Assembly (NCBI GenBank): GCA_029262855.1 | Contig: JAJCYP010000138.1 | Location: 1 to 64,000, forward strand | DNA: 64,000 nt | Reading direction: 5' to 3' | Source of the DNA: Bacteroidota bacterium | Lineage (GTDB): Bacteria > Bacteroidota > Rhodothermia > Rhodothermales > UBA10348 | In this document: piece by piece, positions 1 to 64,000 of the stretch | How positions within the stretch are numbered: the stretch's first letter is position 1 | Layout of the letters: each line of letters starts with the position of its first letter | Program-made: the position numbers and the translations under genes | The notes under the pieces: model-generated | What the model was told of the DNA's origin: nothing | Databases searched by the model: none | The model's input: only the letters and a program-made list of their open reading frames with translations

Positions 1-3000
1 GGCAAGGTCCGCGAGGACACCGCCGGCGACGTGAACCTGGACGGCAACGAGCCCGGCATCGACGGCGTGACCGTGGTGCTGTACAACGACGAGAACAATG
101 ACGGCGTCGTGGATGGCAGCGATACGATCGCCGGATCCACGGTGACGGCCAGCGGCGGCATGTACCTCTTCGAGGACCTGCCTGCCGGAGATTACCTCGT
201 TGACGTGGACAACTCTGATCCAGAGCTGGGAGCCAATTTCCCGGTCGACGAAATCGACTTCCCCGAGCCACGCGACGTGGCCCTCGGTGTTGATGAGGAC
301 AAGACCGGCGTCGACTTCCTGTTCGGCAGCGTCAAAATGGCCTCCTTAGGCGATCGGGTCTGGCTGGATCTGGATGGCGATGGCGTGCAGGACAACAACG
401 AGCCCGGTGTGGCCGGTGCGAAGGTGTTCCTGCAGGACGGCACTGGCACTTCGATCATGGACGGCAACGGCGTCTCGATGATCGAGACGATGGCCGACGG
501 GTTCTATGACTTCGTGGGACTCATGCCGGGTACCTACCAGGTGGCGATCACGCCGCCCTCCGGACTCGAGCTGACCACGCCTCCGAACCCGATGACGGGC
601 ATCGTGCTGACCTCAGGCGATGACGAGAACGATGTTGACTTCGGGCTGATTCCCGCGACCGGGAAGATCAAAGTCACGGTCTTCGATGACCAGAACGGCA
701 ACGGCATCCAGGACGGCGCCGAGCCGGGCTATGCCGGTGTCGATGTGGATATTGCCTCGTTCGGCCCCAACGGCGTCAACGAGGGGGGCGGCGGCGACGA
801 CTACGCCATGACGCTGACCACGGACGGGAGTGGCATGGCCATGACCACCGAGAACCTGATGCCGGGCAACTACGACGTGGAGGTCAATGCCTCCACCCTG
901 CCCACGACGGCCGACAATCCGACCACTCCAACCTCGGTGACGCTGAACATCAGCGGTGACGAAACGGAGATGGCTGCGTTTGGCTACGAGACGGCGGAGT
1001 CCATGATTTCGGGCGTCGTCTTTGACGACGCCAATGACTCGGGCACAAACGACTCAGAGCCGGGCATTAACGGGGTCACCGTCACCCTCTACGCGGACAC
1101 GGACGCCGTTCCGGACGGCGTGGGCGATGTGGTATTCGACCTGACCACGACGGCCCAGGTGAGCGGTGTCGACGGCTTCTACAAGTTCAACGACCTGCCG
1201 GCCGGCAACTATGTGGTGGACGTCGACAACAACGATGTCGACCTGGGCGGACGCATCCCGACGACCATGGAGCCCCGCTCCGAGATGGTCAACGGAATGA
1301 ACAGCGTGGCTAACGTGGACTTCGGTTTCGTGGCTCCGGCCAACAAGAACCGTGGCTCCATCGGCGACTTCGTCTGGCGAGACGACAACAACGACCAGAT
1401 CCAGGATCCAGGTGAGATCGGCGTGGCCGGCGTGGTGATCACGCTGTACAACGCGGATTCTGGCGGGACCAAGGGTACCGCGGTAGGCACGAAGACCACG
1501 GATGCGCTGGGTTTCTACCAGTTTGACGGGCTGCTTCCAGGCTTCTACGTGGCCGAGGCAACCGGCATTCCTTTCGGCTATTCCGCGTCTACCGGCACCA
1601 TGACCGGTGCCATAGAGCTGGACCCGGGTGAAAACTTCAACGGCGCCGATTTCGGCCTCCTGACCTCGGGAATGGTCGAGGGCCGGGTGTTCATGGATGT
1701 CAACGGCAACGGGACCTACGAGTCCACGCCGGACATGCTGATCACCCAGACCGTTGACGTGCGTCTGGTCGACGATCAGGGCGCGGTATTCGCGTCCCTG
1801 TCCGTCAGCGACGGGACGTACAAGTTCGACAATGTGCCTCCGGGCGATTACGAGGTCCTGGTAGACACGGCGATTCCGAACAAGACGGCTTCCACCGGCA
1901 ATCCCGTGGATGTCACGGTACCCCTGAATGGCGGTGCCTGGGCCGACGTTGGCTTCGAGGACAATACCGGCATGATCTCCGGTGTCGTCTTCGATGACAT
2001 CAACGGAGACGGTGACCAGGATCCCTTCGAACCGGGCATCAATGGCGTCAAGATCACGCTTTACGAAGACGTGGACAATGACGGTGCGGGCGATGTCATC
2101 ATCGGCATGCAGGATACCGCCACCATCAGCTCGGTCGACGGCTCCTACAAGTTCAATAACCTCGTCCAGGGTTATTACATCGTGGACGTGCTCGATTCGG
2201 ATGTGGCGCCGCTCCTGGCCACCTCGGCGGAGCCGAAGGGCGTGCAACTGGTCGGTCCAAATGACTCCGAGGAAGCCGACTTTGGCTTCTCGTCCGTGGC
2301 CAACAAGATGGCCTCCATCGGTGACCGCGTCTACCGCGACGACGACGGCAACGGCCTGCAGGGCCCGGGCGAGCCCGGACTGAGTGACGTGACCGTAACC
2401 ATCACCGGGCCGAACGGCTTCAGCGACGAGGCCGTCACGGACGGCACCGGCTTCTACGAATTCACGGGCCTCATGCCGGGCGACTACGTTGTCATGATCA
2501 CGGACGGTGATGGCGGCTACGACGCCACGCAGGGCGCCGGCGGCTACAACCAGACGCTGGCTGCGGGCGAGGACGAGAATGATGCCGACTTTGGTCTCCG
2601 TCCGACGGGCTCCATCGAGGGCTCTGCCTTTATGGACAACAACGGCAACGGCGTCAAGGACGGAGGCGACACGCCCATCAAGTTCGCGACCATTGAGCTG
2701 CTGCACGAAGATGGAACTCCCGTCATCCACGAAGGCAGCCCGGTCACAACGGACACCGACGCAAACGGAGGCTACTGGTTCTTCAACGTGGCGCCGGGAG
2801 ACGTCCTGGTGAACCTGGAGACCACCGACGAACCGGCAGACAAGGTCACCTCGACCGGCGACCCGATCACGGTCACCGTGCCTGAGAACGGCAACACGGC
2901 CAACAACAACATCGGTTACGAGCCCGCCACCGCGGAAATCTCCGGCATTGTCTTTATGGACAGCAATGGAGACGGCGTTCTGGATGGCGGCGAGCCTGGG

Positions 3001-6000
3001 CTCCCTGGCGTCAAGGTTACGCTCTACAACGATGACGACAATGACGGTGTGGCAGACGGGCAGGTCGGCATGGCGACCACCGGCCCGAACGGCGAGTACC
3101 TCTTCGGGGACCTGCCGCTGGGCACCTACATCGTGGATGTTCGAGACTCGGATGTCGATCCGCTGCTGGCCACCTCGGCCGAGCCTAAGAGCGTCACGAT
3201 CGACAATGCGATGGATGCGGAGACGGCCAACTTTGGCTTCTCCGAACTGGCCAACAAGATGGCTTCCATCGGTGACCGGGTCTACCGCGACGACAACAAC
3301 AACGGTACGCAGGACACCGGCGAGCCCGGACTGGGTGGTGTCACGGTGAACATGACGGGTCCAAACGGTCCCTTCTCGGTAGACACCGATGCCTCGGGCT
3401 TCTACGAGTTCAATGGCCTGATGCCGGGCGAATACATCGTCACGGTTGACGGGGCTGACGTCGCTGGCTTCACGGCCAACCAGGGCGCTGGCGGCCATAC
3501 CGAAGACCTCGCCGCGGGCGACGACTTCAACGACGCCGACTTTGGCTACGTGCCTACCGGCTCCATCGCGGGCAACATTTTCAATGACAATGACGGCGAT
3601 GGCTCCTATGAGCCCGGCGACAGCGAGACCGGTTTGCCCGACGGCACCACCGTCGAACTGCTCGACGACAACGGCGACGTCGTCGCTACCACCGCGACCA
3701 CCGGCGGCGACGGCTCGTTCATCTTCACCGATCTCCCGCCGGGAGACTACCAGGTCAACGTTCCCACGGAGCCCGCAGGCACCGAGGCATCGACCGGCAA
3801 CCCGATTGACGTCACCGTGGATCTGAACACGCCCACCACGGGTGCGGACGTAGGCTTCGAGCCGGCCACCAGTTCCATCGCGGGTACGGTCTTCGGCGAC
3901 GAGGACGCGAATCAGATCTTCGATGTCACCGAGAGCGATCTCGGTGACCTGATTCCGGTCACGCTCTACGAGGATGTGGACGGCTCGGGCACGGTCAATG
4001 CCGGCGACACGCTGGTCGATGACACCGTAACAGACTCGAACGGCGACTACCTCTTCGAGGATCTCCCACAGGGAGACTATCTGGTGGATGTGGGTGCCGT
4101 TACCGGCCTCCTGCCCACAACGGATGATCCGCTGGCGGTTACCACCGACGGCATCAATCCGGTAACAGATCAGGACTTCGGCTTCGTGAATCCGAACGCG
4201 GATGTGGCCTCCATCGGAGACACCATCTTCCAGGACACGAACGGTACGGGTGGTCAGGAAACGGGTGAGCCCGGCATCGCCGGCGTTGAGGTTTCCCTCT
4301 TCGCTGCGGACGGAATCTCGTCCGTCCTGGATGCCGACGGGGCACCGGTGACTCCCCAGACCACAGATGTCTCGGGCAGCTACCTCTTCAGCAACCTGGT
4401 CCCGAGTGACTATGTGGTCCGCGTGACCATGATGCCGGCACTCCACGTGCTGACGTTCGATCCGGACACCACGCAGGATGCAGAGACTGAGGTCACGGTC
4501 GCTGCGGGCGATGTCTACGTCGATGCCGACTTCGGGTATCAGCCCAAGGCAGGCATGATCTCCGGTACGGCCTTCCTGGATCTGGACGGCGACGGGGTAC
4601 AGGACAATGGCGAGCCCGGACTCAACGATGCAGCAGTGCACCTTATCGGTGCGGGCCCCGATGGTCTGTTCGGTACGACCGATGACCTCGAGGTCACGAT
4701 CTGGACCGAGACCAACGGCGATTACAAGTTCTTCGATCTCCCGCCAGGGATGTACGTGGTGGACGTCGAGGATCCGGCCAATACGGTCCCGACAACGCCC
4801 GATCCACAGGATGTCAACGTCGGCCCGAACGGGAACGTCACGGGTATCGATTTCGGCTACGAGCCCTCTGACAACGCGATCGCCGGAACGGTCTTCGAAG
4901 ACAAGAACGGCGATGGTGACCAGGATGTGGGCGACGACCCGGGTACGCCCGCGGTGAACGAGGATGAGCCCGGCATTGCGGGACTCACCGTCACGCTCGT
5001 GGATGCCGGTCCGGACGGCGTGTTTGACACGCCGGATGACGTGGTCGTGGACACAGACGAGACCGACGCGAACGGCGACTATTCGTTCGACAATATCCCG
5101 TCCGGCACCTACCGGATCGAGTCCGATGCGCCCGGTGGCCTTCTCGCCACGACGCCGAATCCGGTCACAGAAACGGTTGACTCGGGCGACACCCGAGACA
5201 TCGACTTCGGCTTCAACGACAATAAGATGGCGTCCATTGGCGACCTCGTCTTCGAGGATCTCAATGGCAACGGCATCCAGGATCCAGGTGACATCGGGAT
5301 CGCTGGCCTGACCGTCAAGTTGTTCAATGACACCAATGGAAACGGCGTGCTGGACGGCGCGGACGCGACCACTCCGGTGGCGACCACTACGACCAACGCG
5401 GCCGGTTTCTACTCCTTCCAACTGCTGCCTCCGGGTACCTACTTCGTGGACGTCGTGCCGCCGGCCGGCGGTGGTTTCGTCCCGACAGGTTCCCAGAACC
5501 GCGGCATCGAACGAGCTCCGATTGTGGTGGTCAGCGGAACGACCGTCCAGGATGCCGACTACGGCTATCAGCCTGTGGACGGATCCATCCTGGTCACGCT
5601 ATTCCAGGATTCCAACGGCAACGGCACGCAGGAGCCCGGCGAGAGCGGCCTGCTCGGACTGAACGTTACGCTGACTGGCCCGGCCGGACCGCAGTCTGGC
5701 ACCCAGACCGGCACGACCGACTCCAATGGCGAGTTCTGGTTCACCGACCTGATACCAGGCGTGTACACTGTGACGGCAGCCGGCCCCGCCGGAACCACAC
5801 AGACAGCTAGTGATCCGGAAGTGACACTCGGTTCTAACGAAGACCTGACGGCCGAACTGGGCTTCCGCTCGGTGAACTCCGCGATCAGCGGCACCACCTA
5901 TGGGGACGTGGATGGCGATGGGGTCTTCGATGGCACCGAATCCTCCGTGGGCGGCATCCCGGTCAAGCTGATCGGGCCCGGCCCCGATGGTGTGTTCGGT

Positions 6001-9000
6001 GGCGGAGATGATGTCGTACTGGCGACCACCACCAGCGATACTGGCAACGGGACCTACACCTTCCCCGGACTCGCTCCGGGCGAGTACCGCGTGGAAGTCA
6101 CTGCTCCAGGCACGATGGTGGTCACCACCTCCAACCCGCTCGCCATCACACTGATGGCCAACGAGACCGAGACGGCCAACTTTGGATTCAATTCCAACAA
6201 GATGGCCTCCATTGGCGATACCATCTTTGAGGACCTGAACGGCAATGGCGTGCAGGATTCGGGTGACACCGGCCTTGCTGGCGTGGATGTGAAGCTCTAC
6301 CTCGATGACGGCAACGGTATTTTCGAGGCCGGAAGTGACACGCCCATCGCCACGCAGACCACCAACTCGGCGGGCATCTACGACTTCACGGGCCTGAATC
6401 CAGGCACCTACTTCGTGGACGTACTCTCCTCCCCTGCCTATGCGGAGACGGGAGACTTCGAGGGCTCACCGAACGATCCAGACAACATCACCGGCAGCGA
6501 ACTGACCGCCATCACCGTGACGGACGGCCAGGACATCAATGGTGCCGACTACGGCCTGATGCCGAAGCGAGGCGAAATCCACGGTATCGTCTTTGACGAC
6601 ACCAACGGCAACGGCGTGCGGGATCCGGGCGAAGCTCCGATTCCATGGATAACGATTCGCCTGCGCAGCTGGGGTCCTGATGGAAATCAGGCAACCACCG
6701 CGGACAACGTGAATCTTACGGTCGAAAGCAACAGCGTCGGCAAGTACTGGTTCACCAACCTCGCACCCGGTAACTACTGGGTACGGCCGGTGGCTGCAGA
6801 TATTCCGGCCGGAAGCGCCGTGACGACGCCGGTGCCGATTCCGGTCACCATTGGCAGCAACACGGTTGTCAACGGTGTCGATCACGGCCTCCAGACCCGC
6901 AACAGTTCCATCGCTGGTGCGGCCTTTGAAGACAGCAACGGAAACGGTGTGGATGACGGCGCGTCCGAGCCCCCCATCGAGGGAGCCATCGTGACGCTCA
7001 TCAACGTCGGACCCGACGGCCTTCTGGGCGGCGGCGACGATACGGTTGCCGGCAATAGCCAGACGGACACCGGAGGCAACTATGCCTTCGCCGGACTGCC
7101 CCCTGGCAACTATCAGGTCACGGTGACACCACCGGCGGGCCAGGTAGCCACAACGGCGAATCCGAAACCCGTCGTGCTTGGTGCCAATGACTCGGCCACC
7201 GCCAACTTCGGCTTCAACAATAACAAGATGGCCTCCATCGGCGACCTCATCTTCCGGGATGACAATGGTGATGGTGTCCAGGATCCGGGCGAGCCGGGGC
7301 TGGCGGGTATCCAGGTCAAGCTGTACCGTGACGCACCGGGCGGCACGGTAGGCGCCTACGATGTGGGAGATGCCCTCGTCGGAACCAAGACCACAGACAA
7401 CGCGGGCTTCTACGACTTCACCGCACTCTCTCCAGACATCTACTTCGTGGATGTCGTGACTCCAAGCGGGTTCATGGCCACCGGAGCCGGTCCGTTCGGA
7501 GAGGAGAAAGATCCGATTCAGGTTATTTCGGGTGACGACGAGAACCGCGCTGACTACGGATTCCTGCCGATGAACGGCACGGTCACCGGTACGGTCTTCA
7601 ACGACCTTAACGGCAACGGCGTCCAGGATTCGAATGAGCCTGGCCTGGCTGACGTACCGGTTGTCATCACCGGCCCGGGTGGCTTCGAGGTCGAAACGAC
7701 CACGAACGCTCAGGGCGAATACACAGTAACCGGTCTGATTCCGGGCGCCTACACGGTGACGGTCGACGAGGCCTCTCCGAAGGTCCCGGATGGCGCCGTG
7801 CCCACAACGGGTAACCCTGTCAACGTGGATGTGGATGCCGGACAGGCCTCTGAGGCCAACGTCGGCTTCCAGACGCGCAACTCGACCATCGAGGGCGTCA
7901 CGTACGCCGATGTCAATGGCAACGGGGTCTATGACACGGGCGACACGTTGCTGGCCGGCGTCCCGATCAAGCTCATCAACCTGGGCGCGGACAACACGCC
8001 GGGTGGTGGAGACGACTACATCCACGACAGCGCGAATTCCGACACCAACGGCGAGTATTCCTTCACCGGTGTACCTCCGGGCACTTATCAGGTGGAAGCC
8101 ACGGCGCCCAACGGCGTGGTGTCTACGAGCTCCAACCCGCTGACGGTGGGTGTGCAACCTGACGAGACCGAGACCGCCGACTTCGGATTCAATACCAACA
8201 AGATGGCCTCCATTGGAGACACCGTCTTTGAGGACCTGAATGCGAACGGTGTGCAGGACAGCGGCGAAGTCGGAATCGAGGGGATTGAACTGACGCTCTA
8301 TCTCGACGATGGAGATGGTGTGTTCGAGCCCAGCAACGACACGGTCATTGGAACGGCCACGACCAACTCGGCCGGCATCTACGACTTCACTGGGCTCCTT
8401 CCGGGGACGTACTTCGTGGACATCACGGTGCCCAGTGGCCTGAACAACACGGGGTCGGCAGCGCACGGCCTCCCAGGTCAGCCCATTACCGTGACCGATA
8501 ACACGGACATCAACAATGCGGATTATGGACTGCTGCCGAGCACCGGCGAAATCCACGGCGTGGTGTTCGATGACATCAACAAGAACGGTGTACAGGATAC
8601 CGGCGAGTCCGGTCATGAAGGCTACCAGGTAGCCATCTATGGTCCAGGCCCTGACGGGGATTACGACACCGTGGCGGACAACGTGGCCGTTACCACCGTC
8701 ACCAACGCAGACGGCGAATACTGGCAGACCGATCTGCCGCCGGGCGACTACGTGGTCAACGTCGACGAGACGGCAGCACCATTCGGTTCGGTGAGCACCA
8801 CGCCCGATCCGGCCTTCATCTGGATTGGCGGTGGCAGCATCGTTACGACCAACTTCGGCATCATGCTCCCGGGCGGCGTGATTCAGGGCATCATCTTCTC
8901 GCATGATGACCAGAATGGCGTCCAGAACGGATCAGAAGCCGGCCTGGCAAACGTCACGATCACGCTCTTCGACCTGGGCGCCGACGGCACGGCCGGCACC

Positions 9001-12000
9001 AGCGACGACGGTCCTTCTCGCATTGTGATGACCGCGGCCAATGGCGCCTACATCATCGAGGGTCTACCGGACAGCAAGTACCTCCTGAGTGTGGACGATC
9101 CGGTCGGCACGGTGGCTACCTCCACCGAGCCGCGTCCGGTAACCATCTCCGGTGGTACGACAGAGAACGAGAACATCGGATACGCCACGGCCAAGATGGC
9201 GCAGATTGGCGATACCGTGTTCCAGGATCTCAATGGCGACGGTGATCAGGACACCGGCGAACCCGGCATCAATGGTGTCACGGTCACGCTCTACATGGAT
9301 GACGACGAGGATGGATTCCTTGACGCCTCTGAGGTGGGTAGCGGTGTCACCACCACGACCAACTCGGCAGGTATCTACAACTTCGTCGGCCTCATGCCTG
9401 GCTTCTACCTGGTGCAGGCCACCGAGCCTTCCCAGCACGAGGCGACCGGCAACACGGACCCATTGGCCTTTGAGGTCATCTCGGGTCAGATTGTCGAGAC
9501 CGCGGACTTCGGCTTCCTGCCGACGGGCGGCTCCATCTCGGGCATTGTCTTTGACGATGCCGACGGCGATGGCGTCCAGGGCTCCGGCGAATTCGGATTG
9601 GGAGGCGTCACGGTGACCATCACCAGCGATGGCCCGGACGGATTGCCGGCCACAGGAGACGAGATCGAGGAAATTCTCATCACCAATCCCGATGGGACCT
9701 ATTCCGCGACCAGCCTCCCGCCGGGAGACTACACCGTGGCATTTGAGACGCCCGAGGGAACGGAGGCAACCACTCCCAATCCTGAGACGCTCGAGCTCGG
9801 TGCCAATGAGGCCGAAAGCCTGCAGACCGGCTTCGCACCTGTGACGGGTACCATCGACGGCATCGTGTTCAATGACGTGAACGGAGACGGTATCAAGAAC
9901 AATGGCGAAGGCGGAATCGGCGGGGTTACCCTCAATCTCTTCGGCCCGGGTCCTGATCTGATCTTCGGTACGCCGGACGACGAACCCATCGCGACCACGA
10001 CCTCCGTCTCGACGGGTGGCTACTGGTTCACCGATGTGCCCGTCGGTCCGTATCGCCTGGATCTGGTGGACAGCACGGCACCCGCGGGAACGACCGTCAG
10101 CACCGGGAATGACCCGTCTGATCTGGTCGTCCAGGCGGACGAGGCCACTACGGTCCTGTTCGGACTGAATAAGGCCACGAAGCCGAAGGCCACCATCGCC
10201 GGCAAGGTGTTCGACGACAAGAACAAGAATGGGCAGTATGACAGCGGTGACGTTGGATTCCCGTCCGTGACGGTCAAGTTGTTCGCCATAGGCCCGGACT
10301 ACAAGTGCGGCACGCCGGACGATCAGTTCATTGCGACCAAAACCACCGACGGCAACGGCAACTTCAGCTTCACGGGACTCCACCCCGGCACGTACTGCGT
10401 GCTGGTTGACGAGACCACGCTGCCAGGCGACCTCTCGCCGACAACCGGTGGCAATCCTGCCACGGTGTATGTCGGTGAGGGCGAGACCAAGGAAGCCAAC
10501 TTCGGTTATGCCGGCAGTGGCAAGATTGATCTCGAGATCGACAAGACGGCCAACAAGACGTCTGTGGCCGTGGGCGACGAGGTGACCTTCACCATCACGG
10601 TGCGGAATACCGCTGAAGCTCACGTCTCCGCCACCAACGTCTTCGTCAAGGACTACCTGCCGACCGGACTCCTGTACATCTGGGATTCGGCCACGACAGG
10701 ACAGGGTCTCACCTTCAATCCGACCCAGTTGACCTGGGAGATCGATTGGATTGGTGTCGACAAGGAGGTCCAGCTCTCGCTGAGAGCGCTGGTCACCAAG
10801 CCGGGCGAATTCAAGAACTGCGCGGAAGTCTGGGATGCAGATCAGAAGGACAAGGACTCCAAGACCGGAGACGAGCGCGGCACCCCGTTCAACTCGAGCG
10901 CATCGCGCGAGGACGACGAGGATTGCCACCGTATCTGGACGGGCACCTCGGCCAAGATCGATCTGGAGCTCGAGAAGTCAGTTGACAATGCCTACCCGAC
11001 CGTGGGCTCGAAGGTGACCTTCACCTTGACTCTCAGCAACAACGGCACAACGGACGCTACGGGCGTGATGGTCACGGACTACCTGCCTCAGGGTCTCAGC
11101 TACGTATGGGGTACAGCGACAACGGGTCAGGGCCTCACCTTCAACCCGAGCCAACTGAAGTGGACACTGACCTCGCTGGCGGTCGGCGAGACGCGTCTCC
11201 TCCAGCTGCAGGCCACGGTCAATCAGGCCGGCGAATGGACCAACTACGCCGAGGTCTGGGATGCAGATCAGGAAGACGTTGACTCCGAGACCGGTGAGGA
11301 TCGTGGAACAACGTTCAACCCCAACGCTCCGCGCGAGGATGATGAGGCTGAAGTCAGCGTCTGGGTGGGCACACCGCCTGCGACGGACGCCATCTGCTAC
11401 ATCATAGCCGACAACGAGAACACGCAGTGGGGTTCACGGGATGTCCTGGCCAAGCTCACCTCACAGGGCCAGGTGGAGACCATTATTGGTCGCACAGGCA
11501 CCCTGATGATTGAGTCGATGGCCTTCAATCCGTGGACGGGCGTCCTGTACGCTGCCGATGCGAACTCGCTGGGCACCATCAACCTGCAGACGGGTCAGTA
11601 CACCGACATCGGTGAGTTTGGCTTCGGCGAAGGTTGGATGGCGAACGGCGAATACCGTACTCGTGGTCTTCTCGATGCAGACGGCCTGGCCTTCGACGCC
11701 CTCAACGGCGATCTCTGGGCCTCCAGCCGTAAGACCGGCGAGCCGGATCTGCTCTTCAAGGTCAATCCGGCAACCGGTGCGCACATCGAGAACGCCTTTG
11801 GGCCAGGCAAGGACTTCATTTCCATCCTGACCAATGACGGCCTGAATGACATCGATGACATCGCCATCGATCCGACCAACGGCAAGCTGTACGCCATCAA
11901 CAACGAGGGTGGTACCCAGTCGCGCCTGGTTACGATCGACAAGCAGACTGGTTGGATCACCGAGATCAAGGATCTCCCGATCGGCAACATCGAGGGACTC

Positions 12001-12774
12001 GACTTCTTCGGCGACGGTACGCTCTACGCTACCGCCGGTGAGGGCGACGAGGCCATCGTGATCATTGACAAGGCAACGCTGACCACGCAGATCGTGACAT
12101 CCATCGGAACCGGTGGCAATCGCGACTACGAGGCCATCGCCTGCCTGACCTCGCCGACCAACCGCCTCCAGGTGACGGTCTTCGAGGATGTCAATGACAA
12201 CGGTCAGCAGGACGGTGTCGAAGTACCGCTGGTCGGCGTGGACATCGAGCTCTTCCGTGATGTGGACGGAGACGGTCTCATCAGCGTTGACGATCCGCAG
12301 GTCCAGACCGGGCTTTCGGACAGCAACGGTGACGTCACCTTCTCGACCGCTGCACGTGGCAAGTTCGTCTACCGGATGGCGGGCGGCTTTGTCCGCGGCG
12401 TCGGTATCCAGACCGGAGCGAATCTGGAAGGCTTCGGCCTCCTGTCCCGCTCCTACATGGCCATCGGTGCCTCGACGGCGACCGCGGCGGACGAAGAGCC
12501 TGAACTCCCAGCCGAGTACCAGCTCTACCGCAACTATCCGAACCCGTTCAACCCGGCAACCACGATCAGCTTCGATCTGCCGCAGACGGAGCGTGTGACG
12601 CTCGCCGTGTTCGACGTTCTCGGTCGCCGTGTGGCAGTCCTGATGGACGGCATCACGCAGGCCGGAAACCATGAGGTGCGCTTCGACGGACGCCAGTTCG
12701 CTTCAGGAACGTACATCTACCGGATGACGACGCCGACTCGGACCATGTCCCAGACGATGATCCTCATCAAGTAA
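1..12774 (+). CDS. Giant secreted SdrD-B-repeat surface protein with type IX sorting domain (5' end outside window)
   Basis: The reading frame is open from base 1, so the true start and signal peptide lie upstream; 4,257 codons are visible before the TAA stop. Residues 1 to about 3,500 are some 32 SdrD-B/Cna-B-like modules of about 110 residues, each opening with a calcium-loop-like D-x-N-G-D/N-G-x-x-D-x-G-E-P-G motif and closing with a G-x-Y-x-V-D-V strand. Two DUF11 domains follow (about 3,509-3,790), then a propeller-like domain (about 3,797-4,055), one more SdrD-like module and a C-terminal sorting domain containing YPNPFNP, VFDVLGR and SGTYIYR. SdrD-B modules in characterised proteins form calcium-stiffened stalks; the sorting domain marks export by the type IX system. 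The protein is probably a very long cell-surface adhesin or stalk. The ligand cannot be inferred. The repeats make this locus prone to assembly error. Confidence 0.9.
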   Translation, partial: GKVREDTAGDVNLDGNEPGIDGVTVVLYNDENNDGVVDGSDTIAGSTVTASGGMYLFEDLPAGDYLVDVDNSDPELGANFPVDEIDFPEPRDVALGVDEDKTGVDFLFGSVKMASLGDRVWLDLDGDGVQDNNEPGVAGAKVFLQDGTGTSIMDGNGVSMIETMADGFYDFVGLMPGTYQVAITPPSGLELTTPPNPMTGIVLTSGDDENDVDFGLIPATGKIKVTVFDDQNGNGIQDGAEPGYAGVDVDIASFGPNGVNEGGGGDDYAMTLTTDGSGMAMTTENLMPGNYDVEVNASTLPTTADNPTTPTSVTLNISGDETEMAAFGYETAESMISGVVFDDANDSGTNDSEPGINGVTVTLYADTDAVPDGVGDVVFDLTTTAQVSGVDGFYKFNDLPAGNYVVDVDNNDVDLGGRIPTTMEPRSEMVNGMNSVANVDFGFVAPANKNRGSIGDFVWRDDNNDQIQDPGEIGVAGVVITLYNADSGGTKGTAVGTKTTDALGFYQFDGLLPGFYVAEATGIPFGYSASTGTMTGAIELDPGENFNGADFGLLTSGMVEGRVFMDVNGNGTYESTPDMLITQTVDVRLVDDQGAVFASLSVSDGTYKFDNVPPGDYEVLVDTAIPNKTASTGNPVDVTVPLNGGAWADVGFEDNTGMISGVVFDDINGDGDQDPFEPGINGVKITLYEDVDNDGAGDVIIGMQDTATISSVDGSYKFNNLVQGYYIVDVLDSDVAPLLATSAEPKGVQLVGPNDSEEADFGFSSVANKMASIGDRVYRDDDGNGLQGPGEPGLSDVTVTITGPNGFSDEAVTDGTGFYEFTGLMPGDYVVMITDGDGGYDATQGAGGYNQTLAAGEDENDADFGLRPTGSIEGSAFMDNNGNGVKDGGDTPIKFATIELLHEDGTPVIHEGSPVTTDTDANGGYWFFNVAPGDVLVNLETTDEPADKVTSTGDPITVTVPENGNTANNNIGYEPATAEISGIVFMDSNGDGVLDGGEPGLPGVKVTLYNDDDNDGVADGQVGMATTGPNGEYLFGDLPLGTYIVDVRDSDVDPLLATSAEPKSVTIDNAMDAETANFGFSELANKMASIGDRVYRDDNNNGTQDTGEPGLGGVTVNMTGPNGPFSVDTDASGFYEFNGLMPGEYIVTVDGADVAGFTANQGAGGHTEDLAAGDDFNDADFGYVPTGSIAGNIFNDNDGDGSYEPGDSETGLPDGTTVELLDDNGDVVATTATTGGDGSFIFTDLPPGDYQVNVPTEPAGTEASTGNPIDVTVDLNTPTTGADVGFEPATSSIAGTVFGDEDANQIFDVTESDLGDLIPVTLYEDVDGSGTVNAGDTLVDDTVTDSNGDYLFEDLPQGDYLVDVGAVTGLLPTTDDPLAVTTDGINPVTDQDFGFVNPNADVASIGDTIFQDTNGTGGQETGEPGIAGVEVSLFAADGISSVLDADGAPVTPQTTDVSGSYLFSNLVPSDYVVRVTMMPALHVLTFDPDTTQDAETEVTVAAGDVYVDADFGYQPKAGMISGTAFLDLDGDGVQDNGEPGLNDAAVHLIGAGPDGLFGTTDDLEVTIWTETNGDYKFFDLPPGMYVVDVEDPANTVPTTPDPQDVNVGPNGNVTGIDFGYEPSDNAIAGTVFEDKNGDGDQDVGDDPGTPAVNEDEPGIAGLTVTLVDAGPDGVFDTPDDVVVDTDETDANGDYSFDNIPSGTYRIESDAPGGLLATTPNPVTETVDSGDTRDIDFGFNDNKMASIGDLVFEDLNGNGIQDPGDIGIAGLTVKLFNDTNGNGVLDGADATTPVATTTTNAAGFYSFQLLPPGTYFVDVVPPAGGGFVPTGSQNRGIERAPIVVVSGTTVQDADYGYQPVDGSILVTLFQDSNGNGTQEPGESGLLGLNVTLTGPAGPQSGTQTGTTDSNGEFWFTDLIPGVYTVTAAGPAGTTQTASDPEVTLGSNEDLTAELGFRSVNSAISGTTYGDVDGDGVFDGTESSVGGIPVKLIGPGPDGVFGGGDDVVLATTTSDTGNGTYTFPGLAPGEYRVEVTAPGTMVVTTSNPLAITLMANETETANFGFNSNKMASIGDTIFEDLNGNGVQDSGDTGLAGVDVKLYLDDGNGIFEAGSDTPIATQTTNSAGIYDFTGLNPGTYFVDVLSSPAYAETGDFEGSPNDPDNITGSELTAITVTDGQDINGADYGLMPKRGEIHGIVFDDTNGNGVRDPGEAPIPWITIRLRSWGPDGNQATTADNVNLTVESNSVGKYWFTNLAPGNYWVRPVAADIPAGSAVTTPVPIPVTIGSNTVVNGVDHGLQTRNSSIAGAAFEDSNGNGVDDGASEPPIEGAIVTLINVGPDGLLGGGDDTVAGNSQTDTGGNYAFAGLPPGNYQVTVTPPAGQVATTANPKPVVLGANDSATANFGFNNNKMASIGDLIFRDDNGDGVQDPGEPGLAGIQVKLYRDAPGGTVGAYDVGDALVGTKTTDNAGFYDFTALSPDIYFVDVVTPSGFMATGAGPFGEEKDPIQVISGDDENRADYGFLPMNGTVTGTVFNDLNGNGVQDSNEPGLADVPVVITGPGGFEVETTTNAQGEYTVTGLIPGAYTVTVDEASPKVPDGAVPTTGNPVNVDVDAGQASEANVGFQTRNSTIEGVTYADVNGNGVYDTGDTLLAGVPIKLINLGADNTPGGGDDYIHDSANSDTNGEYSFTGVPPGTYQVEATAPNGVVSTSSNPLTVGVQPDETETADFGFNTNKMASIGDTVFEDLNANGVQDSGEVGIEGIELTLYLDDGDGVFEPSNDTVIGTATTNSAGIYDFTGLLPGTYFVDITVPSGLNNTGSAAHGLPGQPITVTDNTDINNADYGLLPSTGEIHGVVFDDINKNGVQDTGESGHEGYQVAIYGPGPDGDYDTVADNVAVTTVTNADGEYWQTDLPPGDYVVNVDETAAPFGSVSTTPDPAFIWIGGGSIVTTNFGIMLPGGVIQGIIFSHDDQNGVQNGSEAGLANVTITLFDLGADGTAGTSDDGPSRIVMTAANGAYIIEGLPDSKYLLSVDDPVGTVATSTEPRPVTISGGTTENENIGYATAKMAQIGDTVFQDLNGDGDQDTGEPGINGVTVTLYMDDDEDGFLDASEVGSGVTTTTNSAGIYNFVGLMPGFYLVQATEPSQHEATGNTDPLAFEVISGQIVETADFGFLPTGGSISGIVFDDADGDGVQGSGEFGLGGVTVTITSDGPDGLPATGDEIEEILITNPDGTYSATSLPPGDYTVAFETPEGTEATTPNPETLELGANEAESLQTGFAPVTGTIDGIVFNDVNGDGIKNNGEGGIGGVTLNLFGPGPDLIFGTPDDEPIATTTSVSTGGYWFTDVPVGPYRLDLVDSTAPAGTTVSTGNDPSDLVVQADEATTVLFGLNKATKPKATIAGKVFDDKNKNGQYDSGDVGFPSVTVKLFAIGPDYKCGTPDDQFIATKTTDGNGNFSFTGLHPGTYCVLVDETTLPGDLSPTTGGNPATVYVGEGETKEANFGYAGSGKIDLEIDKTANKTSVAVGDEVTFTITVRNTAEAHVSATNVFVKDYLPTGLLYIWDSATTGQGLTFNPTQLTWEIDWIGVDKEVQLSLRALVTKPGEFKNCAEVWDADQKDKDSKTGDERGTPFNSSASREDDEDCHRIWTGTSAKIDLELEKSVDNAYPTVGSKVTFTLTLSNNGTTDATGVMVTDYLPQGLSYVWGTATTGQGLTFNPSQLKWTLTSLAVGETRLLQLQATVNQAGEWTNYAEVWDADQEDVDSETGEDRGTTFNPNAPREDDEAEVSVWVGTPPATDAICYIIADNENTQWGSRDVLAKLTSQGQVETIIGRTGTLMIESMAFNPWTGVLYAADANSLGTINLQTGQYTDIGEFGFGEGWMANGEYRTRGLLDADGLAFDALNGDLWASSRKTGEPDLLFKVNPATGAHIENAFGPGKDFISILTNDGLNDIDDIAIDPTNGKLYAINNEGGTQSRLVTIDKQTGWITEIKDLPIGNIEGLDFFGDGTLYATAGEGDEAIVIIDKATLTTQIVTSIGTGGNRDYEAIACLTSPTNRLQVTVFEDVNDNGQQDGVEVPLVGVDIELFRDVDGDGLISVDDPQVQTGLSDSNGDVTFSTAARGKFVYRMAGGFVRGVGIQTGANLEGFGLLSRSYMAIGASTATAADEEPELPAEYQLYRNYPNPFNPATTISFDLPQTERVTLAVFDVLGRRVAVLMDGITQAGNHEVRFDGRQFASGTYIYRMTTPTRTMSQTMILIK
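340..10180 (+). repeat. Nested tandem array of SdrD-B-like modules
   Basis: Thirty-one complete modules precede the DUF11 domains. Modules beginning with an (S/Q)-I/L-G-D signature recur at every third position. The codon before I/L-G-D falls at 343, 1357, 2314, 3265, 4210, 5233, 6208, 7234, 8209 and 9202, giving spacings of 945-1026 bases (mean about 984). The other two modules of each triad start with x-I-x-G-x-V-F instead. All spacings are multiples of three, so the reading frame is preserved throughout. Confidence 0.85.
5230..9200 (+). repeat. Two tandem copies of a six-module (about 2 kb) unit
   Basis: Modules 16-21 (about 5230-7230) and 22-27 (about 7231-9200) pair in order. SIGDLVF matches SIGDLIF, AISGTTY matches TIEGVTY, SIGDTIFEDLNGNG matches SIGDTVFEDLNANG, and EIHGIVFDD matches EIHGVVFDD. 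The triad spacings also alternate in step (975, 1026, 975, 993 bases). This suggests duplication of a six-module block on top of the older three-module period. Confidence 0.65.
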
Positions 12775-12796
12775 ACCTGGCTCCTTCGGGAGTCTG

Positions 12797-12832
12797 AAAG
12801 GCCGGTCGGGGTTCGCCTCGACCGGCCTTTTC
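12797..12832 (+). terminator. Rho-independent terminator of the giant surface-protein gene
   Basis: A 15-pair stem (12797-12811 with 12816-12830, one G-U pair) is closed by a TTCG tetraloop and followed by a short T run. It begins 22 bases after the stop codon. Confidence 0.85.
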
Positions 12833-13303
12833 TGTTTTCGCGTTCTCCTGTACGCAGAAAAAAACCGCTTTTTCGCGCCTGTGTTGCGATTTGTCTGAAA
12901 GGCCTGATCCGGACGCCAAATCAGCCCAAAAACGGCTATCGCGTCTGAACTGTGTGATTCCTGCGTCGCGGCCGGAGCGTCGCTGACCGGACGTTTGCAG
13001 TGGCCCTGTCCGATTCGTTGCAGGCCCGGTTGGTGCAACATTCCGGCCCCTCATAGGAGCGCAAATCCCCATCTCAACCCCGTTATAACCTCTGGTCGCA
13101 GTCAGGAACCCCTGGCCAAGACCCGAGCCGGATCAACGGAGGTTGCGCTCTACCGACTCGACCGCAGACTTCGGTCTGCAAACCACATATCCCCCGGCGT
13201 CCGCTGAACCATACACCTGATGACCTTCTGCCACCCGGCAGAGATCGAGTTCGCTCGATGGTCGTCGAGATCGCATCCAACCATGTTGGAAGACAGCTAC
13301 GCC
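12833..13303. other. Intergenic leader region, no gene recognised
   Basis: About 470 bases between the terminator of the first surface-protein gene and the chosen start of the second. Short open frames here lack coding character. The region presumably carries the promoter and 5' leader of the next gene, but I could not pick a convincing promoter. No tRNA, riboswitch or repeat was recognised. Confidence 0.5.
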
Positions 13304-16300
13304 ATGACCAGTCAAAATCGCATCCGTTCGCGCTCCCGCGCTTCGATCGCAGACTTCACTGCCTGGGCGCTCTTCGCGCTCCTGCTTCTCGCCGTGGCCT
13401 TGCCGGCCGCCGCTCAATCCTATACGCCCAAGGTTGACCTTGAGCTCACCAAAGCCGTCGACAAGCAGTATGCTGCCAAGGGTGAGGATGTCATTTACAC
13501 GATTACGGTTTCCAACAAGCCGTTCTACGGTTCGGCCGCGAAGGCAACGAACATCTATGTAAAGGACTACCTGCCCAACGGACTCACCGCGCTGGCCTAT
13601 TCGGCCACCACCGGCGGCGAGAACGGCATCACCTTTGATTTCAGCACGCTGACGTGGAAAATCGAGTGGTTGAACGCCGGGCAGTCGGTTGATCTCCAGT
13701 TCAAAGCACGCGTCAACGAGGTTGGCGAGTTCAAGAACTGCGCAGAGATCTGGGACGCCGATCAGCAGGACATCGATTCGAAGACCGGGGCCGAGGCCTA
13801 CGGTCCTCTTGCCGGTCTATACAACGGTGAGGACGACGAGGACTGCGCGGAATTCTGGGGCGTGGCCTCCGGCTCCATTTCCGGAATGGTCTTCGATGAC
13901 CTGGACGGCAATGGCCTCTTTGACAGCTACGAGGGCGGTCTGGGGGGGTTCGAAATTGACCTCAACACCATCGGCGATGATCATACGTGCGGTACGTACG
14001 ATGACACCGAGGTCGCCTCCACCGATTCCGATAGCAACGGCAACTACACCTTCTGGGATGTAGTACCCGGCACCTACTGCGTTGAGATTGACGACATCAC
14101 GATTCCCCAAGGCTTTCAGCGGACGACGGCGAATCCAGTCAAGGTCAAACTCGAGGCAGGTCAGGATGTGACGGGCATCAAATTCGGATTCCTGAAGCCA
14201 CGTATCGATCTCGAGCTCACCAAGGTGGTGGACAACGAGAATCCTACGGTCGGCGACAAGGTGACGTTCACGCTGACACTCACCAACAACAACATTGATC
14301 AGTACGGACAGACGGTCCCGACGGCCACGGCCACCGGAATCCAGATAGCCGACTACCTGCCGCTCGGTCTGCAGCTCCACGAGGGCTCAAGCGGCTATGG
14401 CAGCTCCTTCGATGCGGCTGGCACCACGTGGACGATTGATCGTCTGGAAGCTGGCAAGAGCATCTCGCTGGTTCTGACGGCGCTCGTCGTAACGGATGGC
14501 GAGTTGACTAACTGCGCGGAAGTCTGGGACGCCCATCAGAGGGACCGCGACAGCAAGACGGGCGCTGAAGCGTACGGACAGCTTGTCGGCGGCGCGGACG
14601 CCGAAGACGACCAGGACTGCGCCAGCCTTTGGGCACAGCCGCGGACCATCGACCTCGAACTGACCAAGGTGGTCGACAACGCCTACCCGACCGTCGGTGA
14701 CAAGATCAACTTCACCCTGACCCTGACCAACAACGATGAGTACGGTACGGTCAAGACGGCCACGGCAACGGGCATTCAGGTCAAGGACTACCTCCCGCAC
14801 GGACTGACCTTTCATGAGGCATCTCCCCTCGGGTACGGCGTCTCGTTTGACGAGGGAAGCCTCACCTGGCACGTAGATCAGCTCGACGCCGGCAAGAGCA
14901 TCTCGCTGGTTATCAGTGCGCTCGTCTCCAAGGACGGTGAGTTCACCAACTGCGCCGAGGTTTGGGATGACAACGAATTCGATCGTGACTCCAAGACTGG
15001 AGCCGAAGCGTATGGCGAGCTGGTCGGCGGCCCGGATGCCGAAGACGATCAGGACTGCGCCAGCCTCTGGGCCAGCCCCCGGACGATTGACCTGGAGCTG
15101 ACCAAGGTGGTGGACAACGCCTACCCAACCGTCGGCGACAAGGTGAGCTTCACGATCACCGTGAAGAACAACGACGAGTTTGGAACGGCCGAGACGGCCA
15201 CCGCTACCGGCATTCAGGTCAAGGACTATCTCCCGCAGGGTCTGGGTCTGCACCAGGCGCTTGCACCGGCTGGGACGTACTTCGACCAAGGCAGCACCAC
15301 CTGGCACATCGACCAGTTGGGAGCCGGCAAGAGCCTCTCGCTGGTTCTTGAGGCGGTTGTCAACACGGACGGTGAGTTCACGAACTGCTCCGAGGTCTGG
15401 GACGATAACGAATTGGACCGCGACTCCAAGACGGGTGCCGAAGCAGGCGGAGAGCTTGTCGGTGGCGCGAATGCCGAGGACGACCAGGATTGCGCCTCCC
15501 TCTGGGCGACGCCGGCCTTCATCGACCTCGAGGTCACCAAGACCATGGACAAGACCAACCTCGCGGTCGGCGATGTCGCCGAGTTCACAATCGTTGTCAC
15601 CAACAATGACCAGTACGGTCCGGTTGTGAAGGCCACCAACGTGATGGTGACCGACTACCTGCCCCAGGGCTTCTGGTTGATTGAGGGTTCAAGCGACTAC
15701 GCGTCCTCACACGGCGTGACGTTCGATGACACCAACATCAAGTGGTCGATCGAATGGATCGGTCCTGGCGATTCGGTGGTCCTCACGTTGAAGGCACGTG
15801 CCGAGAAGGCCGGCGAGTTCAAGAACTGCGCTGAGGTTTGGGATGCGGACCAGAAAGACAAGGACTCCAAGACCGGTGCCGAAGCCGGTGGCGCTCTGGT
15901 CGGTGACGAGGACGACGACGACTGCGTCGACTTCTGGGTGGCCGAGGCCGAAAAGCCGCTGATCGACCTGGAACTGGACAAGGCCATTGACAACACCAAC
16001 CCGGAGGTTGGAGACCACGTGACCTTTACCATCACGGTCACAAACAACGACGTCGAGAACTACCAGCAGGTACCGACCGCGAAGGCCACCAACGTCTTCG
16101 TCAAGGACTACCTCCCCGCCGGCCTGTGGGTGATTGGAGGAACCAGCGATTACGCCGGATCCAACGGCATCACCTTCGACACGGTCAACAACACCTGGAA
16201 GATCGAGTGGATCGCCGCCGGACAGTCGGTGACGCTGAAACTCAAGGCACGGGTCGATCAGAAGGGCGAGTTCGAGAACTGCGCCGAGGTATGGGACGCG

Positions 16301-18103
16301 GACCAGTTGGACCGTGACTCGAAGTCGGGTGAGGTGGCCGGTGGCAAACTCATCGGCGACGAAGACGATGACGACTGCGTGGCCTACTGGGTCGGCGGCG
16401 GCATCGTGCCTCCTCCCGCAGGAAAGGGCTCCGTGACCGGTGTGGTCTTCCACGACCTCAACTACAACGGTATCCTGGACTACGGCGAGCAAGGCCTCCC
16501 CGGATTCGAGGTAGACCTCACGGACCTCGGTTCTGACTACGTCTGCGGTGGCTACGATGACACCGAGCTGGCGACGGATGACACGGACGCCTACGGCGCC
16601 TACAGCTTCTGGGACGTGGATGCCGGTACCTACTGCGTCCGCATCCTGGATGCGGCCATCCCTTACGGTTACACCCGCACATCACCGGATCCAGTGAAGG
16701 TGGTGGTCACCGCGGGCGGCAACGTTGTGGTCAACTTCGGCTTCAAGTCCGGCTACACGCCTCCGCCGCCGCCGCCCTCTGGCGACGCGCTCTGCTACCT
16801 GGTGGCGGACAACGACGGCACCGGATACGGAAGCGCTGATGTGCTGACTCGCCTCAACGAAGGCGCCTATCAGGACGTCGTGATTGGTGGCACACAGACC
16901 GAGTTGATTGAGGCGATTGCCTTCAATCCCTGGAACAAGCGACTCTACGCTTCGGACGCTCGCTCCCTGGGTACGCTGGACCTCTACTCCGGCACGTACA
17001 CCAAGATTGGCGAGTACGGTGGCGGCGAGGGTGCGGACGGGTGGCTCGCGTTCCTGGACGTCGACGGCCTGACCTTCGACCCCTACTCCGAGACGCTGTT
17101 TGGCTCGGTTCGCCGGACCGGCGAGCGCGATCTGCTCATCCAGATCGATGCCTCCACCGGAAGCGCCGTCAAGAACGCGTTCGGCTACGGCGTGGACTAC
17201 CTGGTCATCCAGCCCGAAACCGGTTCCTACTACGGACCTGAGTTGGACGACATCGATGATCTGGCTATCGATCCGGAGACGAAGAAGCTCTTCGCCATCA
17301 ACAACCACGATGGCATGCACAGCCGCCTGGTGGTCATCGACCCGAACACGGGTTGGATCAACAAGGTGCTTGAGCTGCCCGTTGACAACGTCGAGGGCCT
17401 GGCCTTCTTCAACAACGGCACGCTCTACGGCACCGCCGGCGAAGGCACCGAAGCCATCGTGGAGATTGACAAGTACAGCCTGCAGGTCACGGTTCACGCC
17501 TCCATCGGAGTCGACGGCAACCGTGACTACGAGTCCATCGATTGCCTCACGGCCGCTCCGTCCTACCTCTCGGTGGCCGTTGCCACCGGAACGCAGGTGG
17601 ACCTTTACCGCGACCTGGACGAAGATGGCCTCATCTCCAGCACCGACCTTTTGGTCGCGACGACCACGGCAGAAGATGGCGAAGCCATGTTCGCAGTCGC
17701 TGCGACGGGCGCCTTCCTGATGCAGGCGAATGATGCCGGCACGCCGATGGTAGTCGCTGCTGCGGTCGACGGATACGGGCTCAACGTCGCTGCCGGCGGC
17801 GCTCTGGGAACGGCCAACGAGTCGGATCTCGATCTGCCGAGCGGCTTCGGACTGGCGGGCAACTACCCGAACCCGTTCAATCCGCAGACCACGGTTCGCT
17901 TCGAGATGCCGGAGAGCGGTCAGATCCGCCTCTCGGTCCATGACGTCCTCGGACGTGAAGTGTCCGTCCTCATCGACGGTGTCATCGGAGGCGGCGTGCA
18001 CGATGTGACCTTCGAAGCCGACGACCTCCCGAGCGGCACCTACATGGCCCGCCTGTCTGGCGCCCTTGGCGTCCAGACACGGACCATGGTCCTCCTCAAG
18101 TAA
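13304..18103 (+). CDS. Secreted DUF11-repeat surface protein with propeller-like and type IX sorting domains
   Basis: The product is 1,599 residues. The ATG at 13304 gives a normal signal peptide (basic Arg-rich N-region, hydrophobic LLLLAVALPAAAQS core, cleavage near residue 38); in-frame ATGs at 13283 and 13220 would only add a poor leader. Order: DUF11 repeat, SdrD-like module with paired cysteines, five more DUF11 repeats, second SdrD-like module, a proline linker, the propeller-like domain shared with the flanking paralogues, and a sorting domain (NYPNPFNPQTT, HDVLGREV, SGTYMAR). Each DUF11 repeat opens with a D-L-E-L-T/D-K-x-x-D motif and ends in an acidic NCAEVWDA...DDxDC cassette. Its likely role is a stalk-like surface adhesin or matrix protein on the cell exterior. 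Its own terminator follows. The binding target is unknown. Confidence 0.88.
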   Translation: MTSQNRIRSRSRASIADFTAWALFALLLLAVALPAAAQSYTPKVDLELTKAVDKQYAAKGEDVIYTITVSNKPFYGSAAKATNIYVKDYLPNGLTALAYSATTGGENGITFDFSTLTWKIEWLNAGQSVDLQFKARVNEVGEFKNCAEIWDADQQDIDSKTGAEAYGPLAGLYNGEDDEDCAEFWGVASGSISGMVFDDLDGNGLFDSYEGGLGGFEIDLNTIGDDHTCGTYDDTEVASTDSDSNGNYTFWDVVPGTYCVEIDDITIPQGFQRTTANPVKVKLEAGQDVTGIKFGFLKPRIDLELTKVVDNENPTVGDKVTFTLTLTNNNIDQYGQTVPTATATGIQIADYLPLGLQLHEGSSGYGSSFDAAGTTWTIDRLEAGKSISLVLTALVVTDGELTNCAEVWDAHQRDRDSKTGAEAYGQLVGGADAEDDQDCASLWAQPRTIDLELTKVVDNAYPTVGDKINFTLTLTNNDEYGTVKTATATGIQVKDYLPHGLTFHEASPLGYGVSFDEGSLTWHVDQLDAGKSISLVISALVSKDGEFTNCAEVWDDNEFDRDSKTGAEAYGELVGGPDAEDDQDCASLWASPRTIDLELTKVVDNAYPTVGDKVSFTITVKNNDEFGTAETATATGIQVKDYLPQGLGLHQALAPAGTYFDQGSTTWHIDQLGAGKSLSLVLEAVVNTDGEFTNCSEVWDDNELDRDSKTGAEAGGELVGGANAEDDQDCASLWATPAFIDLEVTKTMDKTNLAVGDVAEFTIVVTNNDQYGPVVKATNVMVTDYLPQGFWLIEGSSDYASSHGVTFDDTNIKWSIEWIGPGDSVVLTLKARAEKAGEFKNCAEVWDADQKDKDSKTGAEAGGALVGDEDDDDCVDFWVAEAEKPLIDLELDKAIDNTNPEVGDHVTFTITVTNNDVENYQQVPTAKATNVFVKDYLPAGLWVIGGTSDYAGSNGITFDTVNNTWKIEWIAAGQSVTLKLKARVDQKGEFENCAEVWDADQLDRDSKSGEVAGGKLIGDEDDDDCVAYWVGGGIVPPPAGKGSVTGVVFHDLNYNGILDYGEQGLPGFEVDLTDLGSDYVCGGYDDTELATDDTDAYGAYSFWDVDAGTYCVRILDAAIPYGYTRTSPDPVKVVVTAGGNVVVNFGFKSGYTPPPPPPSGDALCYLVADNDGTGYGSADVLTRLNEGAYQDVVIGGTQTELIEAIAFNPWNKRLYASDARSLGTLDLYSGTYTKIGEYGGGEGADGWLAFLDVDGLTFDPYSETLFGSVRRTGERDLLIQIDASTGSAVKNAFGYGVDYLVIQPETGSYYGPELDDIDDLAIDPETKKLFAINNHDGMHSRLVVIDPNTGWINKVLELPVDNVEGLAFFNNGTLYGTAGEGTEAIVEIDKYSLQVTVHASIGVDGNRDYESIDCLTAAPSYLSVAVATGTQVDLYRDLDEDGLISSTDLLVATTTAEDGEAMFAVAATGAFLMQANDAGTPMVVAAAVDGYGLNVAAGGALGTANESDLDLPSGFGLAGNYPNPFNPQTTVRFEMPESGQIRLSVHDVLGREVSVLIDGVIGGGVHDVTFEADDLPSGTYMARLSGALGVQTRTMVLLK

Positions 18104-18110
18104 GCGGGAT

Positions 18111-18149
18111 GCAGGACCGCAGGGCGCCCGCCCTGCGGTCCTGCTTTTT
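18111..18149 (+). terminator. Rho-independent terminator after the second surface-protein gene
   Basis: A perfect 16-pair GC-rich stem (18111-18126 with 18129-18144) is followed by five T. It starts 7 bases after the stop and rules out the far-upstream ATG at 18109 as the real start of the next gene. Confidence 0.9.
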
Positions 18150-18204
18150 CCCTGGCGGGACTCTCTCGCCCAAGCCCAAGCACCCGCTCACACACCGGAC
18201 AATT

Positions 18205-21200
18205 ATGTCACACTCTCTCCTCCATCGGATCGGCAAGGCCCTGCTGCCTGCAGCCACGGCACTCCTTCTTGGGGTTCCTTCGGCGCAGGCCGCTTCAGGA
18301 TTTGACGGCGGATCTGATCTCAAACTCACAAAGACGGTCTCGAACGCATCGCCCGCAATCGGCGAGCGGATTGACTTCACGGTCACCGTCCATAACTACG
18401 GCGAGGCCACCAACCTGGCCAAGGTCCGGGACGTCTTCAACGACGGCGCCGACTGTGCCGAGGTGATCGGCCAGCCGCAGTTCTCGCACGGCAACTGGAC
18501 GGGCACCCCCGAGCAGGGCTTCCTCTGGACCGGCACCATGGGCGCCGGACAGACGCTGACGGTGACGCAGGCCGTGCGGGTCACCTGTAACACGGCATTC
18601 TCCAACAAGGCCTCGATTATCACGTCGGGATCCAACCCGGACACCAACAACAGCGGCCACTCGGCCGAGGTGTGGGTCAACCCGGTTCCGAGCACGGACA
18701 TCGAGGTCATCAAGACCGTTTCGCATGCCGATCCCGTGGTCGGTCAGCGTATCGAGTTCAACTTTACCGTCACCAACCACGGCCCGGCCGTTTACGGTGT
18801 GGTCATCCGCGACGTGATGGCAGACCCAAACGGGTGCTTTGACCGCATCAACCGACCGACCGTGTCCCGCGGCTACGCACAGGTCGGCGACTACAAGACC
18901 GTGACCTGGGTGCTGAATCTGGGTGCCGGCGAGTCGGCCACCTACAGCCAGTTCGGCTGGGTCGCGTGCAACACGACGTTTACCAACACGGCCACCGTGG
19001 AGAGCGGCGGAACGCTGCCGGACATGACTCCGGCCAACAATACGTCCATGGTCATCGTCCGCCCCGCACAGGGAAAGACCATCGACCTGGAGGTCACCAA
19101 GGTGGTGGACAACCCCTACCCGCTGGAGGGAGACATCGTCACCTTCACCGTCACGCTGGCCAACAACACCGAATCGAAAGACGGCCGGACGTTCCCGACC
19201 AATATTGCCCGCGACATTCAGGTCAAGGACTACCTCCCGCACGGCCTCACGCTGGTGGACGCCAGTACCGGCCTCGGTACGTTTGACGAGGCAACGACCA
19301 CATGGCACCTCGAGGAACTGAACCCCGGCAAGGCCACATCGCTCGTCATCCGCGCCAAAGTGGAGGCCGAGGGCGAATACACCAACTGCGCCGAAGTCTG
19401 GGATGCCGACATGCCCGACCGCGACTCTACCACCGGCGCCGAGGCCGGAGGACCGCTCGTGGGCGCCAAGCGTCAGGACGATGAAGACTGCGCCAGCATG
19501 TGGGCCGGCGCGCTCCTGGTCGACCTTGAGGTCCTCAAGGTGGTCGACAACGCGAACCCCATCCAGGGTGACATCGTCACCTATTCGATCACGGTGACCA
19601 ACCGGGATCACATTGACGGACGACAGATTCCGACGGCCGACGCCACGGACATCACGATTGCCGACTACCTGCAGCCCGGACAGCACTACGTGGACGGCTC
19701 GGCCACGGTCGGCGGCGCGAACCGCATCACATTCAACCCGCACAACACGTCCTGGTACATCGAGTCCCTGCGGGCCGGAAAGTCTCTGACACTGGTCATG
19801 CAGGCCGAGATGGTCAACGCCGGTGAGTACTCCAACTGCGCCGAGGTGCACGCCGCGGCCCCGAACGACCGCGATTCGCGCACGGCAGTTCAGGCCGGCG
19901 GACCGCTGGCCTATGGCTACGAGGCGGAGGACGACCAGGCCTGTGTGTCTGTCTGGGTAACACCCAGGCGGCCTGACCTGGAACTGATCAAGGTCGTATC
20001 CAACGAGACGCCGCGGGTTGGCGACTTCGTGACCTACTCGATCACCGTGACCAACCGTGAGTTTGAGCAGGGCACGCGGATCCCCACGGCCTCGGCCACG
20101 AACGTGGTCATCAAGGACTATATCTCCAAGCGCCTATGGTTTCAGGAGGGATCGGCCACCGATTCCAGCATCCCCGGACAGCCGGGCGGCGTCACCTTCG
20201 ACGAGCACGCCTTCACCTGGACGGTCAACGAGATCCGCCCCGGCAAGTCGCTCACGGTCTCCTTCGAGGCCCGCGTGGACGACGACGGTGAGATCCGTAA
20301 CTGCGCCGAGATCTGGGACGCCGATCAGGGCGACCGAGACTCGCGCTCCGGTGCCGAGGCCTACGGCAAGCTTGTTGGCGGCCCCGATGCCGAGGACGAT
20401 CAGGACTGCGTTTCCATCTTCGTGGACCAGGCGCCTGAGCCGGCCGGATCGATCTCAGGAATGGTCTTCCTCGACACCAATGTCGACGGTCTCTTCAACC
20501 ACTACGAGACCGGCCTTGGCGGCTTCGAGGTGGACCTGCTGACCATCGGTTATGACCGCACCTGCGGTACGTTCGACGATGTGGAGATCGCCACCCTCGA
20601 CTCTGACAAGAGCGGCAACTTCACCTTCTGGGATGTCGAGACAGGCGAGTACTGTGTCCGCATTCTGGATATCACGATCCCGGCCGGGTTCTTCCGGACC
20701 ACCGCGGCCCGCGTGCCGGTCTGGGTATCGGGCGGCAGCCACGTAACCGGCATCCAGTTCGGCTTCCGTGAGTCGTACCCGTCCTACCCTCAGGCGCCCA
20801 GCGATGACCCGCTGTGCTATCTGACCGGTAACCGCGAGGTGACCACGTTCGCCCCGGGTGCGCTATCTGATGTTCGCCTATCCGGCCTTTCCGAAGACCT
20901 CGCGGCGGTGGCCTACAGCCCGTGGAACGAGACGCTCTACGCGACCGATGGCGAGGCGCTTGGGATGGTCGATCCCGTCAGCGGCGAGTTCTCCCGCATC
21001 GGAATGATCGGCTCCGGCGAGGGAAGTGCCGGCTCTCAGGACTTCTCGGGCGTGACCGGCCTCACCTTCGATCCCTTCCAGGGTCGCCTGTTCGGCATCG
21101 TGCAGCGGGAGGGCGCCGATGACCTCGTCATTGAGATTGACCCGCTGTCAGGCATGGCCGTGAAGGGCGCCTTTGGGCCCCGCAGCGACTACCTCATGGT

Positions 21201-22299
21201 GGGAGCCGATCTTCCCCAGGTGGACGATATCGCCATCAATCCGGTGGACGGCGGGCTCTACGCCGTGGGAACGGCGGACGGAACCAGCGCCCGCATGGCC
21301 CGCATTGACCGCACCTTCGGGACGGTCGATGAGGTTCGCGATCTGGGAACGGCCAGGCTGAACGGACTGTCGTTCTTCAACAACGGCGAACTGTTCGCTT
21401 CGACGGCCACGGACATTCCGCTCCTGATCAACCTGGACATCGGCATCGATATCTCGATCACCATCGAGGCGACGCTGGGTCAGGGTTCGTACGGATCGGC
21501 CGGCAACGGCGTCGGCTACACGGATCCTGGCGCGCCGACGGCGCCGGGCCATGGTTCGGGCTACACGCCGGGCTACGGCACGGGCGGCTCCGGCACCGGC
21601 GGCAGTGGTTACCCCACCGGCGGCGGCTACGGCGGCCTTGACTGTCTGACCGGCAGGGTCAACGAACTCGGGACGACCCTCTTCTCCGACGCCAACGGCG
21701 ACGGGCTCTTCCAGAGCGGCGAAAGCGGCTTTGCCGGTGTCGAGGTCGATCTCTTCCGTGACCTCAACGCAAACGGAACGCTGGATATCGGCGATGTGCT
21801 GGTCGCACAGGCCACCTCCGGTGATGACGGTCAGGTTCGCTTCGCGACGGCGTCCAACGGCGACTTCCTGATGCAGGTGGTCTCCTCGAGTCTGCCCTTC
21901 GGCGCGCACACGCTGACGAACGGACCGGTCGCCGGTACCGTTGGAGGCTTCGGGCTCTCGGCCACCGATACGGGCGTTCCTGTGACGGGCGCCTTCTCGA
22001 CGGCCTCGCAGGATGAGCCGGTGACGGAACTACCAGCCGAGTACGCGCTGGACGGCAACTACCCCAACCCGTTCAATCCGCAGACGACGGTGACCTTCCA
22101 GGTGCCTGAGTCCGGACAAATCCGGTTGGCCGTGTACGATGTCCTCGGTCGCGAAGTGGCCCTCCTGCACGACGGCAACATCGCCGCCGGGCGCCACGAG
22201 GTGACCTTCCGCGCCGAGGCCATGCCAAGCGGCACCTACTTCGCCCGCATGGTAACCGCCTCCGGCGTTCACGCCAGACCCATGATTCTGATCAAGTAG
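18205..22299 (+). CDS. Secreted DUF11-repeat surface protein with Gly-rich insertion and type IX sorting domain
   Basis: The product is 1,364 residues. The ATG at 18205 gives a signal peptide (LLPAATALLLGVPSAQA, cleavage near residue 31); the open frame upstream runs through the preceding terminator and is not coding. Order: two divergent DUF11-like repeats with different cysteine positions, three DUF11 repeats of the same type as in the preceding gene, one SdrD-like module with two cysteines, the propeller-like domain, a Gly/Ser/Tyr/Pro-rich stretch (about 21475-21640), an SdrD-like module and the sorting domain (NYPNPFNPQTT, YDVLGREV, SGTYFAR). It is a paralogue of both flanking genes. The Gly-rich stretch replaces the conserved GNRDYE loop of the paralogues. 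It is probably exported to the cell surface; the ligand is unknown. Confidence 0.88.
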   Translation: MSHSLLHRIGKALLPAATALLLGVPSAQAASGFDGGSDLKLTKTVSNASPAIGERIDFTVTVHNYGEATNLAKVRDVFNDGADCAEVIGQPQFSHGNWTGTPEQGFLWTGTMGAGQTLTVTQAVRVTCNTAFSNKASIITSGSNPDTNNSGHSAEVWVNPVPSTDIEVIKTVSHADPVVGQRIEFNFTVTNHGPAVYGVVIRDVMADPNGCFDRINRPTVSRGYAQVGDYKTVTWVLNLGAGESATYSQFGWVACNTTFTNTATVESGGTLPDMTPANNTSMVIVRPAQGKTIDLEVTKVVDNPYPLEGDIVTFTVTLANNTESKDGRTFPTNIARDIQVKDYLPHGLTLVDASTGLGTFDEATTTWHLEELNPGKATSLVIRAKVEAEGEYTNCAEVWDADMPDRDSTTGAEAGGPLVGAKRQDDEDCASMWAGALLVDLEVLKVVDNANPIQGDIVTYSITVTNRDHIDGRQIPTADATDITIADYLQPGQHYVDGSATVGGANRITFNPHNTSWYIESLRAGKSLTLVMQAEMVNAGEYSNCAEVHAAAPNDRDSRTAVQAGGPLAYGYEAEDDQACVSVWVTPRRPDLELIKVVSNETPRVGDFVTYSITVTNREFEQGTRIPTASATNVVIKDYISKRLWFQEGSATDSSIPGQPGGVTFDEHAFTWTVNEIRPGKSLTVSFEARVDDDGEIRNCAEIWDADQGDRDSRSGAEAYGKLVGGPDAEDDQDCVSIFVDQAPEPAGSISGMVFLDTNVDGLFNHYETGLGGFEVDLLTIGYDRTCGTFDDVEIATLDSDKSGNFTFWDVETGEYCVRILDITIPAGFFRTTAARVPVWVSGGSHVTGIQFGFRESYPSYPQAPSDDPLCYLTGNREVTTFAPGALSDVRLSGLSEDLAAVAYSPWNETLYATDGEALGMVDPVSGEFSRIGMIGSGEGSAGSQDFSGVTGLTFDPFQGRLFGIVQREGADDLVIEIDPLSGMAVKGAFGPRSDYLMVGADLPQVDDIAINPVDGGLYAVGTADGTSARMARIDRTFGTVDEVRDLGTARLNGLSFFNNGELFASTATDIPLLINLDIGIDISITIEATLGQGSYGSAGNGVGYTDPGAPTAPGHGSGYTPGYGTGGSGTGGSGYPTGGGYGGLDCLTGRVNELGTTLFSDANGDGLFQSGESGFAGVEVDLFRDLNANGTLDIGDVLVAQATSGDDGQVRFATASNGDFLMQVVSSSLPFGAHTLTNGPVAGTVGGFGLSATDTGVPVTGAFSTASQDEPVTELPAEYALDGNYPNPFNPQTTVTFQVPESGQIRLAVYDVLGREVALLHDGNIAAGRHEVTFRAEAMPSGTYFARMVTASGVHARPMILIK

Positions 22300-22331
22300 A
22301 CGTCTCTCCCCGACACGACTTCTTGATCCTC

Positions 22332-22370
22332 GAGGGCCGGCTCCGTTGCGGGGGCCGGCCCTCCCTTTTT
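22332..22370 (+). terminator. Rho-independent terminator after the third surface-protein gene
   Basis: A 10-pair stem (22332-22341 with 22354-22363) is followed by CC and five T. It starts 32 bases after the TAG stop. Confidence 0.8.
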
Positions 22371-22373
22371 GGG

Positions 22374-22456
22374 GTCTGCCCCGCCCGACTTGGGCGTCTG
22401 GCCCGCGCGACCTGGCGTCTGGCCCGCGCGACTTGGGGTCTGGCCCGCGCGACTTC
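22374..22456. repeat. Four tandem copies of a 21-22 bp GC-rich unit
   Basis: Units begin at 22374, 22396, 22417 and 22438 with the consensus GTCTGGCCCGCGCGACTTGG. They lie between the third surface-protein terminator and the start of the fourth gene, in a region with no other feature. No palindromic spacer structure like a CRISPR array is present. Function unknown; it may be a slippage repeat in the promoter region. Confidence 0.8.
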
Positions 22457-22511
22457 AGCCCCCGGCCCAGAGGCCGATACCCGATATGATTGCACTCTAT
22501 CGGATGACGCC

Positions 22512-23639
22512 ATGTCTGCTCGTATTGCCTGGATCGCCTTCTTCGCACTCGTAGCCTTGCCGGCCCTCGGCCAAACTGCCGACACCGCGGACTACTGCTA
22601 TCTGGTGGCCGACAACAACGGCGTCCGTTTCGACGCCGACGTACTGACGGCCGTCCACAAGTCGACAGGCATGGAGCAGGAAATCGGCCAGACAGGCACC
22701 CTGAATATCGAGGCCGTCGCCTTTCATCCCTTCCATGCGTCCGTCTACGCCGCGGATGGTGGCCTCTTGGGCAACATTGATCTGACAACGGGCCGCTTTG
22801 CCCCGATCGGGTGGTTGGGTACAGCGTATGGCGACGAGGGTCCGCTGAGTGCCGGCGACGTCGACGGGATGACCTTCGATCCCCAGACGGCAGAGCTTTG
22901 GGGATCCATCCGCAGGCCGGACGCGGACTTTCTCGTACAGATTGACCCTGCCAGCGGCCGGGTGGTACAGGATGCCTTCGGCAATGGACGTGACTATGTT
23001 CGCGTAGAATTCAGCGGTCAGGATATCGATGTGGACGACATCGCAATGAGTCCCACCACAGGCGAACTGTTTGCCGTGGTCACGGACACGCAGCAAAACT
23101 CGACCCTCGTCACGATTGACCGGCAGACCGGGGTGGCCAGCAGCATCGCTGCGCTGACCATGGCCGATCTCGAAGGCCTCACCTTCGAAGCCAGTGGCCG
23201 CCTGTATGCGACTCCGGGTGGCGATGGCGAGAACATGGTGGAGCTTGACGCGGCCACCGGCCAGGTCACTCCGTTCGCTCCGATCGGCGTGAACAGCAAT
23301 CGAGACTACGAGGCCGTCACCTGCATGGCCTACGGCGCTCTGGGTGCAGCCGCGGAGGATGACCTGGTTCTTCCCGGTCAGGTCTCCCTGATGCCGGCTT
23401 TTCCGAACCCCTTCAACCCATCCACCACCCTCGGCTTCGCGTTGCCAACGGGCTCTGACGTTCGCCTGGTGGTCTACGACATGCTCGGCCGCGAGGTGGA
23501 GCGCCTGGCAGACGGCTACTGGGCTGCCGGGCAACACGAAGTCCGCTTCGACGCCAGCCACCTGCCCACCGGACTTTACATGTATCGGCTTTCCGGCCGC
23601 GACTTCGTGCTCACGCGGTCCGTAACGCTGCTCCGCTGA
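22512..23639 (+). CDS. Small secreted propeller-like protein with type IX sorting domain
   Basis: The product is 375 residues. The ATG at 22512 gives a clean signal peptide (MSARIAWIAFFALVALPALG, cleavage near residue 21); the frame open further upstream only translates the 21-22 bp repeat. The mature protein is just the domain shared with the C-termini of the three preceding genes: it begins CYLVADNNG, has repeated blades such as A-F-x-P-x-x-x-x-V/L-Y-A and D-x-x-T-G, and ends NRDYEAVTCM. A sorting domain follows (PNPFNPSTT, YDMLGREV, TGLYMYR). It is the minimal version of the family, without DUF11 or SdrD stalk. The repeats suggest an NHL/YncE-like beta-propeller, but no family was confirmed. 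Its stop codon directly abuts the stop of the convergent lysine aminomutase gene, with no terminator between. Confidence 0.85.
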   Translation: MSARIAWIAFFALVALPALGQTADTADYCYLVADNNGVRFDADVLTAVHKSTGMEQEIGQTGTLNIEAVAFHPFHASVYAADGGLLGNIDLTTGRFAPIGWLGTAYGDEGPLSAGDVDGMTFDPQTAELWGSIRRPDADFLVQIDPASGRVVQDAFGNGRDYVRVEFSGQDIDVDDIAMSPTTGELFAVVTDTQQNSTLVTIDRQTGVASSIAALTMADLEGLTFEASGRLYATPGGDGENMVELDAATGQVTPFAPIGVNSNRDYEAVTCMAYGALGAAAEDDLVLPGQVSLMPAFPNPFNPSTTLGFALPTGSDVRLVVYDMLGREVERLADGYWAAGQHEVRFDASHLPTGLYMYRLSGRDFVLTRSVTLLR

Positions 23640-24839
23640 TCAGGCAGGAACTACCCAGCGATCTTCCCCGAAACGGGCGGCCCCGGTAGGAATAGTCTCC
23701 GCACCTTCGGGCATGGCTATCTCCGGAAGCGGCCGTGATGGGTCGCCGAGCGGTCGAGGATTGGGCTCTGCCCATACGGTCCCGCGGGTTGTCTTCATCA
23801 CGACATGGTCGCCACACCGGCCCATCACCCAGGAGCCCGTGAGCGGCACCTTCCCATGCGGTGTGTCCAGCACGTACGACGGAATGGCAAAGCCCGTCAT
23901 GGTGCCCTGAAGACGCTCCATGAGCTCCATTCCGCGCTCAATAGACGTCCTCAGGTGTCGGGTGCCGCCTATCAACTGGGCCTGGTAGAGGTAGTACGGA
24001 CGGGCGCGGCGGGCCACCAGTCCGTTGAACAGGTCTCTTAGGGTCTCCTCGCGATCGTTGATGCCTCTCAGCAAGACCGTCTGGTTGCCCACCGGTACCC
24101 CCGAGTCGAGCAGAAGCCCCAAGGCTTTAGTGGACTCGGGCGTCAGTTCCTTTGGGTGATTGAAGTGCGTGTTGACCCACACCGGATGGTAGCGGCCCAG
24201 CATCTCGGTCAGGGCAGGCGTGATGCGCTGCGGGAGCTTGACCGGCATCCGGGATCCCAGCCGGATGACCTGGACGTGCGAAATCGACCGAAGTGCCGAG
24301 ACAATCCGCTCGATCGCGCCGTCCGAAAACGTGAGCGGATCGCCGCCGGTCAAGAGGACGTCCCGGATTTCAGGATGGGCCGCTATGTAGGCCACCGCAT
24401 CGTTCAACTCCGACTTCCGCATCATGGCGTCGGAATCGCCCACCATCCGCTTTCTCAGGCAGTACCGGCAATAGATGGCGCACTCTGACGTGACACAAAA
24501 CGCCACGCGATCCCTGTAATTGTGGATGAGATTCTTGACCGGGCTGTGAGCCACCTCCTCCAGCGGATCCACGACGCCCACCAGATCCGGCGCACATTCC
24601 TCTTCCAGCGGGACCACCTGACGGCGAACCGGGCAGGAGTCCTCACGCGCGTCCATCAGCGAGGCGTAGTGCGGAGTGATCGTCCACCTGAAAATGCCCT
24701 GGGTGGCCGTGATACCCGCCCGTTCGTCGGCCGTCGGCTCGATCCAATCGGAGAGCCTCTCCAGAGACGAAATGCGATGACGCATGTGCCAGCGCCAATC
24801 GTCCCAGTCTTCCGGCCTGACGTGCGCGGGCCTAGGCAT
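23640..24839 (-). CDS. kamA: Lysine 2,3-aminomutase (radical SAM, PLP-dependent)
   Basis: The product is 399 residues, close to the usual 400-420. The family converts L-lysine to L-beta-lysine using a [4Fe-4S] cluster, S-adenosylmethionine and pyridoxal phosphate. The radical SAM motif CxxxCxxC is at Cys120, Cys124 and Cys127; LTGGDPLTF is the SAM-contacting loop; the DTPHGK segment near the C-terminus supplies the lysine expected to bind PLP. An in-frame TTG lies 6 bases upstream of the ATG at 24839, but the ATG is preferred. The start overlaps the end of the upstream ATP-grasp ligase gene by 8 bases, so the two are probably translated together. Known roles include lysine fermentation, beta-lysine osmolyte synthesis and, for the shorter EpmB relatives, elongation factor P modification. 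Length argues for true KamA, but substrate is not proven. Confidence 0.88.
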   Translation of the reverse strand: MPRPAHVRPEDWDDWRWHMRHRISSLERLSDWIEPTADERAGITATQGIFRWTITPHYASLMDAREDSCPVRRQVVPLEEECAPDLVGVVDPLEEVAHSPVKNLIHNYRDRVAFCVTSECAIYCRYCLRKRMVGDSDAMMRKSELNDAVAYIAAHPEIRDVLLTGGDPLTFSDGAIERIVSALRSISHVQVIRLGSRMPVKLPQRITPALTEMLGRYHPVWVNTHFNHPKELTPESTKALGLLLDSGVPVGNQTVLLRGINDREETLRDLFNGLVARRARPYYLYQAQLIGGTRHLRTSIERGMELMERLQGTMTGFAIPSYVLDTPHGKVPLTGSWVMGRCGDHVVMKTTRGTVWAEPNPRPLGDPSRPLPEIAMPEGAETIPTGAARFGEDRWVVPA

Positions 24840-25857
24840 GATCAACGTAGCTCGGGCCAGCCTCGGCCAGTGCCCGGTTCAACGCCTCATCGAGCACCTT
24901 CGAGAGCCATTCGGGATAGGACTGGCCCATCACTTCGGCCAACACGGCAAACGTGCCGTCTGGCGCAAACGTGGGGAGGGGGTTGATCTCCAGGAACCAG
25001 GGGATACCGTTTCCATCGACCCGAAAATCCACCCTCGCGAAGTCGCGGCACCCGAGGGCAGCAAACGCATTCAGAGACATCTGCTGCATCTCGGCCTCGA
25101 GCCCGGCGTCGATTCCGCCCTCAAGGACCCAGGTCTCTATCCCGTGCCGCTCGACGGCATGGCTTCCAATTCCGGTCTCAGGGTCCAGAGCGCGCTCCAG
25201 CTTGGGCAACGCCCTCGGCGGATGGCCGACCACGGCCACCGTGTACTCCCCTCCGCCCTGTATGAACTGCTCCACCAGGGCGTCCTGCCGATAGGCCGCG
25301 TGGATGTGAGCCACCTCCCGGTCGAGGGAAGCGAGATCGTGGACCACGCTCGATGGCCGAATACCCTTGGCGGTACCCTCATAGCGAGGCTTGACGAAGA
25401 GCGGAAACGGCGCGGGCGGCGCTGCGGCATATTGTCCCGGCGCGGGCGGCGCCGCGGCGCGTTGTCCCGGCGCGACGACAGCGAAGGCCGGCGTCCGGAC
25501 ACCGGCAACCTGCTTGGTATAGACCTTGTCGAGACTCAGCGAGAGGGCCAGGGCATCCGATCCGGCGTAGGGCACGCCCCACATTTCGAGGAGCGTCGGG
25601 GCCCAGCCTTCGCGATTTCGTGTCCACGCCCCTTCGGCAATGTTCACGGCCGCATCGATGCCTCCGGGGCCGTTGCGAAGTAGGTCGCGGGCTGTGCCGA
25701 TGCGAAGGGAAGTGTGCCCGAGGCGGGAAAGGGCTTCTTCCAGGGCTTCCACCGTCTCAATCGGCTCGTATTCCGCATCCGCATCCCCGGGGTCACCCGG
25801 ACGCCAGGGATACGCTTCATGCAGGTCATATATCAGGCCAACGGTCACGCGCCTCAT
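24832..25857 (-). CDS. ATP-grasp ligase of the D-alanine--D-alanine ligase family
   Basis: The product is 341 residues. The ATG at 25857 is chosen because the upstream open frame runs antisense through the neighbouring lipoprotein gene. An N-terminal pre-ATP-grasp fold (VTVGLIYDLHEAYPW, DAAVNIAEG) is followed by the ATP-grasp core with the lysine-bearing FVKPRYEGTAKGI strand, and the C-terminal ARVDFRVD and FLEINPLPTF segments that bind metal in this family. An Ala/Pro-rich insertion (PGQ-x-AAAPPA, twice) comes from a 30-base duplication. Housekeeping Ddl joins two D-alanines for peptidoglycan. Here the 8-base overlap with kamA suggests a ligase acting on lysine, beta-lysine or a related amino acid, which is inference only. 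Its start faces that of the divergent lipoprotein gene 81 bases away. Confidence 0.75.
   Translation of the reverse strand: MRRVTVGLIYDLHEAYPWRPGDPGDADAEYEPIETVEALEEALSRLGHTSLRIGTARDLLRNGPGGIDAAVNIAEGAWTRNREGWAPTLLEMWGVPYAGSDALALSLSLDKVYTKQVAGVRTPAFAVVAPGQRAAAPPAPGQYAAAPPAPFPLFVKPRYEGTAKGIRPSSVVHDLASLDREVAHIHAAYRQDALVEQFIQGGGEYTVAVVGHPPRALPKLERALDPETGIGSHAVERHGIETWVLEGGIDAGLEAEMQQMSLNAFAALGCRDFARVDFRVDGNGIPWFLEINPLPTFAPDGTFAVLAEVMGQSYPEWLSKVLDEALNRALAEAGPSYVDHA
25411..25470. repeat. 30 bp tandem duplication inside the ATP-grasp ligase gene
   Basis: Two 30-base units (25411-25440 and 25441-25470) share CGCGGGCGGCGC at one end and TTGTCCCGG at the other. They encode a duplicated Pro-Gly-Gln-x-Ala-Ala-Ala-Pro-Pro-Ala segment and keep the frame. 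The mirror copy is at 62987-63046. Confidence 0.85.
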
Positions 25858-25938
25858 ACGTCCGCCCGCCGGTTTCGTGCCTCTCAACGCGCCCGTCATT
25901 ACCATAGACAAAAGTTGCCAAAACTCCCTCCCCGACTC

Positions 25939-26736
25939 ATGCGAACGCTTTTCGTTGCCTTGCTTCTGGCTGGTTGCGCCCCCGTGGACCCACCCGGCAG
26001 CCCCCCTCCGTTTCCGACGGGGCAGCTGATTGACCTCACCCACAGTTTTGACGCCACCACGCCCTACTGGCCGACCGCCAGCGGGTTTGAACTTGAAGTG
26101 GACTTTCAGGGGATGACCGAGGGGGGCTATTGGTATGAGGCCAACACGATTCGCACGGCGGAGCACGGAGGCACGCATCTGGACGCCCCGGTCCATTTCT
26201 CCGAGGGCAAGCAGAGTACCGATGAGGTTCCTCTTGATCGCCTGGTTGCGCCTGGGGTCCTCGTCGATGTCAGCGAGCAGGCAGCCGCCGATTCCGACTA
26301 CCTGGTTTCGGTCGACGACCTCCTGGGATGGGAAGCGGTACACGGCCAGATCCCCGATGGGCACATCCTCCTGATCAGAACGGGCTTCTCGCAATTCTGG
26401 CCGGACCGGGTTCGGTACATGGGCACCGACGGCAGGGGGCCGGGCGCCACGGTCGACCTGCACTTTCCCGGGCTGGCCCCGGAGGCTGCCGAATGGTTGG
26501 TCGCAAATCGGTCCATCGCCGCGCTCGGACTCGATACCGCGTCCATCGATCACGGTCAGTCGACGGACTTTCGAACCCATCGCATTCTCTTTCAGGAGAA
26601 TATTCCGGCTTTCGAGAACGTGGCGGACATGAGTGCCCTGCCGGCAACCGGGTTTTACATTATCGCCCTGCCCATGAAGATAGCCCGCGGCTCAGGCGGG
26701 CCTCTGCGTATCGTGGCCGTAGTACCAGCGCCGTAG
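25939..26736 (+). CDS. Lipoprotein cyclase / kynurenine formamidase-like metal hydrolase
   Basis: The product is 265 residues. The ATG at 25939 gives a lipoprotein signal with lipobox LLAGC (Cys13); the open frame before it is antisense to the ligase gene. The cyclase-family signature HGGTHLDAPVHF lies at residues 76-87, with His76, His80, Asp82 and His86 expected to bind metal. LIRTGF and the later DTASIDHG segment also fit the family. Relatives include kynurenine formamidase (N-formylkynurenine to kynurenine) and hydrolases of cyclic or amide substrates. A lipid-anchored location in the periplasm or outer membrane is unusual for tryptophan breakdown, so the substrate is uncertain. It is divergent from the ligase gene and convergent with ftsX, ending 18 bases from it. 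Confidence 0.78.
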   Translation: MRTLFVALLLAGCAPVDPPGSPPPFPTGQLIDLTHSFDATTPYWPTASGFELEVDFQGMTEGGYWYEANTIRTAEHGGTHLDAPVHFSEGKQSTDEVPLDRLVAPGVLVDVSEQAAADSDYLVSVDDLLGWEAVHGQIPDGHILLIRTGFSQFWPDRVRYMGTDGRGPGATVDLHFPGLAPEAAEWLVANRSIAALGLDTASIDHGQSTDFRTHRILFQENIPAFENVADMSALPATGFYIIALPMKIARGSGGPLRIVAVVPAP

Positions 26737-26754
26737 ACTCGTGGTAGCCTGGTC

Positions 26755-27648
26755 CTAGTGGAGGGCGACCTTTCTCACGAAGCGGCGGACCGAGACGGCC
26801 GAGCCGGACCAGCCCAGCAGCACGCCCGCGATCAGGACGGCCACGCTGAAGATGACCAGTTCGTCGGACCCAACCGGCGGTAGCTGCGGCAGGGTGCGCA
26901 CTGCCAGTATGTAAAACCCGGACAGCGCGCCCAGGGCAACGACAGCTGCCACCAGGCCCTGAAGCATTCCTTCGATCACGAACGGAAGGCGAATGAACCG
27001 ATCCGTGGCACCGACCAGCTTCATGGTTCTTATCAGGAGTCGCCGCGCATAGATGGTCAGCCGGATGGTGTTGGCCACCAGGAAGATGGATGCGAGCAGA
27101 ACCAGCAGTGCCAGGGCACTCCCTCCCACAGTGAGCAGCCGAAGGTTCTTCTGAACCTTGACCAGCAGCGGCTGATTGAACAGCACGTCGTCCACGTTCG
27201 ACCACGTGGCCACCCGGTCCGCGAGGATTGCCAGGCTGTCGGGGTTGGCGTACGCGCCGGTGACCGTAAAGCGGATGGATGCCGGAAGGAACGGCGCGTC
27301 GAAGAACGCCTCGGCGCCTTCGCCAAATTCCTGCCTGAAGATCTCGGCGGCCTCGGCGCGCGAGATGTACTCGGTGGCATCCACCCCCGGTTGGACCTTG
27401 ATCCGGTCATGAACGGTCTGTCCGGTGCGATCATCTACGTCCTCGAGAAAGACCTCGATCTCGCCGACGCGCTGTCGCAGCCAGGAAGCCACCTGCTGGG
27501 CCTCAAAGGCAAGCGCGAAGAACACGCTCACCAGAATGAGTGCCACGGCCATGGCCCCGGTCGAAGCCGCAGACGCAAACGCCGCGCGCCGGAAGCCGGA
27601 AAGTCCTTCTCTGATTGCGTACGGTAAAGCCAATGTGGGGGAGGTCAC
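26755..27648 (-). CDS. ftsX: Cell division protein FtsX (ABC-transporter-like permease)
   Basis: The product is 297 residues, with a GTG start at 27648 (MTSPTLALPYAIREGL). Topology matches FtsX: cytoplasmic N-terminus, first membrane helix at about 25-50, an extracytoplasmic domain (about 51-170) with IEVFLEDVDD and YISRAEAAEIF typical of the family, then three helices (about 172-197, 223-247, 262-284). The VANTIRLTIYARR stretch and the MKLVGATDRFIRLPF coupling loop are characteristic. FtsX works with the ATPase FtsE to activate peptidoglycan hydrolases at the septum. ftsE is not adjacent, as often in Bacteroidota. It lies 49 bases after the metallopeptidase gene and may be the last gene of the long minus-strand operon. 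Confidence 0.9.
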   Translation of the reverse strand: MTSPTLALPYAIREGLSGFRRAAFASAASTGAMAVALILVSVFFALAFEAQQVASWLRQRVGEIEVFLEDVDDRTGQTVHDRIKVQPGVDATEYISRAEAAEIFRQEFGEGAEAFFDAPFLPASIRFTVTGAYANPDSLAILADRVATWSNVDDVLFNQPLLVKVQKNLRLLTVGGSALALLVLLASIFLVANTIRLTIYARRLLIRTMKLVGATDRFIRLPFVIEGMLQGLVAAVVALGALSGFYILAVRTLPQLPPVGSDELVIFSVAVLIAGVLLGWSGSAVSVRRFVRKVALH

Positions 27649-27697
27649 GGGGCAGAATTGCGAGTCCGATATAGGCCCGCCGCAGACGGTAGTTCCG

Positions 27698-29200
27698 CTA
27701 TCGCGCCACGATTACGGGCACAGCCCTGGAGCCCTCCGCTGTCTGGATCCGGACGAAATAGAGCCCAGGCGCCACGCCGCTCACGGCCCAGGCGAGTCGC
27801 GACTCGCCGGCCGTGAACGGCCCCGAGTCCAATCGGTCCACCTGTCGACCCGTGACATCGAAGACGCGAATGTCGGCGGAGCCTCCGTGCGGCATCGAAA
27901 GCTCAATGTTGACTCGAGTGGTTGCCGGCGCGGGGTGGACCTGGACATCGAAAGGAAGGGCCGGATGATCCCGCTCCAACGCGGTTACCACGCCGATTCC
28001 GCGGTTGGCAGCGGCCGTCTCCACGAGGCTCCGATGACTGCCACCGTACAGCCGCTGATCAGCGTCGATGAGGCGACCCGCTGCACGCTCCAACGTCTCC
28101 GAATCTCCGCGACTGTTTCGCATGGCTTCCATCACCAGGGCATCCACCACATCCGCTCCCAGCACTGAGCGTACGTCCCAGAGCAGACTCCCCCAAATGA
28201 TGGCCCAGGTGTAACGCGGCGTATAGTTGTTCCAGCTGGTCTTGCACTTGAGGTCGCCCGTATGGAACCGGGTGCACACCCCGTACTTGAGCGAGGTCTC
28301 CGGATTGCCTCCCCTCCAGTTCCACTGGCCGGCATCCGTCGCCAGCGTCCGGAGGTCCTGATCGTCCCGAGGCCCATCGCAGGCCTGTCGATCCGGACAC
28401 GTCACCACCCACTCTCCGATCCTTGGATCATCGGTGAAGGTGGCCGTAAAATAGTCGGCGTAACCCTCCGCAATGGCCTGGGCCTCATCGCTGGAATTTG
28501 TATCCAACACGAAACCAAGCGCGGCGCTGACCAGGTGGACGTACTCGTGATAGATGATGTCGTCCGACTTGGCCGCGTTATGCATGAAGATCGAGCCCAC
28601 CGCCAACTTGACCAGATCCCTCTCGGCGTCTGCGAAGGCGCCATCGCCGGCGATATGGGTCACCACGTCCGCCTGAAACGGCGGATCAAAGGCCATCCTG
28701 TCGCGCCAGAACTCCGTGGCAAACCGGTCAACGTGGTGGTACACGTTGACCGCATCGAATGGCGAACAGTCGCCGAGGTCGGCCAGGCAGTCCTCGGTTT
28801 CCGGATCATTGGGCTCGAATCGAAAATCAGCCTGACCATCCTTCCCCGGCGCGGCCGTGCCGGGTGAATCGAGCCTGTCAGATCCGACACGGACATACTG
28901 CCCTTCGAGCCGGTCCCCGGCGCCGAAGAGCCGCTCCAGCTGAACCTCGATCACCGCGCCCTCTCCCGGATCGGAGGCATAGACCAGCGCCGGGGCCCGA
29001 GCCGAGGGCGTACCCCATCGGGTATCCATCCGGAGGGCAGGCTGGACGTGCCCGAATGGCGCCATGCCGATATCCCGCTCAAGACTCGGCTGGAAAAAAC
29101 CGGACACGGCCGGGCACTCCTGGCCGACCACGAGGGGCGCCCAGATCAGACTGATCAGGCCATATAACGATATCCGGATGCGCACGTCACACAGGTTCAA
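27698..29200 (-). CDS. Secreted zinc metallopeptidase with type IX sorting domain
   Basis: The product is 500 residues from a TTG at 29200, which overlaps the asparaginase stop by 4 bases; a GTG at 29185 would give an equally good signal peptide (VRIRISLYGLISLIW). The zinc motif HEYVH is at 218-222, followed 23 residues later by EGYADYF, in which Glu245 is the likely third ligand. This arrangement resembles M36 (fungalysin) and related gluzincins. Eight or so cysteines, including CPDRQAC and CTRFHTGDLKC, suggest disulfides outside the cell. Residues about 413-500 form the sorting domain (VHPAPATTRVNIEL, VFDVTGRQVDRL, PGLYFVR). It would cleave extracellular protein, supplying peptides for the amino-acid catabolic enzymes encoded around it. 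The exact peptidase family is not certain. Confidence 0.8.
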   Translation of the reverse strand: MNLCDVRIRISLYGLISLIWAPLVVGQECPAVSGFFQPSLERDIGMAPFGHVQPALRMDTRWGTPSARAPALVYASDPGEGAVIEVQLERLFGAGDRLEGQYVRVGSDRLDSPGTAAPGKDGQADFRFEPNDPETEDCLADLGDCSPFDAVNVYHHVDRFATEFWRDRMAFDPPFQADVVTHIAGDGAFADAERDLVKLAVGSIFMHNAAKSDDIIYHEYVHLVSAALGFVLDTNSSDEAQAIAEGYADYFTATFTDDPRIGEWVVTCPDRQACDGPRDDQDLRTLATDAGQWNWRGGNPETSLKYGVCTRFHTGDLKCKTSWNNYTPRYTWAIIWGSLLWDVRSVLGADVVDALVMEAMRNSRGDSETLERAAGRLIDADQRLYGGSHRSLVETAAANRGIGVVTALERDHPALPFDVQVHPAPATTRVNIELSMPHGGSADIRVFDVTGRQVDRLDSGPFTAGESRLAWAVSGVAPGLYFVRIQTAEGSRAVPVIVAR

Positions 29201-29685
29201 ACCGGCTCGAACCGGTTCAGTGTCCGGTTTTTCCGGACGGCATCATAGGCAAAAACTCGCCCGTTCATGGTGACCCAGACCCCTTCCGGCAACGTCTGCA
29301 CGGCAGCCAGTGCAAAACCGATGTTGAACTCGGCGTCGGAGTTCTTGAACCGCGCAGGCGCCAGGGATCCGACCATCACGATGGTTTTTCCCTTCACGGC
29401 GGCCAGCGCCTTACCGGTTTCAACCATCGTGTCTGTTCCGTGCGTGATCAGGACACGCCGCGCCTCGGTGGCCTCAACCCTGCGGCAGATCTCATCTCGA
29501 TCGGCCTCCGTCATCTCCAGACTGTCCTTGCGGAAGGGCGTCTCAACCGTGAACTCTACCTGCGCCCCGACCATGCGAAGAATCTCTGCGATCTGAGGCT
29601 CGCCCACCTGATAGTCGCTGGAGGCGTCGAAGTAGACCTTGTCGATGGTGCCACCAGTAGAAATGATGGCGATGGGCTCCTGCAT
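29197..29685 (-). CDS. Single-domain asparaginase-like protein
   Basis: The product is 162 residues. The ATG at 29685 is preferred because upstream sequence in this frame belongs to hutI in another frame. It contains only the N-terminal domain of type I/II L-asparaginases: the TGGTID nucleophile motif at residues 10-15 and THGTDTM at 81-87, which holds the second catalytic Thr-Asp pair. Usual asparaginases are about 330 residues with a second domain; that domain is absent and the downstream sequence is a different gene, so this looks like a natural short family rather than a frameshift. Hydrolysis of asparagine to aspartate and ammonia is plausible but unproven. It sits 2 bases after hutI and overlaps the metallopeptidase gene by 4 bases. 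Confidence 0.78.
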   Translation of the reverse strand: MQEPIAIISTGGTIDKVYFDASSDYQVGEPQIAEILRMVGAQVEFTVETPFRKDSLEMTEADRDEICRRVEATEARRVLITHGTDTMVETGKALAAVKGKTIVMVGSLAPARFKNSDAEFNIGFALAAVQTLPEGVWVTMNGRVFAYDAVRKNRTLNRFEPV

Positions 29686-29687
29686 GC

Positions 29688-30917
29688 TTACTCCGGACCG
29701 ACCGGCATTCCGGCAATGAATACGCGATGGGCCGCGTTGGGGACGAAATGATACAGCCAATGGTCGACAGATTCGGCATCGATGAACGCCAGATCTGCCC
29801 GCTTTCCGGGGTCGAGTGAGCCACTGCTCCCCTGCCTTCCGATGGCCTTCGCGGCGATCTGGGTGGCTCCCTTCAGGGCTTCCGAGGGCGTGAGCCGATT
29901 CATCGTGCACGCCATGGTGAGCGCAAGCGGCAGGTGGTAGCTCGGAGCGGAGCCCGGATTGAAATCCGTGGCCACGGCCACCTGACAGCCGGCCTCCAGG
30001 AACGCCCGACCGTCCATGGGACGCTGGCGGAGATACATCGTCGCAATGGGGAGCGCCACCGCAACCACGCCGGCCGAGGCCATCGCCCGCATCCCGCTCT
30101 CGGAGGTGTACTCCAGATGATCCGCGCTGACGGCTCCGAGCCGCGCGGCCAACTCGCCGCCACCCCCGTCTCCGAGTTGGTCCACGTGGAGCTTTGCGCC
30201 CAGTCCGAGTTCCTGGGCTGCCAGCAACAGCTGGGTGGCCAGCGCGCTGTCGAAGGCGCCGTCCTCGACGAAGACGTCACAAAATTCGGCCAGCCCGCCG
30301 CCGGCCACCACAGGAAGCACCTCGGCGATGAGGTAGTCGATGTACGCTCCGGCCTCCTGAAATTCAGGTGGCAAAACGTGGGCACCCAGGAAGGTCGGTA
30401 CCACACGTGGCAGTCCATCCTCTTCGCGGAGCCGGCGATACACGCGAAGCTGCTTGAGCTCGTCCTCCAGATTGAGGCCGTACCCGCTCTTGGCCTCCAC
30501 CGTAGTCACGCCGAGGCAGGCCATCTCGGCCAGAAACGCCCGGGAACGGGACAGGAGCGCATCCTCCGACGCATCGCGCGTCAGCCGCATGGTGGACCGA
30601 ATGCCACCGCCGGCCTCCAGGATCTCCAGGTAGGACGCGCCGCGGGCGCGCAGCGAGAACTCCTCCGCCCGCCAGCCTCCGAACGCGAGGTGTGTGTGGC
30701 AATCCACCAGACCGGGAATCACCAACCGACCTCCGGCATCGAGATCGGCGCCCTTCAATCCTGAGTACCCCTCAGTCGGAAGCTCGGACTCGGGACCTAC
30801 CCACTGGATGAGGCCCTCATCCCAGATCAGGGCGGCCCCGGCTACCGTGTGGATATCCGCTTGGCCACCGCCGGCGGAGCAGCGCGCCAGACTCCCGATG
30901 TTTCGCAGTACCGGCAT
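29688..30917 (-). CDS. hutI: Imidazolonepropionase
   Basis: The product is 409 residues, normal for HutI. It hydrolyses 4-imidazolone-5-propanoate to N-formimidoyl-L-glutamate, the third step of histidine degradation, in the cytoplasm. Amidohydrolase metal motif VDCHTHL gives His74 and His76; KSGYGL (143-148), GAHVLPPEF, HVDQLGD and the DFNPG segment with the metal-binding aspartate are all present. Its ATG overlaps the hutH stop by one base (TGATG), indicating translational coupling. The next enzyme of the pathway, formimidoylglutamase (hutG) or an equivalent, is not encoded in the window. Confidence 0.96.
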   Translation of the reverse strand: MPVLRNIGSLARCSAGGGQADIHTVAGAALIWDEGLIQWVGPESELPTEGYSGLKGADLDAGGRLVIPGLVDCHTHLAFGGWRAEEFSLRARGASYLEILEAGGGIRSTMRLTRDASEDALLSRSRAFLAEMACLGVTTVEAKSGYGLNLEDELKQLRVYRRLREEDGLPRVVPTFLGAHVLPPEFQEAGAYIDYLIAEVLPVVAGGGLAEFCDVFVEDGAFDSALATQLLLAAQELGLGAKLHVDQLGDGGGGELAARLGAVSADHLEYTSESGMRAMASAGVVAVALPIATMYLRQRPMDGRAFLEAGCQVAVATDFNPGSAPSYHLPLALTMACTMNRLTPSEALKGATQIAAKAIGRQGSSGSLDPGKRADLAFIDAESVDHWLYHFVPNAAHRVFIAGMPVGPE

Positions 30918-32404
30918 CAGGCGTCCAGAAAATCGGAGACCGTGTTGACGAGCTCCGGGCTTCGAATCATCTCAATGGCCGGCGTCAGATCCTCCTGGAA
31001 ATAGTAGTCGGCCTCGCGGTGTGGTATGCGCTCACGGATGAGCTCGTGGGCATGCGCAATCCCGGCACCGGGCCTGAGCGGGCGCCGGTAGTCCAGTGCC
31101 TGGGCCGCCGTAATGAGCTCGATGGCCATGACGTGCTCGACGTTGTCGAGTACCTGCAGGAGTTTCACCGCGGCCGTTGCCCCCATCGAGACATGGTCCT
31201 CCTGGCCCAGGCTGGTGGGAATCGAATCGACCGAGGCCGGGTGGGCGAGAATCTTGTTTTCGGATACCAGAGCGGCGGCCGTGTACTGCGGAATCATGAA
31301 GCCCGAATTCAGTCCGGTCTCTTTCATCAGTAGAGTCGGCAGGCCGTCGTGCCCCTCCAACAAGAGGTACACGCGCCGCTCGGAAATGCTGGCCAGTTCA
31401 GCCAGCGCGATCGCCGCAAAATCCAGGACCAGGGCAACCGGTTGGCCGTGGAAGTTGCCGCCGGATACGATGTCGCCCGGCTCAAACACCAGGGGGTTGT
31501 CGGTGACGGCGTTCATCTCGGTCTCCAGAACACGAATGGCGTGGTCGAACGCGTCCCGACTGGCGCCGTGAACCTGCGGCATGCATCGCAGGCAGTAGGG
31601 ATCCTGAACCTTCCCGCAGTTGCGATGCGACTCCAGAATCTCCGACCCTTCCAGCAACCTGCGGACGTTCCCCGCCACCCGGACCTGTCCCGGATGCGGC
31701 CGGACTGCGTGAATCCGTTCGTCGAACGGAGTCGCCGATCCCTGCAAGGCCTCCAGACTCATGGTCCCGATCAGGTCTGCGAGGCGAACCAGCGCCTTGG
31801 CTCGATTCAGGATGAACGCCCCGTACGCGGTCATCAGCTGTGTGCCGTTGAGCAGGGCAATCCCGTCCTTGGCCTGGAGCTCGATGGGCTCCAAACCACG
31901 GGAGGCGAGAACCGGCCCGGCCGGGATGGCGTGATCATCCTCGCCCAGAAAGGCCCCCTCTCCCAGCAAGGGAAGGGCCAGATGAGCCAGGGGCGCCAGG
32001 TCTCCTGATGCGCCCACACTCCCCTTGCACGGGATGTAGGGGATGAGGTTGGCGGACTCCAGCTCCAACAGCATCCGAAACGTGGTTTCCGAGACGCCCG
32101 AATAGCCCAGACCGAGGGCATGGATCTTCAACTGAAGCATCAGTCGTGCGATCTCTCGGGGCACCGGCCTCCCGACGCCGACCGCATGGCTCAGCAGAAT
32201 ATTACGCTGCAGGTCCCGCAGCTTGTCGGGCGGAATCCGTTTCGAAGCGAGCTTCCCGAATCCCGTATTGACCCCGTAGTGAATGCCTCCTGAGTCGATG
32301 GCCTCGTCAAGCAGGGCGCGAGACCGAAGGACACGCGCGGGGTCCGCCCGAAGGGCACCCATGCTCGCGCCCAGGTCCTCATACAGAGTGGCTATTCGGA
32401 TCAT
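30917..32404 (-). CDS. hutH: Histidine ammonia-lyase
   Basis: The product is 495 residues, the usual length. It removes ammonia from L-histidine to give trans-urocanate, the first step of the pathway. The Ala-Ser-Gly triad that cyclises into the MIO electrophile is at 132-134 inside [12 protein letters not shown]. The early YGVNTGFG loop carrying the catalytic tyrosine and the later NPLVFEPG and GNFHGQP motifs are intact. The ATG overlaps the hutU stop (ATGA), so hutU, hutH and hutI are coupled in that order. Confidence 0.97.
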
Positions 32405-34071
32405 TCGCCGTTCACCATCGGGAGATCAACCCCGCGCTCGTTGGCCGTTTCGATGGCGGTCTCGTAGCCCGCATCCGCGTGCCGCATGACGCCGGTTCCG
32501 GGGTCTGCTGTCAGAACCCGCTCCAGGCGACGATCCGCCATTTCGGTTCCGTCGGCCACCGACACCATGCCGGAGTGAATGGAGTACCCGATGCCGACAC
32601 CCCCACCATGATGGAGTGAGACCCAACTGGCGCCGCAGGCCGTGTTCAGCAGCGCGTTGAGCAGGGGCCAGTCTGCAATCGCATCTGAGCCGTCCTTCAT
32701 GCCCTCGGTTTCGCGATTGGGCGAAGCGACCGATCCGGAGTCAAGGTGATCGCGGCCGATCACCAGCGGCGCCTGCACTTTTCCCTTCTTGACCAGCCAG
32801 TTGAACTTGAGGCCCATCTCCGCACGCTCGCCGTATTCCAGCCAGCAGATGCGGGCCGGGAGACCCTGGAAATGCACCTTCTCCTGAGCCTTGTGGATCC
32901 AGCGTGCCAGGGCCTCCTTTTCGGGAAAGGTCTCCAGGACGGCCTGGTCCGTGACGGCAATGTCCTGGGGGTCCCCCGAGAGGGCGGCCCAGCGGAACGG
33001 TCCGGAGCCCCGGCAGAACAGGGGCCGGATGAACTCGGGCACGAACCCGGGGATGTCGAAGGCATCCGCGCGGCCGCGAAGATCCGCAACCTGGCCGCGC
33101 AGGTTATTCCCGTAATCGAACGTGACAGCGCCTGCCAGCTTGAGCGCCAACATGGCGTCGATGTGGGCCTCCATGGAGTCCAGTACAGCCTCCTCGTAGC
33201 CCTTCGCGTCCCGTTTCCGGAACAGGTCAGCCGAGGCGGTGTCGTGGCCGACGGGGATGTAGCCGACGTCCAGATCATGTGCCGAAGTCTGATCGGTCAG
33301 CACGTCTGGCGTGACGCCGCGTCTCACCAACTCAGGCAGGACCTCGGCGACGTTCCCAACCAGGCCTACCGAGAGTGCCTCTCCCTTCTCCCGAGCGTTC
33401 AGGACGCGCTCCAGGGCCGCGTCGAGATCGTGGGCCATCTCGTCACAGTATCCTGTGTCCACGCGACGGCGGATGCGCTCCGGATCCACCTCGATGGCCA
33501 GAATGGCTCCGCCGTTCATGGTCGCCGCCAGCGGCTGCGCACCACCCATCCCGCCGAGACCGGCCGTCACCACCAGCCTGCCCTCCATCGTGCCTCCGAA
33601 GTACTTCCGCGCACACTCCGCAAACGTCTCGTAGGTGCCCTGCAGGATGCCCTGGGTGCCGATGTAGATCCAGGAGCCGGCCGTCATCTGACCGTACATG
33701 GTCAGGCCGAGTGCATCAAGGCGCTTGAACTCGCTCCACGTGGCCCAGCGCGGTACCAGATGTGCGTTCGCGATCAGCACGCGCGGTGCCTCCTCGTGGG
33801 TACGAAACACGCCGGCGGGCCGACCACTCTGAATCAGGAGGGTCTCGTCATTCTCGAGCCTGCGCAGGGTCTGGACGATCCGGTGGTAGCTGTCCCAGTC
33901 ACGGGCCGCCTTGCCCCCTCCTCCGTAGACGATCAGCTCCTCCGGGCGCTCGGCCACGGCCGGATCCAGATTGTTCATCAGCATCCGCAGCGCCGCTTCC
34001 TGATGCCAGCCCTTGCAGCTGAGCACCGTTCCACGGGGCGCGGTGATGGCAGTTGGGGTTGTTAGGGTCAT
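32401..34071 (-). CDS. hutU: Urocanate hydratase
   Basis: The product is 556 residues, typical of HutU. It converts urocanate to imidazolonepropionate using tightly bound NAD+. The NAD-binding [17 protein letters not shown] stretch, the conserved [15 protein letters not shown] segment, the active-site [17 protein letters not shown] loop with its cysteine, and the C-terminal [13 protein letters not shown] stretch are all visible. It is the first of the three hut genes and lies 18 bases after the YceH-type gene, with no terminator between. No hutC-type repressor is in the window. Confidence 0.97.
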
Positions 34072-34089
34072 GTTCAGTCTCGGACTCGG

Positions 34090-34719
34090 CTATTCGAATT
34101 GGGTTCGGAACTCCGTGAACGCTGCTTCCAGCGCTTCGAGGCGTTCTCTCAGTTCGGTGATTTCATCGGCGAGGTCTGACTTGCGGACCGTCGCTTTCTC
34201 CGCGGCCGCTTCCAGCGCCTCCAGGTCCGGCTCTCCTTCCAGAAGGTGGACGAAACGCGCCTCCTTCTGACCCGGGAGTCGAGGCAACTGCATCGCCAGC
34301 GGTTCTTCCCGTTCATTAAGGGCCACCAGGACGGCGTCCACCTCCTCCAGGGACTCGAAGGCGTGGTGCCGGGCAGTCCGCGCCCGGAGTTCGCCAACCG
34401 TCTGCGGTCCCCGAAGCATGAGAACGCCCAAGACCGCATACTCGGGAGCACCGAGGCTCCACGCCTCGGCGACGGCATGTCGGAATTTTTCGGCCCGGCT
34501 ACCGCCACCGGCGGCATGTCCCACGAGCCGCGCCCGCATCAGCGAGTCCAGGGCGCGCATCGCCCGGGTCTCCGTGAATGTCATCACGGGATCGCGATTC
34601 GATTTCTGGTTGCAACCCGTTGTGAGCGAGTTCAGTGTCAGAGGATAGTAGTCCGGGGTGGTGAGTTCCTTCTCGATCAGCACGCCGAGCACGCGCACCT
34701 CGTCGGCAGTGAAATCCAT
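34090..34719 (-). CDS. YceH family (DUF480) protein
   Basis: The product is 209 residues. The start MDFTADEVRVLGVLIEKE and the segments YYPLTLNSLTTGCNQKSNR and PEYAVLGVLMLRGPQT are hallmarks of YceH/DUF480 proteins, which fold as two winged-helix domains. A C-terminal stretch (about 165-205) rich in Leu, Glu and Arg heptads looks like a coiled coil. The family's biochemical role is not established; the winged helices suggest nucleic-acid or protein binding. Location between pepE and hutU, 11 and 18 bases away, makes co-transcription likely, but a regulatory role for the hut genes is only a guess. Confidence 0.88.
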   Translation of the reverse strand: MDFTADEVRVLGVLIEKELTTPDYYPLTLNSLTTGCNQKSNRDPVMTFTETRAMRALDSLMRARLVGHAAGGGSRAEKFRHAVAEAWSLGAPEYAVLGVLMLRGPQTVGELRARTARHHAFESLEEVDAVLVALNEREEPLAMQLPRLPGQKEARFVHLLEGEPDLEALEAAAEKATVRKSDLADEITELRERLEALEAAFTEFRTQFE

Positions 34720-34730
34720 CGTCTGGGTGG

Positions 34731-35432
34731 TTACTGGTTAAAGAGGACGTCCAGCCCGGAGCCGGCATCCAGTTCTGCCGGCGGCTCCGACCCCCTGAAG
34801 ATACGGGCACTTCTCGACCCCAGCAGTCGAGCGCCATTCGCGTCGCGCAGAATAGCCGATCCTTCACGCAGCCCGATGACGGGCACGGAGGGATTCACTT
34901 TAGCGAACTCGAGAAGGCGCTCCTCCCGGGTCTCCCCCATATGCCGGTCCGGATGGGCATCCAGATAGTGCGGATTGATCTGAAAGGGCACGAGGCCCAG
35001 CGCATCAAAGGAGGGCGGCTCTATGATGGGCATGTCGTTCGTCGTCCGGATGGTGGGCGAGGCGATGTTCGAGCCGGCGCTCCAACCGCAGTAAGGCATC
35101 CCCGCGGCCACGGCGGCCCGGATCCCTTCAATCAATCCAAAGCGGTAAAGCTCGTGGAGCAGGTGAAACGTATTGCCACCCCCGACGGCCACGGCATCGC
35201 ACTCGCTGACGATATCCGCGGGACTGCCACGATGCACCGAGCGGACCTCGACCAGGTCTCCAAGCGCATCTGAAACGGCCTTCTCGTACTGGTCATAGCC
35301 GAATCTGACGGCGGCGTACGGAACGAAGGCCAGGGTCTTCGCCCCGGACAGGAAATCAGAAAACCAGGGCCGGGCGTGTTCCAGATAGCCCGAGTCCGGG
35401 TTCCGGGAATTGGACAGAAGAAGCAGGTTCAT
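34731..35432 (-). CDS. pepE: Dipeptidase E (alpha-aspartyl dipeptidase, family S51)
   Basis: The product is 233 residues, matching PepE (about 230). It is a cytoplasmic serine peptidase that cleaves Asp-X dipeptides. The nucleophile Ser118 lies in CGWSAGSN and His155 in INPHYLD; AVGGGNTFHLLHEL (83-96) is the conserved glycine-rich strand-turn. It sits 21 bases after alanine dehydrogenase and 11 bases before the YceH-type gene, so it fits an operon dedicated to peptide and amino-acid breakdown. The aspartate it releases would match the product of the asparaginase-like gene downstream. Confidence 0.93.
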   Translation of the reverse strand: MNLLLLSNSRNPDSGYLEHARPWFSDFLSGAKTLAFVPYAAVRFGYDQYEKAVSDALGDLVEVRSVHRGSPADIVSECDAVAVGGGNTFHLLHELYRFGLIEGIRAAVAAGMPYCGWSAGSNIASPTIRTTNDMPIIEPPSFDALGLVPFQINPHYLDAHPDRHMGETREERLLEFAKVNPSVPVIGLREGSAILRDANGARLLGSRSARIFRGSEPPAELDAGSGLDVLFNQ

Positions 35433-35453
35433 AGCTTGGCGCGCTGCCCCGAC

Positions 35454-36674
35454 TCAGATCCCGGACGCTATGAGCAACTCAATGTCGCGGTGAGGCATTC
35501 CGAACATCGTGGCCAGGCTCTTCTTGGTCAGATGGCGCCGGTAGACATAGGTGCCATTCCGCAATCCAACGTCGCGCCAGAGCGCCTCATGCACGGAGCC
35601 GGTTTCCCCGATCTTGAGGAGATACGGGACGAGCACATTGGTCAGCGCGTAGGTGGCTGTCCGCGCCGCGTTGGACGGCATGTTTGGAATGCAGTAGTGG
35701 ATGACGCCGTGTTTCACGTACGCAGGCTTGGAGTGAGTAGTCGGCCGACTGGTCTCAATGCAGCCGCCTTGATCCATCATGGCGTCGACAATAACGGAGC
35801 CCTTCGGCATGCGCATCACCATGTCATCGGTAACCAGCACGGGTGAGCGTTGACCGGCTGTCATCATCGCACCAATCACCACGTCCGCTCGCTCGAGAGC
35901 CCCACGGATGTAGCCGTCGGTGGCCATTGCGGTCGTGATGCGCCGGTCCAGGTAGTGCTCCATGATTCGAAGCGCGGACAGGTCGTTGTCCAGAACGATC
36001 ACGTGCGCCCCGAATCCCAGGGCGGTGCGCGCAGCCCATTCGCCCACCACGCCGGCGCCAAGAATTACGACCGTCGACGGCGGAACACCCGAGATGCCAC
36101 CGAGCATTACGCCCCGCCCGTCCTCGCCTGATTCCAGATAGCGCGCCGCGATCTGGACCGCCATGGTCCCCATGATTTCGTGCATCATCCTGACGATGGG
36201 GAGCGTGCCATCCGAATCGCGGATGAACTCAAACCCGATCCCGGTGATGCCCAATTCCATCAGGCGACGAAGGAAGTGTGGCGACGTACCCCCCAAATGA
36301 AGCGCCGATATCAGGATCTGTTTTTCCTGAAGCAGATCAGATTCAGCGTCCGAGGGCGGGCCGACCTTGACGATCAGACCGCAGTTGCTGAACACCTCGG
36401 AGGCCTCCGCCACGATGTCGGCACCCGCCTCCGAGTACTCCTGATCCGAGAAATTGGCCTGCTTGCCGGCCCCTTCCTGGACCTGAACCTTGTGCCCGTT
36501 TGCCACCAGGGCACTGACCCCCGAGGGCGCGAGCGCAACCCGCCGTTCCTCGTTGGAAACCTCGGATGGCACTCCGATTCGGAGGTCTTGGTGACGTTCC
36601 CCAACCTCGGCTCGCTTGTCCCTGGTCCGGAGTCCGTGCTCCACACCCAGACCCTGCAGGGCAGGCACTTCCAT
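35454..36674 (-). CDS. ald: Alanine dehydrogenase
   Basis: The product is 406 residues from the ATG at 36674; the longer open frame upstream overlaps the methyltransferase gene and is not used. It interconverts L-alanine and pyruvate plus ammonia with NAD. By alignment to the mycobacterial enzyme, Lys103 (IVKVGPP), His126 (SALHLGG) and the aspartate of MMDQGG are catalytic, and GAGVVG (206-211) binds NAD. The first 30 residues are an N-terminal extension relative to enzymes of about 370 residues. It lies 41 bases after the methyltransferase gene and 21 before pepE. In this operon it probably runs in the alanine-degrading direction. Confidence 0.92.
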   Translation of the reverse strand: MEVPALQGLGVEHGLRTRDKRAEVGERHQDLRIGVPSEVSNEERRVALAPSGVSALVANGHKVQVQEGAGKQANFSDQEYSEAGADIVAEASEVFSNCGLIVKVGPPSDAESDLLQEKQILISALHLGGTSPHFLRRLMELGITGIGFEFIRDSDGTLPIVRMMHEIMGTMAVQIAARYLESGEDGRGVMLGGISGVPPSTVVILGAGVVGEWAARTALGFGAHVIVLDNDLSALRIMEHYLDRRITTAMATDGYIRGALERADVVIGAMMTAGQRSPVLVTDDMVMRMPKGSVIVDAMMDQGGCIETSRPTTHSKPAYVKHGVIHYCIPNMPSNAARTATYALTNVLVPYLLKIGETGSVHEALWRDVGLRNGTYVYRRHLTKKSLATMFGMPHRDIELLIASGI

Positions 36675-36715
36675 TCCGGCGTCCTCAGAATTCTCGTAAG
36701 TCCAGAAATATAGGG

Positions 36716-37522
36716 CTATTGACCGGAGTGTGCCGCCAGTTTCGACACCTGCATCCAGTGCTGCAGGAGGATACCCCCCGCCACGGCCGCGTTCAGTGAT
36801 TCTGTGCCCCTCGGTCCCGATCCGGTAATGGTTACGCATCCCGCAGCGACGGCCTTCAATTCCGCCGACGGACCATGTGCCTCAGAACCGATCACAAGGG
36901 CCGCATCGGACGGCGGATCCCAATCGCCCAGATCCACACCCTCCATGTCGGCGACGAACACGCTGCGACCCACGAGGTCCGCCAGAACGGCCTCGATGGA
37001 AGCCCGGCGCACGACGGTCACGTCCCACAGCCCTCCCTGACTGGATCGAACCACCTTGGGTTGATACGGATCAGCCGAATCCGGGCCACAAATGACGCCA
37101 GCCACGCCGAACCACGCGGCCGTCCGGATCAGCGTACCCACGTTTCCGGGGTCCTGAACGCCGTCCAGAACCAGGCAGCCGCCAGCAGGAATACCCGATT
37201 CAGTCGGCAAGAGAGCTGAAGCCACCATGCCCTGATCACTCCTGGCGTCGGATATGCTCGCGAGATCCTTGGTCGCCCCCACCCGGACCGGGCACCCCGC
37301 CTTTGCTGCCAGCTCCGCGATGCACGGATCGTCCAGCGCGTTGGGGAGGACCACCAGATCAATGAGCGCCACGCCAGCGGTAACGGCCGACTCGATCGCC
37401 CGGACTCCCTCGATGAGATATTGACCAAGCTCCCGGCGGCCCCTTGAGCGGGACAGGGACCGGTACTCGCCCTTGCGCCTGGCGGTCAGCCTGGATTCAT
37501 GAGGATTGTGGTCAAGATTCAA
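36716..37522 (-). CDS. SpoU/TrmH family RNA 2'-O-methyltransferase
   Basis: The product is 268 residues from a TTG at 37522, the best available start; no ATG exists before the conserved N-terminal region except one that overlaps the divergent glutamate dehydrogenase start. The N-terminal substrate-binding region has YLIEGVRAIESAV. The SPOUT knot motifs are intact: DGVQDPGNVGTLIRTA (motif 1), LVIGSEAHGPS (motif 2) and TESLNAAVAGGILL (motif 3). The family methylates 2'-hydroxyls of rRNA or tRNA with S-adenosylmethionine; the target nucleotide cannot be assigned here. It is the first minus-strand gene after the divergent promoter region and may head the operon running down to ftsX. Confidence 0.87.
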   Translation of the reverse strand: MNLDHNPHESRLTARRKGEYRSLSRSRGRRELGQYLIEGVRAIESAVTAGVALIDLVVLPNALDDPCIAELAAKAGCPVRVGATKDLASISDARSDQGMVASALLPTESGIPAGGCLVLDGVQDPGNVGTLIRTAAWFGVAGVICGPDSADPYQPKVVRSSQGGLWDVTVVRRASIEAVLADLVGRSVFVADMEGVDLGDWDPPSDAALVIGSEAHGPSAELKAVAAGCVTITGSGPRGTESLNAAVAGGILLQHWMQVSKLAAHSGQ

Positions 37523-37532
37523 GGCGTCTTGG

Positions 37533-37570
37533 TATTGGCGTGTAGTCGCGCGTGGGTAGCTTTCATTCTG
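37533..37570 (+). promoter_or_regulatory. Candidate Bacteroidota-type promoter for glutamate dehydrogenase
   Basis: TTG at 37535-37537 and TAGCTTTC at 37557-37564 are separated by 19 bases. This is close to the TTTG-N19-TAnnTTTG pattern of the primary sigma factor in Bacteroidota. Transcription would start about 40 bases before the gdh ATG. The same interval must also hold the promoter of the divergent methyltransferase gene. Confidence 0.35.
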
Positions 37571-37610
37571 TTTCAATCTAGCGACCCAGGACAACGTCCA
37601 GCAACACACC

Positions 37611-38918
37611 ATGCCTTTCAAGCGCGACGTCCACGCCAGTTCTGTCTACAAGGAGCCCGCACCCATCCGCGACCATGAGAACCCGTTCGAGGCCATGGTC
37701 GATCGGTTCGACGTGGCCGCGCAGATACTCGAGTTGGATCCGGGTTTCTACGAATACCTGATTACGCCTACTCGCATTCACATCACGGCGATTCCCGTGG
37801 TGATGGATACGGGCCGTATCAAGGTGTACACGGGTTACCGGGTCATCCACAACGACATTCTCGGGCCGTCCAAGGGTGGAATCCGGTACTCACTGGACGT
37901 GAACCTGCCTGAGGTCAAGGCACTTGCGGCCTGGATGACCTGGAAGTGTGCCGTGGTGAATGTGCCTTTCGGCGGCGCCAAGGGCGGTGTGACCTGCAAC
38001 CCGCGTGAGATGAGCGCCGGCGAGTTGGAGCGACTCACCCGACGCTACACGTCCAACCTGATTGATGTCTTCGGTCCTGACAAGGACATCCCTGCGCCAG
38101 ACATGAACACGAATGCGCAGACGATGGCCTGGATTCTCGACACGTACTCGATGCACGCCAAGCGCACCGAAAATGCGGTGGTGACCGGGAAGCCCATCAA
38201 GCTGGGCGGCTCGCTCGGACGTCGCGAGGCAACGGGCCGGGGCGTCATGACCACGGCGCTGGCCGGGATGGATCGCCTTGGCATGCGCGTCCCGCAAAGC
38301 ACGGTGGCGGTTCAGGGATTTGGCAATGTCGGCTCGGTGGCCGCGCAGCTCATGGCTGAGCAGGGCTGTAAGATCGTCGCCGTATCCGACGTCTCCGGTG
38401 GGTACCACAATGCCAACGGAATCGACATTACCAAGGCACTGGAATACTCCGAGAAAAACGGATATTCCCTCGAGGGCTTCGACGGTGCCGAGAGCATCAC
38501 CAACGACGAACTGCTCGCTCTGGAGGTGGACATCCTGGCGCCCTGCGCCATGGAAGACCAAATCACCAGCCGCAACGCCGAGAGCGTCAAGGCCAAGATC
38601 ATTGTAGAGGGCGCGAACGGACCCACGACACCAAAGGCCGATGCCATCCTGAAGGACCGGGGCGTCATGGTCATCCCCGACATTCTGGCAAACGCCGGTG
38701 GTGTCACGGTGTCCTACTTCGAGTGGGTGCAGGACCGACAGGGCTACTTCTGGTCAATAGACCGGGTGAATCGTCGCCTGGATCGAATGATGCGCATCGC
38801 TTTCGACAGCGTCTTCGACGTGGCCCACCAGCACGATGTGACCCTTCGGATTGGCGCCTACGTGGATGCCATCAAGAAGGTAGCCGACGCCCTGAAGCTT
38901 CGCGGCATCTACGCCTAG
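37611..38918 (+). CDS. Glutamate dehydrogenase (Glu/Leu/Phe/Val dehydrogenase family)
   Basis: The product is 435 residues, the length of hexameric glutamate dehydrogenases. It interconverts L-glutamate and 2-oxoglutarate plus ammonia. Catalytic Lys124 is in PFGGAKGGV; Lys88 (GPSKGGIRY) and Lys112 contact substrate; GFGNVGS at 236-242 binds the nucleotide. The [13 protein letters not shown] segment near the C-terminus is typical. Coenzyme preference cannot be read by eye. No Shine-Dalgarno sequence precedes the ATG. Its divergent placement beside the peptide/histidine operon suggests it disposes of the glutamate formed there, although a biosynthetic role is possible. Confidence 0.95.
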
Positions 38919-38992
38919 CAGCCGGCGATACGGTCCCGGCCGGACTTTGCCGTGGCCGTTGGATGGCGCGCCGGGACTTCGGATCTTCGGGC

Positions 38993-39583
38993 ATGCCCAG
39001 ACTCTGTGTCATTGTTGTACTTCTCTGCCTCCAGCACACGGCCTCCGGGCAGACGCCAGGAGTTGAGACCAACATGGACGTGCTGTCCAGGCTGGCCACA
39101 TCCTGCCTTCCGGACACCGGGAGCCTGACGGCCATGACCCTCCAGGCTCCCTCAAGGCTGCCCTTTCTTGGAAGTGCGCTGGTGTCGGCCCTGACCGCCG
39201 AAGGGATCACTGTCTTGGCTGTGGACGAGGCGCAGGAGCCTCCGGCCGCGCGCCTCAATGTTGACCTGGAGCGAGCCGGCGTGACCTACGCGCGCGATGG
39301 TTCAGGCTGGCTGACCCGGACGGTGAGTCTGGCGCTGGCGGTCCGGCTCACGGGAGATGGCCGTGAAATTCTCCACGATGACCTGTGCACGCCCGCTGCC
39401 ACTGATCGCGTTCGGCGTGGCGCGATCCCGCAGCTCGAGGAATCGGCCTACCCGGAAACACGGGCCACCGTGCCGCTCTCGCTTTGGCGGCGAGCGGTTC
39501 AGCCGGCCATGATTACGCTCGCGACCGCCGCCGGTACCGTCCTCTTCTTTTCCCTTCGCAGCCGGAGATCCGATGGGAGCTAG
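38993..39583 (+). CDS. Exported protein of unknown function with C-terminal membrane helix
   Basis: The product is 196 residues. The ATG at 38993 gives a signal peptide (RLCVIVVLLCLQHTASGQ); an in-frame ATG at 38963 would add ten residues. The mature part has no recognised domain. A hydrophobic stretch (about 172-189, AMITLATAAGTVLFFSL) followed by LRSRRSDGS looks like a membrane anchor with a positive cytoplasmic tail, so the body would face the periplasm. It overlaps the next gene by 11 bases, so the two are probably translated together and may form a functional pair at the envelope. I do not recognise the family. Confidence 0.65.
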   Translation: MPRLCVIVVLLCLQHTASGQTPGVETNMDVLSRLATSCLPDTGSLTAMTLQAPSRLPFLGSALVSALTAEGITVLAVDEAQEPPAARLNVDLERAGVTYARDGSGWLTRTVSLALAVRLTGDGREILHDDLCTPAATDRVRRGAIPQLEESAYPETRATVPLSLWRRAVQPAMITLATAAGTVLFFSLRSRRSDGS

Positions 39584-41276
39584 GCTGGCCTTTGCCTTCG
39601 CACTGCTTGCCTCCGGGTGTGCCGTTCCGGTCCTGCCCTCGGGCGGGCCCGCAGACTCACAGTCCCCGCGCGTGGTCAGCACACAACCTGTCGACGGTGC
39701 CGTGCGGTCGCGGCCGGATCGCATCCGGATCCAGTTTGACGAATTCATCGACGCGCGCTCTGCCGCCACGGCCGTGTCGGTTACGCCCGAACCCGATCGT
39801 CCGCCTGAGATACGACCGGGCGGACGATCGCTGGACATCGTCTTCCGCGAGCCGCTTCGGGACAACACGACGTACATCGTTACGGTCGATACGGGACTGA
39901 AGGATGCGCACGGAGTCGGTTTGGACGCGCCCATTCGAGTCGCGTTCGCCACCGGCGATCAGATCAATCGGGGCCGGATGGCCGGGACGGTGACCCGCTC
40001 GGCGGATGGCAGGCCTGATGTCGGGCTGGACGTGTATGCCTGGCTCATTTCGGACAGCCTGACTGGCCTCCCCATTCTGGAGCGCCCCCCGGACTACCGC
40101 ACCCAGACCAGTCAGAGTGGACGGTTTTCTTTCAGTTATCTGCAGGAGGCCCCCTACTTCGTCATGGGCCTGCGCGACGGAAATCGCAACCGGACTGTCG
40201 ACCCCGGCGAGGACGTGGCGTGGCCGCCCCTGCCTTTGGTCGACGCTTCGAGCGATTCGCTCGGTTCCGGAACATGGATTTCCACCAGGCTCGACACCAC
40301 GGCCGCCTCGCTGCGGCGTGTTGCCAGTCTTTCCAGCACCAGGCTGGCGCTCAGCGTAGACGAGCCGGTGACCCTCGTCGATCGTGACCCGGCGCGATGG
40401 GAATTGCTGGATACTTTGTCGCTTCAGACGGGATCGATTCTCGACGTCTTCCAGCCACACGACGATGCCCGGCGCATCATTGTCCTCACCCAACCACTGG
40501 CTGGCGACCATTGGGAGATCTGGGGCGACGGTGCCACCGTAGACTCGGTGGGAAATTCCGGGGCGCTGGGACCGACGGCCTTTCCGACCTCCGCTGCGGT
40601 GGACACCTTTCGCACCCGGTTCCTCGGCTTTGAGGCTGACACGGTGAACACCGACGGCCTGACCACGCTCCTTCCCGGCACGCTCCCGCGGCTGCTTTTT
40701 TCGGGGGCCCCGAATGACCGCGAACTCCGGTCCGGTGTCTCCGTGAGCGACTCAACCGGAGTGCGTGACTGGACCTGGTCTTCCCCGGCCGGAACGCGCG
40801 TGACCATTGATCCCGGACCCGGTGGAGCGGCAACGATTGAGGTGGACCTCGGAGCTTTTTCGGGTCCGGACTCGGTAGCGGCCCTCGCCGTTACCCCATC
40901 TCCAGACCGGGTCCTGGGTGAACTCGCGGGCGTGATTTCACCGGGCATCTATCCCATTGTGGTGGAGGCGCGGTCAGACCGCTTTCCAGCCGTTCTTCGG
41001 ACCCGGCCCGACTCCACAGGCGCGTTCACCTTTGCCAGACTTCCGGACGATGCCGTTCTCCGCCTGCGTTTCTTCGAGGACCGGGACGGCGACGAAGTCT
41101 GGGATTTCGGGAGCCTGAATCCGTTTCGGGCGCCGGAGCGCCTGGGATGGCTTGAGGCCTCCCCGCCGGTCCGCGCGCGATGGGAAACCGTGATTCCGGA
41201 TACGCTGCGTCTGATTGAGCTCTTAGCACCCCCATCGGCCCAGCCCGCGGCGGACAGCCTGGGACCGGGCTCATGA
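39573..41276 (+). CDS. Ig-like domain lipoprotein
   Basis: The product is 567 residues. It starts with a lipoprotein signal, lipobox LASGC (Cys16). Residues about 32-120 match the bacterial Ig-like (Big_5/SbsA-type) domain: SPRVVSTQPVDGA, IRIQFDEFIDA and TTYIVTVDTGLKDAHG. The next segment (about 135-210) resembles a carboxypeptidase-regulatory-like beta domain ending GLRDGNRNRTVDPGEDVAWPPLPLV. The rest is beta-rich without a clear family, with a second DRDGDEVWDFG loop near residue 510. Similar lipoproteins are widespread in Bacteroidota without known function. Overlaps of 11 bases upstream and 4 bases downstream tie it into one transcript with its neighbours. Confidence 0.8.
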   Translation: MGARLAFAFALLASGCAVPVLPSGGPADSQSPRVVSTQPVDGAVRSRPDRIRIQFDEFIDARSAATAVSVTPEPDRPPEIRPGGRSLDIVFREPLRDNTTYIVTVDTGLKDAHGVGLDAPIRVAFATGDQINRGRMAGTVTRSADGRPDVGLDVYAWLISDSLTGLPILERPPDYRTQTSQSGRFSFSYLQEAPYFVMGLRDGNRNRTVDPGEDVAWPPLPLVDASSDSLGSGTWISTRLDTTAASLRRVASLSSTRLALSVDEPVTLVDRDPARWELLDTLSLQTGSILDVFQPHDDARRIIVLTQPLAGDHWEIWGDGATVDSVGNSGALGPTAFPTSAAVDTFRTRFLGFEADTVNTDGLTTLLPGTLPRLLFSGAPNDRELRSGVSVSDSTGVRDWTWSSPAGTRVTIDPGPGGAATIEVDLGAFSGPDSVAALAVTPSPDRVLGELAGVISPGIYPIVVEARSDRFPAVLRTRPDSTGAFTFARLPDDAVLRLRFFEDRDGDEVWDFGSLNPFRAPERLGWLEASPPVRARWETVIPDTLRLIELLAPPSAQPAADSLGPGS

Positions 41277-42778
41277 AGCCGGTCCTTACGTCAGCAGCCA
41301 TGCGGTCAGCGGACCAGTTCACTATCGACGAGATTGGCGTCCCGGCCTTCGCTTTGATGGAGAGTGCCGGGCGCGCCGCCGCCGCAAGCATTCTCGATCA
41401 TCTCCGCGCCAGCGCCCGGCCGCACCATGCTGTCGGCGTTCTCTGCGGCAAGGGGAATAACGGTGGGGACGGACTCGTCGTTGCCCGAGAACTCGCGGAG
41501 GCCGGTTGCCGGGTTCGCGTGTTCATGGCTGCAGGGCGGGAAGGACTCACCGAGGAGGCGGCGCGTAACCTGGGAATCGTCGAGCGATTGGCGAGCGCGT
41601 CACTGCTTTTGGCAGGTGACGTCGAGACCATGGCCGACAGCGATGTCCTGATTGACGCGCTGCTCGGAACGGGCCAGAAGAGTGCGCCTCGAGAACCGAT
41701 GGCCTCTCTGATCGAGCGGGTCAATGGCTGGCCGGCCTTTCGGGTGGCGCTGGACATCCCAACGGGTCTGGACGCCGATACGGGTCGGTCTTGGGGTTCC
41801 ACCTTCCGGGCTGACCTGACGGTGGCCATTGCCGCGCTCAAGATCGGGCACCTCGTGCACGATGGGCCCGCCTATTCTGGAAAGACTACGACCGTATCCA
41901 TCGGCATTCCGGGAGCCGCTCTGGCGCGGCAAGCGGCCTCAGACGGCTGCGGATTCCTGTCGGACGACCAATTCGTGAGGGACCGGTATCCGACCCGGCG
42001 ACGAAGAGCCCACAAGTATGACTCCGGCCCAGCCCTGGTGATTGGCGGCTCGGCGGCGTACCCGGGAGCGCCGATCCTGGCAGCGACGGCCGCGGCGCGG
42101 ATCGGGTCAGGCTACGTCCTGGCTGCCCTTCCCGCCGGCGCGCCGGCCTCCGGGCCAACCGAAATTCCGACCATTGAGCACGGGGATAACGAGGCACTGT
42201 CGGCCTGGATCACCCGCGCCAAGGCCATCCTCATCGGCCCCGGACTGGGGCGATCTGACCATGCCCGCGCCCTGACCCGGCAGGTAGCCGAGTCTGCAGC
42301 CTGCCCCCTGGTTGTCGACGCGGATGGCCTGCGCGCTCTGGCCGACGAAGGACTTCTCGAGACATCCAATCAGCCGCGGATCCTGACTCCACATGGCGGC
42401 GAGTTTTCGTACATGACCGGACTGGACGTGATTCCCGGAAACCCGGTTGCTGTCGCCAGAACCTGGAGCAATAAATGGAACGCGGTTCTGATCCTGAAGG
42501 GAGCCCCGACCATCATCGCAGAGCCCTCGGGCCGGGCCGTCCTGTGCGGCACAGGCGGTCCCGCGCTTGCCACGGCCGGGACGGGTGATGTCCTCGCGGG
42601 CCTCTGTACCGGGTTACTGGCGATGGGACTCCCGCCGTTTGAGGCAGCCGTTGCTGCAACCCATCTGGGGGGGGCCGCGTCTGACGCCTACGCCGACCAT
42701 CATGGCCGCCTGTCGATGATGGCCTCGGATATTGTTCGTCAACTGCCCCGACTCTTAGCCCGGAGATTCCTCCTCTGA
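41273..42778 (+). CDS. nnr: Bifunctional NAD(P)HX epimerase/dehydratase
   Basis: The product is 501 residues, the length of fused Nnr. The N-terminal half (about 1-215) is the NAD(P)HX epimerase with GKGNNGGDGLV and ALDIPTGLDADTG. The C-terminal half (about 230-501) is the ADP-dependent NAD(P)HX dehydratase with LVIGGSAAYPGAPILAA, VDADGLRAL, LTPHGGEF and the ribokinase-like GTGDVLAGL. Together they repair hydrated NADH and NADPH. The ATG overlaps the lipoprotein stop by 4 bases (ATGA). Confidence 0.95.
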   Translation: MKPVLTSAAMRSADQFTIDEIGVPAFALMESAGRAAAASILDHLRASARPHHAVGVLCGKGNNGGDGLVVARELAEAGCRVRVFMAAGREGLTEEAARNLGIVERLASASLLLAGDVETMADSDVLIDALLGTGQKSAPREPMASLIERVNGWPAFRVALDIPTGLDADTGRSWGSTFRADLTVAIAALKIGHLVHDGPAYSGKTTTVSIGIPGAALARQAASDGCGFLSDDQFVRDRYPTRRRRAHKYDSGPALVIGGSAAYPGAPILAATAAARIGSGYVLAALPAGAPASGPTEIPTIEHGDNEALSAWITRAKAILIGPGLGRSDHARALTRQVAESAACPLVVDADGLRALADEGLLETSNQPRILTPHGGEFSYMTGLDVIPGNPVAVARTWSNKWNAVLILKGAPTIIAEPSGRAVLCGTGGPALATAGTGDVLAGLCTGLLAMGLPPFEAAVAATHLGGAASDAYADHHGRLSMMASDIVRQLPRLLARRFLL

Positions 42779-42843
42779 AAGCCACCTCGTCTGCCTCGCG
42801 CACCCTTCGGATACGCTCGATTCTCAAGCGCTGGGCACTGGCC

Positions 42844-43188
42844 TTGGCCGTGTTCTGGACGCTTGGAATTCTGTCGGCGGTGTTCCTCCCTGGCAGTTAT
42901 CTCCCTGAGTCGGAGATCATGAGTTTCGACAAGGTCATACATTTCGTCCTGTTCGGGGGCTTCGCCGGCCTGTGGATGGTCGCCCTTGGCGATAACCTGC
43001 CGAGAGCGGCTCTCTACATCATCGTCCTGGGCGTGGGGTATGGCATACTGACCGAGGTCGGCCAGTCGCTCATGGATGGCGGGCGACAGGGCGACCTTCT
43101 GGATGTGGTGGCTGACGCGGCCGGCGTACTGGTGGGAACGGGCGCCTTTCTGCTCTGGCGACGGTTTCATCCGGAGCCCACGGCCTGA
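42844..43188 (+). CDS. VanZ-like small membrane protein
   Basis: The product is 114 residues from a TTG at 42844. The frame is open further back to a CTG at 42775 that overlaps the nnr stop (CTGA); starting there would give 137 residues and complete the first membrane helix (WALALAVFWTLGILSAVFLPG). Three or four hydrophobic segments, SFDKVIHFVLFGGFAGLW and the DLLDVVADAAGVLVG helix match the VanZ-like family, whose molecular role is mostly unknown (VanZ itself gives low-level teicoplanin resistance). The true start is uncertain. Confidence 0.72.
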   Translation: MAVFWTLGILSAVFLPGSYLPESEIMSFDKVIHFVLFGGFAGLWMVALGDNLPRAALYIIVLGVGYGILTEVGQSLMDGGRQGDLLDVVADAAGVLVGTGAFLLWRRFHPEPTA

Positions 43189-43356
43189 CGGACCGAAGCC
43201 TTTTAATGTCCATTCCGGGGATTTCAGCAACTTGGTACGCATGTTTGTGTCTACATAGCGAGTGTTGACGCAGGATTTGGGCCCGCTTTTCCAAATGCGG
43301 AGCGTCGAATCTCAACAACAATTCTCGCGCCCCTTCCGTTTACTCCTGTAAGCGGA

Positions 43357-43364
43357 TATATTTG
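43357..43364 (+). promoter_or_regulatory. Candidate -7 element upstream of tonB
   Basis: TATATTTG matches the Bacteroidota TAnnTTTG box and lies 58 bases before the tonB ATG in an otherwise empty 233-base interval. No good TTTG was seen at the expected upstream distance, so this is a weak call. The mirror copy is at 45093-45100. Confidence 0.28.
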
Positions 43365-43421
43365 ATGTCCCGATTGAAGCGGGCGCCAGGCGCTTTGCAA
43401 ACCTAGACCACCCAATTACCC

Positions 43422-44081
43422 ATGGCCCTTCGAAAGACTGAAAAGGCTGATCTCAAGCAGCGGTATCCGCTTTTTGTCGAGATTGGGATGATTTTGACTC
43501 TGTCCCTTCTGATCGTGGCGTTTCGCCTCGATATGCGCGCCAATACCGACTTCGACGTCGGTTTGACCGAGCAAGAAACGGTCCAGATGGAAGAGATCCA
43601 GCAGACCCAACAGATCGAGAAGCCACCTCCGCCGCCGCGCCCACCCGTGCCGGTCGAGGTCCCGAACGATGAGATCCTTGACGACGACGAGCTTGATCTC
43701 GACGTTTCCCTTGATCTCGATGCGGCCGTCGATCTTCCGCCTCCTCCTCCGCCGCCGGCTGACGAGGAAGAGCCAGAGCCCGAGATCTTCGTGATCGTCG
43801 AGCAGATGCCAGAGCTGCAGGGAGGCCTGGCCGAACTGCAGAAAAAAATCCGCTATCCCGAGATCGCCAAGAAGGCTGGCGTGGAGGGACGTGTGATTGT
43901 CCAGTTCGTTGTCAACGAGCAGGGCCGGGTCGAGAACCCGGTCGTGATTCGCGGCATCGGAGCCGGTTGCGACGAGGAAGCCATCAAGGCTGTCCGGGAC
44001 GCACGGTTCACGCCGGGCAAGCAGCGTGGCAAGGCCGTAAAGGTCAAGATGGTGCTGCCGATCACGTTCAAGCTGAAATGA
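43422..44081 (+). CDS. tonB: TonB-family energy transducer
   Basis: The product is 219 residues. A cytoplasmic N-terminus is followed by one membrane helix (about 18-37, LFVEIGMILTLSLLIVAF), then a periplasmic linker with two proline runs (PPPPPRPP and PPPPPPP) around a strongly acidic DDDELDLDVSLDLD stretch, then the TonB C-terminal domain (about 130-219: EGRVIVQFVVNEQGRV, AVRDARFTPGKQRGKAV). It couples the inner-membrane proton gradient, through ExbB/ExbD, to outer-membrane transporters. ExbB and ExbD are not adjacent. It has its own upstream interval and a strong terminator, so it is likely transcribed alone. Confidence 0.93.
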   Translation: MALRKTEKADLKQRYPLFVEIGMILTLSLLIVAFRLDMRANTDFDVGLTEQETVQMEEIQQTQQIEKPPPPPRPPVPVEVPNDEILDDDELDLDVSLDLDAAVDLPPPPPPPADEEEPEPEIFVIVEQMPELQGGLAELQKKIRYPEIAKKAGVEGRVIVQFVVNEQGRVENPVVIRGIGAGCDEEAIKAVRDARFTPGKQRGKAVKVKMVLPITFKLK

Positions 44082-44137
44082 CTGACGCCAAGAGGAGCGC
44101 CTCCGGGCGACCAACCTCCAGGCGCAGCAAAATGATG

Positions 44138-44178
44138 AACGGGCTCCGGCGCTTGGCGCCGGGGCCCGTTTCTCTTTT
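44138..44178 (+). terminator. Rho-independent terminator of tonB
   Basis: A 15-pair stem (44138-44152 with 44156-44170, one G-U pair) with a TTG loop is followed by a T-rich tail. It lies 57 bases after the tonB stop and 50 bases before the axis of the inverted repeat. Confidence 0.85.
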
Positions 44179-44216
44179 GCTCCTGTGCGGATGCTCGCCG
44201 GCGATGGAGTGGACCG

Positions 44217-44240
44217 CCGTGCGGACCATGGTCCGCACGG
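44217..44240. other. Axis of the giant inverted repeat
   Basis: The symmetry centre falls between 44228 and 44229 within GGACCATGGTCC. There is no unpaired spacer. In each arm the axis is flanked by GGACC, seven bases, then GGACC again. Nothing here resembles a transposon end or a known protelomerase site. Confidence 0.95.
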
Positions 44241-44278
44241 CGGTCCACTCCATCGCCGGCGAGCATCCGCACAGGAGC

Positions 44279-44319
44279 AAAAGAGAAACGGGCCCCGGCG
44301 CCAAGCGCCGGAGCCCGTT
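44279..44319 (-). terminator. Mirror copy of the tonB terminator
   Basis: Same stem as 44138-44178 on the opposite strand. The two hairpins face each other across the axis, about 100 bases apart. Confidence 0.85.
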
Positions 44320-44375
44320 CATCATTTTGCTGCGCCTGGAGGTTGGTCGCCCGGAGGCGCTCCTCTTGGCGTCAG

Positions 44376-45035
44376 TCATTTCAGCTTGAACGTGATCGGC
44401 AGCACCATCTTGACCTTTACGGCCTTGCCACGCTGCTTGCCCGGCGTGAACCGTGCGTCCCGGACAGCCTTGATGGCTTCCTCGTCGCAACCGGCTCCGA
44501 TGCCGCGAATCACGACCGGGTTCTCGACCCGGCCCTGCTCGTTGACAACGAACTGGACAATCACACGTCCCTCCACGCCAGCCTTCTTGGCGATCTCGGG
44601 ATAGCGGATTTTTTTCTGCAGTTCGGCCAGGCCTCCCTGCAGCTCTGGCATCTGCTCGACGATCACGAAGATCTCGGGCTCTGGCTCTTCCTCGTCAGCC
44701 GGCGGCGGAGGAGGAGGCGGAAGATCGACGGCCGCATCGAGATCAAGGGAAACGTCGAGATCAAGCTCGTCGTCGTCAAGGATCTCATCGTTCGGGACCT
44801 CGACCGGCACGGGTGGGCGCGGCGGCGGAGGTGGCTTCTCGATCTGTTGGGTCTGCTGGATCTCTTCCATCTGGACCGTTTCTTGCTCGGTCAAACCGAC
44901 GTCGAAGTCGGTATTGGCGCGCATATCGAGGCGAAACGCCACGATCAGAAGGGACAGAGTCAAAATCATCCCAATCTCGACAAAAAGCGGATACCGCTGC
45001 TTGAGATCAGCCTTTTCAGTCTTTCGAAGGGCCAT
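44376..45035 (-). CDS. tonB: TonB-family energy transducer (mirror copy)
   Basis: Encodes the same 219 residues as the gene at 43422-44081, including the membrane helix, acidic/proline linker and TonB C-terminal domain. The two copies converge on the axis tail to tail, separated by 294 bases that contain both terminators. Confidence 0.9.
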   Translation of the reverse strand: MALRKTEKADLKQRYPLFVEIGMILTLSLLIVAFRLDMRANTDFDVGLTEQETVQMEEIQQTQQIEKPPPPPRPPVPVEVPNDEILDDDELDLDVSLDLDAAVDLPPPPPPPADEEEPEPEIFVIVEQMPELQGGLAELQKKIRYPEIAKKAGVEGRVIVQFVVNEQGRVENPVVIRGIGAGCDEEAIKAVRDARFTPGKQRGKAVKVKMVLPITFKLK

Positions 45036-45268
45036 GGGTAATTGGGTGGTCTAGGTTTGCAAAGCGCCTGGCGCCCGCTTCAATCGGGACATCAAATATA
45101 TCCGCTTACAGGAGTAAACGGAAGGGGCGCGAGAATTGTTGTTGAGATTCGACGCTCCGCATTTGGAAAAGCGGGCCCAAATCCTGCGTCAACACTCGCT
45201 ATGTAGACACAAACATGCGTACCAAGTTGCTGAAATCCCCGGAATGGACATTAAAAGGCTTCGGTCCG

Positions 45269-45613
45269 TCAGGCCGTGGGCTCCGGATGAAACCGTCGCC
45301 AGAGCAGAAAGGCGCCCGTTCCCACCAGTACGCCGGCCGCGTCAGCCACCACATCCAGAAGGTCGCCCTGTCGCCCGCCATCCATGAGCGACTGGCCGAC
45401 CTCGGTCAGTATGCCATACCCCACGCCCAGGACGATGATGTAGAGAGCCGCTCTCGGCAGGTTATCGCCAAGGGCGACCATCCACAGGCCGGCGAAGCCC
45501 CCGAACAGGACGAAATGTATGACCTTGTCGAAACTCATGATCTCCGACTCAGGGAGATAACTGCCAGGGAGGAACACCGCCGACAGAATTCCAAGCGTCC
45601 AGAACACGGCCAA
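45269..45613 (-). CDS. VanZ-like membrane protein (mirror copy)
   Basis: Same 114-residue product as 42844-43188, with the same uncertain TTG start; the longer CTG alternative would begin at 45682. Confidence 0.7.
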   Translation of the reverse strand: MAVFWTLGILSAVFLPGSYLPESEIMSFDKVIHFVLFGGFAGLWMVALGDNLPRAALYIIVLGVGYGILTEVGQSLMDGGRQGDLLDVVADAAGVLVGTGAFLLWRRFHPEPTA

Positions 45614-45678
45614 GGCCAGTGCCCAGCGCTTGAGAATCGAGCGTATCCGAAGGGTGCGCGAGGCAGACGAGGTGGCTT

Positions 45679-47184
45679 TCAGAGGAGGAATCTCCGGGCT
45701 AAGAGTCGGGGCAGTTGACGAACAATATCCGAGGCCATCATCGACAGGCGGCCATGATGGTCGGCGTAGGCGTCAGACGCGGCCCCCCCCAGATGGGTTG
45801 CAGCAACGGCTGCCTCAAACGGCGGGAGTCCCATCGCCAGTAACCCGGTACAGAGGCCCGCGAGGACATCACCCGTCCCGGCCGTGGCAAGCGCGGGACC
45901 GCCTGTGCCGCACAGGACGGCCCGGCCCGAGGGCTCTGCGATGATGGTCGGGGCTCCCTTCAGGATCAGAACCGCGTTCCATTTATTGCTCCAGGTTCTG
46001 GCGACAGCAACCGGGTTTCCGGGAATCACGTCCAGTCCGGTCATGTACGAAAACTCGCCGCCATGTGGAGTCAGGATCCGCGGCTGATTGGATGTCTCGA
46101 GAAGTCCTTCGTCGGCCAGAGCGCGCAGGCCATCCGCGTCGACAACCAGGGGGCAGGCTGCAGACTCGGCTACCTGCCGGGTCAGGGCGCGGGCATGGTC
46201 AGATCGCCCCAGTCCGGGGCCGATGAGGATGGCCTTGGCGCGGGTGATCCAGGCCGACAGTGCCTCGTTATCCCCGTGCTCAATGGTCGGAATTTCGGTT
46301 GGCCCGGAGGCCGGCGCGCCGGCGGGAAGGGCAGCCAGGACGTAGCCTGACCCGATCCGCGCCGCGGCCGTCGCTGCCAGGATCGGCGCTCCCGGGTACG
46401 CCGCCGAGCCGCCAATCACCAGGGCTGGGCCGGAGTCATACTTGTGGGCTCTTCGTCGCCGGGTCGGATACCGGTCCCTCACGAATTGGTCGTCCGACAG
46501 GAATCCGCAGCCGTCTGAGGCCGCTTGCCGCGCCAGAGCGGCTCCCGGAATGCCGATGGATACGGTCGTAGTCTTTCCAGAATAGGCGGGCCCATCGTGC
46601 ACGAGGTGCCCGATCTTGAGCGCGGCAATGGCCACCGTCAGGTCAGCCCGGAAGGTGGAACCCCAAGACCGACCCGTATCGGCGTCCAGACCCGTTGGGA
46701 TGTCCAGCGCCACCCGAAAGGCCGGCCAGCCATTGACCCGCTCGATCAGAGAGGCCATCGGTTCTCGAGGCGCACTCTTCTGGCCCGTTCCGAGCAGCGC
46801 GTCAATCAGGACATCGCTGTCGGCCATGGTCTCGACGTCACCTGCCAAAAGCAGTGACGCGCTCGCCAATCGCTCGACGATTCCCAGGTTACGCGCCGCC
46901 TCCTCGGTGAGTCCTTCCCGCCCTGCAGCCATGAACACGCGAACCCGGCAACCGGCCTCCGCGAGTTCTCGGGCAACGACGAGTCCGTCCCCACCGTTAT
47001 TCCCCTTGCCGCAGAGAACGCCGACAGCATGGTGCGGCCGGGCGCTGGCGCGGAGATGATCGAGAATGCTTGCGGCGGCGGCGCGCCCGGCACTCTCCAT
47101 CAAAGCGAAGGCCGGGACGCCAATCTCGTCGATAGTGAACTGGTCCGCTGACCGCATGGCTGCTGACGTAAGGACCGGCTTCAT
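45679..47184 (-). CDS. nnr: Bifunctional NAD(P)HX epimerase/dehydratase (mirror copy)
   Basis: Both halves of the fused enzyme are intact (501 residues, no substitutions against 41273-42778). A second full copy of a housekeeping repair enzyme without any divergence argues against an old gene duplication. Confidence 0.92.
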   Translation of the reverse strand: MKPVLTSAAMRSADQFTIDEIGVPAFALMESAGRAAAASILDHLRASARPHHAVGVLCGKGNNGGDGLVVARELAEAGCRVRVFMAAGREGLTEEAARNLGIVERLASASLLLAGDVETMADSDVLIDALLGTGQKSAPREPMASLIERVNGWPAFRVALDIPTGLDADTGRSWGSTFRADLTVAIAALKIGHLVHDGPAYSGKTTTVSIGIPGAALARQAASDGCGFLSDDQFVRDRYPTRRRRAHKYDSGPALVIGGSAAYPGAPILAATAAARIGSGYVLAALPAGAPASGPTEIPTIEHGDNEALSAWITRAKAILIGPGLGRSDHARALTRQVAESAACPLVVDADGLRALADEGLLETSNQPRILTPHGGEFSYMTGLDVIPGNPVAVARTWSNKWNAVLILKGAPTIIAEPSGRAVLCGTGGPALATAGTGDVLAGLCTGLLAMGLPPFEAAVAATHLGGAASDAYADHHGRLSMMASDIVRQLPRLLARRFLL

Positions 47185-48884
47185 GAGCCCGGTCCCAGGC
47201 TGTCCGCCGCGGGCTGGGCCGATGGGGGTGCTAAGAGCTCAATCAGACGCAGCGTATCCGGAATCACGGTTTCCCATCGCGCGCGGACCGGCGGGGAGGC
47301 CTCAAGCCATCCCAGGCGCTCCGGCGCCCGAAACGGATTCAGGCTCCCGAAATCCCAGACTTCGTCGCCGTCCCGGTCCTCGAAGAAACGCAGGCGGAGA
47401 ACGGCATCGTCCGGAAGTCTGGCAAAGGTGAACGCGCCTGTGGAGTCGGGCCGGGTCCGAAGAACGGCTGGAAAGCGGTCTGACCGCGCCTCCACCACAA
47501 TGGGATAGATGCCCGGTGAAATCACGCCCGCGAGTTCACCCAGGACCCGGTCTGGAGATGGGGTAACGGCGAGGGCCGCTACCGAGTCCGGACCCGAAAA
47601 AGCTCCGAGGTCCACCTCAATCGTTGCCGCTCCACCGGGTCCGGGATCAATGGTCACGCGCGTTCCGGCCGGGGAAGACCAGGTCCAGTCACGCACTCCG
47701 GTTGAGTCGCTCACGGAGACACCGGACCGGAGTTCGCGGTCATTCGGGGCCCCCGAAAAAAGCAGCCGCGGGAGCGTGCCGGGAAGGAGCGTGGTCAGGC
47801 CGTCGGTGTTCACCGTGTCAGCCTCAAAGCCGAGGAACCGGGTGCGAAAGGTGTCCACCGCAGCGGAGGTCGGAAAGGCCGTCGGTCCCAGCGCCCCGGA
47901 ATTTCCCACCGAGTCTACGGTGGCACCGTCGCCCCAGATCTCCCAATGGTCGCCAGCCAGTGGTTGGGTGAGGACAATGATGCGCCGGGCATCGTCGTGT
48001 GGCTGGAAGACGTCGAGAATCGATCCCGTCTGAAGCGACAAAGTATCCAGCAATTCCCATCGCGCCGGGTCACGATCGACGAGGGTCACCGGCTCGTCTA
48101 CGCTGAGCGCCAGCCTGGTGCTGGAAAGACTGGCAACACGCCGCAGCGAGGCGGCCGTGGTGTCGAGCCTGGTGGAAATCCATGTTCCGGAACCGAGCGA
48201 ATCGCTCGAAGCGTCGACCAAAGGCAGGGGCGGCCACGCCACGTCCTCGCCGGGGTCGACAGTCCGGTTGCGATTTCCGTCGCGCAGGCCCATGACGAAG
48301 TAGGGGGCCTCCTGCAGATAACTGAAAGAAAACCGTCCACTCTGACTGGTCTGGGTGCGGTAGTCCGGGGGGCGCTCCAGAATGGGGAGGCCAGTCAGGC
48401 TGTCCGAAATGAGCCAGGCATACACGTCCAGCCCGACATCAGGCCTGCCATCCGCCGAGCGGGTCACCGTCCCGGCCATCCGGCCCCGATTGATCTGATC
48501 GCCGGTGGCGAACGCGACTCGAATGGGCGCGTCCAAACCGACTCCGTGCGCATCCTTCAGTCCCGTATCGACCGTAACGATGTACGTCGTGTTGTCCCGA
48601 AGCGGCTCGCGGAAGACGATGTCCAGCGATCGTCCGCCCGGTCGTATCTCAGGCGGACGATCGGGTTCGGGCGTAACCGACACGGCCGTGGCGGCAGAGC
48701 GCGCGTCGATGAATTCGTCAAACTGGATCCGGATGCGATCCGGCCGCGACCGCACGGCACCGTCGACAGGTTGTGTGCTGACCACGCGCGGGGACTGTGA
48801 GTCTGCGGGCCCGCCCGAGGGCAGGACCGGAACGGCACACCCGGAGGCAAGCAGTGCGAAGGCAAAGGCCAGCCTAGCTCCCAT
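47181..48884 (-). CDS. Ig-like domain lipoprotein (mirror copy)
   Basis: Same 567 residues as 39573-41276, with lipobox cysteine 16 and the Big_5-type domain. The 4-base overlap with nnr is preserved. Confidence 0.78.
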   Translation of the reverse strand: MGARLAFAFALLASGCAVPVLPSGGPADSQSPRVVSTQPVDGAVRSRPDRIRIQFDEFIDARSAATAVSVTPEPDRPPEIRPGGRSLDIVFREPLRDNTTYIVTVDTGLKDAHGVGLDAPIRVAFATGDQINRGRMAGTVTRSADGRPDVGLDVYAWLISDSLTGLPILERPPDYRTQTSQSGRFSFSYLQEAPYFVMGLRDGNRNRTVDPGEDVAWPPLPLVDASSDSLGSGTWISTRLDTTAASLRRVASLSSTRLALSVDEPVTLVDRDPARWELLDTLSLQTGSILDVFQPHDDARRIIVLTQPLAGDHWEIWGDGATVDSVGNSGALGPTAFPTSAAVDTFRTRFLGFEADTVNTDGLTTLLPGTLPRLLFSGAPNDRELRSGVSVSDSTGVRDWTWSSPAGTRVTIDPGPGGAATIEVDLGAFSGPDSVAALAVTPSPDRVLGELAGVISPGIYPIVVEARSDRFPAVLRTRPDSTGAFTFARLPDDAVLRLRFFEDRDGDEVWDFGSLNPFRAPERLGWLEASPPVRARWETVIPDTLRLIELLAPPSAQPAADSLGPGS

Positions 48885-49464
48885 CGGATCTCCGGCTGCG
48901 AAGGGAAAAGAAGAGGACGGTACCGGCGGCGGTCGCGAGCGTAATCATGGCCGGCTGAACCGCTCGCCGCCAAAGCGAGAGCGGCACGGTGGCCCGTGTT
49001 TCCGGGTAGGCCGATTCCTCGAGCTGCGGGATCGCGCCACGCCGAACGCGATCAGTGGCAGCGGGCGTGCACAGGTCATCGTGGAGAATTTCACGGCCAT
49101 CTCCCGTGAGCCGGACCGCCAGCGCCAGACTCACCGTCCGGGTCAGCCAGCCTGAACCATCGCGCGCGTAGGTCACGCCGGCTCGCTCCAGGTCAACATT
49201 GAGGCGCGCGGCCGGAGGCTCCTGCGCCTCGTCCACAGCCAAGACAGTGATCCCTTCGGCGGTCAGGGCCGACACCAGCGCACTTCCAAGAAAGGGCAGC
49301 CTTGAGGGAGCCTGGAGGGTCATGGCCGTCAGGCTCCCGGTGTCCGGAAGGCAGGATGTGGCCAGCCTGGACAGCACGTCCATGTTGGTCTCAACTCCTG
49401 GCGTCTGCCCGGAGGCCGTGTGCTGGAGGCAGAGAAGTACAACAATGACACAGAGTCTGGGCAT
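48874..49464 (-). CDS. Exported protein of unknown function (mirror copy)
   Basis: Same 196-residue protein as 38993-39583, with signal peptide and C-terminal membrane helix. The alternative upstream ATG would place the start at 49494. Confidence 0.62.
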   Translation of the reverse strand: MPRLCVIVVLLCLQHTASGQTPGVETNMDVLSRLATSCLPDTGSLTAMTLQAPSRLPFLGSALVSALTAEGITVLAVDEAQEPPAARLNVDLERAGVTYARDGSGWLTRTVSLALAVRLTGDGREILHDDLCTPAATDRVRRGAIPQLEESAYPETRATVPLSLWRRAVQPAMITLATAAGTVLFFSLRSRRSDGS

Positions 49465-49538
49465 GCCCGAAGATCCGAAGTCCCGGCGCGCCATCCAACG
49501 GCCACGGCAAAGTCCGGCCGGGACCGTATCGCCGGCTG

Positions 49539-50846
49539 CTAGGCGTAGATGCCGCGAAGCTTCAGGGCGTCGGCTACCTTCTTGATGGCATCCACGTAGG
49601 CGCCAATCCGAAGGGTCACATCGTGCTGGTGGGCCACGTCGAAGACGCTGTCGAAAGCGATGCGCATCATTCGATCCAGGCGACGATTCACCCGGTCTAT
49701 TGACCAGAAGTAGCCCTGTCGGTCCTGCACCCACTCGAAGTAGGACACCGTGACACCACCGGCGTTTGCCAGAATGTCGGGGATGACCATGACGCCCCGG
49801 TCCTTCAGGATGGCATCGGCCTTTGGTGTCGTGGGTCCGTTCGCGCCCTCTACAATGATCTTGGCCTTGACGCTCTCGGCGTTGCGGCTGGTGATTTGGT
49901 CTTCCATGGCGCAGGGCGCCAGGATGTCCACCTCCAGAGCGAGCAGTTCGTCGTTGGTGATGCTCTCGGCACCGTCGAAGCCCTCGAGGGAATATCCGTT
50001 TTTCTCGGAGTATTCCAGTGCCTTGGTAATGTCGATTCCGTTGGCATTGTGGTACCCACCGGAGACGTCGGATACGGCGACGATCTTACAGCCCTGCTCA
50101 GCCATGAGCTGCGCGGCCACCGAGCCGACATTGCCAAATCCCTGAACCGCCACCGTGCTTTGCGGGACGCGCATGCCAAGGCGATCCATCCCGGCCAGCG
50201 CCGTGGTCATGACGCCCCGGCCCGTTGCCTCGCGACGTCCGAGCGAGCCGCCCAGCTTGATGGGCTTCCCGGTCACCACCGCATTTTCGGTGCGCTTGGC
50301 GTGCATCGAGTACGTGTCGAGAATCCAGGCCATCGTCTGCGCATTCGTGTTCATGTCTGGCGCAGGGATGTCCTTGTCAGGACCGAAGACATCAATCAGG
50401 TTGGACGTGTAGCGTCGGGTGAGTCGCTCCAACTCGCCGGCGCTCATCTCACGCGGGTTGCAGGTCACACCGCCCTTGGCGCCGCCGAAAGGCACATTCA
50501 CCACGGCACACTTCCAGGTCATCCAGGCCGCAAGTGCCTTGACCTCAGGCAGGTTCACGTCCAGTGAGTACCGGATTCCACCCTTGGACGGCCCGAGAAT
50601 GTCGTTGTGGATGACCCGGTAACCCGTGTACACCTTGATACGGCCCGTATCCATCACCACGGGAATCGCCGTGATGTGAATGCGAGTAGGCGTAATCAGG
50701 TATTCGTAGAAACCCGGATCCAACTCGAGTATCTGCGCGGCCACGTCGAACCGATCGACCATGGCCTCGAACGGGTTCTCATGGTCGCGGATGGGTGCGG
50801 GCTCCTTGTAGACAGAACTGGCGTGGACGTCGCGCTTGAAAGGCAT
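49539..50846 (-). CDS. Glutamate dehydrogenase (mirror copy)
   Basis: Same 435 residues as 37611-38918, with Lys124 and the GFGNVGS nucleotide loop. The divergent control region shared with the methyltransferase gene is mirrored at 50847-50934, including the candidate promoter at 50887-50924. Confidence 0.92.
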
Positions 50847-50934
50847 GGTGTGTTGCTGGACGTTGTCCTGGGTCGCTAGATTGAAACAGAATGAAAGCTA
50901 CCCACGCGCGACTACACGCCAATACCAAGACGCC

Positions 50935-51741
50935 TTGAATCTTGACCACAATCCTCATGAATCCAGGCTGACCGCCAGGCGCAAGGGCGAGTACCGGTCC
51001 CTGTCCCGCTCAAGGGGCCGCCGGGAGCTTGGTCAATATCTCATCGAGGGAGTCCGGGCGATCGAGTCGGCCGTTACCGCTGGCGTGGCGCTCATTGATC
51101 TGGTGGTCCTCCCCAACGCGCTGGACGATCCGTGCATCGCGGAGCTGGCAGCAAAGGCGGGGTGCCCGGTCCGGGTGGGGGCGACCAAGGATCTCGCGAG
51201 CATATCCGACGCCAGGAGTGATCAGGGCATGGTGGCTTCAGCTCTCTTGCCGACTGAATCGGGTATTCCTGCTGGCGGCTGCCTGGTTCTGGACGGCGTT
51301 CAGGACCCCGGAAACGTGGGTACGCTGATCCGGACGGCCGCGTGGTTCGGCGTGGCTGGCGTCATTTGTGGCCCGGATTCGGCTGATCCGTATCAACCCA
51401 AGGTGGTTCGATCCAGTCAGGGAGGGCTGTGGGACGTGACCGTCGTGCGCCGGGCTTCCATCGAGGCCGTTCTGGCGGACCTCGTGGGTCGCAGCGTGTT
51501 CGTCGCCGACATGGAGGGTGTGGATCTGGGCGATTGGGATCCGCCGTCCGATGCGGCCCTTGTGATCGGTTCTGAGGCACATGGTCCGTCGGCGGAATTG
51601 AAGGCCGTCGCTGCGGGATGCGTAACCATTACCGGATCGGGACCGAGGGGCACAGAATCACTGAACGCGGCCGTGGCGGGGGGTATCCTCCTGCAGCACT
51701 GGATGCAGGTGTCGAAACTGGCGGCACACTCCGGTCAATAG
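50935..51741 (+). CDS. SpoU/TrmH family RNA 2'-O-methyltransferase (mirror copy)
   Basis: Same 268-residue product as 36716-37522, again with TTG (50935) as the best start. All three SPOUT knot motifs are present. Confidence 0.84.
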   Translation: MNLDHNPHESRLTARRKGEYRSLSRSRGRRELGQYLIEGVRAIESAVTAGVALIDLVVLPNALDDPCIAELAAKAGCPVRVGATKDLASISDARSDQGMVASALLPTESGIPAGGCLVLDGVQDPGNVGTLIRTAAWFGVAGVICGPDSADPYQPKVVRSSQGGLWDVTVVRRASIEAVLADLVGRSVFVADMEGVDLGDWDPPSDAALVIGSEAHGPSAELKAVAAGCVTITGSGPRGTESLNAAVAGGILLQHWMQVSKLAAHSGQ

Positions 51742-51782
51742 CCCTATATTTCTGGACTTACGAGAATTCTGAGGACGCCGGA

Positions 51783-53003
51783 ATGGAAGTGCCTGCCCTG
51801 CAGGGTCTGGGTGTGGAGCACGGACTCCGGACCAGGGACAAGCGAGCCGAGGTTGGGGAACGTCACCAAGACCTCCGAATCGGAGTGCCATCCGAGGTTT
51901 CCAACGAGGAACGGCGGGTTGCGCTCGCGCCCTCGGGGGTCAGTGCCCTGGTGGCAAACGGGCACAAGGTTCAGGTCCAGGAAGGGGCCGGCAAGCAGGC
52001 CAATTTCTCGGATCAGGAGTACTCGGAGGCGGGTGCCGACATCGTGGCGGAGGCCTCCGAGGTGTTCAGCAACTGCGGTCTGATCGTCAAGGTCGGCCCG
52101 CCCTCGGACGCTGAATCTGATCTGCTTCAGGAAAAACAGATCCTGATATCGGCGCTTCATTTGGGGGGTACGTCGCCACACTTCCTTCGTCGCCTGATGG
52201 AATTGGGCATCACCGGGATCGGGTTTGAGTTCATCCGCGATTCGGATGGCACGCTCCCCATCGTCAGGATGATGCACGAAATCATGGGGACCATGGCGGT
52301 CCAGATCGCGGCGCGCTATCTGGAATCAGGCGAGGACGGGCGGGGCGTAATGCTCGGTGGCATCTCGGGTGTTCCGCCGTCGACGGTCGTAATTCTTGGC
52401 GCCGGCGTGGTGGGCGAATGGGCTGCGCGCACCGCCCTGGGATTCGGGGCGCACGTGATCGTTCTGGACAACGACCTGTCCGCGCTTCGAATCATGGAGC
52501 ACTACCTGGACCGGCGCATCACGACCGCAATGGCCACCGACGGCTACATCCGTGGGGCTCTCGAGCGAGCGGACGTGGTGATTGGTGCGATGATGACAGC
52601 CGGTCAACGCTCACCCGTGCTGGTTACCGATGACATGGTGATGCGCATGCCGAAGGGCTCCGTTATTGTCGACGCCATGATGGATCAAGGCGGCTGCATT
52701 GAGACCAGTCGGCCGACTACTCACTCCAAGCCTGCGTACGTGAAACACGGCGTCATCCACTACTGCATTCCAAACATGCCGTCCAACGCGGCGCGGACAG
52801 CCACCTACGCGCTGACCAATGTGCTCGTCCCGTATCTCCTCAAGATCGGGGAAACCGGCTCCGTGCATGAGGCGCTCTGGCGCGACGTTGGATTGCGGAA
52901 TGGCACCTATGTCTACCGGCGCCATCTGACCAAGAAGAGCCTGGCCACGATGTTCGGAATGCCTCACCGCGACATTGAGTTGCTCATAGCGTCCGGGATC
53001 TGA
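51783..53003 (+). CDS. ald: Alanine dehydrogenase (mirror copy)
   Basis: Same 406 residues as 35454-36674, ATG at 51783. Catalytic Lys103 and His126 and the GAGVVG loop are unchanged. Confidence 0.9.
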   Translation: MEVPALQGLGVEHGLRTRDKRAEVGERHQDLRIGVPSEVSNEERRVALAPSGVSALVANGHKVQVQEGAGKQANFSDQEYSEAGADIVAEASEVFSNCGLIVKVGPPSDAESDLLQEKQILISALHLGGTSPHFLRRLMELGITGIGFEFIRDSDGTLPIVRMMHEIMGTMAVQIAARYLESGEDGRGVMLGGISGVPPSTVVILGAGVVGEWAARTALGFGAHVIVLDNDLSALRIMEHYLDRRITTAMATDGYIRGALERADVVIGAMMTAGQRSPVLVTDDMVMRMPKGSVIVDAMMDQGGCIETSRPTTHSKPAYVKHGVIHYCIPNMPSNAARTATYALTNVLVPYLLKIGETGSVHEALWRDVGLRNGTYVYRRHLTKKSLATMFGMPHRDIELLIASGI

Positions 53004-53024
53004 GTCGGGGCAGCGCGCCAAGCT

Positions 53025-53726
53025 ATGAACCTGCTTCTTCTGTCCAATTCCCGGAACCCGGACTCGGGCTATCTGGAACACGCCCGGCCCTGGTTTTCTG
53101 ATTTCCTGTCCGGGGCGAAGACCCTGGCCTTCGTTCCGTACGCCGCCGTCAGATTCGGCTATGACCAGTACGAGAAGGCCGTTTCAGATGCGCTTGGAGA
53201 CCTGGTCGAGGTCCGCTCGGTGCATCGTGGCAGTCCCGCGGATATCGTCAGCGAGTGCGATGCCGTGGCCGTCGGGGGTGGCAATACGTTTCACCTGCTC
53301 CACGAGCTTTACCGCTTTGGATTGATTGAAGGGATCCGGGCCGCCGTGGCCGCGGGGATGCCTTACTGCGGTTGGAGCGCCGGCTCGAACATCGCCTCGC
53401 CCACCATCCGGACGACGAACGACATGCCCATCATAGAGCCGCCCTCCTTTGATGCGCTGGGCCTCGTGCCCTTTCAGATCAATCCGCACTATCTGGATGC
53501 CCATCCGGACCGGCATATGGGGGAGACCCGGGAGGAGCGCCTTCTCGAGTTCGCTAAAGTGAATCCCTCCGTGCCCGTCATCGGGCTGCGTGAAGGATCG
53601 GCTATTCTGCGCGACGCGAATGGCGCTCGACTGCTGGGGTCGAGAAGTGCCCGTATCTTCAGGGGGTCGGAGCCGCCGGCAGAACTGGATGCCGGCTCCG
53701 GGCTGGACGTCCTCTTTAACCAGTAA
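53025..53726 (+). CDS. pepE: Dipeptidase E (mirror copy)
   Basis: Same 233 residues as 34731-35432, with Ser118 and His155 in place and the 21-base gap after ald preserved. Confidence 0.9.
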   Translation: MNLLLLSNSRNPDSGYLEHARPWFSDFLSGAKTLAFVPYAAVRFGYDQYEKAVSDALGDLVEVRSVHRGSPADIVSECDAVAVGGGNTFHLLHELYRFGLIEGIRAAVAAGMPYCGWSAGSNIASPTIRTTNDMPIIEPPSFDALGLVPFQINPHYLDAHPDRHMGETREERLLEFAKVNPSVPVIGLREGSAILRDANGARLLGSRSARIFRGSEPPAELDAGSGLDVLFNQ

Positions 53727-53737
53727 CCACCCAGACG

Positions 53738-54367
53738 ATGGATTTCACTGCCGACGAGGTGCGCGTGCTCGGCGTGCTGATCGAGAAGGAACTCACCACC
53801 CCGGACTACTATCCTCTGACACTGAACTCGCTCACAACGGGTTGCAACCAGAAATCGAATCGCGATCCCGTGATGACATTCACGGAGACCCGGGCGATGC
53901 GCGCCCTGGACTCGCTGATGCGGGCGCGGCTCGTGGGACATGCCGCCGGTGGCGGTAGCCGGGCCGAAAAATTCCGACATGCCGTCGCCGAGGCGTGGAG
54001 CCTCGGTGCTCCCGAGTATGCGGTCTTGGGCGTTCTCATGCTTCGGGGACCGCAGACGGTTGGCGAACTCCGGGCGCGGACTGCCCGGCACCACGCCTTC
54101 GAGTCCCTGGAGGAGGTGGACGCCGTCCTGGTGGCCCTTAATGAACGGGAAGAACCGCTGGCGATGCAGTTGCCTCGACTCCCGGGTCAGAAGGAGGCGC
54201 GTTTCGTCCACCTTCTGGAAGGAGAGCCGGACCTGGAGGCGCTGGAAGCGGCCGCGGAGAAAGCGACGGTCCGCAAGTCAGACCTCGCCGATGAAATCAC
54301 CGAACTGAGAGAACGCCTCGAAGCGCTGGAAGCAGCGTTCACGGAGTTCCGAACCCAATTCGAATAG
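53738..54367 (+). CDS. YceH family (DUF480) protein (mirror copy)
   Basis: Same 209 residues as 34090-34719: double winged-helix region and C-terminal coiled-coil-like tail. Confidence 0.86.
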   Translation: MDFTADEVRVLGVLIEKELTTPDYYPLTLNSLTTGCNQKSNRDPVMTFTETRAMRALDSLMRARLVGHAAGGGSRAEKFRHAVAEAWSLGAPEYAVLGVLMLRGPQTVGELRARTARHHAFESLEEVDAVLVALNEREEPLAMQLPRLPGQKEARFVHLLEGEPDLEALEAAAEKATVRKSDLADEITELRERLEALEAAFTEFRTQFE

Positions 54368-54385
54368 CCGAGTCCGAGACTGAAC

Positions 54386-56056
54386 ATGACCCTAACAACC
54401 CCAACTGCCATCACCGCGCCCCGTGGAACGGTGCTCAGCTGCAAGGGCTGGCATCAGGAAGCGGCGCTGCGGATGCTGATGAACAATCTGGATCCGGCCG
54501 TGGCCGAGCGCCCGGAGGAGCTGATCGTCTACGGAGGAGGGGGCAAGGCGGCCCGTGACTGGGACAGCTACCACCGGATCGTCCAGACCCTGCGCAGGCT
54601 CGAGAATGACGAGACCCTCCTGATTCAGAGTGGTCGGCCCGCCGGCGTGTTTCGTACCCACGAGGAGGCACCGCGCGTGCTGATCGCGAACGCACATCTG
54701 GTACCGCGCTGGGCCACGTGGAGCGAGTTCAAGCGCCTTGATGCACTCGGCCTGACCATGTACGGTCAGATGACGGCCGGCTCCTGGATCTACATCGGCA
54801 CCCAGGGCATCCTGCAGGGCACCTACGAGACGTTTGCGGAGTGTGCGCGGAAGTACTTCGGAGGCACGATGGAGGGCAGGCTGGTGGTGACGGCCGGTCT
54901 CGGCGGGATGGGTGGTGCGCAGCCGCTGGCGGCGACCATGAACGGCGGAGCCATTCTGGCCATCGAGGTGGATCCGGAGCGCATCCGCCGTCGCGTGGAC
55001 ACAGGATACTGTGACGAGATGGCCCACGATCTCGACGCGGCCCTGGAGCGCGTCCTGAACGCTCGGGAGAAGGGAGAGGCACTCTCGGTAGGCCTGGTTG
55101 GGAACGTCGCCGAGGTCCTGCCTGAGTTGGTGAGACGCGGCGTCACGCCAGACGTGCTGACCGATCAGACTTCGGCACATGATCTGGACGTCGGCTACAT
55201 CCCCGTCGGCCACGACACCGCCTCGGCTGACCTGTTCCGGAAACGGGACGCGAAGGGCTACGAGGAGGCTGTACTGGACTCCATGGAGGCCCACATCGAC
55301 GCCATGTTGGCGCTCAAGCTGGCAGGCGCTGTCACGTTCGATTACGGGAATAACCTGCGCGGCCAGGTTGCGGATCTTCGCGGCCGCGCGGATGCCTTCG
55401 ACATCCCCGGGTTCGTGCCCGAGTTCATCCGGCCCCTGTTCTGCCGGGGCTCCGGACCGTTCCGCTGGGCCGCCCTCTCGGGGGACCCCCAGGACATTGC
55501 CGTCACGGACCAGGCCGTCCTGGAGACCTTTCCCGAAAAGGAGGCCCTGGCACGCTGGATCCACAAGGCTCAGGAGAAGGTGCATTTCCAGGGTCTCCCG
55601 GCCCGCATCTGCTGGCTGGAATACGGCGAGCGTGCGGAGATGGGCCTCAAGTTCAACTGGCTGGTCAAGAAGGGAAAAGTGCAGGCGCCGCTGGTGATCG
55701 GCCGCGATCACCTTGACTCCGGATCGGTCGCTTCGCCCAATCGCGAAACCGAGGGCATGAAGGACGGCTCAGATGCGATTGCAGACTGGCCCCTGCTCAA
55801 CGCGCTGCTGAACACGGCCTGCGGCGCCAGTTGGGTCTCACTCCATCATGGTGGGGGTGTCGGCATCGGGTACTCCATTCACTCCGGCATGGTGTCGGTG
55901 GCCGACGGAACCGAAATGGCGGATCGTCGCCTGGAGCGGGTTCTGACAGCAGACCCCGGAACCGGCGTCATGCGGCACGCGGATGCGGGCTACGAGACCG
56001 CCATCGAAACGGCCAACGAGCGCGGGGTTGATCTCCCGATGGTGAACGGCGAATGA
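54386..56056 (+). CDS. hutU: Urocanate hydratase (mirror copy)
   Basis: Same 556 residues as 32401-34071, with the NAD-binding glycine stretch and the [10 protein letters not shown] active-site loop. Its stop overlaps the hutH start (ATGA). Confidence 0.94.
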
Positions 56057-57540
56057 TCCGAATAGCCACTCTGTATGAGGACCTGGGCGCGAGCATGGGT
56101 GCCCTTCGGGCGGACCCCGCGCGTGTCCTTCGGTCTCGCGCCCTGCTTGACGAGGCCATCGACTCAGGAGGCATTCACTACGGGGTCAATACGGGATTCG
56201 GGAAGCTCGCTTCGAAACGGATTCCGCCCGACAAGCTGCGGGACCTGCAGCGTAATATTCTGCTGAGCCATGCGGTCGGCGTCGGGAGGCCGGTGCCCCG
56301 AGAGATCGCACGACTGATGCTTCAGTTGAAGATCCATGCCCTCGGTCTGGGCTATTCGGGCGTCTCGGAAACCACGTTTCGGATGCTGTTGGAGCTGGAG
56401 TCCGCCAACCTCATCCCCTACATCCCGTGCAAGGGGAGTGTGGGCGCATCAGGAGACCTGGCGCCCCTGGCTCATCTGGCCCTTCCCTTGCTGGGAGAGG
56501 GGGCCTTTCTGGGCGAGGATGATCACGCCATCCCGGCCGGGCCGGTTCTCGCCTCCCGTGGTTTGGAGCCCATCGAGCTCCAGGCCAAGGACGGGATTGC
56601 CCTGCTCAACGGCACACAGCTGATGACCGCGTACGGGGCGTTCATCCTGAATCGAGCCAAGGCGCTGGTTCGCCTCGCAGACCTGATCGGGACCATGAGT
56701 CTGGAGGCCTTGCAGGGATCGGCGACTCCGTTCGACGAACGGATTCACGCAGTCCGGCCGCATCCGGGACAGGTCCGGGTGGCGGGGAACGTCCGCAGGT
56801 TGCTGGAAGGGTCGGAGATTCTGGAGTCGCATCGCAACTGCGGGAAGGTTCAGGATCCCTACTGCCTGCGATGCATGCCGCAGGTTCACGGCGCCAGTCG
56901 GGACGCGTTCGACCACGCCATTCGTGTTCTGGAGACCGAGATGAACGCCGTCACCGACAACCCCCTGGTGTTTGAGCCGGGCGACATCGTATCCGGCGGC
57001 AACTTCCACGGCCAACCGGTTGCCCTGGTCCTGGATTTTGCGGCGATCGCGCTGGCTGAACTGGCCAGCATTTCCGAGCGGCGCGTGTACCTCTTGTTGG
57101 AGGGGCACGACGGCCTGCCGACTCTACTGATGAAAGAGACCGGACTGAATTCGGGCTTCATGATTCCGCAGTACACGGCCGCCGCTCTGGTATCCGAAAA
57201 CAAGATTCTCGCCCACCCGGCCTCGGTCGATTCGATTCCCACCAGCCTGGGCCAGGAGGACCATGTCTCGATGGGGGCAACGGCCGCGGTGAAACTCCTG
57301 CAGGTACTCGACAACGTCGAGCACGTCATGGCCATCGAGCTCATTACGGCGGCCCAGGCACTGGACTACCGGCGCCCGCTCAGGCCCGGTGCCGGGATTG
57401 CGCATGCCCACGAGCTCATCCGTGAGCGCATACCACACCGCGAGGCCGACTACTATTTCCAGGAGGATCTGACGCCGGCCATTGAGATGATTCGAAGCCC
57501 GGAGCTCGTCAACACGGTCTCCGATTTTCTGGACGCCTGA
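56053..57540 (+). CDS. hutH: Histidine ammonia-lyase (mirror copy)
   Basis: Same 495 residues as 30917-32404, with the MIO-forming Ala-Ser-Gly at 132-134. Confidence 0.94.
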
Positions 57541-58769
57541 TGCCGGTACTGCGAAACATCGGGAGTCTGGCGCGCTGCTCCGCCGGCGGTGGCCAAGCGG
57601 ATATCCACACGGTAGCCGGGGCCGCCCTGATCTGGGATGAGGGCCTCATCCAGTGGGTAGGTCCCGAGTCCGAGCTTCCGACTGAGGGGTACTCAGGATT
57701 GAAGGGCGCCGATCTCGATGCCGGAGGTCGGTTGGTGATTCCCGGTCTGGTGGATTGCCACACACACCTCGCGTTCGGAGGCTGGCGGGCGGAGGAGTTC
57801 TCGCTGCGCGCCCGCGGCGCGTCCTACCTGGAGATCCTGGAGGCCGGCGGTGGCATTCGGTCCACCATGCGGCTGACGCGCGATGCGTCGGAGGATGCGC
57901 TCCTGTCCCGTTCCCGGGCGTTTCTGGCCGAGATGGCCTGCCTCGGCGTGACTACGGTGGAGGCCAAGAGCGGGTACGGCCTCAATCTGGAGGACGAGCT
58001 CAAGCAGCTTCGCGTGTATCGCCGGCTCCGCGAAGAGGATGGACTGCCACGTGTGGTACCGACCTTCCTGGGTGCCCACGTTTTGCCACCTGAATTTCAG
58101 GAGGCCGGAGCGTACATCGACTACCTCATCGCCGAGGTGCTTCCTGTGGTGGCCGGCGGCGGGCTGGCCGAATTTTGTGACGTCTTCGTCGAGGACGGCG
58201 CCTTCGACAGCGCGCTGGCCACCCAGCTGTTGCTGGCAGCCCAGGAACTCGGACTGGGCGCAAAGCTCCACGTGGACCAACTCGGAGACGGGGGTGGCGG
58301 CGAGTTGGCCGCGCGGCTCGGAGCCGTCAGCGCGGATCATCTGGAGTACACCTCCGAGAGCGGGATGCGGGCGATGGCCTCGGCCGGCGTGGTTGCGGTG
58401 GCGCTCCCCATTGCGACGATGTATCTCCGCCAGCGTCCCATGGACGGTCGGGCGTTCCTGGAGGCCGGCTGTCAGGTGGCCGTGGCCACGGATTTCAATC
58501 CGGGCTCCGCTCCGAGCTACCACCTGCCGCTTGCGCTCACCATGGCGTGCACGATGAATCGGCTCACGCCCTCGGAAGCCCTGAAGGGAGCCACCCAGAT
58601 CGCCGCGAAGGCCATCGGAAGGCAGGGGAGCAGTGGCTCACTCGACCCCGGAAAGCGGGCAGATCTGGCGTTCATCGATGCCGAATCTGTCGACCATTGG
58701 CTGTATCATTTCGTCCCCAACGCGGCCCATCGCGTATTCATTGCCGGAATGCCGGTCGGTCCGGAGTAA
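57540..58769 (+). CDS. hutI: Imidazolonepropionase (mirror copy)
   Basis: Same 409 residues as 29688-30917, including metal ligands His74 and His76. Overlaps the hutH stop by one base. Confidence 0.94.
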   Translation: MPVLRNIGSLARCSAGGGQADIHTVAGAALIWDEGLIQWVGPESELPTEGYSGLKGADLDAGGRLVIPGLVDCHTHLAFGGWRAEEFSLRARGASYLEILEAGGGIRSTMRLTRDASEDALLSRSRAFLAEMACLGVTTVEAKSGYGLNLEDELKQLRVYRRLREEDGLPRVVPTFLGAHVLPPEFQEAGAYIDYLIAEVLPVVAGGGLAEFCDVFVEDGAFDSALATQLLLAAQELGLGAKLHVDQLGDGGGGELAARLGAVSADHLEYTSESGMRAMASAGVVAVALPIATMYLRQRPMDGRAFLEAGCQVAVATDFNPGSAPSYHLPLALTMACTMNRLTPSEALKGATQIAAKAIGRQGSSGSLDPGKRADLAFIDAESVDHWLYHFVPNAAHRVFIAGMPVGPE

Positions 58770-58771
58770 GC

Positions 58772-59260
58772 ATGCAGGAGCCCATCGCCATCATTTCTAC
58801 TGGTGGCACCATCGACAAGGTCTACTTCGACGCCTCCAGCGACTATCAGGTGGGCGAGCCTCAGATCGCAGAGATTCTTCGCATGGTCGGGGCGCAGGTA
58901 GAGTTCACGGTTGAGACGCCCTTCCGCAAGGACAGTCTGGAGATGACGGAGGCCGATCGAGATGAGATCTGCCGCAGGGTTGAGGCCACCGAGGCGCGGC
59001 GTGTCCTGATCACGCACGGAACAGACACGATGGTTGAAACCGGTAAGGCGCTGGCCGCCGTGAAGGGAAAAACCATCGTGATGGTCGGATCCCTGGCGCC
59101 TGCGCGGTTCAAGAACTCCGACGCCGAGTTCAACATCGGTTTTGCACTGGCTGCCGTGCAGACGTTGCCGGAAGGGGTCTGGGTCACCATGAACGGGCGA
59201 GTTTTTGCCTATGATGCCGTCCGGAAAAACCGGACACTGAACCGGTTCGAGCCGGTTTGA
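58772..59260 (+). CDS. Single-domain asparaginase-like protein (mirror copy)
   Basis: Same 162 residues as 29197-29685. The absence of the second asparaginase domain is seen in both arms, so it is not a local sequencing error in one of them. Confidence 0.76.
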   Translation: MQEPIAIISTGGTIDKVYFDASSDYQVGEPQIAEILRMVGAQVEFTVETPFRKDSLEMTEADRDEICRRVEATEARRVLITHGTDTMVETGKALAAVKGKTIVMVGSLAPARFKNSDAEFNIGFALAAVQTLPEGVWVTMNGRVFAYDAVRKNRTLNRFEPV

Positions 59261-60759
59261 ACCTGTGTGACGTGCGCATCCGGATATCGTTATATGGCCT
59301 GATCAGTCTGATCTGGGCGCCCCTCGTGGTCGGCCAGGAGTGCCCGGCCGTGTCCGGTTTTTTCCAGCCGAGTCTTGAGCGGGATATCGGCATGGCGCCA
59401 TTCGGGCACGTCCAGCCTGCCCTCCGGATGGATACCCGATGGGGTACGCCCTCGGCTCGGGCCCCGGCGCTGGTCTATGCCTCCGATCCGGGAGAGGGCG
59501 CGGTGATCGAGGTTCAGCTGGAGCGGCTCTTCGGCGCCGGGGACCGGCTCGAAGGGCAGTATGTCCGTGTCGGATCTGACAGGCTCGATTCACCCGGCAC
59601 GGCCGCGCCGGGGAAGGATGGTCAGGCTGATTTTCGATTCGAGCCCAATGATCCGGAAACCGAGGACTGCCTGGCCGACCTCGGCGACTGTTCGCCATTC
59701 GATGCGGTCAACGTGTACCACCACGTTGACCGGTTTGCCACGGAGTTCTGGCGCGACAGGATGGCCTTTGATCCGCCGTTTCAGGCGGACGTGGTGACCC
59801 ATATCGCCGGCGATGGCGCCTTCGCAGACGCCGAGAGGGATCTGGTCAAGTTGGCGGTGGGCTCGATCTTCATGCATAACGCGGCCAAGTCGGACGACAT
59901 CATCTATCACGAGTACGTCCACCTGGTCAGCGCCGCGCTTGGTTTCGTGTTGGATACAAATTCCAGCGATGAGGCCCAGGCCATTGCGGAGGGTTACGCC
60001 GACTATTTTACGGCCACCTTCACCGATGATCCAAGGATCGGAGAGTGGGTGGTGACGTGTCCGGATCGACAGGCCTGCGATGGGCCTCGGGACGATCAGG
60101 ACCTCCGGACGCTGGCGACGGATGCCGGCCAGTGGAACTGGAGGGGAGGCAATCCGGAGACCTCGCTCAAGTACGGGGTGTGCACCCGGTTCCATACGGG
60201 CGACCTCAAGTGCAAGACCAGCTGGAACAACTATACGCCGCGTTACACCTGGGCCATCATTTGGGGGAGTCTGCTCTGGGACGTACGCTCAGTGCTGGGA
60301 GCGGATGTGGTGGATGCCCTGGTGATGGAAGCCATGCGAAACAGTCGCGGAGATTCGGAGACGTTGGAGCGTGCAGCGGGTCGCCTCATCGACGCTGATC
60401 AGCGGCTGTACGGTGGCAGTCATCGGAGCCTCGTGGAGACGGCCGCTGCCAACCGCGGAATCGGCGTGGTAACCGCGTTGGAGCGGGATCATCCGGCCCT
60501 TCCTTTCGATGTCCAGGTCCACCCCGCGCCGGCAACCACTCGAGTCAACATTGAGCTTTCGATGCCGCACGGAGGCTCCGCCGACATTCGCGTCTTCGAT
60601 GTCACGGGTCGACAGGTGGACCGATTGGACTCGGGGCCGTTCACGGCCGGCGAGTCGCGACTCGCCTGGGCCGTGAGCGGCGTGGCGCCTGGGCTCTATT
60701 TCGTCCGGATCCAGACAGCGGAGGGCTCCAGGGCTGTGCCCGTAATCGTGGCGCGATAG
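59257..60759 (+). CDS. Secreted zinc metallopeptidase with type IX sorting domain (mirror copy)
   Basis: Same 500 residues as 27698-29200: HEYVH at 218-222, Glu245 and the C-terminal sorting domain. TTG at 59257 or GTG at 59272 may be the start. Confidence 0.78.
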   Translation: MNLCDVRIRISLYGLISLIWAPLVVGQECPAVSGFFQPSLERDIGMAPFGHVQPALRMDTRWGTPSARAPALVYASDPGEGAVIEVQLERLFGAGDRLEGQYVRVGSDRLDSPGTAAPGKDGQADFRFEPNDPETEDCLADLGDCSPFDAVNVYHHVDRFATEFWRDRMAFDPPFQADVVTHIAGDGAFADAERDLVKLAVGSIFMHNAAKSDDIIYHEYVHLVSAALGFVLDTNSSDEAQAIAEGYADYFTATFTDDPRIGEWVVTCPDRQACDGPRDDQDLRTLATDAGQWNWRGGNPETSLKYGVCTRFHTGDLKCKTSWNNYTPRYTWAIIWGSLLWDVRSVLGADVVDALVMEAMRNSRGDSETLERAAGRLIDADQRLYGGSHRSLVETAAANRGIGVVTALERDHPALPFDVQVHPAPATTRVNIELSMPHGGSADIRVFDVTGRQVDRLDSGPFTAGESRLAWAVSGVAPGLYFVRIQTAEGSRAVPVIVAR

Positions 60760-60808
60760 CGGAACTACCGTCTGCGGCGGGCCTATATCGGACTCGCAAT
60801 TCTGCCCC

Positions 60809-61702
60809 GTGACCTCCCCCACATTGGCTTTACCGTACGCAATCAGAGAAGGACTTTCCGGCTTCCGGCGCGCGGCGTTTGCGTCTGCGGCTTCGACCGG
60901 GGCCATGGCCGTGGCACTCATTCTGGTGAGCGTGTTCTTCGCGCTTGCCTTTGAGGCCCAGCAGGTGGCTTCCTGGCTGCGACAGCGCGTCGGCGAGATC
61001 GAGGTCTTTCTCGAGGACGTAGATGATCGCACCGGACAGACCGTTCATGACCGGATCAAGGTCCAACCGGGGGTGGATGCCACCGAGTACATCTCGCGCG
61101 CCGAGGCCGCCGAGATCTTCAGGCAGGAATTTGGCGAAGGCGCCGAGGCGTTCTTCGACGCGCCGTTCCTTCCGGCATCCATCCGCTTTACGGTCACCGG
61201 CGCGTACGCCAACCCCGACAGCCTGGCAATCCTCGCGGACCGGGTGGCCACGTGGTCGAACGTGGACGACGTGCTGTTCAATCAGCCGCTGCTGGTCAAG
61301 GTTCAGAAGAACCTTCGGCTGCTCACTGTGGGAGGGAGTGCCCTGGCACTGCTGGTTCTGCTCGCATCCATCTTCCTGGTGGCCAACACCATCCGGCTGA
61401 CCATCTATGCGCGGCGACTCCTGATAAGAACCATGAAGCTGGTCGGTGCCACGGATCGGTTCATTCGCCTTCCGTTCGTGATCGAAGGAATGCTTCAGGG
61501 CCTGGTGGCAGCTGTCGTTGCCCTGGGCGCGCTGTCCGGGTTTTACATACTGGCAGTGCGCACCCTGCCGCAGCTACCGCCGGTTGGGTCCGACGAACTG
61601 GTCATCTTCAGCGTGGCCGTCCTGATCGCGGGCGTGCTGCTGGGCTGGTCCGGCTCGGCCGTCTCGGTCCGCCGCTTCGTGAGAAAGGTCGCCCTCCACT
61701 AG
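60809..61702 (+). CDS. ftsX: Cell division protein FtsX (mirror copy)
   Basis: Same 297 residues and GTG start as 26755-27648, with four membrane helices. No ftsE is adjacent on this side either. Confidence 0.88.
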   Translation: MTSPTLALPYAIREGLSGFRRAAFASAASTGAMAVALILVSVFFALAFEAQQVASWLRQRVGEIEVFLEDVDDRTGQTVHDRIKVQPGVDATEYISRAEAAEIFRQEFGEGAEAFFDAPFLPASIRFTVTGAYANPDSLAILADRVATWSNVDDVLFNQPLLVKVQKNLRLLTVGGSALALLVLLASIFLVANTIRLTIYARRLLIRTMKLVGATDRFIRLPFVIEGMLQGLVAAVVALGALSGFYILAVRTLPQLPPVGSDELVIFSVAVLIAGVLLGWSGSAVSVRRFVRKVALH

Positions 61703-61720
61703 GACCAGGCTACCACGAGT

Positions 61721-62518
61721 CTACGGCGCTGGTACTACGGCCACGATACGCAGAGGCCCGCCTGAGCCGCGGGCTATCTTCATGGGCAGGGCGATAATGT
61801 AAAACCCGGTTGCCGGCAGGGCACTCATGTCCGCCACGTTCTCGAAAGCCGGAATATTCTCCTGAAAGAGAATGCGATGGGTTCGAAAGTCCGTCGACTG
61901 ACCGTGATCGATGGACGCGGTATCGAGTCCGAGCGCGGCGATGGACCGATTTGCGACCAACCATTCGGCAGCCTCCGGGGCCAGCCCGGGAAAGTGCAGG
62001 TCGACCGTGGCGCCCGGCCCCCTGCCGTCGGTGCCCATGTACCGAACCCGGTCCGGCCAGAATTGCGAGAAGCCCGTTCTGATCAGGAGGATGTGCCCAT
62101 CGGGGATCTGGCCGTGTACCGCTTCCCATCCCAGGAGGTCGTCGACCGAAACCAGGTAGTCGGAATCGGCGGCTGCCTGCTCGCTGACATCGACGAGGAC
62201 CCCAGGCGCAACCAGGCGATCAAGAGGAACCTCATCGGTACTCTGCTTGCCCTCGGAGAAATGGACCGGGGCGTCCAGATGCGTGCCTCCGTGCTCCGCC
62301 GTGCGAATCGTGTTGGCCTCATACCAATAGCCCCCCTCGGTCATCCCCTGAAAGTCCACTTCAAGTTCAAACCCGCTGGCGGTCGGCCAGTAGGGCGTGG
62401 TGGCGTCAAAACTGTGGGTGAGGTCAATCAGCTGCCCCGTCGGAAACGGAGGGGGGCTGCCGGGTGGGTCCACGGGGGCGCAACCAGCCAGAAGCAAGGC
62501 AACGAAAAGCGTTCGCAT
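61721..62518 (-). CDS. Lipoprotein cyclase / kynurenine formamidase-like hydrolase (mirror copy)
   Basis: Same 265 residues as 25939-26736, with lipobox Cys13 and the HGGTHLDAPVHF metal site. Confidence 0.76.
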   Translation of the reverse strand: MRTLFVALLLAGCAPVDPPGSPPPFPTGQLIDLTHSFDATTPYWPTASGFELEVDFQGMTEGGYWYEANTIRTAEHGGTHLDAPVHFSEGKQSTDEVPLDRLVAPGVLVDVSEQAAADSDYLVSVDDLLGWEAVHGQIPDGHILLIRTGFSQFWPDRVRYMGTDGRGPGATVDLHFPGLAPEAAEWLVANRSIAALGLDTASIDHGQSTDFRTHRILFQENIPAFENVADMSALPATGFYIIALPMKIARGSGGPLRIVAVVPAP

Positions 62519-62599
62519 GAGTCGGGGAGGGAGTTTTGGCAACTTTTGTCTATGGTAATGACGGGCGCGTTGAGAGGCACGAAACCGGCGGGCGGACGT

Positions 62600-63625
62600 A
62601 TGAGGCGCGTGACCGTTGGCCTGATATATGACCTGCATGAAGCGTATCCCTGGCGTCCGGGTGACCCCGGGGATGCGGATGCGGAATACGAGCCGATTGA
62701 GACGGTGGAAGCCCTGGAAGAAGCCCTTTCCCGCCTCGGGCACACTTCCCTTCGCATCGGCACAGCCCGCGACCTACTTCGCAACGGCCCCGGAGGCATC
62801 GATGCGGCCGTGAACATTGCCGAAGGGGCGTGGACACGAAATCGCGAAGGCTGGGCCCCGACGCTCCTCGAAATGTGGGGCGTGCCCTACGCCGGATCGG
62901 ATGCCCTGGCCCTCTCGCTGAGTCTCGACAAGGTCTATACCAAGCAGGTTGCCGGTGTCCGGACGCCGGCCTTCGCTGTCGTCGCGCCGGGACAACGCGC
63001 CGCGGCGCCGCCCGCGCCGGGACAATATGCCGCAGCGCCGCCCGCGCCGTTTCCGCTCTTCGTCAAGCCTCGCTATGAGGGTACCGCCAAGGGTATTCGG
63101 CCATCGAGCGTGGTCCACGATCTCGCTTCCCTCGACCGGGAGGTGGCTCACATCCACGCGGCCTATCGGCAGGACGCCCTGGTGGAGCAGTTCATACAGG
63201 GCGGAGGGGAGTACACGGTGGCCGTGGTCGGCCATCCGCCGAGGGCGTTGCCCAAGCTGGAGCGCGCTCTGGACCCTGAGACCGGAATTGGAAGCCATGC
63301 CGTCGAGCGGCACGGGATAGAGACCTGGGTCCTTGAGGGCGGAATCGACGCCGGGCTCGAGGCCGAGATGCAGCAGATGTCTCTGAATGCGTTTGCTGCC
63401 CTCGGGTGCCGCGACTTCGCGAGGGTGGATTTTCGGGTCGATGGAAACGGTATCCCCTGGTTCCTGGAGATCAACCCCCTCCCCACGTTTGCGCCAGACG
63501 GCACGTTTGCCGTGTTGGCCGAAGTGATGGGCCAGTCCTATCCCGAATGGCTCTCGAAGGTGCTCGATGAGGCGTTGAACCGGGCACTGGCCGAGGCTGG
63601 CCCGAGCTACGTTGATCATGCCTAG
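62600..63625 (+). CDS. ATP-grasp ligase, D-Ala--D-Ala ligase family (mirror copy)
   Basis: Same 341 residues as 24832-25857, including the duplicated Ala/Pro-rich segment encoded at 62987-63046. Confidence 0.73.
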   Translation: MRRVTVGLIYDLHEAYPWRPGDPGDADAEYEPIETVEALEEALSRLGHTSLRIGTARDLLRNGPGGIDAAVNIAEGAWTRNREGWAPTLLEMWGVPYAGSDALALSLSLDKVYTKQVAGVRTPAFAVVAPGQRAAAPPAPGQYAAAPPAPFPLFVKPRYEGTAKGIRPSSVVHDLASLDREVAHIHAAYRQDALVEQFIQGGGEYTVAVVGHPPRALPKLERALDPETGIGSHAVERHGIETWVLEGGIDAGLEAEMQQMSLNAFAALGCRDFARVDFRVDGNGIPWFLEINPLPTFAPDGTFAVLAEVMGQSYPEWLSKVLDEALNRALAEAGPSYVDHA

Positions 63626-64000
63626 GCCCGCGCACGTCAGGCCGGAAGACTGGGACGATTGGCGCTGGCACATGCGTCATCGCATTTCGTCTCTGGAGAG
63701 GCTCTCCGATTGGATCGAGCCGACGGCCGACGAACGGGCGGGTATCACGGCCACCCAGGGCATTTTCAGGTGGACGATCACTCCGCACTACGCCTCGCTG
63801 ATGGACGCGCGTGAGGACTCCTGCCCGGTTCGCCGTCAGGTGGTCCCGCTGGAAGAGGAATGTGCGCCGGATCTGGTGGGCGTCGTGGATCCGCTGGAGG
63901 AGGTGGCTCACAGCCCGGTCAAGAATCTCATCCACAATTACAGGGATCGCGTGGCGTTTTGTGTCACGTCAGAGTGCGCCATCTATTGCCGGTACTGCCT
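63618..64000 (+). CDS. kamA: Lysine 2,3-aminomutase (mirror copy, cut by window edge)
   Basis: The first 127 codons match 24839 back to 24457. The window ends just after the third cluster cysteine (Cys127), so the remaining 272 residues lie outside. The 8-base overlap with the ligase gene is kept. Confidence 0.88.
   Translation, partial: MPRPAHVRPEDWDDWRWHMRHRISSLERLSDWIEPTADERAGITATQGIFRWTITPHYASLMDAREDSCPVRRQVVPLEEECAPDLVGVVDPLEEVAHSPVKNLIHNYRDRVAFCVTSECAIYCRYC

Follow-up and report, generated by a model that had tools for sequence, protein, structure and literature searches.

Tandem genes for related surface proteins are known from Staphylococcus aureus, in which the sdrC–sdrD–sdrE array encodes proteins with 2, 5 and 3 B repeats, respectively, and C-terminal anchors of one common type (PMC3098876). 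The Periscope Proteins are a described case of projection on stalks that vary in length (PMC9704523). The type A cargo of the type IX secretion system (T9SS) is, in the organisms studied, processed at its C terminus: PorU removes the sorting domain and the new C terminus is joined to lipopolysaccharide (PMC10202324, PMC8545088). Lipopolysaccharide anchoring of type A cargo in these organisms is also stated in a further source (PMC9143113). Besides being anchored, T9SS effectors can reach the medium (PMC10202324).

Here we analyse four neighbouring genes in a window of 64,000 nucleotides (the whole stretch of DNA that was analysed). We consider it likely that they form a locally expanded family of proteins that are exported by the T9SS and anchored to the outer membrane, with a propeller domain at the membrane and a stalk that points outward. 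Repeated duplication at one chromosomal site would have produced surface proteins that share a C-terminal unit and range in length from 375 residues to more than 5,000.

Four genes share a C-terminal unit

The four genes are co-directional neighbouring open reading frames (ORFs), followed by a convergent gene:

1–12774 (+): gene 1, 3′ part only (4,257 amino acids); 32 SdrD_B modules, 2 DUF11 modules, propeller, 1 SdrD_B module and T9SS type A sorting domain
1–10512 (+): SdrD_B stalk of gene 1, 32 SdrD_B modules
11386–12150 (+): propeller of gene 1
13220–18103 (+): ORF of gene 2; likely start 13283, alternative 13304
16784–17551 (+): propeller of gene 2
18109–22299 (+): ORF of gene 3; likely start 18205
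20806–21651 (+): divergent propeller of gene 3, with a Gly-rich insert before the last strand
22323–23639 (+): ORF of gene 4; likely start 22512 (375 amino acids from there)
22587–23327 (+): propeller of gene 4
23640–24845 (−): KamA-like convergent gene with the look of a radical-SAM aminomutase, named from its own sequence and not from a family search

Genes 2, 3 and 4 begin with a hydrophobic, signal peptide-like N terminus (judged by eye). In gene 2 this is followed by six DUF11 and two SdrD_B modules, the propeller and the sorting domain; in gene 3 by five DUF11 modules, one SdrD_B module, the divergent propeller, a second SdrD_B module and the sorting domain; and in gene 4, which has no stalk, by the propeller and the sorting domain. 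Stretches that match the SdrD_B family (PF17210) number 33 in gene 1, 2 in gene 2 and 2 in gene 3, and stalk lengths span none to more than 3,700 residues. The shrinking stalks described in an earlier note on this DNA are therefore borne out by the domain counts of all four genes.

That note had also described four adjacent paralogues with a common C terminus. Pairwise identity among the four propellers is 31–54%, a single propeller profile scores all of them at 290–386 bits, and each protein ends in a sorting domain; the shared region is homologous in the four. The NRDYE motif, said to close the domain in three of them, was found in genes 1, 2 and 4 but not in gene 3. A modular set of surface proteins with one conserved C-terminal unit is thus supported.

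The modules of the stalks differ in how closely they resemble one another. Among the pairings tested in gene 1, neighbouring SdrD_B modules are about 33% identical on average and every third module about 42%, with a maximum of 65%; the stalk of gene 1 is built as a three-module super-repeat. The DUF11 modules of gene 2 are 47–74% identical. Beyond the KamA-like gene, a 514-amino-acid ORF (window 27698–29242, −) carries an HEYVH metalloprotease-like motif and a C terminus resembling a T9SS sorting domain, and has an ortholog in the related genome G001.

Hairpins separate the genes

Strong hairpins with T-rich tails follow the first three genes:

12796–12831 (+): intrinsic terminator-like hairpin after gene 1, 16 pairs; present after the G001 ortholog too
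18111–18144 (+): terminator-like hairpin after gene 2, 15 pairs, T tail
22332–22363 (+): terminator-like hairpin after gene 3, 13 pairs

The listed ORF starts of genes 3 and 4 stand upstream of such hairpins. In G001, strong hairpins of unrelated sequence lie 3′ of the gene 2 and gene 3 orthologs, where a rule-based terminator scan gave no site (by the rule, they are without a T tail). The terminator-like hairpins after genes 1–3, together with the hairpins after the G001 orthologs, suggest that genes 1–4 are separate transcription units; a single operon is unlikely given these hairpins. Between the hairpin of gene 3 and the start of gene 4 lie four copies of a 21-bp G+C-rich repeat (22369–22455).

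Gene 1 continues on a second contig

Gene 1 is truncated by the start of its contig (C138). Another contig of the same genome, C58, ends within an ORF of 1,180 amino acids that is 65% identical to residues 224–1069 of a 5,721-amino-acid ORF in G001, and the part of gene 1 in the window aligns with residues 1441–5721 of that same ORF at 71%. Because the two ORFs match successive parts of one G001 ORF, the N-terminal region of gene 1 can be assigned to C58, with about 370 residues apparently still missing between the contigs; we infer that the full gene is likely to be near 5,600 amino acids. Its N-terminal part (L022:1–3542, −) has a signal peptide-like N terminus, two DUF7467 domains, DUF11 and further stretches without a family match. 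This DUF7467-bearing part is likely to be the far end of the longest stalk. Genes 2 and 3 open with DUF11 modules, and distinct far-end domains are found only in gene 1. The cluster also exceeds four genes: on C58, gene 1 is adjoined by a gene with two propellers.

To its other side, contig C138 folds back on itself. It is 88,456 bp long, exactly 2 × 44,228, and forms a perfect inverted repeat about 44228/44229, so that window positions 44229–64000 are the perfect reverse complement of the sequence to their left. All pairs inside the window (24457–64000) and then 39,228 pairs with the right end added were compared, with 0 mismatches. The inverted repeat is almost certainly an assembly fold-back artefact. 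Since the right half exactly mirrors the left, genes to the right of 44228 are not independent, and the perfect mirror rules out second gene copies there. Contig C52 of the same genome, with mirror-symmetric matches of identical score at 12547–12840 (+) and 47523–47816 (−) and a second such pair at 4770–5021 (−) and 55342–55593 (+), is probably a second fold-back contig.

The gene set is kept in a sister species

G001 belongs to the same genus. On one 2.1-Mb contig it carries, in a row, six propeller genes and one gene without a propeller (464 amino acids), in the order 1,618 (two propellers), 5,721 (gene 1), 1,964 (propeller), 464, 1,617 (gene 2), 1,536 (gene 3) and 380 amino acids (gene 4). 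Genes 1–4 and their G001 counterparts are one-to-one orthologs of the same order and architecture. Identity between orthologs is 75–87% for the propellers and 71–81% for the stalks of genes 1–3 (the leader of gene 4 has only 25 residues). The domain counts of genes 2–4 agree between the two genomes, with the module after the propeller of gene 2 at the edge of detection. In a propeller tree, genes 1–4 each group with their own G001 ortholog with full support, rather than forming a clade together. The one-to-one orthology and the conserved order and domain counts place the gene set and its stalk lengths before the split of the two species. A recent tandem duplication of one unit is ruled out by the same tree.

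Across the class, the propeller was detected at E < 1e-20 in 14 of 245 genomes, 11 of them in this bacterial family. Seven family genomes of other genera hold a complete propeller (G003, G004, G007, G010, G011, G013 and G017), and in all seven a propeller gene adjoins the same flanking gene as on C58. On the other side it is bordered in G010, G011, G013 and G017 by the KamA-like gene, which marks the right-hand limit of the locus and is conserved there in the family. The site is empty in G015 and G023, where both flanking genes are present, only 630–790 bp apart. Propeller genes across the family thus appear to occupy one chromosomal site. In the tree, gene 4 groups with propellers from the G010 gene on the KamA side, and the propellers of C58 with the other G010 gene; for this reason the outermost genes of the cluster look oldest and those between them look like later additions. 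The set would have arisen at one ancestral chromosomal site, through duplication and the gain of domains, and each gene, its stalk length included, would then have been kept as a distinct gene.

The earlier note had suggested looking for long and short versions together in related genomes. They co-occur within this genus, and none were found together beyond it: a complete stalkless gene was found only in the window and in G001, as was the full four-gene set. A fragment at a contig end in G027 may be another stalkless gene.

A predicted five-bladed propeller with a putative axial site

An AlphaFold model of the gene 2 propeller, made using only sequences from the window, has a pLDDT of 87.7 and a pTM of 0.88. 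It contains four complete four-stranded blades and a fifth formed by the first three strands and the last strand; on our reading of the DSSP strand list, the predicted propeller has five blades. Foldseek searches with this model returned many generic propellers and none that was specific (TM at most about 0.6), with designed or mostly non-enzymatic propellers as the best matches. For a model of gene 4 that included the sorting domain, the PorZ structure 5m11 was among the top ten fold matches. A sequence search of the PDB with the propeller gave nothing convincing, with no solved structure at E < 0.01. The earlier note's idea would have failed on a common enzyme domain; the models point to generic propellers and to no specific enzyme family.

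An alignment of 39 propeller copies reveals a candidate site. An acid occupies the same register of the innermost strand in 34, 36, 38, 34 and 37 of the 39 copies for blades 1–5, respectively, and two cysteines, one in the first strand and one in the last, are found in all 39. The closing blade, made of the first and last strands, is probably stapled by these two cysteines as a disulphide, and the simplest reading of the five acids is a putative binding site, within the axial channel, for a cation or a polar ligand. Gene 3 and its G001 ortholog have lost four of the five acids and kept both cysteines and the acid of the third blade. The propellers thus define an uncharacterised five-bladed family with a testable site of five acids and two cysteines, of which gene 3 is a natural loss variant.

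One acid on each innermost strand recalls metal-binding propeller enzymes. The domain might then be a surface-displayed enzyme, such as an SMP-30/paraoxonase-type lactonase or esterase with a metal in the channel, and gluconolactonases and squid DFPase are indeed among the fold matches. Fusions point the same way: a paralogue joins the propeller to a di-haem peroxidase (C59), and a G010 protein joins it to a metallophosphoesterase. We nevertheless regard an enzyme as distinctly unlikely, given the designed or mostly non-enzymatic character of the best fold matches, the lack of any histidine among the near-invariant columns of the 39-copy alignment and the failure of the sequence search to reach a solved structure. 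Other copies of the propeller are joined to a sortilin-like propeller region (C58) and to FG-GAP repeats (G001). The peroxidase-fused protein (L021:4256–7567) consists of a di-haem cytochrome c peroxidase (CCP_MauG) domain, the propeller, an SdrD-like module and a sorting domain; its propeller is closest to that of a G001 protein that bears FG-GAP and DUF11 modules instead.

Two Pfam families touch the propeller. DUF4394 weakly matches five of eight propellers (best E 7e-8) and DUF6923 three of eight. The gene 4 propeller stays under the gathering cut-offs (DUF6923, 25.0 bits against 27; DUF4394, 23.7 against 29.6), and a G010 relative with three propellers reaches a total of 50.2 bits for DUF6923. 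A distant relation to DUF6923/DUF4394 is likely on these profile matches. No paper naming DUF6923 was found in the literature searched, and a scan of named genomes with the propeller yielded one weak partial match; no segment of the propeller alignment was sufficiently conserved to serve such a scan.

The propeller lies close to the sorting domain

Type A sorting domains close all four proteins, each above the curated TIGR04183 cut-off of 23 bits:

12517–12771 (+): T9SS type A sorting domain of gene 1, 41.2 bits
17846–18100 (+): T9SS type A sorting domain of gene 2, 30.5 bits
22042–22296 (+): T9SS type A sorting domain of gene 3, 32.3 bits
23382–23636 (+): T9SS type A sorting domain of gene 4, 34.0 bits

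The host genome encodes PorU (961 bits against a cut-off of 420) and SprA (1970 bits against 200). From the type A sorting domain and the presence of both proteins we infer the following path. An N-terminal signal peptide would start the export of each of the four proteins, which would cross the outer membrane through the SprA translocon; PorU would then cut off the C-terminal sorting domain, and the new C terminus would be fixed to the cell surface. As the propellers of genes 1–4 lie 21–134 residues from the C-terminal sorting domain, they should sit at the surface, under the stalk. The propeller, just before the anchor, would be at the membrane, and the DUF11 and SdrD_B modules N-terminal to it would form a rod pointing outward.

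This geometry bears on the earlier note's model, in which one constant binding head is held at graded heights by differing stalks. The stalks really do differ, from none to thousands of residues, their lengths are kept in the sister species, and in other members of the protein family the propeller and the sorting domain can be as much as 2,528 residues apart. In all four genes here, however, the propeller adjoins the sorting domain, which would put the heads at equal height. Nor is the head constant, given the modest identity among the four, the loss of acids in gene 3 and the absence of a single clade, and the same set was found only in the sister species. Graded display of one head is therefore highly unlikely. 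With the propeller at the base, different experiments become worthwhile.

The spacing is not fixed across the family. There, the distance from propeller to sorting domain ranges from 20 to 2,528 residues, so the propeller is a mobile module of the protein family. Its constant company is the sorting domain: it is found on 28 of 30 propeller ORFs, and the remaining two stop at a contig end or no more than 59 bases from one, so the note's question of whether the propeller always accompanies a type IX sorting domain is answered with yes for those 28, the other two running out at or near a contig end.

PorU may release the products of genes 1–4 instead of anchoring them. A related reading is that, rather than being anchored individually, the proteins are secreted and shed, or form part of an extracellular matrix or sheath through polymerisation or packing of their Ig-like rods. 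A structural role would fit stalks made of many DUF11 and SdrD_B modules, T9SS effectors can go to the medium as well as to an anchor (PMC10202324), and the same genome holds another tandem array of T9SS paralogues. Against this, the organisms studied attach their type A cargo to lipopolysaccharide (PMC10202324, PMC9143113), and no sign of polymerisation came up in analyses directed at other points. We judge a sheath or shedding to be fairly unlikely. Under the favoured reading, with anchored proteins and a propeller at the membrane, a specific role for the propeller can be imagined, which we put forward as a rather improbable one: a membrane-proximal docking module that would orient the outward stalk by binding a glycan through a bridging cation. 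The glycan might be lipopolysaccharide of the same cell, and gene 3 would have given up this binding.

Comparison with known systems

Like T9SS type A cargo (TIGR04183/PF18962; PMC10202324), the proteins combine a sorting domain with a signal peptide-like N terminus in a genome that encodes PorU and SprA. No paper combining DUF11 with the T9SS was found in the literature searched, and, as far as searched, a propeller with a DUF11/SdrD_B stalk is an undescribed T9SS cargo architecture. PorZ (PMC8545088; PDB 5m11) likewise has a propeller followed by a type A sorting domain, but it has two seven-bladed propellers and a sorting domain that is not cleaved, and no sequence relation to the propeller described here was seen. 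The docking role considered above compares with PorZ as a two-propeller protein that binds lipopolysaccharide. Arrays of T9SS paralogues are not unusual in this genome, because contig C114 (3000–30800; L025–L027) holds another, with six sorting-domain proteins of 872–1,880 amino acids in two paralogue groups.

The earlier note's statement that no such system had been described proves too strong in view of two precedents, the sdr array (PMC3098876) and the Periscope Proteins (PMC9704523). Periscope Proteins resemble the present ones as single-chain, surface-attached proteins with repeat stalks (PMC9704523). Their stalks, built of a variable number of highly identical repeats, bear a head at the far end, whereas neighbouring repeats of gene 1 share only about a third of their residues and the lengths of genes 2–4 are kept between species; in this comparison, which covers two species only, the domain counts of genes 2–4 did not change. 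In genes 2 and 3 the propeller stands at the anchor end and not at the far end. Membership of the Periscope class is ruled out by the divergence of the repeats in gene 1 and among the DUF11 modules of gene 2.

The nearest precedent, by analogy of layout, is the staphylococcal sdrC–sdrD–sdrE array. Both are tandem sets of surface paralogues with SdrD B-type modules in differing numbers, which genes 1–3 contain, and a common C-terminal sorting signal. The sdr proteins, however, use an LPXTG sortase and the Gram-positive wall and have a far N-terminal binding A region, an SD-repeat region and no propeller at the anchor; the C termini of genes 1–4 are T9SS type A sorting domains in place of the LPXTG signal of MSCRAMM Sdr proteins, and no Pfam family for an N-terminal ligand-binding A region was found in the four proteins or the C58 part. 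The four-gene set is alike in plan to the sdr array but not a member of it, and can be seen as its T9SS counterpart.
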